Part shown: positions 1 through 64,000 of the stretch, piece by piece
How positions within the stretch are numbered: position 1 is the stretch's first letter
How the letters are laid out: every line of letters starts with the position of its first letter
Assembly: GCF_018885305.1 (NCBI RefSeq)
Contig: NZ_CP076544.1
Coordinates: forward strand, 3,286,001 to 3,350,000
Source of the DNA: Curtobacterium sp. L6-1
GTDB taxonomy: Bacteria > Actinomycetota > Actinomycetes > Actinomycetales > Microbacteriaceae
DNA: 64,000 nt
Reading direction: 5' to 3'
Program-made: the position numbers and the translations under genes
The notes under the pieces: generated by a model
The model's input: the letters and a program-made list of their open reading frames with translations, nothing else
What the model was told of the DNA's origin: nothing
Databases searched by the model: none

Positions 1-2
1 CC

Positions 3-2675
3 CGCGTTCTGCAGACCGTCGACACGCGTCTCGCCGCGGACGGATCGATCACCACGATCTCCGACACCGCGATCTCCGTGGGCAAGGACGACTCATCGTC
101 CTCCGTCACGCAGCACGAGGCAGCGAAGGCAGCGCGGGACCTCCCGTTGCGCGTCACGACGCAGTACACGACGTCGAAGAAGAGCGGCACCGACCTCGCC
201 GACCTGGCGGGCTACTCGGGCCGGGTCGAGATCGACCTGACCGTCGAGAACCTGACCGTCCGGTCACGGAACCTGACCTACGACGTGGCGGGCGCCTCCA
301 GGACGACCCCGGCGCTCGTCGGCGCACCCTTCAGCATCGCCGCCTCGACCGTGCTGACGGGGACGGCGCCGAACCGGGTCGTCACCGACAGCGCCGACGC
401 GGGCACGGCGACCGACGGCGTCGTCAGCGCGAACGGCGACGGGGACGCCGTCGTGCAGTGGGGTCGGCTGCTGGCGCCGCCGACGTCCGGTGCGAGCAGC
501 ACGCTGCACCTCGTCGCGAACGTCGAGGACTTCGCCGCGCCGTCGTTCGACCTCGCGGCACAGCCGGGCGTCTCCACCGACCTGTCCTCCACCGGCGTGA
601 TGGACGCGGCGTTCGGGTCCGACACCGACTCGGAGCTCGCCCTGCAGCGCCGGACGATCGACCTCATCTCGCAGGTGAACGAGGTCCTGGCGCGCGCGGG
701 CAGCACGATCACCGAGGTCCGCTCCAACCTCGAGACCACCTCGGCGACGCTCGGCGTCCGCACGGCCGAGCGGCTGAAGGAGAGCAGCACCTCCCTGGCG
801 AGCACGATGAAGTCGCTGTCCGGGCAGCTCGGGTCGTTGAACTCCGACCTCGGGGCGACGGTCGGTGCGACCCAGTCGACGGTCCTGCAGCAGCTGCAGG
901 AGACCACCACCAGCCTCGACTCGCTGCTCGGCGACACCTCGGCCACCGTGCCGACGCCGGCGATCGACGGCAACGGCTGCGCCGCGGAGCCGCAGCCGGC
1001 CACGGGCGGCGCCAGCGTCTACGGCAACCTCCTCCGTGTCTCGGCGCAGCTCGCCGGGTACGCCGAGGCGAGCGAGGCCTGCAAGCAGCAGGTCAGCACA
1101 CAGCTCGCGGCGTCCGTCGGGCCGAGCGACCCGACGGCGGAGAAGTGCGCCGTCGAGACGGCGCGCAACTCCCTGACCTGCGCGCTCTTCGCTTCCTCGA
1201 CGACGATCACACAGGCGCTGACCGGCCTCGTCGACACCGGCGACAAGCTCGCCGACTCGTTGAAGCCGCAGCTCGCGCAGGACGCCATCGACAGCTACGG
1301 CAGGCTCGACCAACAGCTCGCGGGCATCGACACGATCCTCGCCGACCTGGAGCAGAACTCCGGTTCGGGCAACGGTGACACGCTCCTGGCACTGCAGCGG
1401 CTCGAAGAGCTGGTCCGCGACGGACGCCAGAGCGTCAACCCGGTCACCGAGCAGATCCGAGCGGTGCACAGCCAGGCAGAGGGCGCCCGGGACGTCATCG
1501 GCAACGTCGGAGACTCCCGGCTCTCAGGGTCGATGCAGGCGCAGAACGCCGCGCTCGCGAAGCGCATCTGCGAACTGGTCAGTCCGACGTCCAACCCGGA
1601 CGGGCCGGACGTCCTGCCGACACTCCCCGGGCTGTCCGAACGGCAGGCGGACGAACTCCGCTCGTACCTGACCACCACCCCGTGCGTCGATGACGGCGAC
1701 GGCCGGGAGCTCTCCGCCCCGTTCCCGTTCCAGCAGCCGATGGACGCCCGCTTGGCTGACCAGTCGGTGCGATGGGACGACGTCATCGTGCAGACCGACC
1801 TCGACGACACCTCGAAGGGCCTCGGCGCGGCCATCGACACGTTGCGCCGGACGCTGCGGGACGTCGACGACGCCCGCGCAGCACTCCAGGATCGTGTGAC
1901 CACCGGTCAGGGCACGGTGTCGGGCGCCCTGCAGCAGCTCAAGGACGCTGCTGCCGGTGCGAACGCAGCAGGTGACGAACTCAAGGGCAAGCTCGACACC
2001 GTCAAGACCGACCAGGAAGCCCTGGCGCAGAAGGTCAAGGACGCCTTCGCCGACGCGAACGAAGCAACTGCGAAGAAGATCGACGCCCTCATCGACCAGC
2101 AGGTCCGCGACGTCTCGAAGCAGGCGAACACGAGCAACGCCTCCGTCATCAAAGCGTTCGACCAGTCCATCGCCGGTCTCCGCACCACCTCGAAGGACGT
2201 GACAGCCGGAGCCAAGGGGACGATCGACGAGCAGAAGGGCAAGCTCGAACGGGAGAACGCCGCCCTCGCGAGCGCGGTCGACACCCAGACGAAGCAGAGC
2301 CTCGAGCGGATCAACGCCAGCACCACGGCGTCCACCCGCGACGTCGAGGGTGCGAGCACGCTCCTGACCGGCGACCTCAACCGCGTGATGCTCGACCTCG
2401 GCGACCGCAAGGTCAACGGCTCCGGCATCCTCGGCGCGATGGCGACGAGCGCGGCGAAGTCCGACTCCGCCGACTACCAGCTCGCCCTCGCCTCGCAGAA
2501 CGCCGCCGGCTATGCCAACGTCCGGGCGGAGGACGTCGCCGGCATCCTCCTGCAGCAGGAGCAGTTCCGCGCCTCCCTCGACGCAGCGACGGCCCTGCCG
2601 GCCTTCCGGATGGACGTGCCGAAGGGCGCGACCGCGACCACGCTGTACACCTTCACCATCGGGGACGCACGATGA
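3..2675 (+). CDS. Large coiled-coil envelope protein of a type VII secretion-like locus (5' partial)
   Basis: The reading frame is open from base 3 with no stop upstream, so the true N-terminus lies outside the window; the GTG at 78 is only the first internal candidate start. The visible 890 or so residues begin with a beta-rich, Thr/Ser-rich segment (first ~130 residues). A very long Ala/Gln/Asp/Lys-rich region of helical, coiled-coil character follows, with few hydrophobic stretches and a short beta-like tail. I see no membrane segment or catalytic motif in the visible part. The stop overlaps the next start (ATGA), which indicates translational coupling to the binding-fold protein and, through it, to the FtsK-like ATPase. 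An extracellular or cell-wall structural part of the secretion locus is inferred from context. The family is not recognised. Confidence 0.6.
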   Translation, partial: RVLQTVDTRLAADGSITTISDTAISVGKDDSSSSVTQHEAAKAARDLPLRVTTQYTTSKKSGTDLADLAGYSGRVEIDLTVENLTVRSRNLTYDVAGASRTTPALVGAPFSIAASTVLTGTAPNRVVTDSADAGTATDGVVSANGDGDAVVQWGRLLAPPTSGASSTLHLVANVEDFAAPSFDLAAQPGVSTDLSSTGVMDAAFGSDTDSELALQRRTIDLISQVNEVLARAGSTITEVRSNLETTSATLGVRTAERLKESSTSLASTMKSLSGQLGSLNSDLGATVGATQSTVLQQLQETTTSLDSLLGDTSATVPTPAIDGNGCAAEPQPATGGASVYGNLLRVSAQLAGYAEASEACKQQVSTQLAASVGPSDPTAEKCAVETARNSLTCALFASSTTITQALTGLVDTGDKLADSLKPQLAQDAIDSYGRLDQQLAGIDTILADLEQNSGSGNGDTLLALQRLEELVRDGRQSVNPVTEQIRAVHSQAEGARDVIGNVGDSRLSGSMQAQNAALAKRICELVSPTSNPDGPDVLPTLPGLSERQADELRSYLTTTPCVDDGDGRELSAPFPFQQPMDARLADQSVRWDDVIVQTDLDDTSKGLGAAIDTLRRTLRDVDDARAALQDRVTTGQGTVSGALQQLKDAAAGANAAGDELKGKLDTVKTDQEALAQKVKDAFADANEATAKKIDALIDQQVRDVSKQANTSNASVIKAFDQSIAGLRTTSKDVTAGAKGTIDEQKGKLERENAALASAVDTQTKQSLERINASTTASTRDVEGASTLLTGDLNRVMLDLGDRKVNGSGILGAMATSAAKSDSADYQLALASQNAAGYANVRAEDVAGILLQQEQFRASLDAATALPAFRMDVPKGATATTLYTFTIGDAR

Positions 2676-4030
2676 CGCACGCCGTCGACGACACGCAGGA
2701 CGCCCGTCGTCCTCGCCAACCGCTCGTCATCGTCGCGATCGCGGTGCTCGTCATCGCGGCCGTCCTGGCCGTCGTGGTGTTCGTCATCGACCGGAACACC
2801 CCCGCGGCCGAAGCCGTGCCGGCCACGGTGCCGGTCCCGATCCGCGTCGCGCACGTCCCCGACGGCACGAAGATCGGCGTCGTGGTGACGCTCGGCGACG
2901 GCGAGGGCTCCGAGTGGGACGAGGCCGCGCAGGGAGCCCTCGTCGCGGAACGTCGTCTCACACTGGGCGGCACGGACGTCGAGATCGTGACGCGCAACGA
3001 CGGCGGCAGCGCCGGTGGTGGGGAGCGTGCCGTCCAGGCACTCGTCGACAGCGGCGTCTCCGGCATCGTCGTCGCCTCGTCCGGTGCTCACGTCTCCGGC
3101 GCACTCGAGGCCGCCGCGGACGCCGGCGTGCCGGTCGTCCTGCCGTACGCACCGAGCGGGAGCGACTCCTGGTCGACCGCACCGTCCTCGGCCTCGATGA
3201 CCGCGGCGATGGAGCAGGCCCTCCGAGGTGCGACGTCCCCGCTGCTGGTCGACCTGGGCGGCGGAGCACCCTCCGGTCTCGAGGTCGCGCACGTCATCAC
3301 CGCGGACGACGCCGCCGACGACATCGCCCTGGCGACCACCGTCGCCGAGCGGACCGGCGCCGCCACCGCTGCAGCCTCCGCCACCCCGGCCGCCGGTGCG
3401 GAGCCGGAGGAAGCCCCCGCTCCGGTCGACTCGGACGCCGTCGTCGTCAGCGGCCCCGCTGCACGCCAGGGCGCCTTCGTCGCGGCCCTGCAGTCCGCGG
3501 ACGTCACCGTGCCGGTGGTCCTCACCCCACAGGCGACGAGCCCGGCCTTCGGTACCGCCCTCGCCGACGCGAACGGCAGCCTCTCCGGCACGTTCGTGTC
3601 CGCGGGCGTGGCGACGGACGACGCCCGCGCGCTGACCTCGGACGAGCAGGGGCGCGCGATGTCGGCGTTCCTCGGCGGCGTCCGGGTCCTCGCCGACGAC
3701 GCGGACGCACAGAACCTGACCGACGACCAGCCGTTCTCGGCGGTCGCCTGGGCGGCTGACTCCCGCAGCCACGACGCGGTCGTGGCCCTCGTGCGGGCCG
3801 TCGGCGCAGCGCGGAGCGACGCCCCGGCCGAGGTGTCCGACGCCCTGTCGGCGCTGCGCCTCGACGCCGGCGACGGGATCGCCGGACCGGCACTCGACTT
3901 CCGCCAGCAACAGGCCCTGCGGGCGGACGCGACGGTCCTCGCAGCCTCGGCGCAACGGCTCGGGCTCCGGCCGGCGTCCGCGGAACCGACCGCGTCACTC
4001 GTCTGGTTCCAGGACTCCACCGCACGCTGA
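2672..4030 (+). CDS. Membrane-anchored protein with type 1 periplasmic-binding fold
   Basis: A 452-residue protein. It has a short cytoplasmic N-terminus, one membrane anchor at about residues 19-44 (rich in Val/Ile/Ala), then an extracytoplasmic domain. The domain reads like the Leu/Ile/Val-binding type 1 fold: KIGVVVTLGDGEG opens the first strand, followed by a helix ending in AAQGALVAERR, and then alternating strands such as GIVVASSGAHVSG and VPVVLPY. There is no lipobox and no adjacent ABC permease, so a transport role is doubtful; a ligand-sensing or structural role in the secretion locus is an inference. The start overlaps the previous stop by four bases. An Ala/Pro/Glu-rich insertion near residues 225-250 looks like a flexible linker. 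Confidence 0.6.
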   Translation: MTHAVDDTQDARRPRQPLVIVAIAVLVIAAVLAVVVFVIDRNTPAAEAVPATVPVPIRVAHVPDGTKIGVVVTLGDGEGSEWDEAAQGALVAERRLTLGGTDVEIVTRNDGGSAGGGERAVQALVDSGVSGIVVASSGAHVSGALEAAADAGVPVVLPYAPSGSDSWSTAPSSASMTAAMEQALRGATSPLLVDLGGGAPSGLEVAHVITADDAADDIALATTVAERTGAATAAASATPAAGAEPEEAPAPVDSDAVVVSGPAARQGAFVAALQSADVTVPVVLTPQATSPAFGTALADANGSLSGTFVSAGVATDDARALTSDEQGRAMSAFLGGVRVLADDADAQNLTDDQPFSAVAWAADSRSHDAVVALVRAVGAARSDAPAEVSDALSALRLDAGDGIAGPALDFRQQQALRADATVLAASAQRLGLRPASAEPTASLVWFQDSTAR

Positions 4031-4034
4031 CCGA

Positions 4035-4060
4035 CGGGGTCGGCGCACACGCCGGCCCCG
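4035..4060 (+). terminator. Hairpin after the binding-fold gene
   Basis: CGGGGTCGGCG and CGCCGGCCCCG face each other across CACA, with one G-T pair, just after the stop at 4030. There is no T tract. The rest of the 155-base gap up to 4186 shows only a clear ribosome binding site (AGGAGGAGCG) for the next gene. Confidence 0.35.
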
Positions 4061-4185
4061 GAGCTGCCGCGTCACGGGCTCGGCGAGCCCGAACCACCCG
4101 CCGCACGGCGCCGTGGCAGCGCCGCACCACCACCGCCCGCAGACGGCGGCACCCACCCACCGCACGGACCAGGAGGAGCGCGAGC

Positions 4186-7100
4186 ATGCGACTGTTGATC
4201 GAGCTCGACGACCGACGTGAAGCGGTCGAGGTCGACGGCTGGGCCGCCTCCTCGTGCCTGGGCGAACTCGTGCAGTCCGCGACCGGCATCCCGCTCGAGG
4301 CCGGCACGACCCTGGCGGTCGACGGCCACCGGACGAGCGTCGACACCCCCCTGCGCGACCTCGTGCTGCTCGAGGGGTCCCGCATCGCGCGCACCCCCGA
4401 GGAACGCCCGCAGCTGGTGGACGGGTGGACGGTCACCCTGGCGGGCGGGCTCGACACCGGAACGGTCGTGCCGATCCCACGGTCCAGGAGGCTCGTGGTC
4501 GGCCGCGCCCCGCAGGCCGACCTGGTCCTGCCCACCGAGAGCGCCTCGTGGGAGCACTGCACGCTGGAGCGGGAGGACGACGGCGTCCGGATCCGCGACG
4601 CCGGATCGACGAACGGCACCGTGGTGGCGGGGGAGCGGATCGACGAGGACGGCGTCCTGGTCGAGGTCGGCACGAGCATCATCGTCGGTGGCGCGGTCCT
4701 GCTCGTCCGACCCGATCTCCGAGAGACCCCGGTGCCGGCACCCGGGTCCCTGCCGAACCTGACCCCCGCCGCGACGGCCCCGTTCAACCGTCCGCCGCGG
4801 CCCGGTCGCGACCTGGCCGTCGAGCCGGTGTCGCCGCCGGCGAAGCGGGACGTACCGCCCGCGTCGAAGTTCAGCTGGATCACCGTGGCCGCCCCGCTGG
4901 TCCTCGCGGGCGCGATGGTCGCCCTGCTCGGGGACGCCCGGTTCGCGCTCTTCGCGCTGCTCAGCCCGGTGACGGCGATCGGTATGTGGTTCGAGCAGAA
5001 GCACCGTCGGTCCAAGAACCTCAAGGAGGAGGACGAGCGCTTCGCCGAGGCGGTCCGCGACTTCAGCGGCGAGATCGCCGCCGCCGCCGCGATCGAGGCA
5101 GCTCGCAGGCAGGAACTCGTCCCCGACCCGGCGACCGTGGTGCGCCGCGCACTGCTGCCCGCGACGACGCTCTGGCAGCGTCGGGCCGACGACGTCGACT
5201 TCCTCAGCCTGCACGCCGGGACGGGCGATGCGCCCTGGCGCCCGCAGCTCGACTCCCGGGCGACGCAGTCGAAGCTCGAGGACGCGGCGAAGGCCGCGAT
5301 CGAGGAGAGCAAGCTGACCGCTGCACCGGTCGTCGCCGACCTCAGCGATGCCGGTGTCGTCGGCATCGTCGGCGACCGTGAGGGTGCCCTCGCACTTGCC
5401 CGGAGCCTCCTCGTCCAGGCGACCGTGCACTGCGGGCCTGCCGACCTGACCGTCGGCGTGTTCTGTGACCGGGGCCGCGAGGACGACTGGTCCTGGGCCT
5501 CCTGGCTGCCGCACACCCGCGTGGCGGGGAGCAGCACCGGACAGCGGTGGATGTCGGCGCAGCGCGACCAGGGCGCCGCGGTCCTCCGCGGCCTGCGCGA
5601 GTCCATCGACGAGCTGCCCACGCCGGAGCTGCTGGTGCTCATCGACTCCGAGGTCCTCACCGAGGGCCGCGACGCCCCCGCGCGGAGCCTGCTCGGCCAC
5701 GGTCGAGCGGCACTCGGGCAGGTCCGCCGCCCGGGGGAGCGTCCGCGGCGCGTGAGCGGCATCGTCATCGCCACGAACGAGCAGCAGCTCCCCGCAGCCT
5801 GCACGACGATCGTCACCGTCGGCGCCGACGCGGCGGCGACCGTCTACCGACCCGAGGACCGGACACGCGTCGAGGACGTCGTGCTCGCGGGCCTGAGCCC
5901 CCGGGACGCCGAGCTCTGCGCCCGCCACGTCTCGCACTTCGACGACCCGGAGCTCCTGGTGCCGGGAGCCTCACTGCCGTCGCTGGTGCGCCTCCCGGAC
6001 CTGCTCGCGAACGCCGCGTCCGCCTCCGGCGACGCGAGCGGCTCCGCCGCGATCCGAGCCGCCTGGGAGGCCCCCACCGGCTTCTCGACGCCGATCGGCT
6101 CGTCGGAGAGCGGCGTCCTCGAGATCGACCTGGTGCGCGACGGGCCGCACGGCCTGGTCGGTGGGACGACCGGTTCCGGCAAGAGCGAGTTCCTGCGGTC
6201 GTTCGTCGCGGGCCTCGCCGCCCGGAACGACCCGACGCGCCTGAACTTCCTGCTCGTGGACTTCAAGGGCGGCGCCGCGTTCGCCGCGTGCGAGCGTCTG
6301 CCGCACACGATCGGCACGATCTCGAACCTCGACGAGCAACTGGCCGACCGCGCCATCCGCGCCCTCGAGGCCGAGCTCGGGCGACGCCAGCGCGTGTTCG
6401 CCGCGGCGGGCGCCGACATCGACAACCTCGACGCCTACCTGGCGACGAAGCCGTCCGAGCCGATGCCCCGTCTGCTCTTCGTGGTCGACGAGTTCGCGAT
6501 GCTGGCGAAGGACTTCCCGGACGTCCTGACGTCCCTCGTCGCGATCGCCGCGGTCGGTCGTACCCTCGGCGTGCACATGGTCCTCGCGACCCAGCGCCCG
6601 GCCGGTGTCGTCAGCGAGGACATCCTCGCGAACACGAACATGCGCGTGGCGCTCCGTGTGCAGAGCCGTGAGGACTCGACGAACGTCATCGGTGTGCCGT
6701 CTGCCGCCGGCATCGGGCGTCAGCAGACCGGCCGCGCCTACGTGAAGCTCGGCCAGGACGACATCACGCCCGTGCAGACCGCCCTCGTCACCGGTCGCGC
6801 CCGCGACCTCCGCGCCGAGCAGCCGGTGACCGTGCGCCCGACGGACGTCTTCGGCGTCCCCGCGCCCGTGGCGTTCTCCGCACCCGCGTCGAACGACCTC
6901 ACCGACCTCGACGTCCTCATCGACGCGATCCGCACGGCCAACGACGAGGCCGGGTACGCCCCGCCGCGACCGATCTGGCCCGAGGCCCTCGGAGCCTCGG
7001 TCCCGCTCGACACGCTCCTGCCCGCGGGTGCAGCTGCGCCGGCCGGTGCACCGACGACGCTCGTGCCGGTCGCCCTCGCCGACGACCCGGACAACCAGCG

Positions 7101-8472
7101 TCAGGTCCGCGCCGGTTGGGACCTCGCCGAGGGCAACCTCATGCTCATGGGCATCCCCGGCAGCGGGACGAGCACGGGCCTCGCCTCGATCGCCCTGCAG
7201 CTCGCCCGGACCACCGACCCGGACGACCTCGACCTCCTCGTCCTCGACATGGGGGCCGGCGACCTCGCGCCGCTGGCCGATCTCCCGCACACGAGTGCCT
7301 ACGTCGGGTCGGGTGCCGGCGCTGCCGAGCTGCAGACCCGCATGCTCCGACACCTCCGCACCGAGCTCGACCGCCGTCGTGCTGCGCCGGGTGGTCGTCG
7401 TGCCGTCGTGCTCCTCGACGGTCTCGCCGCGCTCCGTGACGAGTACCAGGACTTCGAGGGGCAGCAGCTCCTCGACGCCCTCTACCGCGTGTACGCCGAG
7501 GGGCCCGCGCTCGGCATCTCGTTCGCCGTCTCGACGACCCGCGCCAAGGCGGTCCCGTCCGCGATGGACGAGGTCACGACCCAGAAGTGGCTCTTCCGCC
7601 TCGCCGACCCGTACGACTACGCGACCATCGGCGTCCGCCCGAAGGACGTCCCGCCGCCCGTGCCCGGACGGTTCATCGACTCGACGGCCAAGCTCCAGTC
7701 GCACGTGGGCACCCCGACCGGCACCCTGACCGAGGCCGTCGCAGCCGTGCGTGAGCAGTGGGGTGCCGTGGCGCCGAAGGCCAGCGCCGTCGGTCGCCTC
7801 CCGGGCTCGGTCGCGGTCACCGACCTGGGCCTGCCTGCCCGGTTCGACACCGACCCCTGGCAGCTGCCGGTCGGCATCGCCGAGGACGACCTTGGGACGG
7901 CACTGCTCGAGGTGTACGACGGCGAGCACGTCCTCGTCGCCGGACCCGCCCGTTCCGGCAAGTCGTCGGTGCTCCTCGCGCTCGCCGAGGCCGCACGGGC
8001 TGTCGACGGTGTCCGGCCCGCCGTGTGGGGCATCTGCGATCGGCGTTCCCCGCTCGCCACGGCACTCGACAGCGGCACGGTCGACCGTCTCGCCGTCGGT
8101 GCGGACGAGGTCCCGGCGCTCCTGGCGGGCATCCGGCTCGAGCGTGGTCCGGTGCTCCTGCTGATCGACGACGCCGAACGGTTCGAGGACGGCGACCAGA
8201 GCATCGCCTCGCTCCTCGCGACCGAGCGCCCCGGACTGTGCGTGGTCGCTGCCGGACGCTCGGCCGACCTCCGATCGATGTACAGCCACTGGACCCGTGC
8301 GGTACGGAAGTCTCGCTGCGGCGTCCTCCTGCAGCCCGACGTGGACTACGACGGCGAGCTCCTCGGCGTCACCCTGCCCCGACGCTCGCCGGTCGCGCTG
8401 ACGGTGGGCCGTGGCTACGCCGCCTCGGGAGGCGCGGTGCGGCTCGTGCAGACGGCTTCCGCCGACAGCTGA
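4186..8472 (+). CDS. Type VII secretion FHA/FtsK-SpoIIIE ATPase (EssC/EccC-like)
   Basis: A 1428-residue motor ATPase expected at the inner membrane, powering export of WXG100-type substrates. Order: a ubiquitin- or FHA-like N-terminal domain (1-80); an FHA domain (about 95-180) with VVGRAPQADLVL and the STNGT loop; two close membrane segments (about 226-268); and three P-loop domains. D1 has Walker A GGTTGSGKSEF near residue 659 and Walker B LLFVVDEF near 765. D2 near 989 reads GIPGSGTSTG, with Thr in place of the Walker A Lys, so it is probably unable to hydrolyse ATP. D3 near 1252 has an intact GPARSGKSS. The fused single-chain layout with FHA resembles firmicute EssC more than split mycobacterial EccCa/EccCb. 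The start has a strong AGGAGGAG ribosome site. No WXG100 gene is seen next to it, but the locus begins before the window. Confidence 0.85.
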   Translation: MRLLIELDDRREAVEVDGWAASSCLGELVQSATGIPLEAGTTLAVDGHRTSVDTPLRDLVLLEGSRIARTPEERPQLVDGWTVTLAGGLDTGTVVPIPRSRRLVVGRAPQADLVLPTESASWEHCTLEREDDGVRIRDAGSTNGTVVAGERIDEDGVLVEVGTSIIVGGAVLLVRPDLRETPVPAPGSLPNLTPAATAPFNRPPRPGRDLAVEPVSPPAKRDVPPASKFSWITVAAPLVLAGAMVALLGDARFALFALLSPVTAIGMWFEQKHRRSKNLKEEDERFAEAVRDFSGEIAAAAAIEAARRQELVPDPATVVRRALLPATTLWQRRADDVDFLSLHAGTGDAPWRPQLDSRATQSKLEDAAKAAIEESKLTAAPVVADLSDAGVVGIVGDREGALALARSLLVQATVHCGPADLTVGVFCDRGREDDWSWASWLPHTRVAGSSTGQRWMSAQRDQGAAVLRGLRESIDELPTPELLVLIDSEVLTEGRDAPARSLLGHGRAALGQVRRPGERPRRVSGIVIATNEQQLPAACTTIVTVGADAAATVYRPEDRTRVEDVVLAGLSPRDAELCARHVSHFDDPELLVPGASLPSLVRLPDLLANAASASGDASGSAAIRAAWEAPTGFSTPIGSSESGVLEIDLVRDGPHGLVGGTTGSGKSEFLRSFVAGLAARNDPTRLNFLLVDFKGGAAFAACERLPHTIGTISNLDEQLADRAIRALEAELGRRQRVFAAAGADIDNLDAYLATKPSEPMPRLLFVVDEFAMLAKDFPDVLTSLVAIAAVGRTLGVHMVLATQRPAGVVSEDILANTNMRVALRVQSREDSTNVIGVPSAAGIGRQQTGRAYVKLGQDDITPVQTALVTGRARDLRAEQPVTVRPTDVFGVPAPVAFSAPASNDLTDLDVLIDAIRTANDEAGYAPPRPIWPEALGASVPLDTLLPAGAAAPAGAPTTLVPVALADDPDNQRQVRAGWDLAEGNLMLMGIPGSGTSTGLASIALQLARTTDPDDLDLLVLDMGAGDLAPLADLPHTSAYVGSGAGAAELQTRMLRHLRTELDRRRAAPGGRRAVVLLDGLAALRDEYQDFEGQQLLDALYRVYAEGPALGISFAVSTTRAKAVPSAMDEVTTQKWLFRLADPYDYATIGVRPKDVPPPVPGRFIDSTAKLQSHVGTPTGTLTEAVAAVREQWGAVAPKASAVGRLPGSVAVTDLGLPARFDTDPWQLPVGIAEDDLGTALLEVYDGEHVLVAGPARSGKSSVLLALAEAARAVDGVRPAVWGICDRRSPLATALDSGTVDRLAVGADEVPALLAGIRLERGPVLLLIDDAERFEDGDQSIASLLATERPGLCVVAAGRSADLRSMYSHWTRAVRKSRCGVLLQPDVDYDGELLGVTLPRRSPVALTVGRGYAASGGAVRLVQTASADS

Positions 8473-8599
8473 CCGGCTCCCGCACCCGCCGACAGCCCTC
8501 CGTCGGTCCTCCGGTCCTCTGACCTGCCGTCGGATCCAGCCGCCGAAGCGACAGAGCGCTGCTGAACAGCCGTGGCGATCTGTCGCTCCGGCGCTCCCC

Positions 8600-8684
8600 T
8601 CGCCCGCCCGGACGGCTCCAGTCGCCCACCCGGACGGCTCCCGACGCCCGTCCCGACAGCTCCGTCGCCCGACCGGACGGCTGC
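8600..8684. repeat. Four imperfect 21-bp tandem repeats between convergent genes
   Basis: Copies begin at about 8600, 8621, 8643 and 8664 and share the core GTCGCCC followed by CCGGACGGCT. They lie in the 243-base gap between the secretion ATPase and the convergent kinase gene. No convincing terminator with a T tract is seen in this gap; a small CCGAC/GTCGG stem is at about 8489-8506. Confidence 0.6.
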
Positions 8685-8715
8685 CGCCGCCGCGGCCCGG
8701 CGGCCCGCCGACCGG

Positions 8716-10833
8716 TCAGTCGCGCGTGGTGACCCCGAACGGCTCGCTCTCGAGGTTCGTGAAGTTCCCGACCGTCGCCCGCACCGTGCACGACGGCGCC
8801 ACGGACAACGCGGTGACGACGAGCCCGTCCGACGACACCGCGAGCGCCCCGGAGCACCCGTCGGCGAACCGCACCCCGGACTCCCCGCCGGCGACGTCGA
8901 CGAGCATCTCGGACGGCTTCCCGGTGCTGGGGCTGCGGTAGAGCGGGTTGAGCTCGTCGGTGCCGCTCGGCCAGACGGGCACGAGGGTGACGGGCAGCGT
9001 GGTCTGGCTGACCGTGCGGTCCGGCGTGCGGACGTCGATGCCCTGCAGCCGCTGCACGGGGTAGGCGGTGCCGGTCACGGACTGGTCGGTGACCGCCGCG
9101 GTCGTCGCCGCACCGACCCCGTCGAGCCACTCCTGCAGTCCCTGCCCGGAGGCCGCGCCGCCCGACCCGGAACCGCCCGAGCCGGAACCGCCCGACCCGG
9201 AATCGCCCGACCCGGACCCCGCAGCGCCCGACCCGATCGCGTCGATCGGCACCGAGGCCTGCACGGTCACCGACTCGCCCGCACCGATCTCGACGCCCGA
9301 CAGGCTCCACGCGCACGCCGTGTCGACACCGGTCAGCGACGGCTGGTTCCGCTTCCCGGTGACCCCGTCGCCGGTCCACGTGACGACGGGGCACTCGGCG
9401 TCCTCGTCCGCACCGGGCACGACCTCGAGCAGGGCACCGCTGAGCGGGGCGGTCTGTGCGGAGTAGGTCACCGAGACCTCGACGGTGCCGGCCTCGGGGT
9501 CGACGACGGCCTTGCGGGTGGTCGTCAGGCCGGTCGGCAGCGGCCGGTCCTGCTCGTAGGCGCTGGCGGCCTGCGCTCCCGTCGGTCCGGAGCCGGGCTT
9601 CTTCCGACCGGCACCGGGCAGCCACACGACCGCCGCCACGACGAGCACCGCGACGAGGACGACGGCGACGGCACCGAGCGCGAGCATCTTGTTCGTCAGC
9701 CAGTCCGGGCGCCGGAACCGTCGACGGGGTGCCTCGACCTCGGCCGGAGCGACCGCGACGGGTGGCCGGGCGAGGGGGCGGATGACGGTCTGGGAGCCGG
9801 CCGGGCCGAGTTCGGGCGCGGGACCGGCGGCCTCGTCGGCGGCGACGAGGTCCGTGCCGGAGCCGGCTCCGCCGGCCGTGCCGGGACCGCCGGCAGCACC
9901 AGCCCCGCGGACGACGGTCGCCGGCCGCTCGACCTCGTCGAACGCGTCCGGGTCCTCCACCCGGGCGAGCGCCGGGGCGTCGCGCACCGACCGCACGAGT
10001 CGCCGCAGCGTGGCGGCGGCGTCGACCGCGGACGGTCGGGCGGCGGGGTCCTTCGCCAGGAGCGACGACAGCGCGGCCCACAACGCGTCGGGGACGTCGA
10101 GTCGCGGGGGCGTCGAGGTGACGTGCCGGTAGGCCACGGCGAAGTCGGTCCCCGGGCCGGCGAAGGGCGTCCGTCCGGCGAGGAGCTCGTAGAGCATCAC
10201 GCCGGCGCCGTACACGTCCGAGGCCGGACCGGAGCGCCCCTGGCTGATCGACTCCGGCGCCATGTACTGCGGCGTGCCGAGGAGCCCGGTCGTCGTGCGC
10301 TCGCGCTCGGCCACGACCGACGCGATGCCGAAGTCGGACACCCGGACGTCGCCCGTGCTGCCGGCGGTCCACGCGTGGTCGAGGAGCACGTTGTCCGGCT
10401 TCACGTCGCGGTGGCTGACGTCCCGCTCGTGCGCGGCGGCGAGGGCGTCGAGCGTCTCCGCGGTGATCGTCAGCGCGTCGGCCGGGGGGAGCGTGCCGAC
10501 GGCGAGCAGCAGGTCCCGCGCCGAACCGCCCCCGACCAGGTCCATGACGATCGCGAGCCGGTCACCCTCGACGACGAGGTCGCGCACGCGCACGATCGAC
10601 GGGTGGTCGAGGGCGAGGAGCACCGAGCGTTCCCGGACGAAGCGTTCGACGACGTCGGGTTCCGCGGCGAGTTCGGCCCGCAGGAGCTTGGCGGCGAACT
10701 GCTCACCGGTCGCGGTGTGCTCGGCCCGCCACACCTCGCCGGACGCACCCGTCCCGAGGAGCTCGACCAGGCGGTAGGACGCACCGAGCGGCTCCCCACG
10801 GCCGTACTGCGCGTGCTGTCCGTCCTGCGCCAC
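8716..10833 (-). CDS. PknB-type transmembrane serine/threonine protein kinase
   Basis: A 705-residue Hanks-type kinase. The kinase domain spans about residues 18-290: glycine loop LGTGASGEVW, Lys in FAAKLL, catalytic loop HRDVKPDN, DFG in SDFGIAS, and activation segment ending GTPQYMAPE. A Pro/Ala-rich juxtamembrane linker leads to one membrane segment at about 377-402. The extracytoplasmic part (about 300 residues) has two beta-rich regions joined by a Gly/Ser linker encoded by near-repeats at about 9157-9235. No PASTA repeats are visible, so it differs from classic PknB. It converges on the FHA-containing secretion ATPase; since FHA domains bind phosphothreonine, phosphorylation-dependent control of secretion is a reasonable inference. 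The assignment as a kinase is certain; its substrate is not known. Confidence 0.9.
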   Translation of the reverse strand: MAQDGQHAQYGRGEPLGASYRLVELLGTGASGEVWRAEHTATGEQFAAKLLRAELAAEPDVVERFVRERSVLLALDHPSIVRVRDLVVEGDRLAIVMDLVGGGSARDLLLAVGTLPPADALTITAETLDALAAAHERDVSHRDVKPDNVLLDHAWTAGSTGDVRVSDFGIASVVAERERTTTGLLGTPQYMAPESISQGRSGPASDVYGAGVMLYELLAGRTPFAGPGTDFAVAYRHVTSTPPRLDVPDALWAALSSLLAKDPAARPSAVDAAATLRRLVRSVRDAPALARVEDPDAFDEVERPATVVRGAGAAGGPGTAGGAGSGTDLVAADEAAGPAPELGPAGSQTVIRPLARPPVAVAPAEVEAPRRRFRRPDWLTNKMLALGAVAVVLVAVLVVAAVVWLPGAGRKKPGSGPTGAQAASAYEQDRPLPTGLTTTRKAVVDPEAGTVEVSVTYSAQTAPLSGALLEVVPGADEDAECPVVTWTGDGVTGKRNQPSLTGVDTACAWSLSGVEIGAGESVTVQASVPIDAIGSGAAGSGSGDSGSGGSGSGGSGSGGAASGQGLQEWLDGVGAATTAAVTDQSVTGTAYPVQRLQGIDVRTPDRTVSQTTLPVTLVPVWPSGTDELNPLYRSPSTGKPSEMLVDVAGGESGVRFADGCSGALAVSSDGLVVTALSVAPSCTVRATVGNFTNLESEPFGVTTRD

Positions 10834-10882
10834 TGAACTCCCCCGAACCCCCGGTCACCGGCGCGACGCCGACCGCCCCATG

Positions 10883-11707
10883 TTACCGGCCGGACACCGG
10901 GGCCGCGTACTGGACGTCGATGGTGTGGTCGACGAAGCCCTGCCGCCGGTAGAGCGCGAGTGCGGGGGCGTTGTCGCCCTCGACGTAGAGCGCGACGGCG
11001 TCGAGTCCACGGTCCACGAGACGGGCCGCCCCGGCGCGCATGAGCACACCGCCCAGGCCGTGTCCCTGCAGGTCGGGCCGCACGGCGACGGCGTAGTACT
11101 CGCCGACACCGTCCTCGACCTTGAGCCAGCACGACCCCGCCAGGCGTCCGTCCGCGTCCCGCAGCAGGACGAGGTCGTCCCCGGAGAACCAGGCGTCGGA
11201 CTCCCGCGCACGCAGGTCGTCGAGCGTCATCCGTCCCTGCTCGGGGTGCGACGCGAAGGCGGAGGCGTTGAGCGCGAGCCAGTCGGTCTCGTCCTCGGCC
11301 GACCCGGCACGGAACGCGTCGAGTCGGTAGCCGTCCGGGAGGCCCGGGTCGGCCGCCGTCGTCGGCACCGGGGCGCGCAGCTGCAGCAGCGTCCGCTCCG
11401 CGGACCAGCCCTGCCGGGCCGCGAGGGCGCGTGCGGCCGGGTGGTCACCGTGCGCCCACGCGCGGACGGGGGCGTCGTCGCCGAGCGCGAGCACCTGCTC
11501 GACGAGACGGGACCCGATGCCGCGACCACGGGCCTCCCGGCCGACCACGATCTCGACCTCGCCGTCGCGGACGACCGCGACCCCGGAGTCGTCGCCGAGC
11601 ACGCGGGCCCGACCCGCGCGGAGGTCGACGAGCGTCTGGTCGGAGAACGGGGGAGCCTCGCCCGCCGCGACCGCGGCGTGGGCGAGCTGTTCGACGACGG
11701 CGAGCAC
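10883..11707 (-). CDS. mshD: Mycothiol synthase (MshD), tandem GNAT acetyltransferase
   Basis: It catalyses the last step of mycothiol synthesis, acetylation of Cys-GlcN-Ins with acetyl-CoA. The 274-residue protein has two GNAT domains. The N-terminal one is more degenerate but keeps a Gly-rich ARGRGIGSRL acetyl-CoA loop near residue 65. The C-terminal one is strong: YYAVAVRPDLQGHGLGG followed by ALYVEGDNAPALALYRRQGF. The GTG at 11707 is chosen because it overlaps the stop of the upstream regulator gene by one base; the frame stays open much further upstream only as a shadow of that gene. The pair regulator-mshD matches the order of Rv0818-Rv0819 in M. tuberculosis. It is somewhat shorter than the mycobacterial enzyme (about 315 residues). 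Confidence 0.88.
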   Translation of the reverse strand: MLAVVEQLAHAAVAAGEAPPFSDQTLVDLRAGRARVLGDDSGVAVVRDGEVEIVVGREARGRGIGSRLVEQVLALGDDAPVRAWAHGDHPAARALAARQGWSAERTLLQLRAPVPTTAADPGLPDGYRLDAFRAGSAEDETDWLALNASAFASHPEQGRMTLDDLRARESDAWFSGDDLVLLRDADGRLAGSCWLKVEDGVGEYYAVAVRPDLQGHGLGGVLMRAGAARLVDRGLDAVALYVEGDNAPALALYRRQGFVDHTIDVQYAAPVSGR

Positions 11708-12387
11708 TACTGGCCCTGCAGACGGTCGTCGTCGTCGTGGACGTTGAAGCGGTACCCGACGTTGCGGACGGTACCGATGAGGGACTCGAGGTCGCCGAGC
11801 TTGGCGCGGAGGCGGCGGACGTGCACGTCGACCGTGCGGGTGCCGCCGAAGTAGTCGTAGCCCCAGACCTCGCTGAGGAGCTGCTCGCGGGTGAACACGC
11901 GGGCGGGGTGGGACGCGAAGAAGCGGAGCAGCTCGAACTCCTTGAACGTCAGGTCGAGCGGCCGACCGCGGACCTTGGCGGAGTAGCTGGCCTCGTCGAT
12001 GACGACGCCGGAGGCCTGGATCTTCGATCCGGTCGGGTTCTTCGCGGCCCGGCCGGCGTTCAGGCGGATGCGCGCGTCGACCTCGGCGGGACCGGCGGAC
12101 TCGAGCACGACGTCGTCGATGTTCCACTCGGTCGTGACCGCCGTGAGCCCGCCCTCGGTGACGACCAGCACGACGGGTGTCGTCGAGCCGCTCGTGGCGA
12201 GGATCTTGCAGAGGGCCTTCGCGCTCACCAGGTCGGTGCGGGCGTCCACGAACATGAGGTCGCTCTGCGGCGCGTTGACCAGCTGCGCGGCCTCGGCGGG
12301 CACGTGGCGGATCCGGTGGCTCAGCAGGCCGAGGCTCGGGAGGACGTCGCCGGGCGCGGCCGAGGTGAGTACCAGGAGCTGTGCCAC
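11707..12387 (-). CDS. GlnR-like OmpR-family response regulator
   Basis: A 226-residue regulator. The receiver-like domain (1-115) keeps a single Asp in LMFVDAR but lacks the usual N-terminal acidic pair, as in the atypical orphan regulator GlnR. The C-terminal winged helix (about 130-215) is canonical: [16 protein letters not shown], the [14 protein letters not shown] turn and a recognition helix in [14 protein letters not shown]. No histidine kinase is adjacent. It precedes mshD with a one-base overlap, as Rv0818 precedes mshD in mycobacteria. A role in nitrogen-response control is known for the family; it is not shown here. Confidence 0.75.
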
Positions 12388-12486
12388 AGGACCTCCAGAG
12401 GGAGAAGACGTCGTTGCGCCATCCTAGTGAGCCCCGCGCGGCCCACCCGGACGGACGGTGCAGCGCGCGACTGTCATGATGGGGGC

Positions 12487-12792
12487 GTGAGCGAGACGAC
12501 GGACCCCGTGGGGTCGGAGCCGGCGGTCGGGCCGAGCCAGCGCCGACTGCGCCTGGCGTCGGTCGTGCCGGTGTGGGCGCTCGCGGTCGTCGGGGCGGTC
12601 CTCGTGCTGACCCTGACCGAGAAGGACTCCTTCGCCTGGCTGCTCCTCGTGTTCGTCGCCGCGGTGTTCGTCAGCTTCGTGCTGCAGCTCGCGACGCAGA
12701 CGAAGGACGGCTTGGTGGAGCGGATCAGCATCGCCTCGTCGGGGTCCTTCGTCGTGGTCCTCGTGACGGCGCTGATCCTGCTGGCTCGCTGA
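12487..12792 (+). CDS. Small integral membrane protein
   Basis: A 101-residue protein from the GTG at 12487. About 25 polar residues are followed by three hydrophobic segments (roughly 24-44, 49-68 and 79-100). Between the second and third is a short charged stretch ATQTKDGLVERIS. It is divergent from the regulator-mshD pair, with a 99-base gap. Similar short proteins are common in actinobacteria, but I cannot name a function. Confidence 0.6.
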   Translation: MSETTDPVGSEPAVGPSQRRLRLASVVPVWALAVVGAVLVLTLTEKDSFAWLLLVFVAAVFVSFVLQLATQTKDGLVERISIASSGSFVVVLVTALILLAR

Positions 12793-12833
12793 GCCGTCCC
12801 GTCCTGTCGGTCCCGGCCGCGTAGAGTTGCGGC

Positions 12834-12950
12834 ATGGATTCGCTGCTTGCGCTCGAGCTCTTCTACGTCGGTCTGCTCGGCCTGGCGTCGCTCGCCATCG
12901 CGTTCATCTCGGTGACGGTCGTCGTCAAGCTCTTCAAGGGCCAGCGGTGA
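12834..12950 (+). CDS. 38-residue single-pass membrane miniprotein
   Basis: An ATG at 12834 opens a 38-codon frame: an acidic N-terminus, one long hydrophobic segment (about residues 11-31), then a basic tail ending KLFKGQR. A TAGAGT box (12822-12827) sits six bases upstream of the ATG, so the transcript is probably leaderless. The stop overlaps the GTG of the next gene (GTGA), which supports real translation and coupling. Function unknown. Confidence 0.6.
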   Translation: MDSLLALELFYVGLLGLASLAIAFISVTVVVKLFKGQR

Positions 12951-13549
12951 TCGAGCTGCCGGAGGGCCTGTCGGCCGAGCTCGTCCCGCTGTCGTGGCTG
13001 GTCGGCGTCTGGGAGGGCACCGGCGTCGTCGAGTACCCCGTGGGCGAGGACGACACCGTCCGCACCTACGAGTTCGGCCAGCGCGTGAGCTTCAGCCACG
13101 ACGGCCTGCCGTACCTCAACTACTCCTCGACGACGTGGCTGCTCGACGACGAGCACACCCCGCTCGCGGCGGAGATGGGCTACTGGCGGCTCGACCGTCC
13201 GTCCGAGCCCGGTGATCGCGGGCCGGCGATGCTGCTCGGCGACGGCCCGGTGCCGTTCTCGACCACGCAGAGCGTCGAGACGCTGCGCAACCAGACCGAC
13301 GGGTTCGACGTCGAAGCGGCGATCATCCACCCCACGGGCGTCAACGAGCTCTACGTGGGCCGCGTGAAGCAGGGCCGGATCGACCTGGCCACCGACGCCG
13401 TGATGCGCTCCGCGAACGCCAAGGAGTACTCGGCGGCGACGCGCATGTACGGCCTGGTCGAGGGCAAGCTCTTCTGGGCGTGGGACATCGCCGCGCTCGG
13501 TCGTGAACTCACCTCGCACGCCTCGGGGCAGCTCGCGAAGGTCGACTGA
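12947..13549 (+). CDS. FABP/nitrobindin-like heme-binding beta-barrel protein (DUF1794)
   Basis: A 200-residue protein starting at the GTG that overlaps the miniprotein stop. The hallmark GVWEGTG near residue 23, the following beta-rich sequence and the C-terminal MYGLVEGKLFWAWDIAALG match the nitrobindin/THAP4-like lipocalin family; M. tuberculosis Rv0813c is a member. Members are 10-stranded barrels that bind heme with a C-terminal His. In this protein a His occurs near the C-terminus in LTSHASGQLAKVD. Its stop overlaps the next start by one base, giving a three-gene unit: miniprotein, barrel and YgfZ. Confidence 0.8.
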   Translation: MIELPEGLSAELVPLSWLVGVWEGTGVVEYPVGEDDTVRTYEFGQRVSFSHDGLPYLNYSSTTWLLDDEHTPLAAEMGYWRLDRPSEPGDRGPAMLLGDGPVPFSTTQSVETLRNQTDGFDVEAAIIHPTGVNELYVGRVKQGRIDLATDAVMRSANAKEYSAATRMYGLVEGKLFWAWDIAALGRELTSHASGQLAKVD

Positions 13550-14625
13550 TGCCGTCGCCGTTCGGCGTGCGCGACGGGTTCGTCGCGTCCGGGTCCGGTC
13601 CGGCTGCGCACTTCGGCAACCCGATCGGTGAGCAGCGTCTGCTCGCCCGCGGTCGCGCGGTGGTCGAGCTCGGCCTCGGCGTCGTGACGGTCACCGGCCC
13701 AGACCGGCTGTCCTGGCTCAACTCGATCACGTCCCAGCTGCTGCTCGGCCTCGCGCCGGGGGTGAGCACCGAGACGCTCGTGCTCGACGCCTCCGGTCGC
13801 GTCGAGCACGCCGCCCGCGTGGTCGACGACGGCGAGACGACGTGGCTCGTCACCGAGCCGGCCGACGCCGCGCCGCTCGCCGCGTGGCTGACGTCCATGC
13901 GCTTCATGCTCCGCGTCGAGGTCACCGACCGCTCGTCGGACCTCGCGACGCTCGGCTGGTTCGCGGGTGCGGACCCGCTCGACGGTGCCGCGCCCCTCGC
14001 GACGTGGGTCGACCCGTGGTCGTCCGTCACGCCGGGCGGTTGGGGCTACGCCGACCTGGAGGCCCACCCCGGCTCCGACTGGACCCTCCGCATCGCCGTG
14101 GTCACCCCCGACACCGCCGCTGCCGTCGCGGCCTCGGATGTGCCGGTCGCCGGCCTCCTCGCACTCGAGGCCCTGCGGATCGCCGCCTGGCGCCCCGCGC
14201 TGTCCGACGTCGACGAGCGCACCATCCCCCACGAGCTCGACTGGCTCCGGTCCGCGGTGCACCTGTCGAAGGGCTGCTACCGGGGCCAGGAGACGGTCGC
14301 GAAGGTGCACAACCTCGGACGCCCGCCGCGGCGCCTCGTGATGCTGCACCTCGACGGTTCGGACGGCGTCGTCCCTGCACCGGGCACCTCCGTCACGCTC
14401 GACGGCACTGAGGTCGGGCGGCTCGTCGCGTCCGCCACCCACCACGAGCTCGGGCCGGTGGGGCTCGCCGTGGTCAAGCGCTCCCTGGACCCGTCGGCGG
14501 TGCTGACGCTCCTGGCCGACGACGTCGTGGTGACCGCCGCGCAGGAGGTCGTCGTGCCGCCCGGGGCCGGTGCGACGGCCGACGTGCCACGGCTCCCGCG
14601 CCTCGGGGCCGTCCGCCGCGGCTGA
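13549..14625 (+). CDS. ygfZ: YgfZ/GcvT-fold folate-binding protein
   Basis: A 358-residue protein of the GcvT/YgfZ family. The YgfZ signature KGCYRGQE is present near residue 241, after a GcvT-like fold. YgfZ proteins bind tetrahydrofolate and help assemble or maintain a subset of iron-sulfur enzymes. The ATG at 13549 overlaps the preceding stop by one base. The gene ends shortly before a strong nested palindrome that separates it from the convergent methyltransferase gene. Confidence 0.85.
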   Translation: MPSPFGVRDGFVASGSGPAAHFGNPIGEQRLLARGRAVVELGLGVVTVTGPDRLSWLNSITSQLLLGLAPGVSTETLVLDASGRVEHAARVVDDGETTWLVTEPADAAPLAAWLTSMRFMLRVEVTDRSSDLATLGWFAGADPLDGAAPLATWVDPWSSVTPGGWGYADLEAHPGSDWTLRIAVVTPDTAAAVAASDVPVAGLLALEALRIAAWRPALSDVDERTIPHELDWLRSAVHLSKGCYRGQETVAKVHNLGRPPRRLVMLHLDGSDGVVPAPGTSVTLDGTEVGRLVASATHHELGPVGLAVVKRSLDPSAVLTLLADDVVVTAAQEVVVPPGAGATADVPRLPRLGAVRRG

Positions 14626-14634
14626 CCGGCCGGG

Positions 14635-14700
14635 GTCGCGCCCCGTTCCGCTCATCGCGCCCCGTCCCGACGGGGCGCGATGAGCGGCCGGGGGCGCGAC
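14635..14700. terminator. Nested palindromic bidirectional terminator
   Basis: A perfect 16-bp stem, 14650-14665 with 14670-14685 (GCTCATCGCGCCCCGT and its complement), closes a 4-base loop. An outer pair of arms (GTCGCGCCCC at 14635, GGGGCGCGAC at 14691) encloses it. It sits between the convergent ygfZ and methyltransferase genes. Confidence 0.75.
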
Positions 14701-14721
14701 GCACGGCGCGTTCGGCGTCGC

Positions 14722-15510
14722 TCAGGCCGGGGCGACCGCCGACCACGGGACGCTGAGCTCCCCGAGTCGCCAGCGCGTCACGCCGTGCAGCACCGGCCAC
14801 CCCCGGTCGCGCATGCCGCGTACCGTCGCGATCCACCGTTGCCGTGGGCCGTACGTGCCGAGCGGCGCCGCCACGGCCCACGCCAGGTCGAGGTCGCGCA
14901 GGAACGCGTGGACCCGCTCGCCGGGGACGTTCCGGTGGATGAGCGCCTTGGGCAGGCGTTCGGCGACGATGCTCGGGACGTCGAGGTCCGCCAGGCGCAG
15001 GGCGACGCTGAATGTGTGCGGGGCGACCGCGTCGAGCGTCACCCACGACGCGACGCGGCCGACCTCGTTGCAGGTGCCCTCGACGAGCTGCCCGCCCGGT
15101 TGCAAGCGGTCCTGCATGATGCGCCACGACCCGACGACCGCGGACTCGTCGTACTGCCGCAGCACGTTGAACGCCCGGATCACGGCCGGCTGCCGGCGGT
15201 CCGGGGTGGGGGTCTCGAAGCCGCCGAGCCGGAAGGTCACGCCGTCCCGGGTGTCGGCGTTCGCCAGGGCCACACGCGACGGTTCGATCTCGATGCCGGT
15301 GACCTCGACGTCGGGGCGGACGCGGGCCAGCCGGTCGCGGAGCTCGAGCGTGGTGGTCGGGCTCGCACCGTAGCCGACGTCGGCCACGAGCGGGTCGTCG
15401 GTCCGGCGGAGCACCGGGAGCGCGGCGATCCACCGGTCGACCCGGCGGAGACGGTTGTGCCCGGTCGTCCCGCGTGTGACGGTGCCGATCGGCGAGGCGT
15501 TCCCGGGCAT
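14722..15510 (-). CDS. Class I SAM-dependent methyltransferase
   Basis: A 262-residue protein. The SAM-binding strand I reads [17 protein letters not shown], the acidic residue at the end of strand 2 is in [11 protein letters not shown], and the later motif [11 protein letters not shown] is consistent with strand 5. No substrate-specific motif is recognised. It is divergent from gpmA with a 44-base gap holding the gpmA -10 box. Confidence 0.75.
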
Positions 15511-15541
15511 GTGACCAGGGTACGGGGAGGGCGTCGCTCGG

Positions 15542-15547
15542 TAGACT
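15542..15547 (+). promoter_or_regulatory. -10 box of a leaderless gpmA promoter
   Basis: TAGACT ends seven bases before the gpmA ATG at 15555, so transcription would begin at or beside the start codon. No ribosome site precedes that ATG. No good -35 is visible. Confidence 0.55.
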
Positions 15548-15554
15548 CGGGTGC

Positions 15555-16301
15555 ATGACCTCCACGCTCGTCCTGCTGCGTCACGGCAACAGTGACTGGA
15601 ACCAGAAGAACCTGTTCACCGGTTGGGTCGACGTCCGACTCAGCGAGCTGGGGGAGAAGGAGGCGAAGCGTGCCGGCTCCCTCATCGCCGAGTCCGGCAT
15701 CGTCCCCGACGTCCTGTACACCTCGCTCCTGACCCGCGCGATCCAGACCGCCGACATCGCGCTGCTCGAGGCCGACCTCGCCTGGCTGCCGGTGAAGCGC
15801 GACTGGCGCCTCAACGAGCGCCACTACGGCGACCTGCAGGGCAAGGACAAGGCCCAGACGCTCGAGCAGTACGGCGAGCAGCAGTTCATGGAGTGGCGAC
15901 GGTCGTTCGACGTCCCGCCGCCCCCGATCGCCGACGACGCCGAGTGGTCGCAGGCCGGCGACCGCCGCTACGCCGAGCTCGGCGACCAGCTGCCCCGCAC
16001 GGAGTCCCTCAAGCTGGTCATCGACCGGCTGCTGCCCTACTGGGAGTCCGACATCACGACGGACCTCGCTGCGGGGAAGACCGTCCTCGTCACCGCGCAC
16101 GGCAACTCGCTGCGGGCGCTCGTGAAGCACCTCGACGGCATCTCGGACGACGACATCGCGGGCCTCAACATCCCGACCGGCATCCCCCTCGTGTACGAGC
16201 TCGACGACGAGTTCCGTCCCACGAAGCCGGCGTACTACCTCGACCCGGAGGCCGCTGCCGCCGGTGCCGCGGCCGTCGCCGCCCAGGGCGCCAAGAAGTA
16301 G
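15555..16301 (+). CDS. gpmA: 2,3-bisphosphoglycerate-dependent phosphoglycerate mutase
   Basis: It interconverts 3- and 2-phosphoglycerate in glycolysis and gluconeogenesis in the cytoplasm. The 248-residue protein has the phosphohistidine motif [10 protein letters not shown] (His10), [16 protein letters not shown], the [12 protein letters not shown] substrate loop and the second catalytic His in [11 protein letters not shown]. Length and motifs are full for the dPGM family. It lies near phoU and senX3-regX3, as gpm1 lies by senX3 in mycobacteria. The C-terminus ends in an Ala-rich tail. Confidence 0.95.
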
Positions 16302-16307
16302 CTCGAC

Positions 16308-16358
16308 CGACGCACGTGTGGCCCGGGGTGCACCGCACCCCGGGCCACACGTGCGTCG
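16308..16358. terminator. 24-bp perfect hairpin after gpmA
   Basis: 16308-16331 is the exact reverse complement of 16335-16358, with loop ACC. It lies between the convergent gpmA and secreted-protein genes and probably serves both. Confidence 0.8.
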
Positions 16359-16364
16359 GGGGTG

Positions 16365-16754
16365 TCAGCCTGCGAACAGGTACGACACCGCCGGCGCCCG
16401 GAAGTGGGTGCGGATCTCGAGCACGGTGCCGGGGGTGACGCCGGCGGTGGTCAGGTCGGCCTTCCAGTCGCCGTCCTGGTCCGCGGAGGCGATGAAGCCG
16501 CCGAACCGGCTGGTGCCGACGAGCACCCCGCCGGCGCCCTCAACGTGGCCGACCAGGTCCTTGCGGCCGTCCTCGTGGACGACGCCGGAGACGGTCGCCG
16601 TGCCGTACGCCGACGACGCCGACGCCGAGGCCGCGGTCGGGGCGTGCTGCAGGGTGGTCGTCGCCGCGTTCGCGGCGGTGGCGCCACCGAGGGCGATGCC
16701 GCCGGCGACGAGTGCCGCGGTGGTGGCGGTGACGAGACGGGTGCGTGTGCGCAT
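16365..16754 (-). CDS. Small secreted protein
   Basis: A 129-residue protein starting at the ATG at 16754. A Sec signal peptide is clear: RTRTR basic start, hydrophobic core ATTAALVAGGIALGG, and a likely cut after AANA (about residue 30). The mature part is about 100 residues, beta-rich, with the charged motif HEDGRKDLVGHVEGAG. No cysteine pair or catalytic motif is visible. Longer upstream reading of this frame is a shadow of the neighbouring gene. Function unknown. Confidence 0.7.
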   Translation of the reverse strand: MRTRTRLVTATTAALVAGGIALGGATAANAATTTLQHAPTAASASASSAYGTATVSGVVHEDGRKDLVGHVEGAGGVLVGTSRFGGFIASADQDGDWKADLTTAGVTPGTVLEIRTHFRAPAVSYLFAG

Positions 16755-16874
16755 GGGGCCGCCTTCGGCCCGCGGCGGAGGCGGGCGGTGCGTTCGCCCG
16801 CGGGCCTCGGGCCGGAGGACACCCTCACACGCAGTGGCACGCAACACACGGAGTGTGATGTCGAGCAGGACCGG

Positions 16875-16910
16875 CCGCATCCGCATCCGCATCCGCACCC
16901 GCATCCGCGC
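16875..16910. repeat. CCGCAT hexamer tandem repeat
   Basis: Six consecutive hexamers, mostly CCGCAT with variants CCGCAC and CCGCGC, lie in the gap just beyond the 3' end of the P-loop kinase gene and upstream of the secreted-protein gene. Confidence 0.7.
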
Positions 16911-16921
16911 CTGCGCCGGCG

Positions 16922-17464
16922 TCAGGCGAAGTGCGACGCGATCTCCTGCACGAGCGCCCCGACGTCCGGTCGGCGCGCGGTGTCGACCCGCACGACCGGG
17001 GACAGTCCCACGGGCTCCGCGGTCGCGCCGTGCTCCTCCCAGAAGGCGAGGAGCTCCGCCAGGTCGCCGTGCACCTCGTGGCGCACCGGCACGGTGCCCG
17101 GGTCGTAGCGGTCCCGCAGCCGCTCCTCGGCGGTGGCGCGGTCGACGTCGCACCACACCTCGACGACGCGAGGCGAGCCGGCGGAGGCGATCCCCGCCTC
17201 CAGGAAGGCCCGGTCACGGGACGGCAGCCAGACGGCGTCGAGGACGACCCCGTTCTCGACGGCCCCCGCCATCGACCACATCGTGTCCATCGCGATGCCG
17301 CCGAGCGCCGACGGGGCGATCATCGGGCCGGCCAGGTCCGCGAGTGGCTCCTTGATGAGGTCCTTGGAGAGGAAGGGGCAGCCGAGCACCTCGGCGAGGG
17401 CGGCACCCACCGTGCTCTTGCCGGAACCGGGCATGCCGTTGACGATGATCGCGACCTGGGCCAT
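16922..17464 (-). CDS. P-loop AAA-family kinase-like protein
   Basis: A 180-residue protein starting at the ATG at 17464. Walker A is IIVNGMPGSGKSTVG at about residues 6-20. A helical lid-like region and the strand RVVEVWCDVDRATAEERLRDRY follow, as in small nucleoside, shikimate or chloramphenicol-type kinases. The substrate is not evident. The frame remains open upstream, but only the ATG at 17464 places the P-loop in its normal N-terminal position. Confidence 0.65.
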   Translation of the reverse strand: MAQVAIIVNGMPGSGKSTVGAALAEVLGCPFLSKDLIKEPLADLAGPMIAPSALGGIAMDTMWSMAGAVENGVVLDAVWLPSRDRAFLEAGIASAGSPRVVEVWCDVDRATAEERLRDRYDPGTVPVRHEVHGDLAELLAFWEEHGATAEPVGLSPVVRVDTARRPDVGALVQEIASHFA

Positions 17465-17579
17465 GCCCCGATCCTCCCAGGTCTGCCGGGCCGGGGAACG
17501 ACGAGGGCGGTCGCGCGCGACGGAGGACCGCTGCGGGCGACCGCCCACGTGGGGCTCGCGGGACCGCGAGCGACCGGCG

Positions 17580-18251
17580 TCAGGCCGGCGAGGTCGTGAC
17601 GTTCGCGGCGCCGGCCCAGTCGCCGGTCGCCAGGTACTCGACCTTCTTGGCGATCGAGACCGCGTGGTCGGCGAAGCGCTCGTGGTAGCGGGAGGCCAGC
17701 GTGGCGTCGACCGTGTCGACCGGCCCGCCCTTCCAGGCCTCACCGAGCACGAAGTCGAAGACGCTGGCGTGCAGCTCGTCGACGGCGTCGTCCTCGTCGC
17801 GGATCTCGGCGGCCAGGGCGATGTCCTCGGTCGCGAGCAGTCGCGTGAGCTTCTGCGCCATCGCGACGTCGTGCGCGCCCATCTGCTTGAACGTGCCGCG
17901 GAGGCCCTTCGGCACGACCTTCTCCGGGAAGCGCTGCCGGGCGAGCTGCGCGATGTGCTCGGCCATGTCGCCCATGCGCTCGAGCGAGGAGCTCACACGG
18001 AGGGCGGTGACCACGACGCGGAGGTCGCGGGCGACGGGGGCCTGGCGGGCGAGGATGTCGATGGCCACCTCGTCGAGGGCGGATGCCGCGGCGTCGATCT
18101 TCGCGTCGTCGGCGATGACCTCCTCGGCGAGGGCGACGTCGGACTCGCTGAACGCCTCGGTGGCTCGGGTGATGGCGGACTCGACGAGCCCGGCGATCTC
18201 GGTCAGACGCTCTTGGACGTCCTGGAGCTCCTGCTGGAACACTTCGCGCAT
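17580..18251 (-). CDS. phoU: Phosphate signalling regulator PhoU
   Basis: A 223-residue all-helical protein with the two PhoU repeats. The first contains SSLERMGDMAEHIAQLA and the second ERFADHAVSIAKKVEYL, the conserved E/DxxxD metal-binding helices. PhoU links the Pst transporter to the phosphate-responsive histidine kinase and keeps the system off when phosphate is high. It is divergent from senX3-regX3, and the shared gap carries a PHO box. The ATG at 18251 gives the usual family length; the frame extends upstream without PhoU similarity. Confidence 0.9.
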   Translation of the reverse strand: MREVFQQELQDVQERLTEIAGLVESAITRATEAFSESDVALAEEVIADDAKIDAAASALDEVAIDILARQAPVARDLRVVVTALRVSSSLERMGDMAEHIAQLARQRFPEKVVPKGLRGTFKQMGAHDVAMAQKLTRLLATEDIALAAEIRDEDDAVDELHASVFDFVLGEAWKGGPVDTVDATLASRYHERFADHAVSIAKKVEYLATGDWAGAANVTTSPA

Positions 18252-18296
18252 GGGGGAGGGCCTCTCTCTGCGTACCGGACGAGTGTCGTCAGCCCA

Positions 18297-18358
18297 GGTG
18301 AACGATCGGTGACGTGCGGCTGAACGGTTCGCGATCCGGCCTGCGGGGAGCGGTGAAC
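18297..18358 (-). promoter_or_regulatory. PHO box (11-bp-phased GTTCACC-type direct repeats)
   Basis: Read on the minus strand, GTTCAGC, CGTCACC and GTTCACC occur at exact 11-base steps (plus-strand positions 18319, 18308 and 18297). A further GTTCACC at 18352 lies 33 bases away, in the same 11-base phase. This is the known layout of actinobacterial PHO boxes bound by OmpR-type phosphate regulators. It lies between phoU and senX3, so RegX3 autoregulation and phoU control are likely. Confidence 0.7.
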
Positions 18359-18385
18359 GGCGTCCGAACCGCATGTGACGACTCC

Positions 18386-18391
18386 TACACT
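18386..18391 (+). promoter_or_regulatory. -10 box of a leaderless senX3 promoter
   Basis: TACACT is followed by six bases and then the senX3 ATG at 18398. There is no ribosome site. Confidence 0.5.
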
Positions 18392-18397
18392 GGCGGC

Positions 18398-19564
18398 ATG
18401 GACAACGCGTGGCTCGTGCCACTGTCGATGCTCCTCGGCGGTGTGTTCGGCGCGGGCGTCGTGGTGCTGATCATCACCGCCGAGCGGACGGCCCGGGCTG
18501 CCGACGTGGCGGACCGTGCGCTGCCGGACGGGGTCGCGGCCGTGATCGCCACCATGCACAACCCGGCCGTGGTCGTCGACCCGTCGAACACCGTCGTCGC
18601 GGCGTCGCCGCAGGCCCTCGCGGTCGGGCTGGTCGTGCGGCGCAAGCTCGTGCACGCCGACCTCGCGGCGCTGGTCGACCGGGTGCGGCACAGCGGCGAG
18701 ATGGGCTCCGAGGACCTCGAACTCCCACGCGGCGGCCGGGGCGACGTCATGGGCTACCTGAGCTTCCGGGCAGCGCAGCTCGGCAACCGCTACGTCCTGG
18801 TCACAGCCGACGACCTCACCGAGACCCGGCGGATCGACGAGGTCCGGCGGGACTTCGTCGCGAACATCTCCCACGAGCTGAAGACCCCGATCGGCGCCAT
18901 CGGCCTGCTGTCCGAGACCCTCGTGGTGGCCGCGGACGACCCCGTGCACGTGCGCAAGTTCGCCGCGCAGCTGGTCACCGAGTCCGAGCGCCTCGGCGCC
19001 CTGACGAAGGACATCATCGAACTGTCCCGGCTGCAGTCCGTCGACGCGCTCGAGGCCAGCGAGGAGACCTCGGTCGACAAGGTCGTGCAGGCAGCGGTCG
19101 ACGGCAACGAGGTCGTCGCCCGCGCCCGGGGCATCGAGCTGGTCCGTGCGAAGAAGTCGAAGCGTCGGGTCATCGGCGACCCGGGGCTGCTGCAGGTCGC
19201 GGTGTCGAACCTCATCGCGAACGCGGTCAAGTACTCGCCGGACAACACCCGGGTCGGTGTCGGCGTGCGCGCCGTGAAGGGCTTCGTCGAGATCGCGGTC
19301 ACCGACCAGGGCGTCGGCATCCCCGAGGCCGACCTCGACCGTGTGTTCGAGCGGTTCTACCGCGTCGATCCGGCACGGTCCCGGGCGACCGGGGGAACGG
19401 GCCTCGGCCTGGCGATCGTCAAGCACATCGTGAGCAACCACGGTGGCGACGTCCGCGTCTGGTCGCAGCCCGGCAAGGGTTCCACCTTCACGATCCGTCT
19501 CCCCGAGGCGGACCCCGAACTGACCACAGCACTCGAAGAGCAACTGGAAGAGCAGCCATCGTGA
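18398..19564 (+). CDS. senX3: Phosphate-responsive sensor histidine kinase SenX3
   Basis: A 388-residue membrane kinase. One N-terminal membrane segment (about residues 5-27), a PAS-like region (about 45-135), HisKA with ISHELKTPIGAIGLL (His near residue 164), and a HATPase domain with N box NLIANAVKYS, G1 DQGVGIP and G2 GGTGLGLAIVKHI. The short extracellular part and PAS domain fit SenX3, which is thought to sense phosphate through PhoU/Pst rather than directly. The start is chosen at the ATG following TACACT. The stop overlaps the GTG of regX3. Confidence 0.92.
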   Translation: MDNAWLVPLSMLLGGVFGAGVVVLIITAERTARAADVADRALPDGVAAVIATMHNPAVVVDPSNTVVAASPQALAVGLVVRRKLVHADLAALVDRVRHSGEMGSEDLELPRGGRGDVMGYLSFRAAQLGNRYVLVTADDLTETRRIDEVRRDFVANISHELKTPIGAIGLLSETLVVAADDPVHVRKFAAQLVTESERLGALTKDIIELSRLQSVDALEASEETSVDKVVQAAVDGNEVVARARGIELVRAKKSKRRVIGDPGLLQVAVSNLIANAVKYSPDNTRVGVGVRAVKGFVEIAVTDQGVGIPEADLDRVFERFYRVDPARSRATGGTGLGLAIVKHIVSNHGGDVRVWSQPGKGSTFTIRLPEADPELTTALEEQLEEQPS

Positions 19565-20241
19565 CCAAGATCCTCATCGTCGACGACGAGCCGGCCCTGA
19601 GCGAACCCCTGGAGTTCCTGCTGCAGCGCGAGGGGTACGACACCTCCGTCGCTGCCGACGGCGTCACCGCCCTGTCGAAGTTCGACACGGAGAACCCCGA
19701 CCTCGTCCTGCTGGACCTCATGCTGCCGGGGCTGTCCGGTACCGAGGTGTGCCGGCAGATCCGGACCCGGTCGAACGTGCCGATCATCATGCTCACCGCG
19801 AAGGACTCGGAGGTGGACATCGTCGTCGGGCTGGAGCTCGGCGCCGACGACTACGTGACGAAGCCGTACTCGACGCGGGAGCTGTTGGCCCGCATCCGTG
19901 CGGTCCTCCGTCGTCGCACCGAGGACGACCCGGGCGACGTCGGGATCCTGCAGGTGGGTGGCATCCGGATGGACGTCGAGCGGCACACGGTGTCGGTCGA
20001 CGGGTCCGAGACGCCGATGCCGCTCAAGGAGTTCGAGCTGCTCGAGCTGCTGCTGCGCAACGCGGGCCGGGTGCTCACGCGCGGGCAGCTCATCGACCGC
20101 GTGTGGGGGTCGGACTACTTCGGCGACACGAAGACGCTCGACGTGCACATCAAGCGCATCCGCTCGAAGATCGAGCGCGTCCCGAGCACTCCGGAGGTCC
20201 TCGTGACCGTCCGTGGGCTCGGGTACCGCATCGAGGCCTAG
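19561..20241 (+). CDS. regX3: OmpR-family response regulator RegX3
   Basis: A 226-residue regulator. The receiver domain has the acidic pair in IVDDEPALS, the phosphoacceptor Asp in LVLLDLMLPG, the Thr in IIMLTAKD and the Lys in DDYVTKPYS. The winged helix spans about residues 130-226, ending VTVRGLGYRIEA. It is translationally coupled to senX3 (GTGA). RegX3 activates the phosphate starvation regulon through PHO boxes such as the one upstream of this pair. Confidence 0.93.
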   Translation: MTKILIVDDEPALSEPLEFLLQREGYDTSVAADGVTALSKFDTENPDLVLLDLMLPGLSGTEVCRQIRTRSNVPIIMLTAKDSEVDIVVGLELGADDYVTKPYSTRELLARIRAVLRRRTEDDPGDVGILQVGGIRMDVERHTVSVDGSETPMPLKEFELLELLLRNAGRVLTRGQLIDRVWGSDYFGDTKTLDVHIKRIRSKIERVPSTPEVLVTVRGLGYRIEA

Positions 20242-20326
20242 TCGCGTCGATCCCGCGGGCGCCGGGGCGGCGGAGCCGCCGCTCCGGCGCGGGTCGCGGG
20301 CCACGGGTCGGCGGCCGGAACGCGGA

Positions 20327-20368
20327 GGAGGCCCGGGGCTGGTCCTGCGGAACCGGCCCCGGGCCTCC
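20327..20368. terminator. Hairpin between regX3 and the convergent lipoprotein gene
   Basis: Arms of 17 bases (20327-20343 and 20352-20368, core GGAGGCCCGGGGC) pair with one G-T wobble around an 8-base loop. Confidence 0.75.
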
Positions 20369-20386
20369 TGTGCGAGCTGACCGCGG

Positions 20387-21025
20387 TCAGTTCGTGCCGT
20401 TGTCGCCCTCGGACGAGTCGGTCTGCGAACCCTGCTGCGTGCCGGGCGCCGAGGCGTCGCCGGTGGGCTGCGTGCCGCTGACCGACGGGGACGTCTCGGT
20501 CATGGTCGGCGTGGGGGTCGGCGCGAGGTTCTGGTACTCCTCCTGCGAGCTGGTGAGGACCGGCACGGTGGCGGAGGCGCCCTCGGCACCCTGGTACGAG
20601 AAGTACATCTTGACGAGCGAGCCCGGCTTCGCGGTCACGTCGTCGAAGTCGACGGTGTCGTGCTCGGCGTCGTCGGCGAGGACGACGGTGGCGTTGCTGG
20701 GGACCACGACGGTCTGGTCGTTGCCGTCGACCTCGAGCGTGACGGTGCGCTCCTCGTCGCCGGTGTTCACGAGGGTGCCGACGAAGCGGGCGTCCTCACC
20801 GGTGTCCGAGATGAGCAGTGCGTTCCGCACGTCGACGGAGCCCGTCGTCACGTCCACACCGTCGGTGATCTGGCGGATCTCCTTGGTGCGCGCCGGCGAC
20901 AAGAACTCGCAGCCGGTCGCGCCGAGGGCGATCGACGCGGCGACGGCGACGGAAACGAGTACCCGAGCTCGCAAGAGGTTCCTCCGGAAGTCAACGATGG
21001 CGGACCGTGCGGCCCTGGCGATCAT
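20387..21025 (-). CDS. LpqE-like lipoprotein upstream of carD
   Basis: A 212-residue lipoprotein. It has a basic N-terminus, a hydrophobic core and lipobox LGATGC (Cys near residue 39), a beta-rich domain, and a low-complexity Thr/Pro/Ser/Gln tail of about 45 residues. It is divergent from carD, as lpqE (Rv3584) is beside carD in M. tuberculosis; family identity rests on that gene order plus the lipobox and size. LpqE-type proteins are surface lipoproteins of unknown function. Confidence 0.7.
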   Translation of the reverse strand: MIARAARSAIVDFRRNLLRARVLVSVAVAASIALGATGCEFLSPARTKEIRQITDGVDVTTGSVDVRNALLISDTGEDARFVGTLVNTGDEERTVTLEVDGNDQTVVVPSNATVVLADDAEHDTVDFDDVTAKPGSLVKMYFSYQGAEGASATVPVLTSSQEEYQNLAPTPTPTMTETSPSVSGTQPTGDASAPGTQQGSQTDSSEGDNGTN

Positions 21026-21116
21026 CCTACCCAGCCCCCGGCGGGGGCCGTCGTCAGGCGGGTCGGCCGTGGCCCGGGCTGCGCTGCCGGCAGTGCGGTC
21101 AGGGTCCCCTTACCCG

Positions 21117-21136
21117 TACCACCCTTGTGGTAAACT
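21117..21136 (+). promoter_or_regulatory. Probable carD promoter overlapping a small dyad
   Basis: A -10-like TAAACT (21131-21136) overlaps the right arm of the dyad TACCAC-CCTT-GTGGTA (21117-21132). A weak -35 (CTTACC) lies about 16 bases upstream. The 5' leader to the carD ATG would be about 20 bases. The dyad could be an operator; no regulator is identified. Confidence 0.4.
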
Positions 21137-21162
21137 GGAGGTCTGGGAACGGAGCCTGATAC

Positions 21163-21645
21163 ATGCAATTCGAGGTCGGTGAGACCGTCGTCTACCCCCA
21201 TCACGGGGCGGCAACCATCTCTGAAGTCAAGACTCGCGTCATCAAGGGCGAGGAAAAGGTCTACCTGAAGCTCCGCGTCACGCAGGGCGATCTGACGATC
21301 GAGGTCCCCGCGGACAACGTCGACCTGGTCGGCGTCCGCGACGTGATCGGCAAGGAAGGGCTCGACAAGGTGTTCGAGGTCCTCCGGGCCCCGTTCACCG
21401 AGGAGCCGACCAACTGGTCGCGTCGCTACAAGGCGAACCTCGAGAAGCTCGCTTCGGGTGACGTCATCAAGGTGTCCGAGGTCGTCCGCGACCTCTGGCG
21501 CCGCGACCAGGACCGCGGGCTCTCCGCGGGCGAGAAGCGGATGCTTGCCAAGGCGCGCCAGATCCTCATCTCCGAGCTGGCCCTGGCCGAGAAGACCGAC
21601 GAGGACAAGGCTTCGACCGTCCTCGACGAGGTCCTCGCGTCCTGA
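21163..21645 (+). CDS. carD: CarD-family RNA polymerase-binding transcription regulator
   Basis: A 160-residue essential regulator that stabilises open promoter complexes. The N-terminal Tudor-like RNA polymerase interaction domain begins [17 protein letters not shown]. The C-terminal helical domain (about 70-160) carries the conserved Trp region [13 protein letters not shown] that contacts the upstream fork of the transcription bubble. Length is normal. It heads the carD-ispDF-cysS-rlmB block, the same order as in mycobacteria. Confidence 0.95.
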
Positions 21646-21652
21646 CCACCGC

Positions 21653-22939
21653 TTGACCACCAGCGACACCACGACGACCGCACCGGCGCAGAGCCCCGCT
21701 CTGGCAGCCCGTGCGGTCGTCGTCGTCGCAGCGGGTTCCGGCACGCGGCTCGGCATCGGGACGGCGAAGGCGTTCGTCCCCGTGGCCGGCGAGCTGATGC
21801 TCGCGCGAGCCCTCCGGACGCTGTTCACGCTGGCCGAGCCGACGACCGTCGTCGTCGTCGCGCCGGCCGACCGGCTCGACGAGTGCCGCGCGCTGGTCGC
21901 CGCCGTCGCCGGGGCTGCGGTCGGGTACACGGCGGTCGTGCCGGGAGGCGCGGATCGCCACGCGTCGGTCCAGGCCGGGCTGGCAGTGCTGCCGGACTCC
22001 GTCCAGGCCGTGCTCGTGCACGACGCCGCTCGCTGCCTGACGCCGGCCTCCCAGTTCGAGCGGGTGTTCGCCGCGGTCGCGAGCGGGTCGGTGGGCGCGC
22101 TGCCGGACGGCCGTGCGGACGCCGACGGTCTCGGGGTCGGCGTGGTGCCGGCGTTGCCCGTCGTCGACACGGTCAAGCGGGTCGAGGGCGACCGGGTCGT
22201 GGGGACGGTCGACCGGTCGGCTCTGGTCGGGGTGCAGACGCCACAGGGCTTCCCGCTCGCCGGACTCCGACGGGCGTACGCGCTCGCGGAGCAGGCCGAG
22301 ACGGACGACGCCGGGGTGTTCCAGGCGGCTGGTGGGACGGTCCGGACCGTGGCCGGTGACGCCGACGCGTTCAAGATCACCACGCGGTGGGACCTCGGGC
22401 GTGCCGAGGCCCTCGTCGCGGAGCGGGCCGCACTCGCTGCGGGTGCGGGCGCTGCCGGGTCGGTCCTGCCGGACGTCCGCATCGGACTGGGCATCGACGT
22501 GCACGCCTTCGACCCCGACGTGCCGTGCCGCGTCGGCATGCTCGACTTCCCCGGGGAGCCCGGGCTGTCCGGGCACAGCGATGGTGACGCCGTCGCCCAC
22601 GCGGTGTGCGACGCACTGCTCTCGGCCGGCGGGCTCGGCGACATCGGCGGGCGCTTCGGCACCGCCGACCCGCGGTACGCCGGAGCTGCCGGGGACGTCT
22701 TCGTCCGCGGCGCCGTCGGGCTGTTGCTGGACGCGGGTCTCGTCCCCGTCCGCGTGACCGTGCAGGTCATCGGGAACCGCCCGCGGATCGGCGCCCGACG
22801 CGGCGAGATGGAGGACGCCCTCGCCGCAGCGGTCGGGGCGCCGGTCGCGGTGTCCGGCACCACCACGGACGGCCTCGGGGCGACCGGGCGCGGCGACGGG
22901 CTCGCCGCGATCGCGACCGCGCTCGTCCGTCCGCGCTGA
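21653..22939 (+). CDS. ispDF: Bifunctional IspD-IspF fusion (MEP isoprenoid pathway)
   Basis: One 428-residue chain joins two enzymes. The N-terminal IspD domain (about 18-265; CTP transfer to methylerythritol 4-phosphate) has AAGSGTRLGIGTAKAFVPVAG, VLVHDAARCL and VQTPQGF. The C-terminal IspF domain (about 272-428; cyclisation) has RIGLGIDVHAF with the zinc-binding Asp-x-His, then LSGHSDGDAVAHAVCDAL and GTTTDGLGATGRG. The start is taken as TTG at 21653, eight bases after the carD stop; a GTG further in would cut into the first strand. Mycobacteria encode the two enzymes separately in the same place, so this is a fusion of neighbours. Confidence 0.9.
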   Translation: MTTSDTTTTAPAQSPALAARAVVVVAAGSGTRLGIGTAKAFVPVAGELMLARALRTLFTLAEPTTVVVVAPADRLDECRALVAAVAGAAVGYTAVVPGGADRHASVQAGLAVLPDSVQAVLVHDAARCLTPASQFERVFAAVASGSVGALPDGRADADGLGVGVVPALPVVDTVKRVEGDRVVGTVDRSALVGVQTPQGFPLAGLRRAYALAEQAETDDAGVFQAAGGTVRTVAGDADAFKITTRWDLGRAEALVAERAALAAGAGAAGSVLPDVRIGLGIDVHAFDPDVPCRVGMLDFPGEPGLSGHSDGDAVAHAVCDALLSAGGLGDIGGRFGTADPRYAGAAGDVFVRGAVGLLLDAGLVPVRVTVQVIGNRPRIGARRGEMEDALAAAVGAPVAVSGTTTDGLGATGRGDGLAAIATALVRPR

Positions 22940-23042
22940 CGGAACCGGTCGGTCCGCGGACGGGAGCGGTCCGCGCGACCGGCCACGCGCCTCCCGGCTG
23001 CGGTCCCGACCCCGGAGCAGGGTCTGGCTCTAGGCTTGTCCC

Positions 23043-24452
23043 GTGACCGTTCGCCTGTACGACTCCCGCGCCGCAGACGTCGTCGACCTCGTCCCCCTGG
23101 TCGACGGACAGGTCAGCATCTACGTCTGCGGGCCGACGGTGCAGTCGTCGCCGCACATCGGGCACCTCCGCTCCGCACTGGTCTACGACATCTGGCGTCG
23201 CTGGCTGAGCCACCGCGGGTACCGCGTGACCCTGGTGCGGAACGTCACGGACATCGACGACAAGGTGCTCGACCTCGCCGCCGGCACCGACGAGCCCTGG
23301 TGGGCGCGGGCGTACCGCGTCGAACTCGAGTTCACCGCCGCGTACACGGCGCTCGGCATCCTGCCGCCGACGTACGAGCCCCGAGCGACCGCGAGCATCC
23401 CGCAGATGCAGGACATCATCACGCGGCTCGTCGAGAACGGGCACGCCTACCCGGCCGCCGACGGCAGCGGGGACGTGTACTTCGACACCGCGAGCTGGCC
23501 CGGGTACGGTGCCCTCACCCGGCAGCGCCGCGACGACATGGTCGACGCCACCGACGCCGACCCCCGCGGCAAGCGGGACGCACGCGACTTCGCGCTCTGG
23601 AAGGGCGCGAAGGCCAGCGAACCGTCGACGGCCAGCTGGGACTCGCCCTGGGGCGCCGGACGGCCCGGGTGGCACATCGAGTGCTCGGCGATGTCCCGGC
23701 GCTACCTCGGCCCCGCGTTCGACATCCACGGCGGCGGCCTCGACCTGCGCTTCCCGCACCACGAGAACGAGCTCGCGCAGTCCACCGCGGCAGGGGACGC
23801 CTTCGCCTCGTACTGGCTGCACAACGGACTCGTCTCCGTCGGCGGCCAGAAGATGTCGAAGTCGCTCGGCAACTCGATCTTCGCCGCCGACTTCCTCGCC
23901 GCGGCCCGTCCCGTGGTGGTCCGGTACTTCCTCGGCGCCGCCCACTACCGGTCCACGATCGACCACCACGACGGCTCCCTGGCCGAGGCCGAGGCCGCAC
24001 TCGACCGCATCGAGGGCTTCCTCGCCCGCGCAGCCGAGCGGCTCGAGGGGGTCCCGCTGTCGGACGCCCCGGCCGTGCCGCAGGGCTTCGCCGACGCGAT
24101 GGACGACGACCTCGCGGTGCCGCAGGCCCTCGCCGTCCTGCACGAGACCGTCCGGGCCGGGAACGCGGCGCTCGACGCCGACGATGCGGAAGCGCTCGGT
24201 GTCGCGTACCATCAGGTGGCCGCGATGGTCGAGGTGCTCGGCATCGACCCGCGGGCACCGCACTGGTCGGGCGGCGCACACGACACCTCGGCAGCACCGC
24301 TCGCCGCCCTCGTCGAACGCCTCGTACAGGAGCGCGCCGACGCCAGGGCCGCCAGGGACTTCGCCACGGCCGACCGCGTCCGGGACGACCTCGCAGGCGC
24401 GGGCATCACGATCGAGGACACACCGTCCGGAACACGCTGGAGCATCGCCTGA
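23043..24452 (+). CDS. cysS: Cysteinyl-tRNA synthetase
   Basis: It charges tRNA-Cys. The 469-residue class I synthetase has the first zinc ligand in [18 protein letters not shown] with the HIGH motif, the WHIECSAM and HHENELAQS zinc-site segments, and KMSKSLGNS near residue 271. A TAGGCT box (23031-23036) lies six bases before the GTG, so the message is probably leaderless. It is followed after 28 bases by rlmB with a good ribosome site. The paralogous MshC ligase of mycothiol synthesis is similar, but gene order and full length favour CysS. Confidence 0.93.
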
Positions 24453-24480
24453 CCACGGCAGTGCCGAACAGGAGAACTGC

Positions 24481-25500
24481 ATGAAGAACGTCTCGGGGAG
24501 CAAGAAGGGTCGTCCGGGCGCCGTCCGCACCGGCCGCAAGGGCAACAAGCAGGTCGGCTCGGGTGGCCAGGGCGCGCAGGCGCTCGAGGGCCGCAAGCCG
24601 ACGCCGAAGGCCGAGGACCGTCCGTACCACCCCGCCGGCAAGCGCAAGGCGGCCAAGGAACGCTTCGAGGCGGCGCGCAACCGTCGTGGTGGCAGCGGGG
24701 CCTCGTCGTCGCCGCAGACCCGCACCGGCCGTCCGCCGACACGGAAGACCGACGACAGCGAGCTCGTGACCGGCCGCAACTCGGTGCTCGAGGCGCTGCG
24801 CACGAAGACCCCGTCGACGACGCTCTACATCGCGGCCCGGATCGAGGTCGACGACCGCGTCAAGGAGATCCTTGCGCTCGCCAACCACCGCGGCGTGCCG
24901 ATCATGGAGATCATGCGTCCGGAGCTCGACCGCATCACGGGGCACGACAGCGTGCACCAGGGCGTCGCGCTCAAGGTGCCGGCGTACGAGTACGCCGTCG
25001 CCGAGGACATCGTCGAGCGTGCGTTCTCGCGCGACCAGGTCCCGCTGCTCGTCGCGCTCGACGGCATCACCGACCCGCGCAACCTCGGTGCGATCATCCG
25101 GTCGACCGCGGCGTTCGGCGGCCACGGCGTCGTCGTGCCGCAGCGTCGCTCGGTCGGTGTGACCGCGTCGGCGTGGAAGACCTCGGCCGGTGCCGCTGCT
25201 CGGACCCCGGTCGCGATGGCGCCGAACCTGACCCAGACGCTCAAGTCGCTCAAGTCGATGGGGCTCTTCGTGCTCGGTCTGGACGGGGACGGGGACGTCG
25301 AGCTCGACGGCCTCGAGCTCGCCGACCGTCCGATCGTCATCGTCGTCGGGTCCGAGGGCAAGGGGCTGTCCCGCCTCGTGACCGAGACCTGCGACGCGAT
25401 CGTGTCGATCCCGATCTCGAGCGCGACCGAGTCGCTCAACGCGGGCATCGCGGCGAGTGTCACCCTGTGGGAGGTCGCGCGGCGCCGTCGCTCGGCGTAG
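24481..25500 (+). CDS. rlmB: 23S rRNA (guanosine-2'-O-)-methyltransferase, SpoU/TrmH family
   Basis: A 339-residue methyltransferase. The first ~95 residues are a Lys/Arg/Gly-rich basic extension, probably RNA binding and disordered. Residues ~100-175 form the substrate-binding domain (TGRNSVLEAL). The SPOUT domain has the family motifs DGITDPRNLGAIIRSTAAFG, VVGSEGKGLS and IPISSATESLNAGIAASVTLWE. RlmB methylates G2251 of 23S rRNA in E. coli; exact target here is inferred. It ends the carD block. Confidence 0.9.
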   Translation: MKNVSGSKKGRPGAVRTGRKGNKQVGSGGQGAQALEGRKPTPKAEDRPYHPAGKRKAAKERFEAARNRRGGSGASSSPQTRTGRPPTRKTDDSELVTGRNSVLEALRTKTPSTTLYIAARIEVDDRVKEILALANHRGVPIMEIMRPELDRITGHDSVHQGVALKVPAYEYAVAEDIVERAFSRDQVPLLVALDGITDPRNLGAIIRSTAAFGGHGVVVPQRRSVGVTASAWKTSAGAAARTPVAMAPNLTQTLKSLKSMGLFVLGLDGDGDVELDGLELADRPIVIVVGSEGKGLSRLVTETCDAIVSIPISSATESLNAGIAASVTLWEVARRRRSA

Positions 25501-25519
25501 CGAGGGCGGAGCCAGCCAG

Positions 25520-25562
25520 GGGAGGCCCGGTGCCGGTCCACGGGACCGGTGCCGGGCCTCCC
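25520..25562. terminator. Hairpin after rlmB
   Basis: GGGAGGCCCGG (25520) pairs with CCGGGCCTCCC (25552), with an inner GGTCC/GGACC stem. It belongs to the GGGAGGCCCG-type terminators seen repeatedly in this window. Confidence 0.7.
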
Positions 25563-25592
25563 GTCTGTCCGCGGTCCGGCGCACGCGCCGGG

Positions 25593-25966
25593 GTCGCACG
25601 CCCTGCTGGTCGCGTCAGCCGGGGTCGCGCGTTCGGCCGGTCGCGTCCGCCGAGGTCGCGCGTTCGGCCGGTCGCGTCCGCCGGGGTCGCACAACACGCC
25701 GCTCGCGTCCGCCGAGGTTGCACGGTCGGTCGATTGGCCGGGTCGGGGGTGGCGGTTCGTGCGACGTCGGCGGCCCGCCCGCGGTGTGTTGCGCGACGTC
25801 GGCGCCTGCGTGCGGGCGTGTGGTGGTGCGGTGGCCGTCGTGGGCGGGGTCGCAGGACCTGCCGCTCGCGTTCGCCGAGGTCGCACGTTCGGTCGGTTGG
25901 CCGGGTCGGGGGTGGCGGTTCGTGCGACGTCGGCGGCTGGCCTGCGGCGTGTTGTGCGACTTCGGC
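25593..25966. repeat. GTCGCRC-box dyad repeat, locus A (two elements plus a 31-bp ladder)
   Basis: GTCGCRC boxes start at 25593, 25624, 25655, 25686 and (as GTTGCAC) 25717, each 31 bases apart. The last is followed after 35 bases by inverted GTGCGAC at 25759 and by a second inverted box about 32 bases on. A second element repeats this: GTCGCAG at 25849, GTCGCAC at 25880, a 35-base centre, GTGCGAC at 25922 and GTGCGAC 32 bases later. The centres of the two elements are nearly identical. No coding sequence is supported here; the rest of the gap to 26122 is an almost pure G/C tract. Confidence 0.8.
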
Positions 25967-26122
25967 CCGCGCCGGGCCCGGCCGCGCCCCGCCGCGCGCC
26001 GCGCGCCCCGCGCCGGGCCCTGCCCCGGGCCCCGCCCCGCGCAGGGCCCCGCCCCGCCGCGCGCGCCGCGCGCCGCGCGCGCCCAACCGCCCCGCGCCCC
26101 GCGCCCCGCGGCCCAGCGGACG

Positions 26123-27403
26123 TCAGACCGAAGCGCGCCAGTCGTCGACGTCGTCGTCGTCGTCCGCCCCGTCGATCGGCAGCGCGATGGACGACGTCGG
26201 CGGGTTGATCAGCGTCCGCTCGTCCCGGCGGTGCCGCAGCACGTCGTTGATGTACGCGGTCGTGGCCTCGGGCAGCGAGACGGACCGCTCCTCCTGCTGC
26301 GACATGAACCAGCGGTGCTCGAGCAACTCGTGGAACACCTCGGCGGGCTCGAGCCGGCCGCGCAGGTCCCGGGGGATCGCCCGCACGACGGGTTCGAACA
26401 CGCGGGAGACCCACTCGTGCGCGACCATCTCCTCGTCGAGCTCCTCGCGCCCGTTCCGCGCCCGGTAGGCGTCGAGGTCGTTGAGCAGCCGTCGCGCCTG
26501 GTTCTCCTCGGCGTCGAGGCCGGTCAGGCGCAGCAGGCGTCGCTGGTGGTGGCCGGCGTCGACGACCTTCGGCTGGATGCGGACCTGCGCGCCGGACTCG
26601 GCCGTGCGGATCGACAGCTCCTCGATGTCGAAGCCGAGGGCGTTCAGCCGCTCGACGCGGTCGTTGATGCGCCAGCGCTCGGCGGCGTCGAACTGCTCGG
26701 TGCCGGTCAGCTCCTTCCAGAGCGTGCGGTACTGGGCGACGATGCGGTTGGACACGTCCACGGGGTCGGCGTTCTCGTCGAGTCGGCCGCCCGCCTCGAG
26801 GTCGAGCAGCTCCCCGGCGATGTTGACGCGCGCCACCTCGAGGTCGTTCTCGCGCTGCCCGTTCGACAGGCCGCCCGGGTAGAGCTTGCCGGTCTCGGCG
26901 TCGACCAGGTACGCGGCGAAGGAGCCCGCGTCGCGCCGGAACAGCGTGTTCGACAGCGAGACGTCGCCCCAGTAGAAGCCGATGACGTGCAGGCGGACGA
27001 GCAGCAGCGCGAGGGCGTCGACCAGGCGCGTGGCCGTGTCGGGCCGCAGCGTCTGCGAGTACAGCGCACGGTAGGGGAGCGAGAAGCGCAGGTGCCGCGT
27101 GACGAGGACGGGCTGGAGCTCCTCGCCCTCGCGTCCGATGCGGTTCGTGATGACCGCGACGGGGTCGACGCAGGGCACGTCCGTGCGCTGCAGGGTGCGG
27201 AGCATGTCGTACTCGGACCGCGCGAGCTCGGCGCTGGTCTCCTTGACCGCCACGACGTACCCGGAGAGGTGCACGAACCGCACGAGGTGCCGCGAGATGC
27301 CCTTCGGCAGCGCGACGATCGTCTCGTCGGGCCACGCGTCGAGGGGCAGGTCCCACGGCAGGTCGAGCAGGCCGGGGTCGACGGTGGCGGCGGTGATGGT
27401 CAT
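26123..27403 (-). CDS. DUF4032 protein with kinase-like N-terminal domain
   Basis: A 426-residue actinobacterial protein. The N-terminal half reads like a lipopolysaccharide-kinase/aminoglycoside phosphotransferase fold: LSGYVVAVKETS with a candidate Lys, then LVRLHVIGFYWGDVSLSNTLF, a catalytic-loop-like Asp-x5-Asn motif, and the metal-binding-like YLVDAETG. The C-terminal half matches DUF4032 in style (WRINDRVERLNALGFDIEE, EVFHELLEHRWFMSQQ). The very C-terminus is acidic. The substrate is unknown. The ATG at 27403 is preferred; a GTG four codons upstream is possible. It lies downstream of the sugar ABC ATPase gene on the same strand, separated by two hairpins. Confidence 0.8.
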   Translation of the reverse strand: MTITAATVDPGLLDLPWDLPLDAWPDETIVALPKGISRHLVRFVHLSGYVVAVKETSAELARSEYDMLRTLQRTDVPCVDPVAVITNRIGREGEELQPVLVTRHLRFSLPYRALYSQTLRPDTATRLVDALALLLVRLHVIGFYWGDVSLSNTLFRRDAGSFAAYLVDAETGKLYPGGLSNGQRENDLEVARVNIAGELLDLEAGGRLDENADPVDVSNRIVAQYRTLWKELTGTEQFDAAERWRINDRVERLNALGFDIEELSIRTAESGAQVRIQPKVVDAGHHQRRLLRLTGLDAEENQARRLLNDLDAYRARNGREELDEEMVAHEWVSRVFEPVVRAIPRDLRGRLEPAEVFHELLEHRWFMSQQEERSVSLPEATTAYINDVLRHRRDERTLINPPTSSIALPIDGADDDDDVDDWRASV

Positions 27404-27450
27404 GGAGTCGGGCACGACTGGGTCCTCGGGTGCTCGGCGGTGGGTCTGCC

Positions 27451-27492
27451 GGACGGGAGGCGCGGCACGGGTCGTGGACGCGCCTCCCGTCC
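27451..27492. terminator. 14-bp perfect hairpin upstream of the DUF4032 gene
   Basis: GGACGGGAGGCGCG (27451) and its exact complement (27479) enclose a 14-base loop. It sits in the leader of the DUF4032 gene, after the terminator of the ABC gene, and could act as a second terminator or an attenuator. Confidence 0.6.
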
Positions 27493-27507
27493 GACAGGTG
27501 GAACGGC

Positions 27508-27549
27508 GGGAGCCCGCCACCCGCCTGGTGCGGCGGCTGGCGGGCTCCC
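27508..27549 (-). terminator. Terminator of the sugar ABC ATPase gene
   Basis: GGGAGCCCGCCA (27508) pairs perfectly with TGGCGGGCTCCC (27538), just past the stop at 27561 on the minus strand. Confidence 0.7.
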
Positions 27550-27560
27550 GGTGGTGCTGG

Positions 27561-28661
<1,101 letters not shown>

Positions 28662-28924
28662 GAGCGTTCGGTCCTCTCCACCGGCAGGTACGTGCCGGAC
28701 GATCCGTTGTGAAGCGGCGACCCGCGAGGGCCGGCGGATGGTCGCCGTCGACCATCGCTGTTCATACAACACGAGTTCTCGGGTCCGCGCCACTGGTTCC
28801 CTGCTGGTCGTCCACCGGTTGCCTGCTGGTTGGCTGGTTCCCATCGGCCGCCACTACAATCGCCGGGTCCGTCCGCCGACCGGGGGGAGGCCGAGCGGAC
28901 ACCGACCAGGAGGACGACCGCACG

Positions 28925-29881
28925 ATGACCAACCGCCCCGAAGGCTCCGCCCGCGACGAGCGGAACGCACGCCGTGCCGCTGCCCGCGAGCGCGCCCAGC
29001 GCACCCGTACCCAGCAGAAGCGTCGACAGCGGGGAGCCCGCATCGGACTGCAGGTCGGGCTCGGCGTGGTCCTGGTCGCGGCGGCCACCATCGTGACGCT
29101 CGTGCTGGTCAACTCCTCCCGACCCGCCGGCCCCGGCCCGCAGTCGATGACGGACGGCGGGATCACGATCGGCACGGGGCTGAAGGCCGTCGACCCGGCA
29201 GCGTCCTCGTCGCCGTCCCCGAGTGCGACCGGCTCGGCGGACGCCGTGCGCATCACGCTCTACGTCGACTACCTCTGCCCGATCTGCGGTGCCTTCGAGC
29301 AGACGAACAGCGACTACCTCGAGGGGCTCGTGACCTCGGGCGCCGCGACCCTCGACATCCACCCGATCGCGATCCTGTCGAACCGCTCGCAGGGCACGAA
29401 GTACTCGCTCCGCGCCGCGAACGCCGCGGCCTGCGTCGCCGAGGAGTCGCCGGACTCGTTCTTCGCCGTGAACCGCGCCCTGTTCGCGAAGCAGCCGGAG
29501 GAGGGCACGCCCGGGCTCACCGACCAGCAGCTCGCCGACGTGGTGACGAGCGTCCCCGGGGTCCGCAAGGGCTCCACGATCGAGTCGTGCATCGAGGACC
29601 AGCGCTACGGCAAGTGGGTGGACGAGCAGACCACCGCGGTGACCGGCGGCGACATCCCGGGCTCCGACCTGACCGAGTTCCCGGGGACGCCGCTCGTGCT
29701 CGTGAACGGGCAGCAGTACCCGTACTCGACGGCGTCCACCAACGACGAGTTCCGCACGTTCGTGGTCAGCGCCGCCGGTGCCACCGAGGCGACGCCGACC
29801 CCGACGCCGAGCAGCACGCCGACCCGCTCCGCCCGCCCGACCCGCACGCCGACGCCGTCCCCCTCGGCCAGCGCCCGCTGA
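28925..29881 (+). CDS. Membrane-anchored DsbA-like thioredoxin-fold protein
   Basis: A 318-residue protein: a basic N-terminus of ~45 residues, one membrane anchor at about 47-67, a Ser/Pro linker, then a DsbA/Thioredoxin_4 domain with the active-site CPIC in YVDYLCPICGAFEQ, and a cis-Pro region in EFPGTPLVLVNG. The C-terminus is a Thr/Pro/Ser tail of about 35 residues. It is probably an extracytoplasmic thiol oxidoreductase. A CAGGAGGAC ribosome site precedes the ATG. It is divergent from the ABC ATPase gene, across a 263-base gap with no other gene. Confidence 0.85.
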   Translation: MTNRPEGSARDERNARRAAARERAQRTRTQQKRRQRGARIGLQVGLGVVLVAAATIVTLVLVNSSRPAGPGPQSMTDGGITIGTGLKAVDPAASSSPSPSATGSADAVRITLYVDYLCPICGAFEQTNSDYLEGLVTSGAATLDIHPIAILSNRSQGTKYSLRAANAAACVAEESPDSFFAVNRALFAKQPEEGTPGLTDQQLADVVTSVPGVRKGSTIESCIEDQRYGKWVDEQTTAVTGGDIPGSDLTEFPGTPLVLVNGQQYPYSTASTNDEFRTFVVSAAGATEATPTPTPSSTPTRSARPTRTPTPSPSASAR

Positions 29882-29911
29882 CCGCCCGCGGGGACGCCCG
29901 AGGCGCGCCGG

Positions 29912-30805
29912 TCAGAGCTGCGAGCCGGAGACGCTGAGGGTGTCGCAGCGCGACGCGCCCTGCTCGTAACCCCGCTCGAACCAGCGCTGCCGCTGCTCGC
30001 TCGTGCCGTGCGTGAACGAGTCGGGGTCCACCCGGCCGGTGGCCCGCTCCTGGATGCTGTCGTCACCGACGGCGCTCGCCGCGGACAGGGCGTCGGCGAC
30101 CTGGGCCTGCGTGATCGGCTCGAAGAAGGTCGTGCCGTTCGCGGACTCCGTTGTGGCCGCGTCCCCGACCCAGGCACCCGCGTAACAGTCCGCCTGCAGC
30201 TCGACCCGGACGCTGTCCGACGCGGCGCCGCCACCGCTGCGGTCGGTCTCGGCGAACGTGCCCTGCAGCTGCTGCACGTGGTGCCCCCACTCGTGCGCGA
30301 CGACGTACATCTGCGCGAGCGGCCCACCGGACGCCCCGTAGGTGCGCTGCAGGTCGTCGTAGAAGTCGGTGTCCAGGTAGATCGCGCGGTCCGGCGGGCA
30401 GTAGAACGGTCCCGTCGCCGCCGAGGCCGCTCCGCACCCGGTGTCGGTCGACCCGGTGAACAGGTAGAAGTCCGGCGTCGTGTACGACGTCCCGAGCGCC
30501 CGGGCCTCCGTCGTCCAGTACGCGTCGAGCGACTCGGCGGCGCCCTCCATGCGACACGAGACGTCGGCGTTCGCGTCGCGGCCGGTGCGGCACTCCTGGA
30601 CGGGCTCGGCCTGCTGACCGCCGTCCTGGATCGTGGTCAGCCCGTCCCCGCCGCCGACCAGCCCGGTGAGGTCGACGCCGGTGAACTGCGCGATGAGGAA
30701 CACGACGATCGCGCCGACACCGACCGCGCCACCGCCGATCGCCGTGGTGCGACCGCGCCGCTTGACCTTGCCGCCGCTGAGCTGCGAGTCGTCGTTGAAC
30801 GTCAT
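29912..30805 (-). CDS. YpfJ-family neutral zinc metallopeptidase
   Basis: A 297-residue protein with one N-terminal membrane anchor (about 24-45) and an extracytoplasmic domain. The zincin motif is VVAHEWGHHVQ (HExxH), followed about 40 residues later by ELQADCYAGAW, the conserved Glu-x4-Cys region of the YpfJ family. Cys pairs (ECRTG/SCRME, GCGA/FYCPPDRA) suggest disulphides, fitting the neighbouring DsbA-like gene, which converges on it with a 30-base gap. The substrate is unknown. Confidence 0.88.
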   Translation of the reverse strand: MTFNDDSQLSGGKVKRRGRTTAIGGGAVGVGAIVVFLIAQFTGVDLTGLVGGGDGLTTIQDGGQQAEPVQECRTGRDANADVSCRMEGAAESLDAYWTTEARALGTSYTTPDFYLFTGSTDTGCGAASAATGPFYCPPDRAIYLDTDFYDDLQRTYGASGGPLAQMYVVAHEWGHHVQQLQGTFAETDRSGGGAASDSVRVELQADCYAGAWVGDAATTESANGTTFFEPITQAQVADALSAASAVGDDSIQERATGRVDPDSFTHGTSEQRQRWFERGYEQGASRCDTLSVSGSQL

Positions 30806-30894
30806 GCACCGAACCTACGGACGCGCTCCGGGACACGCACACGACCGGGTGCCCGCCGGTGACACCGTGCGTTCCCCGGAGTAGACCGGGGCGC

Positions 30895-31836
30895 ATGCCG
30901 ATCCTCGACGAGACCCACCCCCTCTTCCTGTTCGCGATGGACCAGCGGTCCTCGCTCCTCGAGCACACCTACGACGAGGACTCCGGCGAGCCCGCCGACG
31001 AGGCCGAGGCGCAGCGGGTCCGTGCCGGCAAGCAGCTCGTCTACCGCGGGGTGCTCAACGCCCTCGCGGCGGGGGCGGCGCGCGAGCACACCGGTGTCCT
31101 GGTCGACGAGCGGTACGGCGCGGACGTCGCCCGGCTCGCCAAGGAGGCGGGGCTCCAGCTCGCGATGCCGGTGGAGCGGTCGGGCCGCGAGTGGTTCGAG
31201 CTCGAGTACGGCGACGACTGGGTCGCGCACGTGGACGCGTTCGACCCGGACTGGGTGAAGGTCCTGGTCCGCGACAACCCGGCCTTCGACGCGGACCGTC
31301 GCGCGCAGCAGGCGTCCGACCTGGCCGCCGTCGCGCGCACCCTGCACGACGCCGGTCGCCCCTTCCTGGTCGAACTGCTCGTGCCCGGGACCGACGAGCA
31401 GCAGGCCTCGGTCGAGGACTACGACCGCGATCTCCGCCCCGACCTCGTCGTGCAGGTGCTCGAGTACCTGCAGGACCACGGTGTCGAGGCCGACGTGTGG
31501 AAGCTCGAGGGACTCGACCGCCGCGAGGACGCCGAGCGCGTCGTCGCCACCGCCCGCCGGGACGGCCGCGACGCCGTGCAGTGCATCGTCCTCGGCCGGG
31601 ACGCCCCGCAGGAGCAGCTCGACGGCTGGCTGCGCACGGCCGCCTCGGTCGACGGGTTCGTCGGCTTCGCGATCGGCCGCAGCAACTGGGAGGAGCCGCT
31701 CGAGGACGTCGTCCGCGAGCACCTGGACACCGAGGCCGCCGAGCAGCTCGTCGCGGCGAACTACCGGCACTTCGTCGACACCTGGCTGGAGGCCCGTGGC
31801 GGCGTCGACCACGGGGTGGACGCCGGCGCGGTCTGA
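30895..31836 (+). CDS. DUF2090-domain protein (IolC C-terminal/aldolase-like)
   Basis: A 313-residue protein. It opens PLFLFAMDQRSSL and contains HTGVLVDERYG, PDWVKVLVRDNP, FLVELLVPGT, VWKLEGLDRREDAE and GFVGFAIGRSNWEEPL, typical of the DUF2090 domain that forms the C-terminal part of IolC-type proteins in inositol catabolism. A (beta/alpha)8 aldolase-like fold is expected. The N-terminal kinase part of IolC is absent, so it stands alone. TAGACC lies seven bases before the ATG, consistent with a leaderless start. Confidence 0.75.
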   Translation: MPILDETHPLFLFAMDQRSSLLEHTYDEDSGEPADEAEAQRVRAGKQLVYRGVLNALAAGAAREHTGVLVDERYGADVARLAKEAGLQLAMPVERSGREWFELEYGDDWVAHVDAFDPDWVKVLVRDNPAFDADRRAQQASDLAAVARTLHDAGRPFLVELLVPGTDEQQASVEDYDRDLRPDLVVQVLEYLQDHGVEADVWKLEGLDRREDAERVVATARRDGRDAVQCIVLGRDAPQEQLDGWLRTAASVDGFVGFAIGRSNWEEPLEDVVREHLDTEAAEQLVAANYRHFVDTWLEARGGVDHGVDAGAV

Positions 31837-31930
31837 CGTCCGGGCGGTCACCGCGCGCGGAGGCGGCCCGCGTACCGTCGGCGGTGTCGGAACGAACGAC
31901 ACCTGTCGCACAACGGAAGGACACCGCCCC

Positions 31931-33073
31931 ATGGCCACCCCCATCCAGACCGTGATGAGCCCCGCCCGCTACGTCCAGGGCAAGGACGCCATCACCCGCG
32001 TCGGCGAGTTCGTCGCGCCCATCGGCAAGCGTCCCCTGATCGTCGCCGACGACGTCGTGTGGGGGATCGTGCAGCAGGCCGTCGAGACGAGCTTCGCCGA
32101 GGCCGACCTGCCCGTGGAGCGCGTCGGGTTCGGCCGGTTCGCCACCCCCACGGCGATCGACGACCTCGTCACCGCCATCCGTGAGCGCGACGCGGACGTG
32201 GTCGTCGGCGTCGGCGGCGGGTCCGCGATCGACGCCGCCAAGGCCGCCGGGCACCTCGCCGGCATCCGCTGGGCGAGCGTCCCGACGGCGGCGAGCACCG
32301 ACGCCCCGACCTCGGCCCTCGCCGTCGTCTACACCGACGAGGGCGAGTTCATCGAGTACCGGTTCTTCCCGCACAACCCGGACCTCGTGCTCATCGACAC
32401 GAGGCTCGTCGCGAACGCCCCCGTGCAGTTCCTCGTCGCCGGCATCGGGGACGCGCTCGCCACCTGGGTCGAGGCCCGCGCGGCTGCCCGTGCGCACGCC
32501 GACACCATGGCCGGTGGCCTGCAGACCGCCGCCGGTGTCGCGCTCGCCGAACTCTCGTGGACGCTGCTGCACGACAACGCCCTGCAGGCGATCGAGGCCG
32601 TGCGCGCGAAGGTCGTCACGCCCGCGCTCGAGAAGGTCGTCGAGGCGAACACGCTGCTCTCCGGGCTCGGCTTCGAGTCCGGTGGCCTGGCCGCCGCGCA
32701 CGCGATCCACAACGGCCTCACCGCCGCACCGCAGGCGCACGGCCTCGCCCACGGGCAGAAGGTCAACGTCGGCACGCTCGCCCAGCTCGTCATGGAGGGC
32801 GCCCCGGCCGAGGAGATCGAGGACTTCGTCGTCTTCACCACGAAGGTCGGGCTGCCGAACACCCTCACCGAGATCGGGCTGACCGTCGACGACACCGACG
32901 TGCTCCGCGCCGTCGCCGACGCCGCCACGGTCGAGTCCGAGACGATCCACAACATGCCGTTCCCGGTCACGCCGGAGATCGTCGTGGACGCCCTGGTCGC
33001 GCTCGAGGGCATCTCCCGCGGCATCCGCGCCGAGCACGGTCTGCCCGAGCCCGTCCGGTACGAGCACCACTAG
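31931..33073 (+). CDS. gldA: Glycerol dehydrogenase-like iron-containing alcohol dehydrogenase
   Basis: A 380-residue NAD-dependent polyol dehydrogenase oxidising glycerol to dihydroxyacetone in the family. The NAD loop is VGVGGGSAIDAAKAAG; the metal site includes the Asp in GIGDALATWVEAR, His in AAHAIHNGLT and His in HGLAHGQKVNVG, and the strand WASVPTAASTDAPTSALAVV is family-typical. A GGAAGGAC ribosome site precedes the ATG. It follows the DUF2090 gene after 94 bases on the same strand, which suggests a polyol-use pair. The exact polyol is not shown. Confidence 0.88.
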   Translation: MATPIQTVMSPARYVQGKDAITRVGEFVAPIGKRPLIVADDVVWGIVQQAVETSFAEADLPVERVGFGRFATPTAIDDLVTAIRERDADVVVGVGGGSAIDAAKAAGHLAGIRWASVPTAASTDAPTSALAVVYTDEGEFIEYRFFPHNPDLVLIDTRLVANAPVQFLVAGIGDALATWVEARAAARAHADTMAGGLQTAAGVALAELSWTLLHDNALQAIEAVRAKVVTPALEKVVEANTLLSGLGFESGGLAAAHAIHNGLTAAPQAHGLAHGQKVNVGTLAQLVMEGAPAEEIEDFVVFTTKVGLPNTLTEIGLTVDDTDVLRAVADAATVESETIHNMPFPVTPEIVVDALVALEGISRGIRAEHGLPEPVRYEHH

Positions 33074-33104
33074 GCACCGCCCCGGACGGGGACGGACCAG
33101 CGGG

Positions 33105-33872
33105 TCAGGTGCGGACCAGCGGCTCCACGGTCGCCAGGTCCGCACCGATCCCGACGTCGACCAGCTCGATCCGCCCGGCCAGCGTCGCCGCGGGACCCCG
33201 GAGCAGTCCCGCCTTCACACCGCCGAACGTCACCGTCACGTCGGCGTGCAGGACGTGATCGTCCGCGATGCCGCCACTGTCCACGTCGATGCCGCTCGGC
33301 ACGTCGACCGCCACCACGAACGGTGCCCGCTGGTCGCGGGCGAGCTCGCGGAGGGCCGCCACCACCTCGCGCGCGGGCGACCGCAGCGGACCGCCCCCGC
33401 CGATGCCGAGGATGCCGTCGAGCACCAGGTCCGCGTCGAGCCCGGCCTCGCGCGCGATCCGTGTCGCGCGCTCGCCGCTCGGCGGCACCGCGGCCTGCAC
33501 GATGTCGGCGGCGCCCGCCGTCGAGGAAGCGACCGACCCGTCGTCCGCAGGGTCGTCCAGGAGGCGCGCCCCCGCCTCCAGGGCTGCTGCCAGGCCCGCC
33601 TCGTGGACGCGTGCGCCGACGCGCAGGACGGCGACGTGCCTCCCGGCCGCCGCCAGGCGCGCTGCCGCGAACAGTGCGTCGCCGCCGTTGTCGCCGCTCC
33701 CCGCCAGGACGAGGGCCGAGCCGGGCCCGTCCCCGGGGCGGACCGCCGGGTCGTCGAGGAGGTCGCCGACCACCGCGGCGAGCCCGTCCGCCGCGCGCTG
33801 CATGAGGGGTTCCCCCGCCTCGAGGTGGGGGCGTTCCGCCGCCCGGATCTGGTCGCCGCCGTAGCCGTCCAT
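33105..33872 (-). CDS. nnrE: NAD(P)H-hydrate epimerase (YjeF_N family)
   Basis: It repairs damaged NAD(P)H hydrates by epimerising R to S forms. The 255-residue protein has the Rossmann-like YjeF_N fold with LVLAGSGDNGGDALFAAA, the catalytic-loop region LVLDGILGIGGGG, and VVAVDVPSGIDVDSG. The ADP-dependent dehydratase domain usually fused or linked to it is absent here. The ATG at 33872 is preferred over an upstream extension, because it leaves a 35-base divergent gap to the hydrolase gene. Confidence 0.85.
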   Translation of the reverse strand: MDGYGGDQIRAAERPHLEAGEPLMQRAADGLAAVVGDLLDDPAVRPGDGPGSALVLAGSGDNGGDALFAAARLAAAGRHVAVLRVGARVHEAGLAAALEAGARLLDDPADDGSVASSTAGAADIVQAAVPPSGERATRIAREAGLDADLVLDGILGIGGGGPLRSPAREVVAALRELARDQRAPFVVAVDVPSGIDVDSGGIADDHVLHADVTVTFGGVKAGLLRGPAATLAGRIELVDVGIGADLATVEPLVRT

Positions 33873-33907
33873 GCCTGCCACTGTGGCCGCACTACCCTGG
33901 ACGGGCC

Positions 33908-34693
33908 ATGTCACTCGTCCCCGAAGCGCCCCGTCCCCGCGTCGTCATGTCGCCCGACGGCCTGCCGCTCGCCACCTACGACTTCGGCGACCCCGACGCG
34001 CCGGCCGTCCTCGCCGTGCACGGGTTCGCCTCGGGCGCCGTCCTCAACTGGCACGCCTCCGGGTGGACGCGCGACCTCGTCCGCGCCGGACACCGCGTCG
34101 TCGCCCTCGACCAGCGCGGACACGGCGCCAGCGGGAAGCCCCACTCGCCGCACGGCTACTCGATGGACCTGCTCGTCGACGACGTCACCGCGGTCATCGA
34201 CACGTACCTGCTCGACGACGTGGCCTTCCTCGGGTACTCGCTCGGCGCCCGGGTCGGGTGGCACGCGGCGGAGCGCATGACGGACCGGGTCTCGCGCGCC
34301 GTGCTCGGCGGGATCCCGGACGCCGACCCGATGCGCCGCGTCCGGGTCGACCAGGCGTGGGCGTACATCAGCGACGGCACCCCGGTCGAGGACCGCGTCA
34401 CGAACGGCTACCTCACGATGGCGGCGAACGTCGAGGGCAACGACCTGCGCGCCCTCGTGGCGATGGTCGAGGGCATGCGCGACAGCGTCGAGCCGACGCC
34501 GGCGAACGCGCCGACGCAACCGCTGCTCCTCGCCGCGGGGTCCGAGGACGGGATCAAGGACAGCGCGGTGCGGCTCGCGGCGACCGCGCCGGACGCGACG
34601 TTCCTCGAGATCCCGGGGCGCAACCACTTCAACGCCCCGACGTCCAGGCAGTTCCGGGAGGCGGCGATCGCGTTCCTGTCCGCGGGCCGCTGA
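33908..34693 (+). CDS. Alpha/beta hydrolase
   Basis: A 261-residue single-domain hydrolase. It has the oxyanion HG in VLAVHGFASG, a DQRGHGASG loop, the nucleophile elbow GYSLGAR (Ser near residue 111), a late Asp in GSEDGIKD and the catalytic His in GRNHFNAP. No substrate can be named. A TACCCT box lies nine bases before the ATG. Confidence 0.85.
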   Translation: MSLVPEAPRPRVVMSPDGLPLATYDFGDPDAPAVLAVHGFASGAVLNWHASGWTRDLVRAGHRVVALDQRGHGASGKPHSPHGYSMDLLVDDVTAVIDTYLLDDVAFLGYSLGARVGWHAAERMTDRVSRAVLGGIPDADPMRRVRVDQAWAYISDGTPVEDRVTNGYLTMAANVEGNDLRALVAMVEGMRDSVEPTPANAPTQPLLLAAGSEDGIKDSAVRLAATAPDATFLEIPGRNHFNAPTSRQFREAAIAFLSAGR

Positions 34694-34747
34694 CGGGTAC
34701 TCGTGGGCCCTCCCGCCGCGGAGGCGGCCGGGCGTAGCGTCCGCCGC

Positions 34748-35779
34748 ATGGACTACAGACTCCTCGGCTCCAGCGGGACAGCGGTGTCCTCGCTGACCCT
34801 CGGCACCATGACGTTCGGCAGCGAAGCCGACGAACCCACCTCCCACGCCGTCCTCGACGCGTTCGTCGCCGCCGGCGGCACGCTCGTCGACACGGCCGAC
34901 GTGTACTCGGGCAACGAGTCCGAGCGCATCATCGGCCGGTGGCTCCGCGACCACCCGACCGAGGCGCAGCAGGTCGTGCTCGCCACCAAGGGCCGCTTCC
35001 CGCAGGGGGAGGGCCCGAACGACCTCGGACTGTCGCGCCGCCACCTCCGCCGCGCCCTCGACGCGTCCCTCGACCGCCTCGGCGTCGACCACATCGACCT
35101 GTACCAGATGCACGCGTGGGACGCCCTGACCCCGGTCGAGGAGACGCTCCGGTTCCTCGACGACGCCGTGTCCGCCGGCAAGATCGGGTCGTACGGCTTC
35201 TCGAACTACCTCGGCTATCAGGTGACGAAGGCCGTGTACGAGGCGAAGGCGCACGGGTGGGCCCCGCCGGTGACCCTCCAGCCGCAGTACAACCTGCTCG
35301 TCCGCGACATCGAGCACGAGGTCGTGCCCGCCTGCCTCGACGCGGGCATCGGACTGCTCCCGTGGTCCCCGCTCGCCGGCGGCTGGCTGTCCGGCAAGTA
35401 CCAGCGCGACGAGGCCCCGACCGGCTCGACCCGCCTGGGCGAGGACCCGGGGCGCGGCATGGAGGCGTGGGAGGCCCGGAACGCCGACGAGCGCACGTGG
35501 CAGGTGCTCGACGCGGTCGCCGCGGTGGCCGACGCCCACGGTGCGTCGAAGTCGCAGGTCGCCCTGGCCTGGCTCCTCGCACGACCGGCCGTCACGAGCG
35601 TCATCCTGGGCGTCCGGACCGTCGAGCAGCTGCAGGACAACCTGGGCGCGGCCGACCTCGTGCTCGACGAGGCCGAACTACGGACGCTCACCGAGGCCAG
35701 CGCACCCCGCGTCGACGACTACCCGTACGGCACGGCGGGTGTGGCCCAGCGCGAGCGGAAGATCACCGGCGGCCGCTGA
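34748..35779 (+). CDS. Aldo/keto reductase
   Basis: A 343-residue NADPH-dependent oxidoreductase of the AKR superfamily, YajO/KvbA-like. The tetrad is visible: Asp and Tyr in VDTADVYS, Lys in VVLATKGRF, His in YQMHAWDA. The NADP region near the C-terminus reads RPAVTSVILGVRTVEQLQDNL. TAGCGT (34735-34740) lies seven bases before the ATG, so it is probably leaderless. The substrate is unknown. Confidence 0.9.
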   Translation: MDYRLLGSSGTAVSSLTLGTMTFGSEADEPTSHAVLDAFVAAGGTLVDTADVYSGNESERIIGRWLRDHPTEAQQVVLATKGRFPQGEGPNDLGLSRRHLRRALDASLDRLGVDHIDLYQMHAWDALTPVEETLRFLDDAVSAGKIGSYGFSNYLGYQVTKAVYEAKAHGWAPPVTLQPQYNLLVRDIEHEVVPACLDAGIGLLPWSPLAGGWLSGKYQRDEAPTGSTRLGEDPGRGMEAWEARNADERTWQVLDAVAAVADAHGASKSQVALAWLLARPAVTSVILGVRTVEQLQDNLGAADLVLDEAELRTLTEASAPRVDDYPYGTAGVAQRERKITGGR

Positions 35780-35822
35780 CCGGGTCGGCCGCTGACCGGG
35801 TCGGCCGCTGACCGGGCCGGCC
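35775..35822. repeat. Three 16-bp tandem repeats over the reductase stop codon
   Basis: GCTGACCGGGTCGGCC occurs at 35775 and 35791, and with one change at 35807. The first copy contains the stop codon of the aldo/keto reductase gene. The array ends 14 bases before the tRNA-Thr gene. Confidence 0.8.
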
Positions 35823-35836
35823 GCGGGCCTCCTGAG

Positions 35837-35909
35837 GGCCGGCAGCGGGACTTGAACCCGCAACCCCCGTATTACAAGTACGGTGCGCTACCAATTGCGC
35901 CATGCCGGC
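35837..35909 (-). tRNA. tRNA-Thr (anticodon TGT)
   Basis: On the minus strand a full cloverleaf reads from GCCGGCA at 35909 to TGCCGGC plus discriminator C at 35837. The acceptor stem is seven perfect pairs. The anticodon arm is CCGTA-CTTGTAA-TACGG (anticodon TGT), and the T arm is GCGGGTTCAAGTCCCGC. CCA is not encoded. Confidence 0.93.
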
Positions 35910-35935
35910 TGACCCGCCCATCGTACCGGGCGGAC

Positions 35936-35976
35936 ACGACGACGGCGCCCGGGCTCAGCCCGGGCGCCGTCGTCGT
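35936..35976. terminator. 20-bp perfect hairpin after msrB
   Basis: 35936-35955 is the exact reverse complement of 35957-35976, with a single central C (in practice a loop of 3-5 bases). It follows the msrB stop on the minus strand. Confidence 0.75.
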
Positions 35977-35981
35977 CCGCG

Positions 35982-36383
35982 TCACTGCTCCGCGGAGAAG
36001 TTCAGCGAGATCGAGTTCATGCAGTAGCGGTCACCCGTGGGCGTGCCGAAGCCGTCCGGGAAGACGTGGCCGAGGTGTCCGCCGCAGTTGGCGCACCGGA
36101 CCTCGGTGCGGACCATGCCGAGGGACTTGTCCTCGATGAGCTGGACGGCCTCCGGCTCGACCGACTCGTAGAACGACGGCCAGCCGCAGCCCGAGTCGAA
36201 CTTCGTGCCGCTCTTGAACAGTTCCGCACCACACGCTGCACACGTGTAGACGCCGGCACGCTCCTCGTCGAGGAGCTCGCCGGTCCACGGGCGCTCCGTC
36301 CCGGCCTGGCGCAGCACGGCGTACTGGTCCGGGGAGAGCTCCTCGCGCCACTGGGCGTCGGACTTGTCGACGTTGTATGCCAT
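35982..36383 (-). CDS. msrB: Peptide methionine-(R)-S-oxide reductase
   Basis: It reduces methionine-R-sulfoxide in proteins. The 133-residue enzyme has both zinc CxxC pairs (CAACG and CANCG), the substrate motif SGCGWPSFYESV, the HLGHVFPDG His box, and the catalytic Cys in RYCMNSISLNF. A good ribosome site (AGGAGGTACGCAC) precedes the ATG. Confidence 0.95.
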   Translation of the reverse strand: MAYNVDKSDAQWREELSPDQYAVLRQAGTERPWTGELLDEERAGVYTCAACGAELFKSGTKFDSGCGWPSFYESVEPEAVQLIEDKSLGMVRTEVRCANCGGHLGHVFPDGFGTPTGDRYCMNSISLNFSAEQ

Positions 36384-36456
36384 GTGCGTACCTCCTGGTT
36401 CCGACCGGGGCTCGTGACCGCCGGTGATCGTGCGTCACACCAGTAAACTCCGAGCG

Positions 36457-36933
36457 ATGTCCGAGCATTCCGTCCGCCGTGCCCGCTGGGGCGACCTGAC
36501 GACCGACGAGCTCTACGACGTCGTCCGGCTGCGCAACCGGGTGTTCGCGCTCGAGCAGCGCGTCTCCGCCGAGGACTTCGACGGCCGCGACCGCGAGCCC
36601 GACACCGAGCACTGGTGGGTCTCGCGCGCCGACGCCGGGACCGTCGGGTACCTCCGTCTGGTCCGGCCGGCGGACGGCGAGCCGCACCCGGCCGACACCG
36701 CCGACCCCACCCGGGTGATCGGCCGTGTCGCCACCCACCCGGACCACCGCGGGCAGGGCATCGCCGGTCGCCTGGTCGCGGCGGCGGTCGAGGCCCACGG
36801 GCACGGCGCGATGGTCCTGCACGCCCAGCAGTACGTCGCCGGCCTGTACGAGCGCCACGGGTTCGTCCGCTTCGGCGCCCCCTACGACGAGGCCGGCATC
36901 ACCCACGTCGGCATGTACCGCGCCGGCTCCTGA
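36457..36933 (+). CDS. ElaA-type GNAT acetyltransferase
   Basis: A 158-residue single GNAT domain. N-terminal LYDVVRLRNRVFALEQR is typical of ElaA; the acetyl-CoA loop is VIGRVATHPDHRGQGIAGRLV; the C-terminal segment is LYERHGFVRFG. The substrate is unknown. TAAACT (36444-36449) ends seven bases before the ATG, so the message is probably leaderless. Its stop overlaps the next start by one base. Confidence 0.88.
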   Translation: MSEHSVRRARWGDLTTDELYDVVRLRNRVFALEQRVSAEDFDGRDREPDTEHWWVSRADAGTVGYLRLVRPADGEPHPADTADPTRVIGRVATHPDHRGQGIAGRLVAAAVEAHGHGAMVLHAQQYVAGLYERHGFVRFGAPYDEAGITHVGMYRAGS

Positions 36934-38033
36934 TGGACACACGGGAGCGCTACCGCGCCTACGCCGAGCGGGTCGCGTCCGTCTCGCCGACCTACGCCGC
37001 GTGGGCGCGCTCGGTCGACGACGCCCTCGTCGCCCTCCTCGACGCGGTGCCCCCGACGAAGCGCCAACCGGAACTGCTCTTCGCGGTCGCCCGACGGCTC
37101 GGCGCCGACCCGTCCGACCCGGCAGCGCTCCGCGCCCTCGGACGGGAGGCCCGCCCCGCGCTGGTCGCGGCCCTCACCACCGCCACGGTGCAGGCCAACG
37201 ACCCGCGACGGCTCGCCCCGGTGGTCCCGGTCCTCGCCGCGCTGTCGGCGGCCTCGGACCGGCCGCTCGGGCTGGTCGACGTGGGCGCCGCCGCCGGACT
37301 GTGCTCGATCCCGGACCGGGTCACGCTCGACCATCGTGTCGTGCGCGACCACCGTGTCGTGCTCGGCCAGGTTGCGTCCGGGGATGCCGGGTCGGAGTGC
37401 GCCGGGTCCGGGGCCGGAGTCGAGGGTGCCGGGTCCGGGATCGCCGGGACGCGCCTCGTGCGGGTGCACACCGCGGTCGCCGGGCCGGCCGTGCACCTCG
37501 TCGCGGAGGTCACCGGTGACCCACCGGCCCCCGCCGCCACGTCGATCCGGATCGGAGCGCGGATCGCGCTCGACCCGAACCCGATCGACCCCGCGGCACC
37601 GGGAGCGCTCGACCGCCTGGCCGAGGCGGTCCCGCCCGAGGCGACGGACCGGACCGCCCTGATGCGGGACGCGTTGCGGGCGACGCTGGTGGAGCCTCCC
37701 GTCCGGATCCGCGGCATCGTGCCGGACGACCTGGACCGGGCGCTCGACGCCGTGCCGGACGGCTGCGAGCCCGTCGTCCTCACCACCGGCACGCTCGTCT
37801 ACGTGCCGGGTGCCGGACGGCAGCGGCTGGTCGATCGGCTGCGCGAGCGCGACGTGCGGTGGGTGGCGCTCGAGCGCACCGGCGTCCTGACGGAGGTGGC
37901 GGCGACGCTGCCCGACGACGTCGACGCGGCGGACCCGGACGCCTTCGCGACGCTCTCGCTCGACGGCCGGGCGCTCGCCGTGTCCGATCCGTTCGGCACC
38001 CGCGTCCGCTGGTTCCCGTCGACGACCGCCTGA
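36933..38033 (+). CDS. DUF2332 family protein
   Basis: A 366-residue actinobacterial protein of unknown function. LGLVDVGAAAGLC looks like the first strand and loop of a methyltransferase-type Rossmann fold, and DPNPIDPAAPGALDRL with the C-terminal RVRWFPS are family-typical. A Gly/Ala/Ser-rich insertion (about residues 148-168) holds three near repeats of Gly-Ala/Ser-Gly and is probably a flexible loop. It is coupled to the acetyltransferase gene by a one-base overlap. Confidence 0.8.
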   Translation: MDTRERYRAYAERVASVSPTYAAWARSVDDALVALLDAVPPTKRQPELLFAVARRLGADPSDPAALRALGREARPALVAALTTATVQANDPRRLAPVVPVLAALSAASDRPLGLVDVGAAAGLCSIPDRVTLDHRVVRDHRVVLGQVASGDAGSECAGSGAGVEGAGSGIAGTRLVRVHTAVAGPAVHLVAEVTGDPPAPAATSIRIGARIALDPNPIDPAAPGALDRLAEAVPPEATDRTALMRDALRATLVEPPVRIRGIVPDDLDRALDAVPDGCEPVVLTTGTLVYVPGAGRQRLVDRLRERDVRWVALERTGVLTEVAATLPDDVDAADPDAFATLSLDGRALAVSDPFGTRVRWFPSTTA

Positions 38034-38152
38034 CCGGCACGCGCGGCCGGGGCTGAGCGGGTTCTGCGACAGTCCAGCGCCGTGCCAGGGTCGACCTGCC
38101 GGACGCCCCTACGATGTGCGAGACCTGCAACCCGTCCGTGATCGGAGCCCGA

Positions 38153-38452
38153 GTGACCGCGCTGCCCGCCGACGAGCTCACCGAGCTCGCCAAGCACGTG
38201 CTCGCGTTCGAGCACGAGCGCGCGCGGCACGACCGGACGAAGGAAGCCGAGATCCGGGTCGAGTTCGACATGTCGCCGACGCGGTACTACCAGGTGCTCA
38301 ACCAGGTCATCGACACCCCGGCGGCCCTCGCACACGACCCGCAGCTCGTCACCCGGCTGCAGCGTCTCCGCCACGCCCGGACGAGCGCCCGGGCTGCCCG
38401 CAGCTTCGTCGCGCCCGCGGCCGACCACGAAGGACGTGAAGAGGAACGATGA
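38153..38452 (+). CDS. DUF3263 family protein
   Basis: A small (99 residues from this GTG) mostly helical protein with FEHERARHDRTKEAEIRVEF and MSPTRYYQVLNQVIDTPAAL, the DUF3263 core, which looks like a helix-turn-helix. The tail is basic. The GTG at 38153 is preferred because a TACGAT -10-like box at 38109-38114 would put the transcript start after the alternative ATG at 38114. The last codons overlap the start of the LytR_C gene. Confidence 0.7.
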   Translation: MTALPADELTELAKHVLAFEHERARHDRTKEAEIRVEFDMSPTRYYQVLNQVIDTPAALAHDPQLVTRLQRLRHARTSARAARSFVAPAADHEGREEER

Positions 38453-39066
38453 CGAGATTCCCGCGAGACCGGTTCGACGACGTCCCCGAGGGGCCCCGGA
38501 TCGGCGCGCACCGCGGTGCTGCCCGACGTGGCGGCGGCTGGGTCGTCTTCGCCTGGGCCGCGCTCGCGACCGGCGTGCTGGTCGGCGTCGGTGTGCTCGT
38601 GCTCAACCTCCTCAACGGCAGCGTCCAGTTCCCGGAGGGCGGCGGCAGCACGAAGCCGTCGGCCTCGTCGACGCCCACGCCGAGCGCGTCGACCGGTGGC
38701 TCCGCCTCCGACGCTCCCGCTCCGGGTGACGGTGCCGCCGCGCCGACGCAGTCCCCGTCCGCGCCCACCGGTGCCGCGCCCGCCGACCAGGGTGCGACGA
38801 CGCTCGTCGTGCTGAACGGGACCTCCACCTCGGGCCTGGCGGCGAACGCGTCGGCGAAGCTCGCGGGTGCCGGGTGGACCGTGACCTCGACCGGGGACGC
38901 CGGCACCACCGGGTCGACGCAGACGATCGTCTACTACCAGCAGGCGTCGCAGGCGGCCCTCGCGCAGGGCATCGCGCAGTCGCTCGGCGTCACCGCCGTG
39001 CAGCAGTCGTCCGCCTTCCCGAACGCCGACGTGTCGGTCGTGCTCGGGGCGGACTACAGCGGCTGA
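38449..39066 (+). CDS. LytR C-terminal domain (LytR_C) membrane protein
   Basis: A 205-residue protein: a charged cytoplasmic N-terminus, one membrane anchor at about 31-53, a low-complexity Ser/Thr/Pro/Ala linker (about 65-115), and a C-terminal LytR_C domain beginning TTLVVLNGTSTSGLA and ending VSVVLGADYSG. LytR_C is found in cell-envelope proteins, but here the catalytic LytR-CpsA-Psr domain is absent. It is translationally coupled to the DUF3263 gene (ATGA). Confidence 0.82.
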   Translation: MTRFPRDRFDDVPEGPRIGAHRGAARRGGGWVVFAWAALATGVLVGVGVLVLNLLNGSVQFPEGGGSTKPSASSTPTPSASTGGSASDAPAPGDGAAAPTQSPSAPTGAAPADQGATTLVVLNGTSTSGLAANASAKLAGAGWTVTSTGDAGTTGSTQTIVYYQQASQAALAQGIAQSLGVTAVQQSSAFPNADVSVVLGADYSG

Positions 39067-39142
39067 TCGGCCCGATCGCGGGTCCCGTGTTTCCGGCACG
39101 TTGCAGATCGGGGCCCGCGGCGTGAAATGCGGGTCACACCTC

Positions 39143-39171
39143 TTGCCGAAATGCTGACTGTCCGTCAGAGT
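39143..39171 (+). promoter_or_regulatory. Probable promoter of the cold-shock gene, with long leader
   Basis: TTGCCG (39143) and CAGAGT (39166) are separated by 17 bases. The transcript would have a leader of about 140 bases before the ATG at 39320, as is usual for cold-shock genes. The 253-base gap holds no gene. Confidence 0.45.
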
Positions 39172-39237
39172 CAGCGGTGGTCACCCCGTGATCGTGACGA
39201 TGCCTCGACCCGAGGACCGTCGCCGCGGCCCGGGTGA

Positions 39238-41412
<2,175 letters not shown>

Positions 41413-41428
41413 TCCGTCTGCTCGGCAC

Positions 41429-41460
41429 GGGCCCCCGCACGCTTCGGCGTGCGGGGGCCC
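41429..41460 (+). terminator. groEL terminator with TTCG tetraloop
   Basis: GGGCCCCCGCACGC, loop TTCG, and the perfect complement, followed by TTCC. Confidence 0.85.
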
Positions 41461-41553
41461 TTCCGCGTGCGCGGCGCGAGGGCTCGCAGGCGGGCTGGCG
41501 GGGGCGGGCCGGCCGGCGGGGGCCGGGGTGTGCTGGGTCGCGTGCGCTGGTCG

Positions 41554-42066
41554 CCGAGGGCGCGCGTTCGGCCGCCGGTGCGCGCTCGGCCCGGCACGTC
41601 GTGCGACCTCGGCGGAGGCCCGGCGGCGGGTCGTGCGACCCGGCTGCCCGTGCCGCCCTCGCCCCGGTCGGGCGGGCACGCTCGGGCCGGCCCCGTGCCG
41701 AGGTCGCGCGTTCTGCCGCCGGTGCGCGCTCGGCCCGGCACGTCGTGCGACCTCGGCGGAGGCCCGGCGGCGGGTCGTGCGACCCGGCCGTCCGTGCCGC
41801 CCTCGCCCCGGTCGGGCGGACGGAATGCTCGGGCTGGCCCCGTGCCGAGGTCGCGCGTTCTGCCGCCGGTGCGTGCTCGGCTCGGCACGTCGTGCGACCT
41901 CGGCGGAGGCCCGGCGGCGGGTCGTGCGACCCGGCCGCCCGTGCCGCCCTCGCCCCGGTCGGGCGGGCGGAACGCTCGGGCTGGCCCCGTGCCGAGGTCG
42001 CGCGTTCTGCCGCCCGTGCGCGCTCGGCCCGGCACGTCGTGCGACCCCGGCGGCGGGTCGTGCGAC
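41554..42066. repeat. GTCGCRC-box dyad repeat, locus B (four tandem 144-147-bp units)
   Basis: Units start at 41554, 41698, 41845 and 41992 (steps 144, 147, 147). Each opens CCGAGGTCGCGCG (first copy with G for T), and after a 35-base centre has GTGCGAC (41601, 41745, 41892, 42039). A second GTGCGAC is 32 bases later in the first three units and 21 bases later in the decayed last one. Unit lengths are multiples of three, so long spurious frames run through it. I see no gene here; the gap between groEL and the DUF559 gene is 790 bases. Confidence 0.85.
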
Positions 42067-42202
42067 CCGAGCCGCGGGCACTCGGCACAGACGACCTCGG
42101 CGCTCGGGCTACGCGTCCCTGCACAGGAGGCTCCTCCCGCCGTCTTCTCCACAGGGTCACGGAAAACTCCCGCCGTCGCCCCGGCTGCTCGAGACTCCGG
42201 TG

Positions 42203-43084
42203 ATGGTGAAGCCACGTCCGTTGCCCGAGCCCTTCGCTGCTGGCGCGTTCCTGGTCCGAGATGCACTCGCGGCGGGGGTGGACCCAGGGCGGCTCCGACG
42301 ACTCGACCTGCAACGCCCCGTCCACGGGGTCCGGGTCAGGGCTGAGGAGGACGTGACGATGGTCGGGGCGCTCATGCCGCTCCTCCGGTCCGACCAGTTC
42401 TTCAGCCACACCACCGCCGCCGGGCTCTGGGGAGCGCCGCTCCCGCAACGCGTCCAGTTGGGGGTGCACGTGTCGACCGCAGGGCATGCCGCGCTCATGC
42501 GACGACCCGGCGTCATCGGGCACCGTGCTGCAGCGGACGTCGCGACGACCATGGCGTTCGGGGCGCGCCTCAGCACGCCCGAGCGGAGTTGGTGGGAGTG
42601 CGCTTCGGTCCTCACCGTCCGGGAGCTCGTCGCCGTCGGGGATGCCCTCGTCGGCAGGGCGGGCTTGACGACGATCGACGGACTGGCAGCGGCGCTCCTC
42701 CGCGGGCATCGGTACGTGACGGTCGCACGAGCCGCATTGGAGCTCGTGCGGGTCGGTGCGGAATCAGCGATGGAGACGTGGTTCCGGCTCGCCGTCGTCG
42801 ACGCCGGGTTCCCGGAGCCGGAGTTGAACGTCGACGTCCACGACGCCGACGGGGTCTTCCTCGGCCGCGTGGACATGGCCTGGCCCGAGTTCCGCATCGC
42901 CTTCGAGTACGACGGCGATCACCACCGGGAGCGGGAGGTGTTCCGGCACGACCATCGGCGCGACAACGGGTTCGTCGTGAACGACTGGTTGGTGGTGCAC
43001 GCCACAGCCCTCGATGCCGCCCGCCCTGCCTTGGTCTTCGAGCGGCTCCGGCAGGCGTTCGAGGCTCGCCGCCGGGGTGCCTGA
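42203..43084 (+). CDS. DUF559 endonuclease-like protein with AbiEi-type N-terminal region
   Basis: A 293-residue protein. The N-terminal ~75 residues (FLVRDALAAGVDPGRLRRLDL and the strand PVHGVRVR) resemble the winged-helix-like AbiEi domain often fused to DUF559 in actinobacteria. The C-terminal ~100 residues look like the Vsr/DUF559 restriction-endonuclease fold: LGRVDMAWPEFRIAFEYDGD supplies a D...E-x-D-type acidic cluster, followed by HHREREVFRHDHRRDN and DWLVVHATA. TTG, CGA and other less GC-biased codons are more frequent than in neighbours, a sign of transfer. The gene lies between repeat arrays B and C. The large frame continuing upstream to 41396 is repeat, not gene. Nuclease activity is inferred only. 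Confidence 0.75.
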   Translation: MVKPRPLPEPFAAGAFLVRDALAAGVDPGRLRRLDLQRPVHGVRVRAEEDVTMVGALMPLLRSDQFFSHTTAAGLWGAPLPQRVQLGVHVSTAGHAALMRRPGVIGHRAAADVATTMAFGARLSTPERSWWECASVLTVRELVAVGDALVGRAGLTTIDGLAAALLRGHRYVTVARAALELVRVGAESAMETWFRLAVVDAGFPEPELNVDVHDADGVFLGRVDMAWPEFRIAFEYDGDHHREREVFRHDHRRDNGFVVNDWLVVHATALDAARPALVFERLRQAFEARRRGA

Positions 43085-43144
43085 CCCCTCGCGCCGCCGG
43101 TTGCCGATCTGACTCCGGCTTCTGGCTCCGGCTTCTGGCTCTGA

Positions 43145-43612
43145 GTCGCAGGACGTGCCGCACGGTGACCGTCGAGGTCGCACGGGCTGCTGCTGGAAAC
43201 GGGGATGGGCGGCAGATCACGTGACTGCGGCGCGAGCGGGGCGGCAGTTCGCGCGATGTCGGCGTCGTCACGGCGGGTGACCCGCTCGACCACCGGGTGG
43301 GAGGACTTCGGCGGCGCTGCCGGCCGAGATCGCGGGACTTGCCGCACGTGAGTCGCCGAGGTCGCACGATGTGCTGCGGCGGGCCCCGGCGGGCAGCAGG
43401 TCGTGCGACTTCGGCGGAGGTAGGACGGCGGGGTGTGCGACCTCGGCGCTCCTGGTCGAGGTCGCGGGACTTGCCGCACGTGAGTCGCCGAGGTCGCACG
43501 ATGTGCTGCGGCGGGCCCCGCCGGGCGGCAGACTTCGTGACTTCGGCCGAGGTAGGACGGCGGGCCGTGCGACCTCGGCGCTCCTGGTCGAGGTCGCGGG
43601 ACTTGCCGCACG
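43145..43612. repeat. GTCGCRC-box dyad repeat, locus C (132-bp tandem units)
   Basis: A decayed element opens the locus (GTCGCAG at 43145, GTCGCAC at 43177). Then a 132-bp unit starts at 43326, repeats at 43458 and begins a third time at 43590. Within the first unit: ATCGCGG at 43329, GTCGCAC at 43361, a 35-base centre, GTGCGAC at 43403 and GTGCGAC at 43435. The inverted box of the second unit is damaged by a small deletion. The locus fills the gap between convergent DUF559 and histidine kinase genes. Confidence 0.85.
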
Positions 43613-43644
43613 CGCGGCGCCGGCGACTCCGGCGCCGCCCCGCG

Positions 43645-45372
43645 TCAGGACAAGGTGGGGGCGGCGGGAGCGGAGTCGCGGGGAAGCAGGGGGAGCCACA
43701 CGCGGAAGGTGGCGCCGCCGCCGGGGGTGTCGAACACCTCGACGGACCCGTGGTGCGCGTGCACGATGCCCGACACGATCGCCAGCCCGAGGCCCGAACC
43801 GCCGGTGTCCCGCGCACGCGAGGTGTCGGCACGCCAGAAGCGCTGGAAGATCTTCTCGCGCAGCTGCGGCGGGATGCCCTCGCCGTGGTCGATCACGTCG
43901 ATGTGGGCCATGCCGCGGTCGTCGTCCACGCCGATGCCGATCTCGATCGGGTCGTCGTGGTTCGTGAACCGCATGGCGTTGCCCATCAGGTTCGTGATGA
44001 CCTGGCGGATCTTGTTCTCCTCGGCCAGGACGATCGGCGGGCGCTTCGGCAGGACGATCGTCGGCAGCGGCGTCGTCTCGGCCGTGGGGCTCTTGCCGTC
44101 AGCGCTCATCGCCCGGGTCCGACGGGCACGCAGGCGTGCGATCGTCTGCCGTGAGAAGGCGATCGGACCGGTGGTGTTCAGCGACGGCGAGGTGGGACCG
44201 TTCGGGGACCCGTCGCCCTCGGAACCGTCGGCACCGGAGGCGGCCACCCCGAACGAGCTCACCGGCCGGACGGCCTGCGGCACGTTCTCGCCGGTCAGGG
44301 CGTCCTCGACGAGCACCTGGATCTCGCGGTCGGGGTTCGACGCCATGGTGTCGAGCGCGGAGTCGCGCGCGATGGCGACCAGGTCGACCGGACCGAGTTC
44401 GAGCGGCTTGGACTCGTCGATGCGCGCGAGCTGCAGCAGGTCCTGCACGAGGAGGCCCATGCGCTGCGCCTCCTTCTCGATGCGCTCCATCGCCTGCGCC
44501 ACGTCCTCTTCCTTGCGGAGCGCACCCATCCGGTACAGCTCGGCGTACCCGCGGAGCGAGACGAGGGGGGTGCGGAGTTCGTGCGACGCGTCGCCGACGA
44601 AGCGGCGCATCTGGTCGATGGTGCGTTGACGGTCCTCGAAGGCGTCGTCGATCCGTTCGAGCATCGTGTTCAGCGAGCGGTTGAGCCGCCCGACCTCGGT
44701 GTTCGGGGTGTCCGCGTCGAGGCGCTGGTTGAAGTCGCCGGCGGCGAAGCGGGCCGCGGTGTCCTCGACGTTCCGGAGCGGGTCGAACGTGGCGGTGACG
44801 AGGAGGCGCGTGAGCATCGCACCGAGCAGGATCACCGAGATGCCGAAGAGCAGGAAGATGACGGTGAACTGGACGATGGTCTGGTCGGTGCCGGCGCTGG
44901 AGACGGCGACCAGGACGTACCCGGTCTCGGTGTCACCGGTGGACAGGTTCTGCAGGTTCGCCGGGATGACCTGCGCACGCCACTCGTGGTTGTGCTGCTT
45001 GTCGTACAGGCTGAACGGGCCGTTGATGCCGGCCGCCTGCGGGAAGTCCACGCGGGTGATGTCGGGCTGCGACGACGAAGGGGTGTCGCAGATCTGCTTG
45101 GCATCCCCGTCGTATGCGGCGACGTACGCGCTCTTCGCCAGGACGACCGACAGCTTGCAGTACTCGTCCCCGTCGCTGACGTTCTGCCCCTCGAGCTGCG
45201 AGGTCGTCGTCGTCACCTGGTTGTCGAGCTGACGCATCAGGTACGTGCTCAGCACCGTCATGGTGCCGAGGCCGGCGACGAGCAGGCCCAGCGCGACCAG
45301 GAGGACGGTGATCCCGGTGATCTTCGTACGGAGGGAGATCGCGTCCCACCAGTGGCTCATTCGCGCGTGCAT
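43645..45372 (-). CDS. Sensor histidine kinase of an OmpR-type two-component system
   Basis: A 575-residue kinase: membrane segments at about 17-45 and 167-190 around an extracellular domain of ~120 residues with two Cys (EYCKLS, QICDTP), HAMP (about 191-245), HisKA with GDASHELRTPLVSLRGYAELY, and HATPase with NLMGNAMRFTN, DHGEGIP and GSGLGLAIVSGI. An unusual low-complexity insertion of about 75 residues (Gly/Ser/Asp, then Arg-rich) sits between the HisKA helices and the N box. It resembles the TrcS/TcrY group. The partner regulator gene follows the same strand just upstream, 83 bases away. Confidence 0.9.
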   Translation of the reverse strand: MHARMSHWWDAISLRTKITGITVLLVALGLLVAGLGTMTVLSTYLMRQLDNQVTTTTSQLEGQNVSDGDEYCKLSVVLAKSAYVAAYDGDAKQICDTPSSSQPDITRVDFPQAAGINGPFSLYDKQHNHEWRAQVIPANLQNLSTGDTETGYVLVAVSSAGTDQTIVQFTVIFLLFGISVILLGAMLTRLLVTATFDPLRNVEDTAARFAAGDFNQRLDADTPNTEVGRLNRSLNTMLERIDDAFEDRQRTIDQMRRFVGDASHELRTPLVSLRGYAELYRMGALRKEEDVAQAMERIEKEAQRMGLLVQDLLQLARIDESKPLELGPVDLVAIARDSALDTMASNPDREIQVLVEDALTGENVPQAVRPVSSFGVAASGADGSEGDGSPNGPTSPSLNTTGPIAFSRQTIARLRARRTRAMSADGKSPTAETTPLPTIVLPKRPPIVLAEENKIRQVITNLMGNAMRFTNHDDPIEIGIGVDDDRGMAHIDVIDHGEGIPPQLREKIFQRFWRADTSRARDTGGSGLGLAIVSGIVHAHHGSVEVFDTPGGGATFRVWLPLLPRDSAPAAPTLS

Positions 45373-45389
45373 GCTTCCCCAACAGTAAG

Positions 45390-45422
45390 CGGCGGCCGCC
45401 GGGAGGAACCCGGCGGCCGCCG
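45390..45422. terminator. Hairpin between the response regulator and kinase genes
   Basis: CGGCGGCCGCCGGG, loop AGGAA, and its perfect complement. It lies downstream of the regulator gene (minus strand) and upstream of the kinase, so it may reduce kinase expression relative to the regulator. Confidence 0.65.
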
Positions 45423-45455
45423 ACAGTCAGCTGTGTGACCGGACCCGCTGATGAC

Positions 45456-46151
45456 TCAGGAGGCCTTGGACGCCTTGAGCATGTAGCCGAAGCCGCGCTT
45501 GGTCTGGATGATCGGCTCGGCCGAGTACTGGTCGAGCTTGCGACGGAGGTACGAGATGTAGGACTCGACGATGCCGGCGTCCCCGTTGAAGTCGTACTCC
45601 CAGACGTGGTCGAGGATCTGCGCCTTCGACAGCACGCGGTTCGGGTTGAGCATCAGGTAGCGCAGCAGCTTGAACTCGGTGGGGGAGAGCTCGATCTGCG
45701 CGTCCCCGATGGTGACCTCGTGCGTGTCCTGGTCCATCGTGAGCTCGCCGGCGCGGATGATCGCGTCTTCCTCGTCGTTCATCGTGCGACGCAGGATCGC
45801 CTTGATGCGGGCGACGATCTCGTCGAGCGAGAACGGCTTGGTGACGTAGTCGTCGCCACCGACCGTGAGGCCGGTGATCTTGTCCTCGGTGTCGTCCTTC
45901 GCCGTGAGGAAGAGGATCGGCGAGGTGTAGCCCGACGAGCGGAGGCGCTTGGTCACGCCGAAGCCGTTCATGTCGGGGAGCATGACGTCGAGGATGATGA
46001 GGTCCGGTTCCTCCTCGAGCACGGCGGAGATCGCCTGTGCCCCGTTGCCGACCGCACGCACCGCGAATCCGGCGAAGCGCAGCGAGGTCGTGAGGAGATC
46101 GCGGATGTTCGGCTCGTCGTCGACGATGAGGATCTTGGGTCCGTCGGTCAT
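45456..46151 (-). CDS. OmpR-family response regulator (TcrX/TrcR-like)
   Basis: A 231-residue regulator. The receiver has the acidic pair in IVDDEPNIRD, the Asp in LIILDVMLPDMNG, the Thr in LFLTAKDD and the Lys in DDYVTKPFS. The winged-helix domain has LSPTEFKLLRYLMLNPNRV, ILDHVWEYDF and TKRGFGYML. It pairs with the kinase gene downstream. The ATG at 46151 gives the canonical N-terminus. Confidence 0.92.
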   Translation of the reverse strand: MTDGPKILIVDDEPNIRDLLTTSLRFAGFAVRAVGNGAQAISAVLEEEPDLIILDVMLPDMNGFGVTKRLRSSGYTSPILFLTAKDDTEDKITGLTVGGDDYVTKPFSLDEIVARIKAILRRTMNDEEDAIIRAGELTMDQDTHEVTIGDAQIELSPTEFKLLRYLMLNPNRVLSKAQILDHVWEYDFNGDAGIVESYISYLRRKLDQYSAEPIIQTKRGFGYMLKASKAS

Positions 46152-46228
46152 GCGACCATCATCTGACTGTTCCCTGGTTGCTTCCTGGGAGCGGTTCGTG
46201 TGTCGGCCAGGAGGCCCGTCCCACGACG

Positions 46229-47926
46229 TCACGCGTGGGTCGGAGCCACCTGGTCGGCGTCGAGGATCGTGTACGAGTACCCCTGCTCGGCGAGGAACCG
46301 CTGCCGGTTCTGCGCGAAGTCCTGGTCGACGGTGTCCCGCGTGACGAGTGTGTAGAACGACGCCGGGACGCCGTCCTTGTTCGGCCGGAGCAACCGCCCG
46401 AGCCGCTGGGCCTCTTCCTGCCGGGAGCCGAACGAGCCGGACACCTGGATCGCCACGGTCGCGTCGGGCAGGTCGACCGAGAAGTTCGCGACCTTCGAGA
46501 CCACGAGCACGTCGATCTCCCCGGTGCGGAACGCCTGGTAGAGCCGTTCGCGCTCGTCGACCGGCGTCGCCCCGGTGATCTCGGCCGCGTCGAGCGAGGC
46601 CGCGAGTTCGTCGAGCTGGTCGATGTACTGGCCGATCACCAGGATCTGCTCGCCGCGGTGCTTCGCGATGAGGTCACGGACGACGGGCGTCTTGGCGGGC
46701 GAGGTCGCCGCCAGCCGGTACCGCTCGTCGTCGCTCGAGGCCGCGTACTCGAGCCGGTCCTCGTGTGCGAGGTCGATCCGGACCTCGTAGCACTCGGCCG
46801 GGGAGATGTAGCCCTGCGCCTCGATCTCCTTCCACGGGGCGTCGTAGCGCTTCGGGCCGATGAGCGAGAAGACGTCGCCCTCCCGCCCGTCCTCGCGCAC
46901 GAGCGTGGCGGTGAGCCCGAGGCGGCGGCGTGCCTGCAGGTCCGCCGTCAGCTTGAAGACCGGAGCCGGCAGCAGGTGGACCTCGTCGTAGACCACGAGA
47001 CCCCAGTCGAGGGCGTCGAGGAGGGACAGGTGTGTGTACTCGCCCTTCCGCCGGGCCGTGAGGATCTGGTACGTCGCGATCGTGACCGGTCGGATCTCCT
47101 TGACGCTGCCGGAGTACTCCCCGATCTCGTCCTCGGTCAGGGTCGTCCGCTTGAGCAGCTCGGTGCGCCACTGTCGGGCGGAGACCGTGTTGGTGACGAG
47201 GATGAGCGTGGTCGCCTTGACCGTCGCCATCGCCCCGGCGCCGACGAGCGTCTTGCCGGCGCCACAGGGCAGCACGACCACGCCGGAGCCCTGCTGGAAG
47301 AAGCTGTCGACCGCGTCGTGCTGGTACGGCCGCAGGTCCCAGTCGGAGGTGTCGAGGTCGATGGCGTGCGGCTGCCCGGGCGTGTACCCGGCGAGGTCCT
47401 CGGCCGGCCAGCCGATCTTCACGAGCTCCTGCTTGACCTGCCCGCGCGCCCACGCCTGCAGCTCGACCGCGGTGTCGGAGCGGCGCTCGCCGAGCAGGGG
47501 TTGGATGCGCTTCGACCGGACGACCTCGGCCAGGATCGCGGGGTCCGACGCGGTGAGCACCAGCGCCGGCTGCACCTCGAGCGCTTCGGCCGGGGAGTTC
47601 GCGATCGCCGGGGCGTCCTCGGGGTCCTCGCGCCGGATGACGAGACGGCCGTAGCGGGACACGGTGTCCTCGATGTCGACCGTGACGCTCTGCGGGACGG
47701 GGAACTTGGCGAAGCGTTCGAGCGTGGCGGTCATCGACGCGGCGTCGTGCCCCGCGGCTCGCGCGTTCCAGAGCCCGAGGCGGGTGATGCGGTACGTGTG
47801 CACGTGTTCGGGCGCCCGTTCGAGCTCCGCGAAGACCGCGAGCGCGTGGCGGGCGTCCTCTGCGTCGGGGTGCGCGACCTCGAGCAGGACGGTGCGGTCA
47901 CTCTGCACGATCAGCGGTCCGTTCAT
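46229..47926 (-). CDS. XPB/ERCC3-type DNA repair helicase
   Basis: A 565-residue superfamily 2 helicase resembling Rv0861c. An N-terminal damage-recognition-like domain (about 1-190) leads to RecA domain 1 with LRPYQHDAVDSFF, Walker A VVLPCGAGKTLVGAG, DEVH box VVYDEVHLLPAP and motif III GLTATLVRED. RecA domain 2 has VIGQYIDQLDELA, VVSKVANFSVDLPDA and QRLGRLLRPN. Bacterial XPB proteins are 3'-5' helicases of uncertain repair role. The next gene upstream on this strand encodes its usual partner. Confidence 0.92.
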   Translation of the reverse strand: MNGPLIVQSDRTVLLEVAHPDAEDARHALAVFAELERAPEHVHTYRITRLGLWNARAAGHDAASMTATLERFAKFPVPQSVTVDIEDTVSRYGRLVIRREDPEDAPAIANSPAEALEVQPALVLTASDPAILAEVVRSKRIQPLLGERRSDTAVELQAWARGQVKQELVKIGWPAEDLAGYTPGQPHAIDLDTSDWDLRPYQHDAVDSFFQQGSGVVVLPCGAGKTLVGAGAMATVKATTLILVTNTVSARQWRTELLKRTTLTEDEIGEYSGSVKEIRPVTIATYQILTARRKGEYTHLSLLDALDWGLVVYDEVHLLPAPVFKLTADLQARRRLGLTATLVREDGREGDVFSLIGPKRYDAPWKEIEAQGYISPAECYEVRIDLAHEDRLEYAASSDDERYRLAATSPAKTPVVRDLIAKHRGEQILVIGQYIDQLDELAASLDAAEITGATPVDERERLYQAFRTGEIDVLVVSKVANFSVDLPDATVAIQVSGSFGSRQEEAQRLGRLLRPNKDGVPASFYTLVTRDTVDQDFAQNRQRFLAEQGYSYTILDADQVAPTHA

Positions 47927-47984
47927 GACGGATCAGCCTAGGCGGCGCAGCTGGTGCATCTCCCGGTTGTCCACAGGGCGTCCG

Positions 47985-49763
47985 TCACGCGTCGCTCTCG
48001 ATGCCGACGACGAGGGACAGCGGGAGCGTCCGTTCGACGTCCACCGCGGTGTCCTTGCCCCGCACGCGGCCGGCCGCCATCGAGGTCGGCACGATCGAGA
48101 ACGGCCGCTCCGAGCCGTCCGGCATGCGGACGGTGACGCGGATCGGCGTCCGCCCGCGGACGGCCATGTCGATCTGCCGCGCCATCCACTCCTGCTCCGG
48201 CTCGGCGTCGCCGCGCTCCGTCGTCAGCCGGAGGCGCTCCACGAGTGCCCGCGCCGCCTGCTCCGGCGACCGGCTCGGCGTGCGCCGTCGGACGGGAGGC
48301 CCGGATCGCGTCTCCGGGCGGGCGTCGGCTGCGAGCACGGCCGGGTAGCGCTGGTCCTCGAGTGCGCTCGCCACGACGTGCGGCGGGTACTTCGTGACGA
48401 GCGTGGTGAGGTCCGGCCGTTCCCACGCCAGCTGCCGGAGTTCCGCGTCCACCCCGATCAGGTCGAGCTGCTCGGGCGTCCCGTGCAGCACCGAGCCGAG
48501 GTCGCCCTCGCCACGGCCCACCACGACGCTGCCGTCGCGGGTGGCCACCTGGTCGATGAGGTAGGTGAGGGGCTGCGGGACCTCGGTCGCGCCCAGTCGG
48601 GTGAAGAGCGCGAGCACCTCGTCGCGGGTGCGACCGTCCCGGAGCGCCCGGCGGAGCGAGTCCTCGGACACCCGGTAGCGGGCCGCGAGTCCCGGTGCCT
48701 CGAGGTCGGCCACGGCGCGGAGGTCGTCGTCGTCCGCCGGTGCGAGCGGCCCCGGGGCGATGACGGTCAGGTCGGGCTGCAGGTAGACCCCGTCCACCGT
48801 GCCCGGCAGGTCGGCGGCAGCGGCGGAGCGCGCGGCGTCCGGGTCGTCCCCGAGCAGCGCCCGACCGGTGGAGGTCAGCCGACCGTCGACGGCGAGCCCG
48901 AGGACCCGGGCGGTCCCGGCGGCCTCCAGCAGGACGGCGTCGAGCCAGCGCGCACCCGCCGGGTACGCCCAGCGGCCGAGCGCGACGACGTCGGTGAGCT
49001 CGTCGCCTGCGAGGCCGAGGACCTCGACGACGGCCGGGTCGAGCCCCTCCCGCCAGTCGTGCACGAGCGTGGCCCAGCGGTCCGGCCACGACGAGCGGAG
49101 CCAGGTGTGCCCGTGGTCGGACACCTTCCACGAGCCGTCCTCGGGGTGCGCGGCGCCGACGCGGTCGAGCAGCACGAGGCGGTCCGGGACCACCGCGGCG
49201 TCGGCACCGGTGCGTTCGGCGAGCTGTCGGGCGAGCGGCGCGCCGATCCCGCCCTTGGCGAGTTCCCGCACCGCACCGGCGTCGGCAGCGCGGAGGAGCT
49301 CCGCCAGGACCGTGAGCGTCTCGAAGGCGTGCTCGGCGCCGGTCGCGCGGGCGCGCTCGTCGTCGTCGGCCGGGTCCTGCCGGTCGGTGGCGACGGGGCG
49401 GTCCGGAGCCGGGCCTCCCGGCTCGTCCGGCACGACGTCGGGGCGGGCGGCCAGCCGGGAGGCGACCGCGTCGTCGACCGCGCCGCTCTCGTCGACGAGT
49501 CCCAGCGCGACGGCCGGGGCGAGGTCCGCGACGGGACCACCGGTCCGCAGGGCGAGGAGCGCGCGACGCGGCAGCCGCTCGATGGCGGCGTCGACGGCGT
49601 CGTCGGTGCGCAGCGCCTCGGCGAGGTCGAAGAAGTCCGCGATGTGCTGCGGCCCGGACTCGCCGAGTGCTGCGGTGGGCAGGGAGCGCGCGAGCACGAG
49701 TCGCTCGAGCGCGTCGTCGGGGAGCTCGCGCAGACGCGCAGCGAGGTCCGTCGTGGTCGTCAT
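47985..49763 (-). CDS. Helicase-associated C-terminal-domain protein, XPB partner
   Basis: A 592-residue protein resembling Rv0862c (Helicase_C_3 family). It has an Ala/Leu/Asp-rich helical N-terminal half (LRELPDDALERLVLARS) and a family-typical centre with VYLQPDLTVIAPGPL and YRVSEDSLRRALRDGRTRDEVLALF. The C-terminal domain has TIRVTVRMPDG-like strands, followed by a beta domain ending RTLPLSLVVGIESDA. No helicase P-loop is present. It precedes the XPB gene on the same strand by 58 bases, as in mycobacteria. Confidence 0.85.
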   Translation of the reverse strand: MTTTTDLAARLRELPDDALERLVLARSLPTAALGESGPQHIADFFDLAEALRTDDAVDAAIERLPRRALLALRTGGPVADLAPAVALGLVDESGAVDDAVASRLAARPDVVPDEPGGPAPDRPVATDRQDPADDDERARATGAEHAFETLTVLAELLRAADAGAVRELAKGGIGAPLARQLAERTGADAAVVPDRLVLLDRVGAAHPEDGSWKVSDHGHTWLRSSWPDRWATLVHDWREGLDPAVVEVLGLAGDELTDVVALGRWAYPAGARWLDAVLLEAAGTARVLGLAVDGRLTSTGRALLGDDPDAARSAAAADLPGTVDGVYLQPDLTVIAPGPLAPADDDDLRAVADLEAPGLAARYRVSEDSLRRALRDGRTRDEVLALFTRLGATEVPQPLTYLIDQVATRDGSVVVGRGEGDLGSVLHGTPEQLDLIGVDAELRQLAWERPDLTTLVTKYPPHVVASALEDQRYPAVLAADARPETRSGPPVRRRTPSRSPEQAARALVERLRLTTERGDAEPEQEWMARQIDMAVRGRTPIRVTVRMPDGSERPFSIVPTSMAAGRVRGKDTAVDVERTLPLSLVVGIESDA

Positions 49764-49791
49764 CGTCCTCGGCCGGCGTCCGTGGCGGACG

Positions 49792-50094
49792 TCAGCGCGC
49801 CTCTGTGCGGTGCTGCCGGGCCTTGCGGGTCCACGTGATCGCCAGGAGCGTCAGCATGAGCACGAAGGCGATCGGCGGGCCGAAGTAGACGACCCCGAGC
49901 GCGACGGGCCAGATGCCGTCGCCGGGGATCCGCGGCAGGGTCAACCACCCGGTGATCATGATGATGAAGCACGTCAGGATGAGCAGGACGATCCCACCGA
50001 CCATGAACGCGAGCGTGCGTTCGGTACGATTGAACGTCGCCAGGGGTTCCGCAGCAGTGCGGGAGTCCCTGGTGGATGGGGTCGGCTTGGCCAT
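49792..50094 (-). CDS. Small two-pass membrane protein
   Basis: A 100-residue protein with a polar N-terminus, two membrane segments (about 29-50 and 64-87) and a basic tail. It is conserved in position next to cspB in relatives as far as I can judge by style; function unknown. It is divergent from cspB, across 53 bases. Confidence 0.65.
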   Translation of the reverse strand: MAKPTPSTRDSRTAAEPLATFNRTERTLAFMVGGIVLLILTCFIIMITGWLTLPRIPGDGIWPVALGVVYFGPPIAFVLMLTLLAITWTRKARQHRTEAR

Positions 50095-50147
50095 CGGCCC
50101 AGGATATCCGACGCACCGCGGCCGTCCACGTATCGAGGAGTCCCAGC

Positions 50148-50525
50148 ATGCCCACCGGCAAGGTCAAGTTCTACGACGACCAGAAGGGCTTCGGCTTCAT
50201 CTCCGGAGACGACGGCGACCAGGTCTTCCTGCACGCCTCCTCCCTGCCCGACGGTGTGGTGACGGTGAAGGCCGGGACCAAGCTCGAGTACGGGGTCGTG
50301 CAGGGCAAGAAGGGATCGCAGGCGCTGACCGTGCGGATCCTCGAGGCCCCGCAGTCCCTGTCGAAGATGACCCGGCGGTCCGCCGACGACATGGCCGTGA
50401 TCGTCGAGGACCTCGTGAAGGAACTCGACCGGATCAGCGGCGACCTCAAGCGCGGTCGCTACCCGAAGAACGGTGAGCGCATCGCCACCATCCTGCGACA
50501 CGTCGCCGACCAGTTGGACGCATAG
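50148..50525 (+). CDS. CspB-type cold-shock protein with C-terminal helical extension
   Basis: A 125-residue protein. Residues 1-65 are a cold-shock domain (KVKFYDDQKGFGFISG, RNP2 VFLHASSL). The extra ~55 residues (SKMTRRSADDMAVIVEDLV, DLKRGRYP) are helical and typical of the actinobacterial long CspB, resembling Rv0871. A GAGGAGTCCC ribosome site precedes the ATG. The DUF3027 gene follows after two bases. Confidence 0.9.
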   Translation: MPTGKVKFYDDQKGFGFISGDDGDQVFLHASSLPDGVVTVKAGTKLEYGVVQGKKGSQALTVRILEAPQSLSKMTRRSADDMAVIVEDLVKELDRISGDLKRGRYPKNGERIATILRHVADQLDA

Positions 50526-50527
50526 AC

Positions 50528-51127
50528 ATGACCACCGACCTCACCGAGCTCGCCCGCGGCGCACTGCTCGAGATCACGCCCGAGTCGACCGTCGGGAACG
50601 CCGTCGGCACCGTCGACGAGGGTGACGGCGTCGTGTCCGTCCTCTTCGCGAACCGCATGCCGGGCTACCCGGGGTGGCGGTGGACCGTCAGCATCGCGCA
50701 GGTCGAGGGCGACGAGCCGACCGTGCTCGAGGTCGAGCTGATGCCGGGCGACGGGTCGCTCCTCGCGCCGGAGTGGGTGCCGTGGTCCGAGCGACTGGCG
50801 GACTACCGGGCGGCGCAGGACGACGAGGAGTCGGACGACGACGAGTCGGACGACGACGACGAGTCGGACGACGACGACGAGTCGGACGACGATGACGACT
50901 TCGACGACGAGTCCGAGGACGACGACGAGTCGGACGACGATGAGGACGACGAGTCGGACGACGACGAGTCGGGCGAGGACGACGACGCCGACGAAGCGCC
51001 CGCCCCGCCCGCGCGTACCCGTGGCCGCCGCCGGACCCGTCGCGTCCGCCCGGTCGACCCCGACGACGACCTGGACCTCGACCAGCTCGACGCCGGCGAG
51101 ACGGACCCCGGCTTCCACCGGGCCTGA
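50528..51127 (+). CDS. DUF3027 protein with long Asp/Glu/Ser repeat
   Basis: A 199-residue protein. Residues 1-95 are a compact DUF3027 domain (NRMPGYPGWRWTVSIAQV, LLAPEWVPWSERLADYRAAQ). Then about 60 residues consist almost only of Asp, Glu and Ser, built from GACGAC/GAGTCGGACGAC-type units in a DNA tract at about 50820-50995, followed by a basic patch and an acidic end. It forms an operon with cspB. Function unknown; the acidic tract may mimic nucleic acid or bind basic partners. Confidence 0.85.
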   Translation: MTTDLTELARGALLEITPESTVGNAVGTVDEGDGVVSVLFANRMPGYPGWRWTVSIAQVEGDEPTVLEVELMPGDGSLLAPEWVPWSERLADYRAAQDDEESDDDESDDDDESDDDDESDDDDDFDDESEDDDESDDDEDDESDDDESGEDDDADEAPAPPARTRGRRRTRRVRPVDPDDDLDLDQLDAGETDPGFHRA

Positions 51128-51156
51128 CCCCGCACCGGCCACCTGCCGACACACGA

Positions 51157-51206
51157 ACGTGGGCGGTCCCGCGCACCGGGACACCGATGCGCAGGACCGC
51201 CCACGT
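51157..51206. terminator. Hairpin between DUF3027 and serC genes
   Basis: ACGTGGGCGGTCC (51157) pairs perfectly with GGACCGCCCACGT (51194), with an inner GCGCA/TGCGC stem. The genes are convergent. Confidence 0.75.
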
Positions 51207-51228
51207 CTCGTCACGCGGCGGGAGCCGG

Positions 51229-52356
<1,128 letters not shown>

Positions 52357-52519
52357 CTAGCGACGGCGGTGCTGCCGGCCCGTGGACCGGCCGGACGGGG
52401 CGGGGGTGGGGCGGGCCTCCCGGACCGGTGTCCGCGCAGAGCGCACGGTGTCGGTGCCGGCTCGTCGGACACAGCAAGTAGTGTGGGAGGCGCTGGGCCC
52501 GGACCATGAGAGGCGGACC

Positions 52520-53215
52520 GTGACCGATCTCGTCGACACCACGGAGATGTACCTCCGCACCATCCTCGACCTCGAAGAAGAGGGGATCGTGCCCCTGCGC
52601 GCCCGGATCTCGGAGCGGCTCGGGCACTCGGGTCCCACGGTCTCGCAGACCATCGCCCGCATGGAGCGGGACGGTCTGGTCGTCGTCTCGGGCGACCGGC
52701 ACCTCGAACTCACCGACCCCGGTCGGTCGCGGGCCACGCACGTCATGCGCAAGCACCGGCTGGCGGAGCGGCTGCTCGCCGACGTCATCGGGCTCGACTG
52801 GGCGTTCGTCCACGACGAGGCCTGCCGGTGGGAGCACGTCATGAGCGAGCAGGTGGAGGTCCGCCTGCTCGAGATGCTCGGCAACCCGACCGAGTCCCCG
52901 TACGGCAACCCGATCCCGGGCCTGGCGGAGATCGGCGGTCCCACCGCTCCGGGCTTCCTCGACGGCGTGCGGAACATCGTGGCGGCCACCGACGACACCG
53001 ACGCCGTCGCGACCGGCGTCATCCGGCGCCTGGGTGAGCCGGTGCAGTTCGAACCGGAGCTCCTGCACCAGCTCCGCAGTGCCGGGGTCATGCCCGGGCG
53101 GACGGCGAGCGTGCAGCGTGCGGGCGCCTACGTGTCGGTCCGCGTCGACGGCGAGGACGCCGGGATCGAACTGCCGACCGAGGTCGCGCAGCACGTCTAC
53201 ATCAGCACCGACTGA
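52520..53215 (+). CDS. DtxR/IdeR-family metal-dependent repressor
   Basis: A 231-residue repressor. The N-terminal winged helix has DTTEMYLRTILDLEEEG and SGPTVSQTIARMERDGLV; the dimerisation and metal-binding domain has HVMRKHRLAERLL, WAFVHDEACRWEHVMS and NPIPG; the C-terminal SH3/FeoA-like domain ends the protein. These are iron- or manganese-sensing regulators. The GTG at 52520 starts the canonical N-terminus. A -10-like TAGTGT lies at 52479-52484. Confidence 0.9.
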   Translation: MTDLVDTTEMYLRTILDLEEEGIVPLRARISERLGHSGPTVSQTIARMERDGLVVVSGDRHLELTDPGRSRATHVMRKHRLAERLLADVIGLDWAFVHDEACRWEHVMSEQVEVRLLEMLGNPTESPYGNPIPGLAEIGGPTAPGFLDGVRNIVAATDDTDAVATGVIRRLGEPVQFEPELLHQLRSAGVMPGRTASVQRAGAYVSVRVDGEDAGIELPTEVAQHVYISTD

Positions 53216-53327
53216 GGTGCTCTGAGCGCCGTGCTCCGGCGATCGGAGCGGCGGTCCTGCTCCACGGGCACACGGGTGAGCTAGTCTGCGTCGCGGGGGA
53301 ACTACGACGCCGACCGGGGGAGGCACA

Positions 53328-55304
53328 GTGACGGACATCGAGTTCGACGCAGGCGACGCGAAGGCGATGGCCCGGACTGCGCGGGCGGCCGCCGACACGC
53401 TGCGCGGGCAGAGCGGATCGCGGTCGTCGGCAGCGGAGTCAGCGCTCGCGGACTTCGCCGGGTCCTACGCCGACCGGTTCAACGACGCCGTCGTGATCGA
53501 GTCCGAGGACCGGTCGAAGCTCGTCGGCGTGCTCACCGACCTCGCCACCGCGGTCGACGCCGCCGTCGCCGCTGCCGAACGCGAGCGCGAGCGCATCCGC
53601 GAGCACGCGGCGTGGACGGCGCGGGAGAGCGAGCGTCGAACGGCAGCGGCACAGTCCGGTGCCGGGCTCCTCGCCGACGCCGTCGTGGACACCTGGGACG
53701 CCGTCGTCGACCGGGAGCCGTCGAACGAGCCCGGCGCCCGACCCGTCGTCGACGCGGAGTTCCGAGCCCGGGAGCGCGCGCGGTACGCCGGGGGCGGCAG
53801 CGGGGGGAAGAGCTCGGCTGATCCCGCCGCGCTGCGCGGGTTCGTCTCCACCACGTCCGGCCTGGACATCGCGGCGCACACCGAAGCGGTGAGCGTCCGT
53901 TCGGCGTGGAACACCTTCACGTCCTCCTGCGGGTGGGTCGACTTCGACCGGAAGAGCGTCGCCCAGGGCTTCGAACGGTACGTCGACGAGAACGGCGAGG
54001 ACCGCTCCTGGATGACGAAGACCGCGGGGGCGTTCGAGGACGCCGGAGGTGGTTCGCTGTCGGACGTCCTGCTCGACATCGCGACGATGGGCCAGCGCGC
54101 TCCCGCGGTGCAGGCGCTCTTCGCCTCGGGTCTCACCCCCGCGGAGGTCGCTGCGAAGTGGACGGAACTCGGTCTGACGACGGCCGACCGAACGGCGCTC
54201 GAAGGGCTGCCGACGTCGGTGCTCGCACAGCTCGGCAACCTCGAGGGCGTCCCCTACTGGGCGCGGAGCACCGCGAACGCGGTCGTGCTCAACCAGCGGA
54301 TGGGCGACATCGAGCTCGAGCTCGACCGCCTGGAGGCGTCCCTGCCGTTCTCCCGCGACGCGTCGACCGCGGTGCTGGCACGGATGGCCATGCTGGAGAA
54401 GGACCTGAAGTCGCTGCGGAACATCAACGCGGCGCTGGCCAAGCCGAAGGACGCCGAGGGAGCGCGGTCGCTCATCTCCCTGACCGACGACCACCCGCCG
54501 CTCGCGTCGGTCTCCATCGGCGACCTCGACACCGCCGACGACGTGACCTGGGCCGTCCCGGGCATGAACACGACCACGGCCGACATGAGCAGCTGGACCC
54601 GGGCTGCGCAGAACATCTACGACGAGCAGGGACGAAGTGGGAACCCGCCGGACCGAGCGGTGCTCGCCTGGATCGGCTACGAGGCGCCTGACGCCACCAC
54701 CGTCCTCGGGATGGGCAAGGCCGAGGCCGGTGCGCCTCGGCTGGCCGCGTCGATCAACGGCCTCGGCGCCGTGCGAGCCGGACGGATGCCCGAGACCAAC
54801 GTCGTCGCGCACTCGTACGGCACGACCGTCTCGGCACAGGCGCTCTCGACGACGGACGCGCACGTCGACCGGTTCGTCGCGCTGGGGTCCGCCGGCCTGC
54901 CGAACGCGGTCGACTCGGCCGGCAAGGTGCACGCCGAGCACGTCTACGTCGGCCAGGCACGGAACGTCCTCCCCGACGAGGCCGGACAGGGCGACCACCT
55001 CGCAGCGCTGGGACGCAGGGCACCCGGGCACCACGTGGACCCGTCCCGAGAGGTCTTCGGTGCGACGGTCTTCGGGACGGACTCGAACCCCGCCGACGCG
55101 GCGGACCGGAAGCCGGTCCTCAACCACGACCCGCTCACCGGTGACGGGTCCGGCTACCTGGACGCCGACACCGAGTCCGTGTACAACGTGGGGCGGGTCA
55201 CGACGGGGCACGAGGACGATGCGACCGCGTACCACCCGAAACCACCGACGAAGCGAGACCAGGACCTGATCGACGGGAAGCCCTGGTGGATGGCGGGACG
55301 ATGA
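53328..55304 (+). CDS. WXG-like/DUF1023 alpha/beta-hydrolase fusion, candidate type VII effector
   Basis: A 658-residue protein without a signal peptide. Residues 1-105 form a helical hairpin of WXG100/LXG style (small residues, heptads, no clear WXG). Residues ~160-380 are helical. The C-terminal ~250 residues are a DUF1023-type hydrolase: AWIGYEAPDATT near residue 448 and nucleophile elbow VVAHSYGTTV (Ser near 496). A late His is in RRAPGHHVD. Such N-terminal domains direct export through type VII systems. It overlaps the next gene, a lipoprotein, by four bases. A TAGTCT -10 box (53282) and GGGGGAGG ribosome site precede the GTG. The hydrolase family is well supported; effector status is an inference. 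Confidence 0.75.
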   Translation: MTDIEFDAGDAKAMARTARAAADTLRGQSGSRSSAAESALADFAGSYADRFNDAVVIESEDRSKLVGVLTDLATAVDAAVAAAERERERIREHAAWTARESERRTAAAQSGAGLLADAVVDTWDAVVDREPSNEPGARPVVDAEFRARERARYAGGGSGGKSSADPAALRGFVSTTSGLDIAAHTEAVSVRSAWNTFTSSCGWVDFDRKSVAQGFERYVDENGEDRSWMTKTAGAFEDAGGGSLSDVLLDIATMGQRAPAVQALFASGLTPAEVAAKWTELGLTTADRTALEGLPTSVLAQLGNLEGVPYWARSTANAVVLNQRMGDIELELDRLEASLPFSRDASTAVLARMAMLEKDLKSLRNINAALAKPKDAEGARSLISLTDDHPPLASVSIGDLDTADDVTWAVPGMNTTTADMSSWTRAAQNIYDEQGRSGNPPDRAVLAWIGYEAPDATTVLGMGKAEAGAPRLAASINGLGAVRAGRMPETNVVAHSYGTTVSAQALSTTDAHVDRFVALGSAGLPNAVDSAGKVHAEHVYVGQARNVLPDEAGQGDHLAALGRRAPGHHVDPSREVFGATVFGTDSNPADAADRKPVLNHDPLTGDGSGYLDADTESVYNVGRVTTGHEDDATAYHPKPPTKRDQDLIDGKPWWMAGR

Positions 55305-55843
55305 CGACGACGACCACCGCACGATGGACCACGGCGAGGCGCGCCGTCGCGGGCGTCCTCGTCATGACGGCCACCACCACCGTGCTCGCAGGCTGTGTCC
55401 TGCGGGGACCCGACACCGCAGCACCAGGACGAACGGAGCCGACCGTGGACGCCGACACCGCGAAGCAGCAGATGATCGAAGCCGTCGACGACGCCACCGA
55501 GCGACTCGGTGGGGAGTGGAAGGCGCGCACCGGCCCGGACTACCCGGAAGACTGCGAACTCGAGGACGGCATGCCAGGGGCGCAGTGGCGCTACCTGAGC
55601 GGGAGCACGCTCGAGGGGTCGCCCGACGAGGACGCCACCCGCATGGAGGAGCACTGGAAGTCCCAGGGGATGCAGGTCGTCCGCCGCGAGTCGAGCGACG
55701 GTCCGGCGGTCATCGGCAGCGGTGGCGGGAAGATCGCGTCGATCAGCGCGTACGCGTACCCCGGGAACTACACCGTGCAGGCGGTCTCGCTGTGCTTCCC
55801 CGGCAACGCCGACGACATCGCCGAGGACCTCTCCGGCGAGTGA
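55301..55843 (+). CDS. Small lipoprotein coupled to the DUF1023 hydrolase
   Basis: A 180-residue lipoprotein: signal peptide with lipobox VLAGC (Cys near residue 31) and an extracytoplasmic domain with two further Cys (EDCELED, VSLCFPG) that may form a disulphide. The start overlaps the hydrolase stop (ATGA). It could be an immunity or accessory protein for the hydrolase; no family is recognised. Confidence 0.7.
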   Translation: MTTTTTARWTTARRAVAGVLVMTATTTVLAGCVLRGPDTAAPGRTEPTVDADTAKQQMIEAVDDATERLGGEWKARTGPDYPEDCELEDGMPGAQWRYLSGSTLEGSPDEDATRMEEHWKSQGMQVVRRESSDGPAVIGSGGGKIASISAYAYPGNYTVQAVSLCFPGNADDIAEDLSGE

Positions 55844-55963
55844 CCTGTCGCCCGCCGGCACAGCACGGGCCAGGGTGCCGGGCGTCACAGCACGAGGGTC
55901 CGTTGGTGGACCGGGATCGCGGCGGTGAACTCGCGCCTGGGCCCTCGTGGTGGGCGAACCATA

Positions 55964-55985
55964 GGGGGTACACGTCGGGGGTACA
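55964..55985. repeat. Direct repeat GGGGGTACA, 13-base spacing
   Basis: Two copies of GGGGGTACA start at 55964 and 55977. The surrounding gap (55844-56089) holds no supported gene; the frame open through it lacks any protein-like signal before about 56271. Confidence 0.5.
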
Positions 55986-56089
55986 ACACCTTTGCGGACG
56001 TACAAGAACCGGGCGCACCGGTCCAACGCCTTCGACAGCGCTCTGACCGGGGCTTCTTCACCTGTTCGTTACCAGATCACGGTTTCATC

Positions 56090-56118
56090 TCGACAGCGTG
56101 ACCGAGCGCCCGTACACT
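56090..56118 (+). promoter_or_regulatory. Promoter of the NlpC/P60 gene
   Basis: TCGACA and TACACT are separated by exactly 17 bases, the best sigma-A-type promoter match in the window. Predicted start is near 56125, giving a leader of about 146 bases. Confidence 0.6.
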
Positions 56119-56124
56119 CGACGA

Positions 56125-56270
56125 GTCCCCGGGAGCAGCGATCGCGGGGACCCGTGGCAGGACGTCTCACGACCCGTCTCCTGCCTGGATCGGAAACGAT
56201 GACGAACGGATGGGGTTGCACACGCTCGGTCGACCACCGGGTGCGTGTCGATGAGACGCCGGAGACCCAC
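56125..56270 (+). promoter_or_regulatory. Structured 5' leader of the NlpC/P60 gene
   Basis: Three successive stems are visible: GTCCCCG/CGGGGAC (56125 and 56145), GGCAGGA/TCCTGCC (56156 and 56179) and ACACGC/GCGTGT (56220 and 56243), the last enclosing GGTCGACC. The ribosome site (CCGGAGA) and TTG start follow directly. NlpC/P60 genes of actinobacteria are often under cyclic di-AMP (ydaO) riboswitches, but the conserved ydaO core is not recognisable here. Confidence 0.4.
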
Positions 56271-57287
56271 TTGACCCACACCGGTACCGCCGCGGACGAC
56301 TCGACGACCGCGAACCCGACGACCTCCGGTGACGCCACCGCAGCTCCCCTGACCCGCAGGGCAGCACGCGAAGCAGCCGAGCGTGCCACGCGCCGACCGC
56401 TCGCCCGCACGGCGTCCACCCCCGCCCGCACGACCGCGGCCCGCCCGACGGCGGCCCGCACCGGCAGCGCACTCGGTGTCACCCGCACCGCCGCCACCCG
56501 CTCGGCAGCAGCGCCGACGAGCTCCTCGCGCAAGCGGAAGTTCATGGCGCCCGTCGTGCTCGCGGTCGCCGCCGGCATGTTCGGCACGATGGCCGTCCCC
56601 GCCGCCTTCGCGAACACCCAGCCGACGACCGCGGACGCCGCCCGCGCCGCAGCCCCGGTCCAGACGCAGGAGTTCGACGTCTCCGCCGCCGCGGGCACCG
56701 CCGACACCTCGCGCGACGGCTTCGGCGCCACCTCGACCGCGACGCTCGCAGCCGAGAAGCAGGCCGAGCACGCGACGGAGGTCGAGGCCGCCCGCGCCGC
56801 GAAGGCCGCCGAGTTCGCCTACGACGGCAAGACGGCGAAGGACTACCTCGCCGACTCGACGACGACCTCCACCACCACGGACACGGCCGCGACCACCACC
56901 TCGGCCGCGCCGGCCGCTGCCGCCCCCGCCGCCGGCACCCCGTTCTCCCTGCCCGCCGTGGTCGCCACCGCGAAGCAGTACATCGGGACGCCCTACGTCT
57001 TCGGCGGCGCCACCCCGGCCGGCTTCGACTGCTCCGGCTACGTCATGTACGTGTACGCGCAGTACGGCATCAGCCTGGCGCACTCGGTCCCGCTGCAGGA
57101 CCAGGCCGGCACCACGATCCCCGAGTCCGAGGCGCAGCCCGGCGACGTGGTCATCTTCAACAACGAGGCGCACGACGGCTTCTACATGGGCAACGGCATG
57201 ATCATGGACGCCCCGAAGCCCGGTGGCGCGATCTCGATCCGTCCAATCTGGACGAGCGACTACCACATCGTGCGCTTCGGGATCTGA
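56271..57287 (+). CDS. NlpC/P60-family peptidoglycan hydrolase
   Basis: A 338-residue protein. The first ~100 residues are Thr/Ala/Arg-rich and basic, followed by a membrane or signal segment (about 100-120) and AFANTQ, a likely signal-peptidase site. A linker with Thr-rich repeats leads to the C-terminal NlpC/P60 domain (about 228-338): PYVFGGATPAGFDCSGYVMYVY with the catalytic Cys near 254 and the His in AHDGFYMGNG near 301. It likely cleaves peptide stems of the cell wall. TTG at 56271 is chosen for its GGAGA ribosome site; the frame is open far upstream, into the leader. Confidence 0.82.
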   Translation: MTHTGTAADDSTTANPTTSGDATAAPLTRRAAREAAERATRRPLARTASTPARTTAARPTAARTGSALGVTRTAATRSAAAPTSSSRKRKFMAPVVLAVAAGMFGTMAVPAAFANTQPTTADAARAAAPVQTQEFDVSAAAGTADTSRDGFGATSTATLAAEKQAEHATEVEAARAAKAAEFAYDGKTAKDYLADSTTTSTTTDTAATTTSAAPAAAAPAAGTPFSLPAVVATAKQYIGTPYVFGGATPAGFDCSGYVMYVYAQYGISLAHSVPLQDQAGTTIPESEAQPGDVVIFNNEAHDGFYMGNGMIMDAPKPGGAISIRPIWTSDYHIVRFGI

Positions 57288-57342
57288 CTTCCCCGGAGCA
57301 CCGTGTCCGACGTCCTGCCGTCGACCATGTGAACACCGTCCG

Positions 57343-57375
57343 AACCGGCCCCGCACCCCTCGTGCGGGGCCGGTT
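57343..57375 (+). terminator. Terminator of the NlpC/P60 gene
   Basis: AACCGGCCCCGCAC, a 5-base loop and the perfect complement, followed by TTTCTG. Confidence 0.85.
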
Positions 57376-57426
57376 TCTGGGTTAGCCTCCATGCATCGGT
57401 TCGACTCGACCCGAACGGGAGACCAC

Positions 57427-57522
57427 ATGTCGACGTCACGCACGACCCGCACCATGGGTCTGCGCGTGCACGTCGACATACGGACGACCACAGCCTGCGG
57501 GCCTCGACCCGCACGCGACTGA
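57427..57522 (+). CDS. 31-residue leader-peptide-like ORF
   Basis: An ATG with a GGGAG ribosome site opens a 31-codon frame whose centre reads GLRVHVDIRTTTACGPRP. The pattern Arg-x-His-Val-Asp-Ile/Leu ... Ala-Cys matches the actinobacterial Cys-containing leader peptides found upstream of sulfur-metabolism genes. A terminator-like hairpin follows three bases after the stop, as in an attenuator. A -10-like TAGCCT is at about 57383. The next gene is an HNH nuclease, not a known sulfur gene. Confidence 0.5.
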   Translation: MSTSRTTRTMGLRVHVDIRTTTACGPRPARD

Positions 57523-57524
57523 CC

Positions 57525-57552
57525 AGAGCACTGCCCTGACGGGTGGTGCTCT
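57525..57552 (+). terminator. Hairpin directly after the leader-peptide ORF
   Basis: AGAGCACTGCCC and GGGTGGTGCTCT pair with two G-T wobbles around TGAC, then TCGTGTTTCC. A second palindrome (CCCCACCGCGGTGGGG) lies about 20 bases on; the rest of the gap to 57697 shows nothing else but the ribosome site of the HNH gene. Confidence 0.65.
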
Positions 57553-57696
57553 TCGTGTTTCCGGCCCTCCCCACCGCGGTGGGGCAGCGCCGGCCGGTGC
57601 CACCCCGGTGCCGGAGGCCGTGACCACCCGCTCGACGCCGACCGACCCGGTGCCCGCACCGCCTGGAAGCCGTCCAGGCACGTCGGAAGGGAACCC

Positions 57697-58191
57697 ATGC
57701 GCACTCTCGTCCTCAACGCCGGTTACGAGCCCCTCGCGGTGATCTCGTTCCGTCGAGCCCTGGTCCTCGTCATGAACCAGAAGGCATCTGTCGTCGCCGC
57801 CGACACCCTGCACCCCGTCACCGGTGCCGCCGTCAGCTACGACCGACCGTCCGTCATCATCCTGACCCGGTACGTGCGCATCCCGCAGTCCCGGCTGATC
57901 CCGGTGTCCCGGCGCGGTGTGCTCCGCCGGGACGCCAACCGGTGCGCCTACTGCGGGCGGAACGCCACCACGATCGACCACGTGCAGCCGAAGTCCCGCG
58001 GGGGGCGCGATTCGTGGGAGAACCTCGTGGCGTGCTGCCTCGCCTGCAACAACGTCAAGGGCGACCGCACCCCGCGCGAGATGGGGTGGACGCTGCGCTT
58101 CCCGCCGAAGGCCCCGCACGGTTCGGCCTGGGTCGTGCGCGGCATCGAGCGGCCGCAGCCGGACTGGGACGAGTACCTGGTCGCCGCGTAG
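57697..58191 (+). CDS. HNH endonuclease family protein
   Basis: A 164-residue protein of a type very common in actinobacteria. N-terminal RTLVLNAGYEPLAVISFRRA and the central basic region precede the HNH motif with zinc Cys pairs: CAYCGRNATTIDHVQPKSRGG, then NLVACCLACNNVKGDRT. The ATG has a GGAAGGGAA ribosome site. Its cellular role is unknown; it is conserved and single-copy in style, not evidently mobile. Confidence 0.9.
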   Translation: MRTLVLNAGYEPLAVISFRRALVLVMNQKASVVAADTLHPVTGAAVSYDRPSVIILTRYVRIPQSRLIPVSRRGVLRRDANRCAYCGRNATTIDHVQPKSRGGRDSWENLVACCLACNNVKGDRTPREMGWTLRFPPKAPHGSAWVVRGIERPQPDWDEYLVAA

Positions 58192-58204
58192 CGGCGTCCC
58201 CGGG

Positions 58205-58260
58205 GCACGACGGACGGGAGGCCCGTGGCGAGCTCGCCACGGGCCTCCCGTCCGTCGTGC
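58205..58260. terminator. 56-base perfect palindrome between convergent genes
   Basis: 58205-58232 is the exact reverse complement of 58233-58260 with no spacer. It contains the ACGGGAGGCCCG core shared with other gene ends here. It separates the HNH and acid phosphatase genes. Confidence 0.8.
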
Positions 58261-58269
58261 GGTCGGTCG

Positions 58270-59970
58270 TCAGGGCAGGTAGTACGTCGGGTTCGGCAGC
58301 TTCACCGACCGGTCGGCGGAGCCGCCGACGAGGTCGCTGTACTGGTCGCCGACGTTGGCGACGACGTCGTAGCCGCCGCCGGCCCGCGACTCGACGTGCG
58401 CGCGGGTCTGCGCCTTGTACTCGATCGTCGTGCACTTCGCGGTGGCGCAGTGCACGTAGGACGGCTGCTCGGACGATCCGGTGCCGGTCCACTTCGTGTA
58501 GTACGTGCGGTTGCCGTCCTGCGTCGCCGTGAACTGCGGGAAGCCCACCTTGTGCAGGTTCTCGATGGTCGCGGTCTGCTGCGCCTCGTTCCGCCCGGTC
58601 AGGCCGATCACGGTGCAGCCGGCCCGCTGGGCGGCCGCCACGAGCCCGGTCATCGCCGGGGTGGCCGGGAACCGCTCGTCCTGCACCCAGACGTCCTGCT
58701 CGGCCGGGTTGAACACGAAGTGCATGTCCGCGACCTCCATGTCGTACGTCCACAGGGTCGTGTCGTCGGCGTCGAGGACGATCGCCGGCTTGCGGTGCCG
58801 AGGCTCGGCGGCGGTGCAGGCCGCGGTGATCGCCGGGGTCTGTCGCGCGACGACGGACCGCATCTCACGGATGTAGGGGCTGTCGGTCTTGTCCGCGATG
58901 CCCGTGCCCGGGTCGCCGTAGTACGTCGCGATGGTGGCCTTCACCGAGTCGATGTTCGGGATGCCCTCGCCGCCCTGCGTCCGGCCGGAGGAGCCGTCCG
59001 CGGCCATCCGGAAGTGCGTGCGCGGCGCCAGCTTCGGCTCACGCACGCCGGGGAGGTCTGCCGAGGGGAGGTAGTACGTCGGGTTCGGGAGCTTGAGGGT
59101 CCGGTCCGCGAAGCCACCCTGCAGGTCGGACCACTGGTCGCCCACGTTGAGGGTGATGTCGTAGCCGAGGTCCTGCTCGATGTGCTTGCGGGTCAGGGCC
59201 TTGTACTCGACCGTGGTGCACTTCGCCGTGGCACACGTGACGTAGCTCGGCTGCTGCGAGGCGCCCTTGCCGGTCCACTTCGTGAAGAACCGGTCGGCGG
59301 TGAAGCCCGAGTAGCCGACCTTCGCCAGGTTGCCGAGCGTCGCGGCCTTCTGGTCGTCGTTCCGGCCGGTGATCCCGAAGACCGTGAAGCCGATCCGCTG
59401 CGCCGCGTTCACGAAGCCGACCATCGACGGGGTCGCCGGGAAGCGCTGCCCCTGCACCCAGACGTCCTGCTCGGCCGGGTCGAACACGAAGTGCATGTCC
59501 GCGACCTCCATGTCGTACGTCTCGAGGGTGGTGTCGTCGGCGTCGAACACGATCGCGGGCTTCTCGCCGTGCCGGACCGCGCGGTCGTAGGTGCGCTGGA
59601 GGGCACGGGTCTGCTTCGCGACGATCGACCGCATCTCCCGGATGTACGGGCTGTCGGTCTTGTCGGCGATGCCGGTGCCCGGGTCGCCGTAGTACGTCGC
59701 GATGGTCTTCTTGACGGAGTCGATGTTCGGGATGCCCTCGCCGCCCTCGGTCGCGCCTGACGAGCCGTCCGGCGCCATCGTGAAGTGGGTCCGCGGGGTC
59801 AGGTGCCGGTCGGTCCGGCTGGTGTGGGCGCTGCCGGTCGTGACGGTCGTGGAGGCGGTGCTCGCGGTGGCCGCGTCGGCGGCGGTGCCGCTGAGCAGGC
59901 CGCCGGCGAGCGCCGCGGCGGTGACGGCTGCGATCGCCGCGGAGCGGCGCAGGGGAGCGGGGAAGGGCAT
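58270..59970 (-). CDS. Secreted protein with two tandem HAD acid phosphatase domains
   Basis: A 566-residue protein with a Sec signal peptide (cut near residue 33, ADAATA). Two homologous halves (about 58-305 and 318-566) each contain GGEGIPNIDSVK, IATYYGDPGTGIADKTDSPY, HAD motif I in AIVFDADDTTLETYD or AIVLDADDTTLWTYD, motif II in GITGRND or GLTGRNE, the late Asp in LNVGDQWSDL or ANVGDQYSDL, and end PNPTYYLP. This is HAD subfamily IIIB (class B/C acid phosphatase). The halves are very similar, so the duplication is fairly recent. Phosphate scavenging outside the cell is likely. A GGAGG ribosome site precedes the ATG. Confidence 0.88.
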   Translation of the reverse strand: MPFPAPLRRSAAIAAVTAAALAGGLLSGTAADAATASTASTTVTTGSAHTSRTDRHLTPRTHFTMAPDGSSGATEGGEGIPNIDSVKKTIATYYGDPGTGIADKTDSPYIREMRSIVAKQTRALQRTYDRAVRHGEKPAIVFDADDTTLETYDMEVADMHFVFDPAEQDVWVQGQRFPATPSMVGFVNAAQRIGFTVFGITGRNDDQKAATLGNLAKVGYSGFTADRFFTKWTGKGASQQPSYVTCATAKCTTVEYKALTRKHIEQDLGYDITLNVGDQWSDLQGGFADRTLKLPNPTYYLPSADLPGVREPKLAPRTHFRMAADGSSGRTQGGEGIPNIDSVKATIATYYGDPGTGIADKTDSPYIREMRSVVARQTPAITAACTAAEPRHRKPAIVLDADDTTLWTYDMEVADMHFVFNPAEQDVWVQDERFPATPAMTGLVAAAQRAGCTVIGLTGRNEAQQTATIENLHKVGFPQFTATQDGNRTYYTKWTGTGSSEQPSYVHCATAKCTTIEYKAQTRAHVESRAGGGYDVVANVGDQYSDLVGGSADRSVKLPNPTYYLP

Positions 59971-60107
59971 GCTGGTCCTCCGGTTCGGGGCACCCCCGAC
60001 CGGGGGTCGTGACGACGCTAGTTGTGAGGGTGCCGTGCGTCCAGGGAACCTGTTGCATCCCTCATCATCGGGCGGGTCCGGCGGCTCCCGCTAGAGTGGT
60101 CGGGCCG

Positions 60108-60179
60108 GCCTCTGTAGCTCAATGGAAGAGCAGTTCCGTCCTAAGGAAAGGGTTGGGGGTTCGAGTCCCTCCAGGGGCA
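60108..60179 (+). tRNA. tRNA-Arg (anticodon CCT)
   Basis: The cloverleaf runs from GCCTCTG at 60108 to CAGGGGC plus discriminator A at 60179. The acceptor has one G-T pair. The D arm is GCTCAATGGAAGAGC; the anticodon loop in TTCCGTCCTAAGGAA gives CCT; the T arm is GGGGGTTCGAGTCCCTC. A TAGAGT box lies ten bases upstream. Confidence 0.92.
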
Positions 60180-60308
60180 CTCCGGTGGTCCGTCCGGTCC
60201 CGCCCTCAGGAAAGGGTTGGGGGTTCGAGTCCCTCCAGGGGCACTCCGGTGGTCCGTCCGGTCCCGCCCTCAGGAAAGGGTTGGGGGTTCGAGTCCCTCC
60301 AGGGGCAC
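60144..60308 (+). repeat. Tandem copies of the tRNA-Arg 3' half (64-bp period)
   Basis: The last 36-37 bases of the tRNA gene (from AGGAAAGGG at 60144 to 60180) recur exactly at 60208-60244 and 60272-60308. The 27-base spacers after the first and second copies are also identical, and a further 15 bases of spacer follow the third. The extra copies lack the 5' half and cannot fold as tRNAs. Confidence 0.9.
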
Positions 60309-60367
60309 TCCGGTGGTCCGTCCGCACCGCCAGGCCACCACCAGACGACGCAGTCCCGGAGGTACCC

Positions 60368-61033
60368 GTGTCCCGATCGTCCGCCGCCGACGCGCTCCCG
60401 ACCACCGCACACGACGTCGAGTGGTCCGCCGGCACCTGGACCAACCCGCCCGCCCGTGTCGTCGCCGACCAGGACGGCCTGGCCGTCACCGCCCGCGCCG
60501 GCAGCGACGCGTGGCGCACCACGTCGTACGGCTTCGTGCACGACACCGAGCACGCCCTCCTGGCACCCTTCGCCCCCGGGACCGCCACCGAGGTGTCCTT
60601 CCGGCTCGACTTCTCGGCCCAGTTCGACCAGGCCGGGGTCTTCGTCCGCGTCGACGACACCACCTGGGTCAAGGCCGGCGTGGAGCTGAGCGACGGCGAG
60701 GAGGGCCTGGGCGCCGTGGTCACCCGGGGTGTGTCCGACTGGTCGCTCGCACCGGTGCCGTCGTGGCGTGGCCGCCTCGTGACGGTGCGGGTCAGCCGTT
60801 CCGGGGACGCCCTCACCGTCCGGGCCCGGGTGGACGACGAGCCCTGGCGTCTCGTCCGGGTCGCGCCGCTCGCTCCGGACGCGGTCGCCGCCGCCGGCCC
60901 GTTCTGCTGCGCACCCTCCCGGGACGACCTGACCGTGCGCTTCACCAGCTGGCGGACCACCCCGGCGGACGCCTCGCTGCACCCGGACGACGACGCCGAG
61001 GCCGTCGGCGGGGACCAGCCGAGGTCGTCCTGA
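60368..61033 (+). CDS. DUF1349 family beta-sandwich protein
   Basis: A 221-residue protein of the concanavalin-like DUF1349 family: VEWSAGTWTNPPARV, AWRTTSYGFVHDTEHAL, FSAQFDQAGVFVRVDDTTWVKAGVE and GAVVTRGVSDWS. Family members look like carbohydrate-binding or lyase-like jelly rolls; the function is unproven. The GTG at 60368 has a CGGAGGTACCC ribosome site, whereas a longer frame reading through the tRNA repeats is an artefact. Confidence 0.82.
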   Translation: MSRSSAADALPTTAHDVEWSAGTWTNPPARVVADQDGLAVTARAGSDAWRTTSYGFVHDTEHALLAPFAPGTATEVSFRLDFSAQFDQAGVFVRVDDTTWVKAGVELSDGEEGLGAVVTRGVSDWSLAPVPSWRGRLVTVRVSRSGDALTVRARVDDEPWRLVRVAPLAPDAVAAAGPFCCAPSRDDLTVRFTSWRTTPADASLHPDDDAEAVGGDQPRSS

Positions 61034-61066
61034 CCGTCACCGGCGCAGGTCCGCTCGGTCCCGTCC

Positions 61067-62032
61067 TCAGGGACGGGTGCCGTCCGTCGTGTTCGTCGGT
61101 GCGAGCGCCAGGACGACGAGCGCGGCCCCGATCACGCCCAGGGCGACCCACCCGAGCGCGGTCAGCCGTTCGCCGACGACCAGCACCGCGAGCACGGCCG
61201 CGACCGCCGGCTCGGTGAGGGTCACGGTCGTGGCGGTGCTCGCCGGGATCCTGGACAGGCCGTAGCCGAACAGCAGGTAGCCGAGGAACATCGGCACGAG
61301 CGCCATGTAGGCCCCGACCGCGATGTTCTGCGCTGCGGCGAGCAGCGGTGCACCGGTGACGGCGAGGACCGGCACGAGGAGCAGCCCGCCGCCACCGAAC
61401 ACGGCGCCCATCGCGGCCGCCCGCGGGACCCCGTCGACCATGAGCCGCCGCGACGCCCACGAGTACACCGCGTACGTGACCCCGGCCACGAGGCCGAGCA
61501 CGACGCCGAGGACCATCGATCCGCCGTCGCCGTCGCCGTCGCCGGCGCCGGCGCCGTCGGCCGGGCCGCTCCCGTCCGCCGCTGGGCCCGTCGCCCCGGC
61601 CACGCTGGACAGGCAGAGCAGCGCGCTCCCGAGGACGCCGAGCACCGCCGCGAGCACCCACCAGCAGCTGAGCGGTCGGCGGTCGACGACCCGCTCGAGG
61701 ACTCCCGAGGCCAGGGGCGCGGACGCCAGCGACACCACGGAGCCGACGGCCACCCCCGCCGTGTGCATCGCGCTGTAGAACGCGAGCGGGTACACCGCGA
61801 CGGCGACCGCCCCGACGAGGACCAGCCCCCGGCGCCGCGCGAGCAGCGGGACGTTCGTCCGCAGCGACCGCGCGCCCACGGCCGCCTGCAGGAGTCCGCC
61901 GATCCCGAGCGCCGCCGCGCCGATCGCGAGCGGGCCGACGTCGGGCGCGAAGGTCGCCGCGGTGCCGGTGGTGCCCCACAGCAGGGCGGTCACGGTGACG
62001 GCGAGCAGTCCCGCGCGGCGCTGGTCCGTCAC
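61067..62032 (-). CDS. EamA-family (DMT) transporter
   Basis: A 321-residue membrane protein with about ten hydrophobic segments and the two-EamA-repeat layout: WGTTGTAATFAPD at the start of the first repeat and VYSWASRRLM in the second. Between the repeats is a Gly/Asp-rich cytoplasmic loop of about 25 residues (GDGDGDGG), encoded by GTC/GGC repeats. Substrate unknown; DMT members export metabolites. GTG start with a GGAGG ribosome site. Confidence 0.85.
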   Translation of the reverse strand: MTDQRRAGLLAVTVTALLWGTTGTAATFAPDVGPLAIGAAALGIGGLLQAAVGARSLRTNVPLLARRRGLVLVGAVAVAVYPLAFYSAMHTAGVAVGSVVSLASAPLASGVLERVVDRRPLSCWWVLAAVLGVLGSALLCLSSVAGATGPAADGSGPADGAGAGDGDGDGGSMVLGVVLGLVAGVTYAVYSWASRRLMVDGVPRAAAMGAVFGGGGLLLVPVLAVTGAPLLAAAQNIAVGAYMALVPMFLGYLLFGYGLSRIPASTATTVTLTEPAVAAVLAVLVVGERLTALGWVALGVIGAALVVLALAPTNTTDGTRP

Positions 62033-62110
62033 GATCGACCTCCGTCGTCACCGGTGCGGGTGCGGCCTCCGCCCGGTCTGCGGCTCACTCTAGCGAGCAG
62101 CCGCGCCGGC

Positions 62111-62162
62111 GACCCCGCGCGCCGACCGCGTGCGACGACCCCGCGCGCCGACCGCGTGCGAC
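62111..62162. repeat. Two perfect 26-bp tandem repeats upstream of nadE
   Basis: The unit (starting GACCCCGCGCGCC and ending CGTGCGAC) occurs at 62111 and 62137, and a degenerate third copy follows from 62163. It fills the divergent gap between the EamA gene and nadE. Confidence 0.8.
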
Positions 62163-62230
62163 GACCCCGCGCCGCCGACCCCGTGCGGTGACCCCGTGCG
62201 TCCGGCGCGGTGCAGGCGGATACTGGGGGA

Positions 62231-63058
62231 GTGCGAGAACTCCAAGCCGCCATCGCCGCGGACCTCAACGTCCAGCCGACCATCGACCCCGAGCAGGAGG
62301 TCGCCCGGCGCGTGGGCTTCCTGCGCGACTACCTCCTGACCACCGGCGCGAAGGGCTACGTCCTCGCCGTCAGCGGCGGGCAGGACTCCACCCTGGCCGG
62401 TCGCCTCACGCAGTTGGCGGTCGAGTCGCTCCGGTCCGAGGGCCACGCCGTCGAGTTCACCACGGTGCGCATGCCGTACCGCGTGCAGGCCGACGAGGAC
62501 GACGCGCAGCTCGCCCTGCAGTTCATCGCCGCGGAGCCGGGCATCGTCGTGAACATCGAGCACGGGGTCGACGGCGTGGTGCAGGACACCGCGGACGCCG
62601 GCGTCGCGCTGAGCGACTTCGTCAAGGGCAACGTCAAGGCCCGCATGCGCATGGTCGCGCAGTACGCCGTGGCCGGGCAGCGCGGGCTCCTGGTCATCGG
62701 CACCGACCACGCGGCCGAGGCGGTGACCGGATTCTTCACGAAGTACGGCGACGGCGGCGTCGACCTCACGCCGTTGACCGGCCTGACGAAGAGCCAGGGA
62801 CGCCAGCTGCTCGAGCACCTCGGTGCGCCGGCCCGTCTGTACGAGAAGGCGCCGACCGCCGACCTGCTCGACGACCTGCCCGGTCAGACGGACGAGGCGA
62901 ACCTCGGCCTGACGTACGCCGAGCTCGACGCCTACCTGCAGGGTCACGACGTCCCGGTCGAGGTGGCCGAGGCGATCGAGGCGCGCTACCGCGCGACGGA
63001 GCACAAGCGCCAGGTGCCGGCGTCCCCGTTCGACGACTGGTGGCGCGCGACGGCCTGA
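62231..63058 (+). CDS. nadE: Ammonia-dependent NAD+ synthetase
   Basis: It amidates nicotinic acid adenine dinucleotide to NAD+ using ammonia. The 275-residue protein has the PP-loop ATP motif [14 protein letters not shown], the [14 protein letters not shown] loop, [32 protein letters not shown] and a C-terminal [13 protein letters not shown]. No glutaminase domain is present, unlike mycobacterial NadE. The GTG at 62231 follows a GATACT box (62219) by six bases, so a leaderless start is likely; a GTG seven codons upstream is the alternative. Confidence 0.93.
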
Positions 63059-63085
63059 TCCGACGGCGACGCCGTCGCGACGACG

Positions 63086-63144
63086 CCGCAGACGCACGGG
63101 AGGCTCCCCACCGGACCGGTGGGGAGCCTCCCGTGCGTCTGCGG
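63086..63144. terminator. 29-bp perfect palindrome after nadE
   Basis: 63086-63114 is the exact reverse complement of 63116-63144 around a single A. It contains the ACGGGAGGC core. A small GACGGCG-A-CGCCGTC dyad precedes it at 63062. The flanking genes converge. Confidence 0.8.
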
Positions 63145-63148
63145 TCGG

Positions 63149-63580
63149 TCAGGCGGTGTCGCGGTCGCCGTGGTCCTCGGGTCGCGTGTCCGGGTGGCCG
63201 GCGTCGGAGCGTCCGGCGTCAGCGCGACCGCCGTCGGGGTGTCCGGCGTCGGCCTGCTGGGCGAGCCGCTCCTGCCAGAGGATGCTGCGGGCGGCGCCCT
63301 CGAGGACGTCGTCGACGCTGTTGCCGGTCTGCGCGGCGAGGGCGCCGCTGAGCCCGGCCGTCAGGGTTCCGCCGGCCTGGGCGAGTCGCTCGACGACCTC
63401 CTCCTGCCGTGGCGTGAGGGGCACGTCGACGAGTTCGTCGACGGCGTCGCGGATGTTCTCCTCGCTCGCGTCCATGGCTGCTTCGTCGCCGGACTGCAGC
63501 GCGGCGGCCTCGCCGACGACGACGAGGCCGAGTCGGGCGGCGTCCTGCTCTGGGCGACGGGTGTCGTTGTCGTCGGTCAT
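63149..63580 (-). CDS. Hypothetical acidic soluble protein
   Basis: A 143-residue protein starting at the ATG at 63580. The helical central part (DAVDELVDVPLTPRQEEVVERLAQ) is followed by a C-terminal tail of degenerate repeats of the type Asp-Ala-Gly-His-Pro-Asp and Gly-Arg-Ala/Ser-Asp. No membrane segment or known domain is seen. Function unknown. Confidence 0.6.
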   Translation of the reverse strand: MTDDNDTRRPEQDAARLGLVVVGEAAALQSGDEAAMDASEENIRDAVDELVDVPLTPRQEEVVERLAQAGGTLTAGLSGALAAQTGNSVDDVLEGAARSILWQERLAQQADAGHPDGGRADAGRSDAGHPDTRPEDHGDRDTA

Positions 63581-63659
63581 GTCGTGGACCGTACGCTCCG
63601 CGCCTGCGCGCGTTCCGGACACGGGGGACGCGGTGCTGCCGGCCCGCGGTGCGCACACG

Positions 63660-63703
63660 ACGACGGGAAGCCCGGTACCAACTGGTACCGGGCTTCCCGT
63701 CGT
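63660..63703. terminator. 21-bp perfect hairpin
   Basis: 63660-63680 and 63683-63703 are exact complements around AC. It lies past the end of the GlsB-type gene (minus strand) and upstream of the hypothetical acidic protein gene. Confidence 0.75.
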
Positions 63704-63729
63704 ACGTCAGCGCAGGTGCGCGACCGGTG

Positions 63730-64000
63730 TCAGCGGCGGTTCGCACCCCGACCCGCGAAGCGGGTGTAGAGGAACAGCACGATGACGGCGCCGATGATCG
63801 AGCCGATGATGCCGGCCGGCTGGAAGAAGCCGTCGGTCGCGTCGTGCTGGAAGATCAGGAAGCCCAGCAGGCCGCCGACGAACGAGCCGACGATCCCGAG
63901 GACGATGGTCATCAGGATGGACATGTGCTGCTTGCCCGGGATGATGAGACGGGCGAGTGCGCCGGCGATGAGACCGACGATGATCAGGCTGATGATGAGA
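63730..64000 (-). CDS. GlsB/YeaQ/YmgE-type small membrane protein (5' partial)
   Basis: The frame is open past the ATG at 63924 to the window end. The added residues (LIIVGLIAGALARLIIPGKQ) match the usual first membrane segment of this transglycosylase-associated, stress-response membrane family. At least two further segments follow (GIVGSFVGGLLGFLIF and GIIGSIIGAVIVLFLY). Family length is about 85-90 residues, so only a few N-terminal residues are missing. Function unknown. Confidence 0.8.
   Translation of the reverse strand, partial: LIISLIIVGLIAGALARLIIPGKQHMSILMTIVLGIVGSFVGGLLGFLIFQHDATDGFFQPAGIIGSIIGAVIVLFLYTRFAGRGANRR

What the first reader, a model, noticed from the sequence alone, without database searches (positions are those of the whole stretch)
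25593..43612. Dispersed repeat family with fixed dyad geometry (GTCGCRC box, 35 bases, GTGCGAC box)
Seen directly: at three unlinked gaps (25.6-26.0, 41.55-42.07 and 43.15-43.61 kb), a forward GTCGCRC-type box is followed after exactly 35 bases by inverted GTGCGAC. This holds for 25717/25759, 25880/25922, 41559/41601, 41703/41745 and 43361/43403. A second inverted box lies 32 bases after the first in nearly all copies, and at loci A and C a second forward box lies 31-32 bases before. Spacing is kept although the 35-base centres and the 25-base fillers differ between loci. Conservation of distance over sequence suggests a structure or a protein that reads helical phase (32 bases is about three turns), not simple slippage. 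I know of no named family that fits; REP/BIME-like or nucleoid-organising elements are the nearest concept.
Basis: seen in the sequence. Interest (0 to 1): 0.85.

Follow-up and report, generated by a model that had tools for sequence, protein, structure and literature searches.

The report
Nuclease gene with scattered paired repeats
In Curtobacterium bacteria, dozens of short, rigidly spaced mirror-image DNA motifs lie between genes and seem to belong to one nuclease-like gene that is itself framed by the same motifs, which resembles the known REP-transposase partnership but uses an unrelated enzyme.

Summary
The host is taken to be a Curtobacterium (3.40 Mb). An exact scan finds 42 forward GTCGCRC-N33..37-GTGCGAC dyads, 41 at N35, against 1 for the reversed-pattern control. 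They form about 19 arrays, mostly between convergent genes. Loci B and C are the two flanks of one gene (42206-43084) encoding a PD-(D/E)XK/DUF559-like protein with an AbiEi-like N terminus. Across the genus the dyads occur in at least four box classes with near-identical geometry. The class follows the nuclease gene (4 changes, the minimum, on its tree) and not the species (13 on a groEL tree). Same-class boxes flank both sides of the gene in 15 of 18 genomes, against 0 of 18 paralogue copies. The gene's class is the genome's commonest dispersed class in 13 of 17 chosen genomes (p about 1e-5). Left and right half-sites show no covariation, so the dyads are not kept as hairpins. RAYT transposases are absent (0 of 66). 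Best reading: a REPtron/REPIN-like partnership built on an unrelated, double-strand-reading nuclease. Its activity is inferred, not shown.

The parts
25593..25960 (.). Array A: solo type-1 array between convergent genes (24481-25500 + and 26123-27415 -). Forward boxes at 25593, 25624, 25655, 25686, 25717; dyads 25717/25759 and 25880/25922; outer inverted boxes 25791 and 25954
41559..42066 (.). Array B: left flank of the nuclease gene, about 150 bp 3' of groEL. Dyads 41559/41601, 41703/41745, 41850/41892, 41997/42039 with further inverted boxes 41633, 41777, 41924, 42060
42206..43084 (+). Nuclease-like gene (292 aa): AbiEi-like N-terminal part, C-terminal PD-(D/E)XK/DUF559-like motif (D223, E234-Y-D-G, H239, H240, D249, R252), flanked by arrays B and C
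43177..43612 (.). Array C: right flank of the nuclease gene, before the opposite-strand gene at 43645-45360 (-). Boxes 43177 F, dyad 43361/43403 with outer 43435, second unit 43493 F ... 43567 R
39790..41412 (+). groEL (named from its C terminus GGMDF, a recalled motif), the conserved neighbour that marks the slot in other Curtobacterium genomes

Best explanation
The dyads are the dispersed, non-autonomous repeats of a REPtron/REPIN-like system whose partner is not a RAYT but a PD-(D/E)XK (DUF559/MTES_1575-like) nuclease with an AbiEi-like DNA-binding N terminus. SHOWN here by sequence: a rigid dyad (N31 between the CGA and TCG edges, with an optional direct copy 31/32 bp outside) whose half-sites do not covary; several box classes with nearly the same geometry; one strong copy of the nuclease gene per searched genome, framed in most by same-class boxes; class changes that follow the nuclease gene and not the species; a gene class that usually equals the genome's commonest dispersed class; the gene-plus-dyads unit found at two different chromosomal places; purifying selection on the protein. 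INFERRED: the protein binds the half-sites on double-stranded DNA as a symmetric oligomer (AbiEi antitoxins are reported to bind inverted repeats cooperatively), and its nicking or regulated cleavage lets dyads be copied or converted into intergenic sites, above all between convergent genes, where they then multiply locally by tandem duplication. When a new nuclease allele arrives, its class spreads and the older class decays. Free cutting at every dyad is unlikely, because hosts carry up to tens of them.
For: Rigid spacing: in the scan of species genomes with a free gap of 11-23, 44 of 45 dyads are N17 and 1 is N18; the records are Curtobacterium or one unclassified Microbacteriaceae. Type 2 with a free gap of 18-46: of 20 loci, one per genome, 7 of 7 at span 47 are intergenic; of 13 at other spans 12 lie inside genes and 1 is at a contig edge. 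No significant left/right covariation in any of 7 sets, smallest p 0.145. Class on the nuclease tree: 4 changes (minimum for 5 classes) against 13 on the groEL tree, 24 genomes. Same-class boxes on both sides of the gene (3 or more in all): 15 of 18 Curtobacterium, against 0 of 18 paralogue copies in 14 of these genomes, Fisher 2.9e-7; at least one box each side in 16 of 18. Gene class equals commonest dispersed class in 13 of 17, permutation mean 4.1, p about 1e-5. In G041 and G047 the only strong copy lies outside the groEL slot but is still framed by type-3 boxes, while in G002 and G040 a type-3 gene sits in the slot. A dyad-framed homologue exists in another genus (G151). dN/dS 0.15-0.28 in 12 within-class pairs. 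Catalytic-type residues invariant in 51 of 51. AbiEi model hit in 4 of 15, MTES_1575 REase in 14 of 51.
Against: No binding, cleavage or copying was observed. Dispersed copies do not share their centres (identity 0.37-0.46 in five sets), so intact copying is not visible. Many arrays occupy the same slots in several species, which looks like long residence rather than active movement. In 4 of 17 genomes the commonest class is not the gene's class (G013, G034, G053, G054); the 18 genomes were chosen by me, mostly for high copy number, the counts include the gene-flank copies, the 53-bp family 3a was not counted (in G007 it has about as many copies, 16, as type 2, 15), and the permutation ignores phylogeny. 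On the nuclease tree the type-1 group including G055 is weakly supported (49) and type 5 nests within type 3. At the groEL slot, linkage between gene and dyads could by itself give much of the class-gene match. In 3 of the 18 Curtobacterium genomes, and in G151, the homologue carries an in-frame TGA. In about 400 kb each of G150 and G151 the flank classes of the homologues have almost no dispersed copies.
Confidence: 0.68

Rival explanations
1. The nuclease-like protein is a domesticated DNA-binding or nucleoid protein. The dyads are fixed functional sites at convergent gene ends (insulator, roadblock, supercoil or domain marker), not mobile repeats.
For: Convergent placement: 15 of 19 own array gaps against 12 of 84 other gaps, Fisher 9.5e-8; no divergent site in 57 array gaps of own genome and relatives. 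Slots shared by several species. The groEL slot carries a dyad in 26 of 26 readable genomes, by my reading. Direct repeats are three helical turns apart. In the window the groEL array lies beyond a terminator-like hairpin read by eye, so it is probably not groEL's terminator.
Against: Classes replace one another at the same slot and copy number swings from 0 to about 50. Convergent gaps are also where neutral or selfish DNA survives. The nuclease-type residues are invariant in 51 of 51, which a pure binding protein would not need.
Confidence: 0.25
2. Only linkage: the nuclease gene is a passenger in an intergenic hotspot rich in dyads, and an unknown protein reads the dyads.
For: At the groEL slot the gene and dyads are a few hundred bp apart at most and would be exchanged together.
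Against: The gene is dyad-framed at a second locus (G041, G047) and in another genus (G151), where a second homologue is framed by a different dyad class. Mostly unlinked dispersed copies match the gene class in 13 of 17. The paralogue group has boxes of these classes on both sides in 0 of 18 copies.
Confidence: 0.1
3. A free-standing homing endonuclease: the dyad is its cleavage site, the gene homes into dyads, and solo dyads are target sites or scars.
For: Nuclease-type motif, a gene between two dyads, the same unit at two chromosomal places.
Against: Hosts such as G000, G037 and G047 carry tens of same-class dyads, which an active cutter would break; only one strong copy of the gene is found in each of the 18 Curtobacterium genomes searched.
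Confidence: 0.12
4. Hairpin-based elements (ordinary REPs, bidirectional terminators or structured RNA).
For: Inverted repeats near gene 3' ends.
Against: No significant left/right covariation in 7 of 7 sets, and in 5 of them the match is below expectation by 0.04-0.07 or equal to it (one set, G011, is above at p 0.145); only two tRNAs and msiK as Rfam hits in the window; no RAYT in 66 genomes; rigid N31 has no reason in a hairpin loop.
Confidence: 0.03

Closest known systems
REP/REPIN elements and REP-associated tyrosine transposases (RAYTs, REPtrons); PMC2817692 (abstract and outline read), PMC8049555 (passages read), PMC3733652 (passages read)
   Same: Enzyme gene flanked by the repeats; flanks share more 9-mers in inverted than direct orientation at 15 of 19 loci; repeats dispersed in extragenic sites as inverted pairs with a diverse spacer; repeats and enzyme co-diverge; abundance tracks the enzyme type.
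   Different: Enzyme is PD-(D/E)XK-like, no Y1/HUH transposase of PF01797 in 66 genomes; half-sites do not covary, so no hairpin is kept; rigid N31 and 31/32 spacing; AbiEi-like N terminus.
BIMEs of enterobacteria (recalled)
   Same: Alternating boxes at regular spacing in intergenic DNA, tandem multiplication.
   Different: No sequence comparison made; gyrase/IHF binding (recalled) not tested; partner gene differs.
AbiEi antitoxins (type IV toxin-antitoxin); PMC7319586 (start of abstract seen in the listing)
   Same: N-terminal similarity (AbiEi model in 4 of 15 proteins; which residues match was not printed, the N-terminal placing is recalled); AbiEi is reported to bind inverted repeats cooperatively.
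   Different: Gene stands alone between groEL and an opposite-strand gene; C terminus is nuclease-like; the repeats are genome-wide.
Spaced inverted motif pairs with variable spacer, PMC5217627 (section 13 and passages read)
   Same: Intergenic inverted motifs at fixed distance, partly between convergent genes, in unrelated bacteria, unexplained there.
   Different: In the parts read no partner gene, classes or cross-species slots are proposed; Curtobacterium is not in its Table 7.
EDxHD (Vsr-like) and PD-(D/E)XK homing endonucleases (family names from abstract starts in the listing)
   Same: Nuclease superfamily type and a gene between copies of its presumed site.
   Different: No intron, intein or single target; up to tens of sites in the host itself.

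Membership tests
REP/REPIN-RAYT (REPtron) | RAYT (Y1_Tnp, PF01797) encoded in the genome | tested here: not met
   0 of 66 Curtobacterium genomes; the same search rings in 5 of 14 control genomes
REP/REPIN-RAYT (REPtron) | enzyme gene flanked by two repeats in inverted orientation | tested here: met
   same-class boxes on both sides in 15 of 18 Curtobacterium, 0 of 18 paralogue copies; more shared 9-mers inverted than direct in 15 of 19. Met for this gene, which is not a RAYT
REP/REPIN-RAYT (REPtron) | repeats and enzyme co-diverge | tested here: met
   4 class changes on the nuclease tree against 13 on the groEL tree, 24 genomes
REP/REPIN-RAYT (REPtron) | abundance of the cognate repeat tracks the enzyme type | tested here: met
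   13 of 17 genomes, p about 1e-5, 4 discordant, 1 tie left out
REP/REPIN-RAYT (REPtron) | repeat pair kept as a hairpin (complementary arms) | tested here: not met
   arms complementary at the box level, but variable positions do not covary significantly within a genome in any of 7 sets
REP/REPIN-RAYT (REPtron) | GTAG or CGTC terminal tag | not tested
   no dedicated test
REP/REPIN-RAYT (REPtron) | extragenic location | tested here: met
PD-(D/E)XK nuclease superfamily (DUF559/MTES_1575) | profile match | tested here: inconclusive
   14 of 51 homologues match PF18741 (best 8e-6), 2 of 51 DUF559; the window protein matches neither at 0.01
PD-(D/E)XK nuclease superfamily (DUF559/MTES_1575) | conserved acidic/basic active-site residues | tested here: met
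   D223, E234, D236, H239, H240, D249 and R252 in 51 of 51; their role as active site is by resemblance (recalled)
PD-(D/E)XK nuclease superfamily (DUF559/MTES_1575) | fold | not testable with these tools
   structure prediction busy, then switched off
Homing endonuclease | cleaves a site that lacks the element and inserts there | not testable with these tools
   needs enzyme assay
AbiE toxin-antitoxin | co-transcribed AbiEii toxin gene | tested here: inconclusive
   gene stands alone in the window gene map: groEL upstream, opposite-strand gene downstream; the neighbours were not profiled for AbiEii
BIME | binding by gyrase or IHF | not testable with these tools
   no binding data

The most novel reading that the evidence does not exclude
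A previously undescribed kind of bacterial repeat-enzyme partnership, convergent with REP-RAYT but evolved on a double-strand-DNA nuclease: an AbiEi-like/PD-(D/E)XK protein that reads rigidly phased half-sites, keeps a population of up to tens of dyads in the chromosome of Curtobacterium, and whose alleles sweep through the genus, each converting the population to its own box class. Dyad-framed homologues with other box classes in a second and possibly a third genus suggest a family-wide system.
Probability: 0.5. Interest if true: 0.88.

Novelty: new variant of a known kind. Interest (0 to 1): 0.78.

Why it matters
REP elements and RAYTs have no counterpart with an unrelated enzyme in what I found (the listings of searches showed no such report). 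A second, independently built system would show that 'single enzyme gene plus dispersed repeat population' is a general strategy. It also gives a natural experiment: at least four nuclease types with four box classes among 66 genomes, from which the DNA-recognition code could be read, and a direct test of why such repeat populations persist and sit between convergent genes.

Tried and rejected
Hairpin/RNA reading: no significant covariation, only two tRNAs and msiK in Rfam. RAYT: absent. Chance: reversed-pattern controls are 0 or 1 per genome (in the family scan two of 398 genomes gave one control hit per strand). Decayed coding repeats: arrays lie in gaps between called genes. A recurrent neighbour gene at every array: none seen; most repeated neighbours look like orthologues at shared slots, and the EYDGDHH-type motif was found at 3 of the 42 named relative loci, 0 of 15 own stretches, and in the window. 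Helical phase beyond the fixed spacings: no independent signal. An exact-arm scan of unbiased flanks (57 flanks, two slots) recovered the class dyad in 20 of 26 groEL flanks by my count; its inner-gap histogram alone was not decisive because arm lengths vary. Dispersed copies of the flank classes of G150/G151 homologues: almost none in 799 kb. Class-specific residues in the nuclease: difference spread over residues 15-200, no clear determinant. Homologues on plasmids or phages: 4 plasmid and 1 phage record, all under 36% identity; array B has no match in phages. An earlier Fisher test used 14 of 18 and counted two arrays of one gap twice; corrected (15 of 18; 15 of 19 gaps). Rows dropped: 4 of 30 groEL loci (L094, L099, L102 cut short; L107 run of N); G013 and G034 from the tree because my motif search did not extract the protein; G044 (tie) from the concordance test; near-duplicate tandem units from the sets (30 of about 40 type-1 copies; 10 of 12, 11 of 15, 9 of 16 and 14 of 19 type-2; 15 of 16 and 16 of 19 type-3). 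Class labels were assigned by me from flank reading, with degenerate boxes in G053, G032 and G055 judged to be types 2, 2 and 1. Strict-pattern copy counts are lower bounds. Loci L021-L062 were chosen by the pattern, so their spacing within the scanned range is informative only through the free gap.
Full report
WHAT IS THERE. The window is 3286001-3350000 of a 3.40 Mb single-contig genome. A named scan of species genomes with the inner dyad finds only Curtobacterium records and contigs of one unclassified Microbacteriaceae bacterium, so the host is taken to be a Curtobacterium. The exact pattern GTCGCRC-N33..37-GTGCGAC has 42 forward hits in the genome, 41 at N35 and 1 at N37, against 1 for the reversed pattern; one of the 42 lies in a called gene and looks like chance. 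The rest form about 19 arrays of one to several units. The full unit is outer F -32- inner F -42- inner R -32- outer R; many units lack one outer box. The half-site is GCCGAGGTCGCACGA-WSK-GCCGC.

SPACING OVER SEQUENCE. In the species-genome scan the gap was free from 11 to 23; 44 of 45 dyads were N17 and one was N18. Within the genome the centre shows mean identity 0.40, against 0.84 for the box. Direct repeats at 31/32 equal three helical turns; outside the 31/32 and 42 values there is no independent phase signal.

NOT A HAIRPIN. At variable arm positions the left and right half-sites do not match significantly better than after permuting right halves within the genome, in any of 7 sets: type 1 n=30, four type-2 sets n=9-14, two type-3a sets n=15-16; permutation p from 0.145 (G011) to 0.99. 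In the 30 type-1 dyads the match was lower than expected (0.436 against 0.479). I read this as half-sites recognised independently on double-stranded DNA.

CONTEXT. Own genome, by gap: 15 of 19 array gaps are convergent, 4 co-directional, 0 divergent; of 84 other gaps of 40 bp or more in the same stretches 12 are convergent, 43 co-directional, 29 divergent (Fisher for convergent 9.5e-8). In the 42 pattern-selected loci of relatives there are 43 arrays: 26 convergent, 13 co-directional, 0 divergent, 4 at edges. Many arrays sit at the same gene pair in several species, for example six loci at one slot and five at another.

SEVERAL BOX CLASSES, ONE GEOMETRY. At the groEL 3' flank, 26 of 30 loci are readable; I read a dyad in all 26, in different classes; a strict exact-arm scan recovers 20 of them. 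Type 1 is GAGGTCGCACGA, type 2 GGTCACGA, type 3b GAGGTTCC, type 4 GAGATCGCACTT; L095 carries a further class (type 5). Types 1 and 2 share N31; listed type-4 dyads have span 55 or 56; type 3b was scanned at 54-55. Genus scans of 66 genomes: strict type 1 in 23, type 2 at any gap of 18-46 in 45 (this includes matches inside genes), type 3b in 19, type 4 in 18. In the type-2 scan, of 20 loci, one per genome, 7 of 7 with span 47 are intergenic; of 13 with other spans 12 lie inside genes and 1 at a contig edge. Copy number per genome ranges from 0 to 49 (type 4, G037), 39 (type 3b, G047), 19 (type 2, G012) and 17 (type 1, G050). Strict type 1 was found in 4 of 299 genomes of a family sample, all four in the genus. 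A degenerate pattern for types 1, 3b, 4 and 5 matches 24 of 398 family genomes: 7 of 10 Curtobacterium, several members of two other genera (g3: 9, 5, 5 and 1 copies, listed span 59; g5: 4, 3, 2, 1 and 1), and eight genomes of other genera with one hit each.

THE PARTNER GENE. Between arrays B and C lies a 292-aa gene (42206-43084). Its homologues at the groEL slot cluster by the class of the adjacent dyad. On the nuclease tree the classes need 4 changes, the minimum for five classes; on the groEL tree of the same 24 genomes they need 13. The type-1 group including G055 has weak support (49), and type 5 nests in type 3. A profile search of 18 Curtobacterium genomes that I chose finds one strong copy in each (bits above 400), and 18 copies of a weaker paralogue group (about 227-264 bits) in 14 of them. 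Same-class boxes, at least three in all, lie on both sides of the strong copy in 15 of 18 (at least one box per side in 16 of 18; exceptions G052 and G022), and on both sides of the paralogue in 0 of 18 copies (Fisher 2.9e-7). In G041 and G047 the strong copy is at another locus, still framed by type-3 boxes, while their groEL slots keep type-3 dyads without it; G002 and G040 have a type-3 gene in the slot. In G041's slot a type-2 unit appears to be cut in its middle by type-3 sequence (by eye), which points to replacement by recombination or insertion rather than slow change. In G151, another genus, one homologue is framed by GAGATCGCAC dyads (the right one degenerate) and a second by GTGAGGTGCC dyads; in G150 some homologues have other inverted boxes nearby (read by eye).

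GENOME-WIDE LINK. Leaving out G044 (tie), the class at the gene equals the genome's commonest dispersed class in 13 of 17 genomes, against 4.1 expected by permutation, p about 1e-5 (counts). The misses are G013, G034, G053 and G054, as if an older class outlived a replaced gene. The 53-bp family 3a was left out of these counts, and phylogeny was not controlled.

THE PROTEIN. Residues D223, E234-Y-D-G237, H239, H240, D249 and R252 are invariant in 51 of 51 homologues. PF18741 (MTES_1575 restriction-endonuclease-like) matches 14 of 51 and DUF559 2 of 51, the window protein neither. PADLOC's AbiEi model matches 4 of 15 (best 1.6e-4) and its ZorE (HNH) model 5 of 15 (best 8.1e-4). Some sources call homologues very-short-patch-repair endonuclease, endonuclease domain-containing or DUF559 protein. 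dN/dS for 12 within-class pairs is 0.15-0.28, so the protein is maintained; 3 of 18 Curtobacterium copies (G008, G022, G050) and that of G151 contain an in-frame TGA.

HOW IT PROBABLY WORKS. Shown: geometry, classes, partner gene, co-divergence. Inferred: the N terminus binds half-sites, two or more subunits bridge the dyad on one face of the helix, and a regulated nuclease activity promotes copying or conversion of dyads, with local tandem growth by slippage or recombination (units within an array are often near-identical). Convergent gaps are where such insertions do least harm, or where a binding site is useful; the data do not separate these.

KNOWN OR NEW. [quoted passage not shown] The enzyme, the apparent double-strand reading and the rigid spacing differ, and PF01797 is absent from 66 of 66 genomes. 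Ten paper searches listed no report of this system in the open library; subscription papers are not covered. I file it as a new variant of a known kind.

Noticed in passing
G007, G009, G012 and others: A separate 53-bp dyad family (GAGGTTCC-N7-GTGCGA ... TCGCAC-N7-GGAACCTC) with up to about 19 copies per genome; in the nine span-53 loci examined it is co-directional in 5, convergent in 2, divergent in 1 and inside a called gene in 1, so perhaps an operator family.
   Followed up: partly
L202, L222-L225 (G150, G151): Other homologues of the nuclease in two other Microbacteriaceae genera have their own inverted boxes nearby (TCGGTCCC, GATTCACC, GCTCGGTC, CGAGTGGG types, read by eye), mostly without dispersed copies in the 400 kb sampled from each genome.
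   Followed up: partly
G008, G022, G050, G151: The nuclease homologue carries an in-frame TGA in these genomes while the dyads persist.
   Followed up: no
L192/L191 compared with L103/L113: In G041 and G047 the gene unit sits outside the groEL slot, while the slot keeps dyads without the gene.
   Followed up: partly
window 28666-28725 (-): msiK cis-regulatory RNA (Rfam RF01747, 58.2 bits) upstream of the gene at 27561-28661.
   Followed up: no
L097, L101, L112, L117, L121: In the five type-4 genomes read at the groEL slot the nuclease gene is in the opposite orientation to that in the other genomes where it was found there.
   Followed up: no
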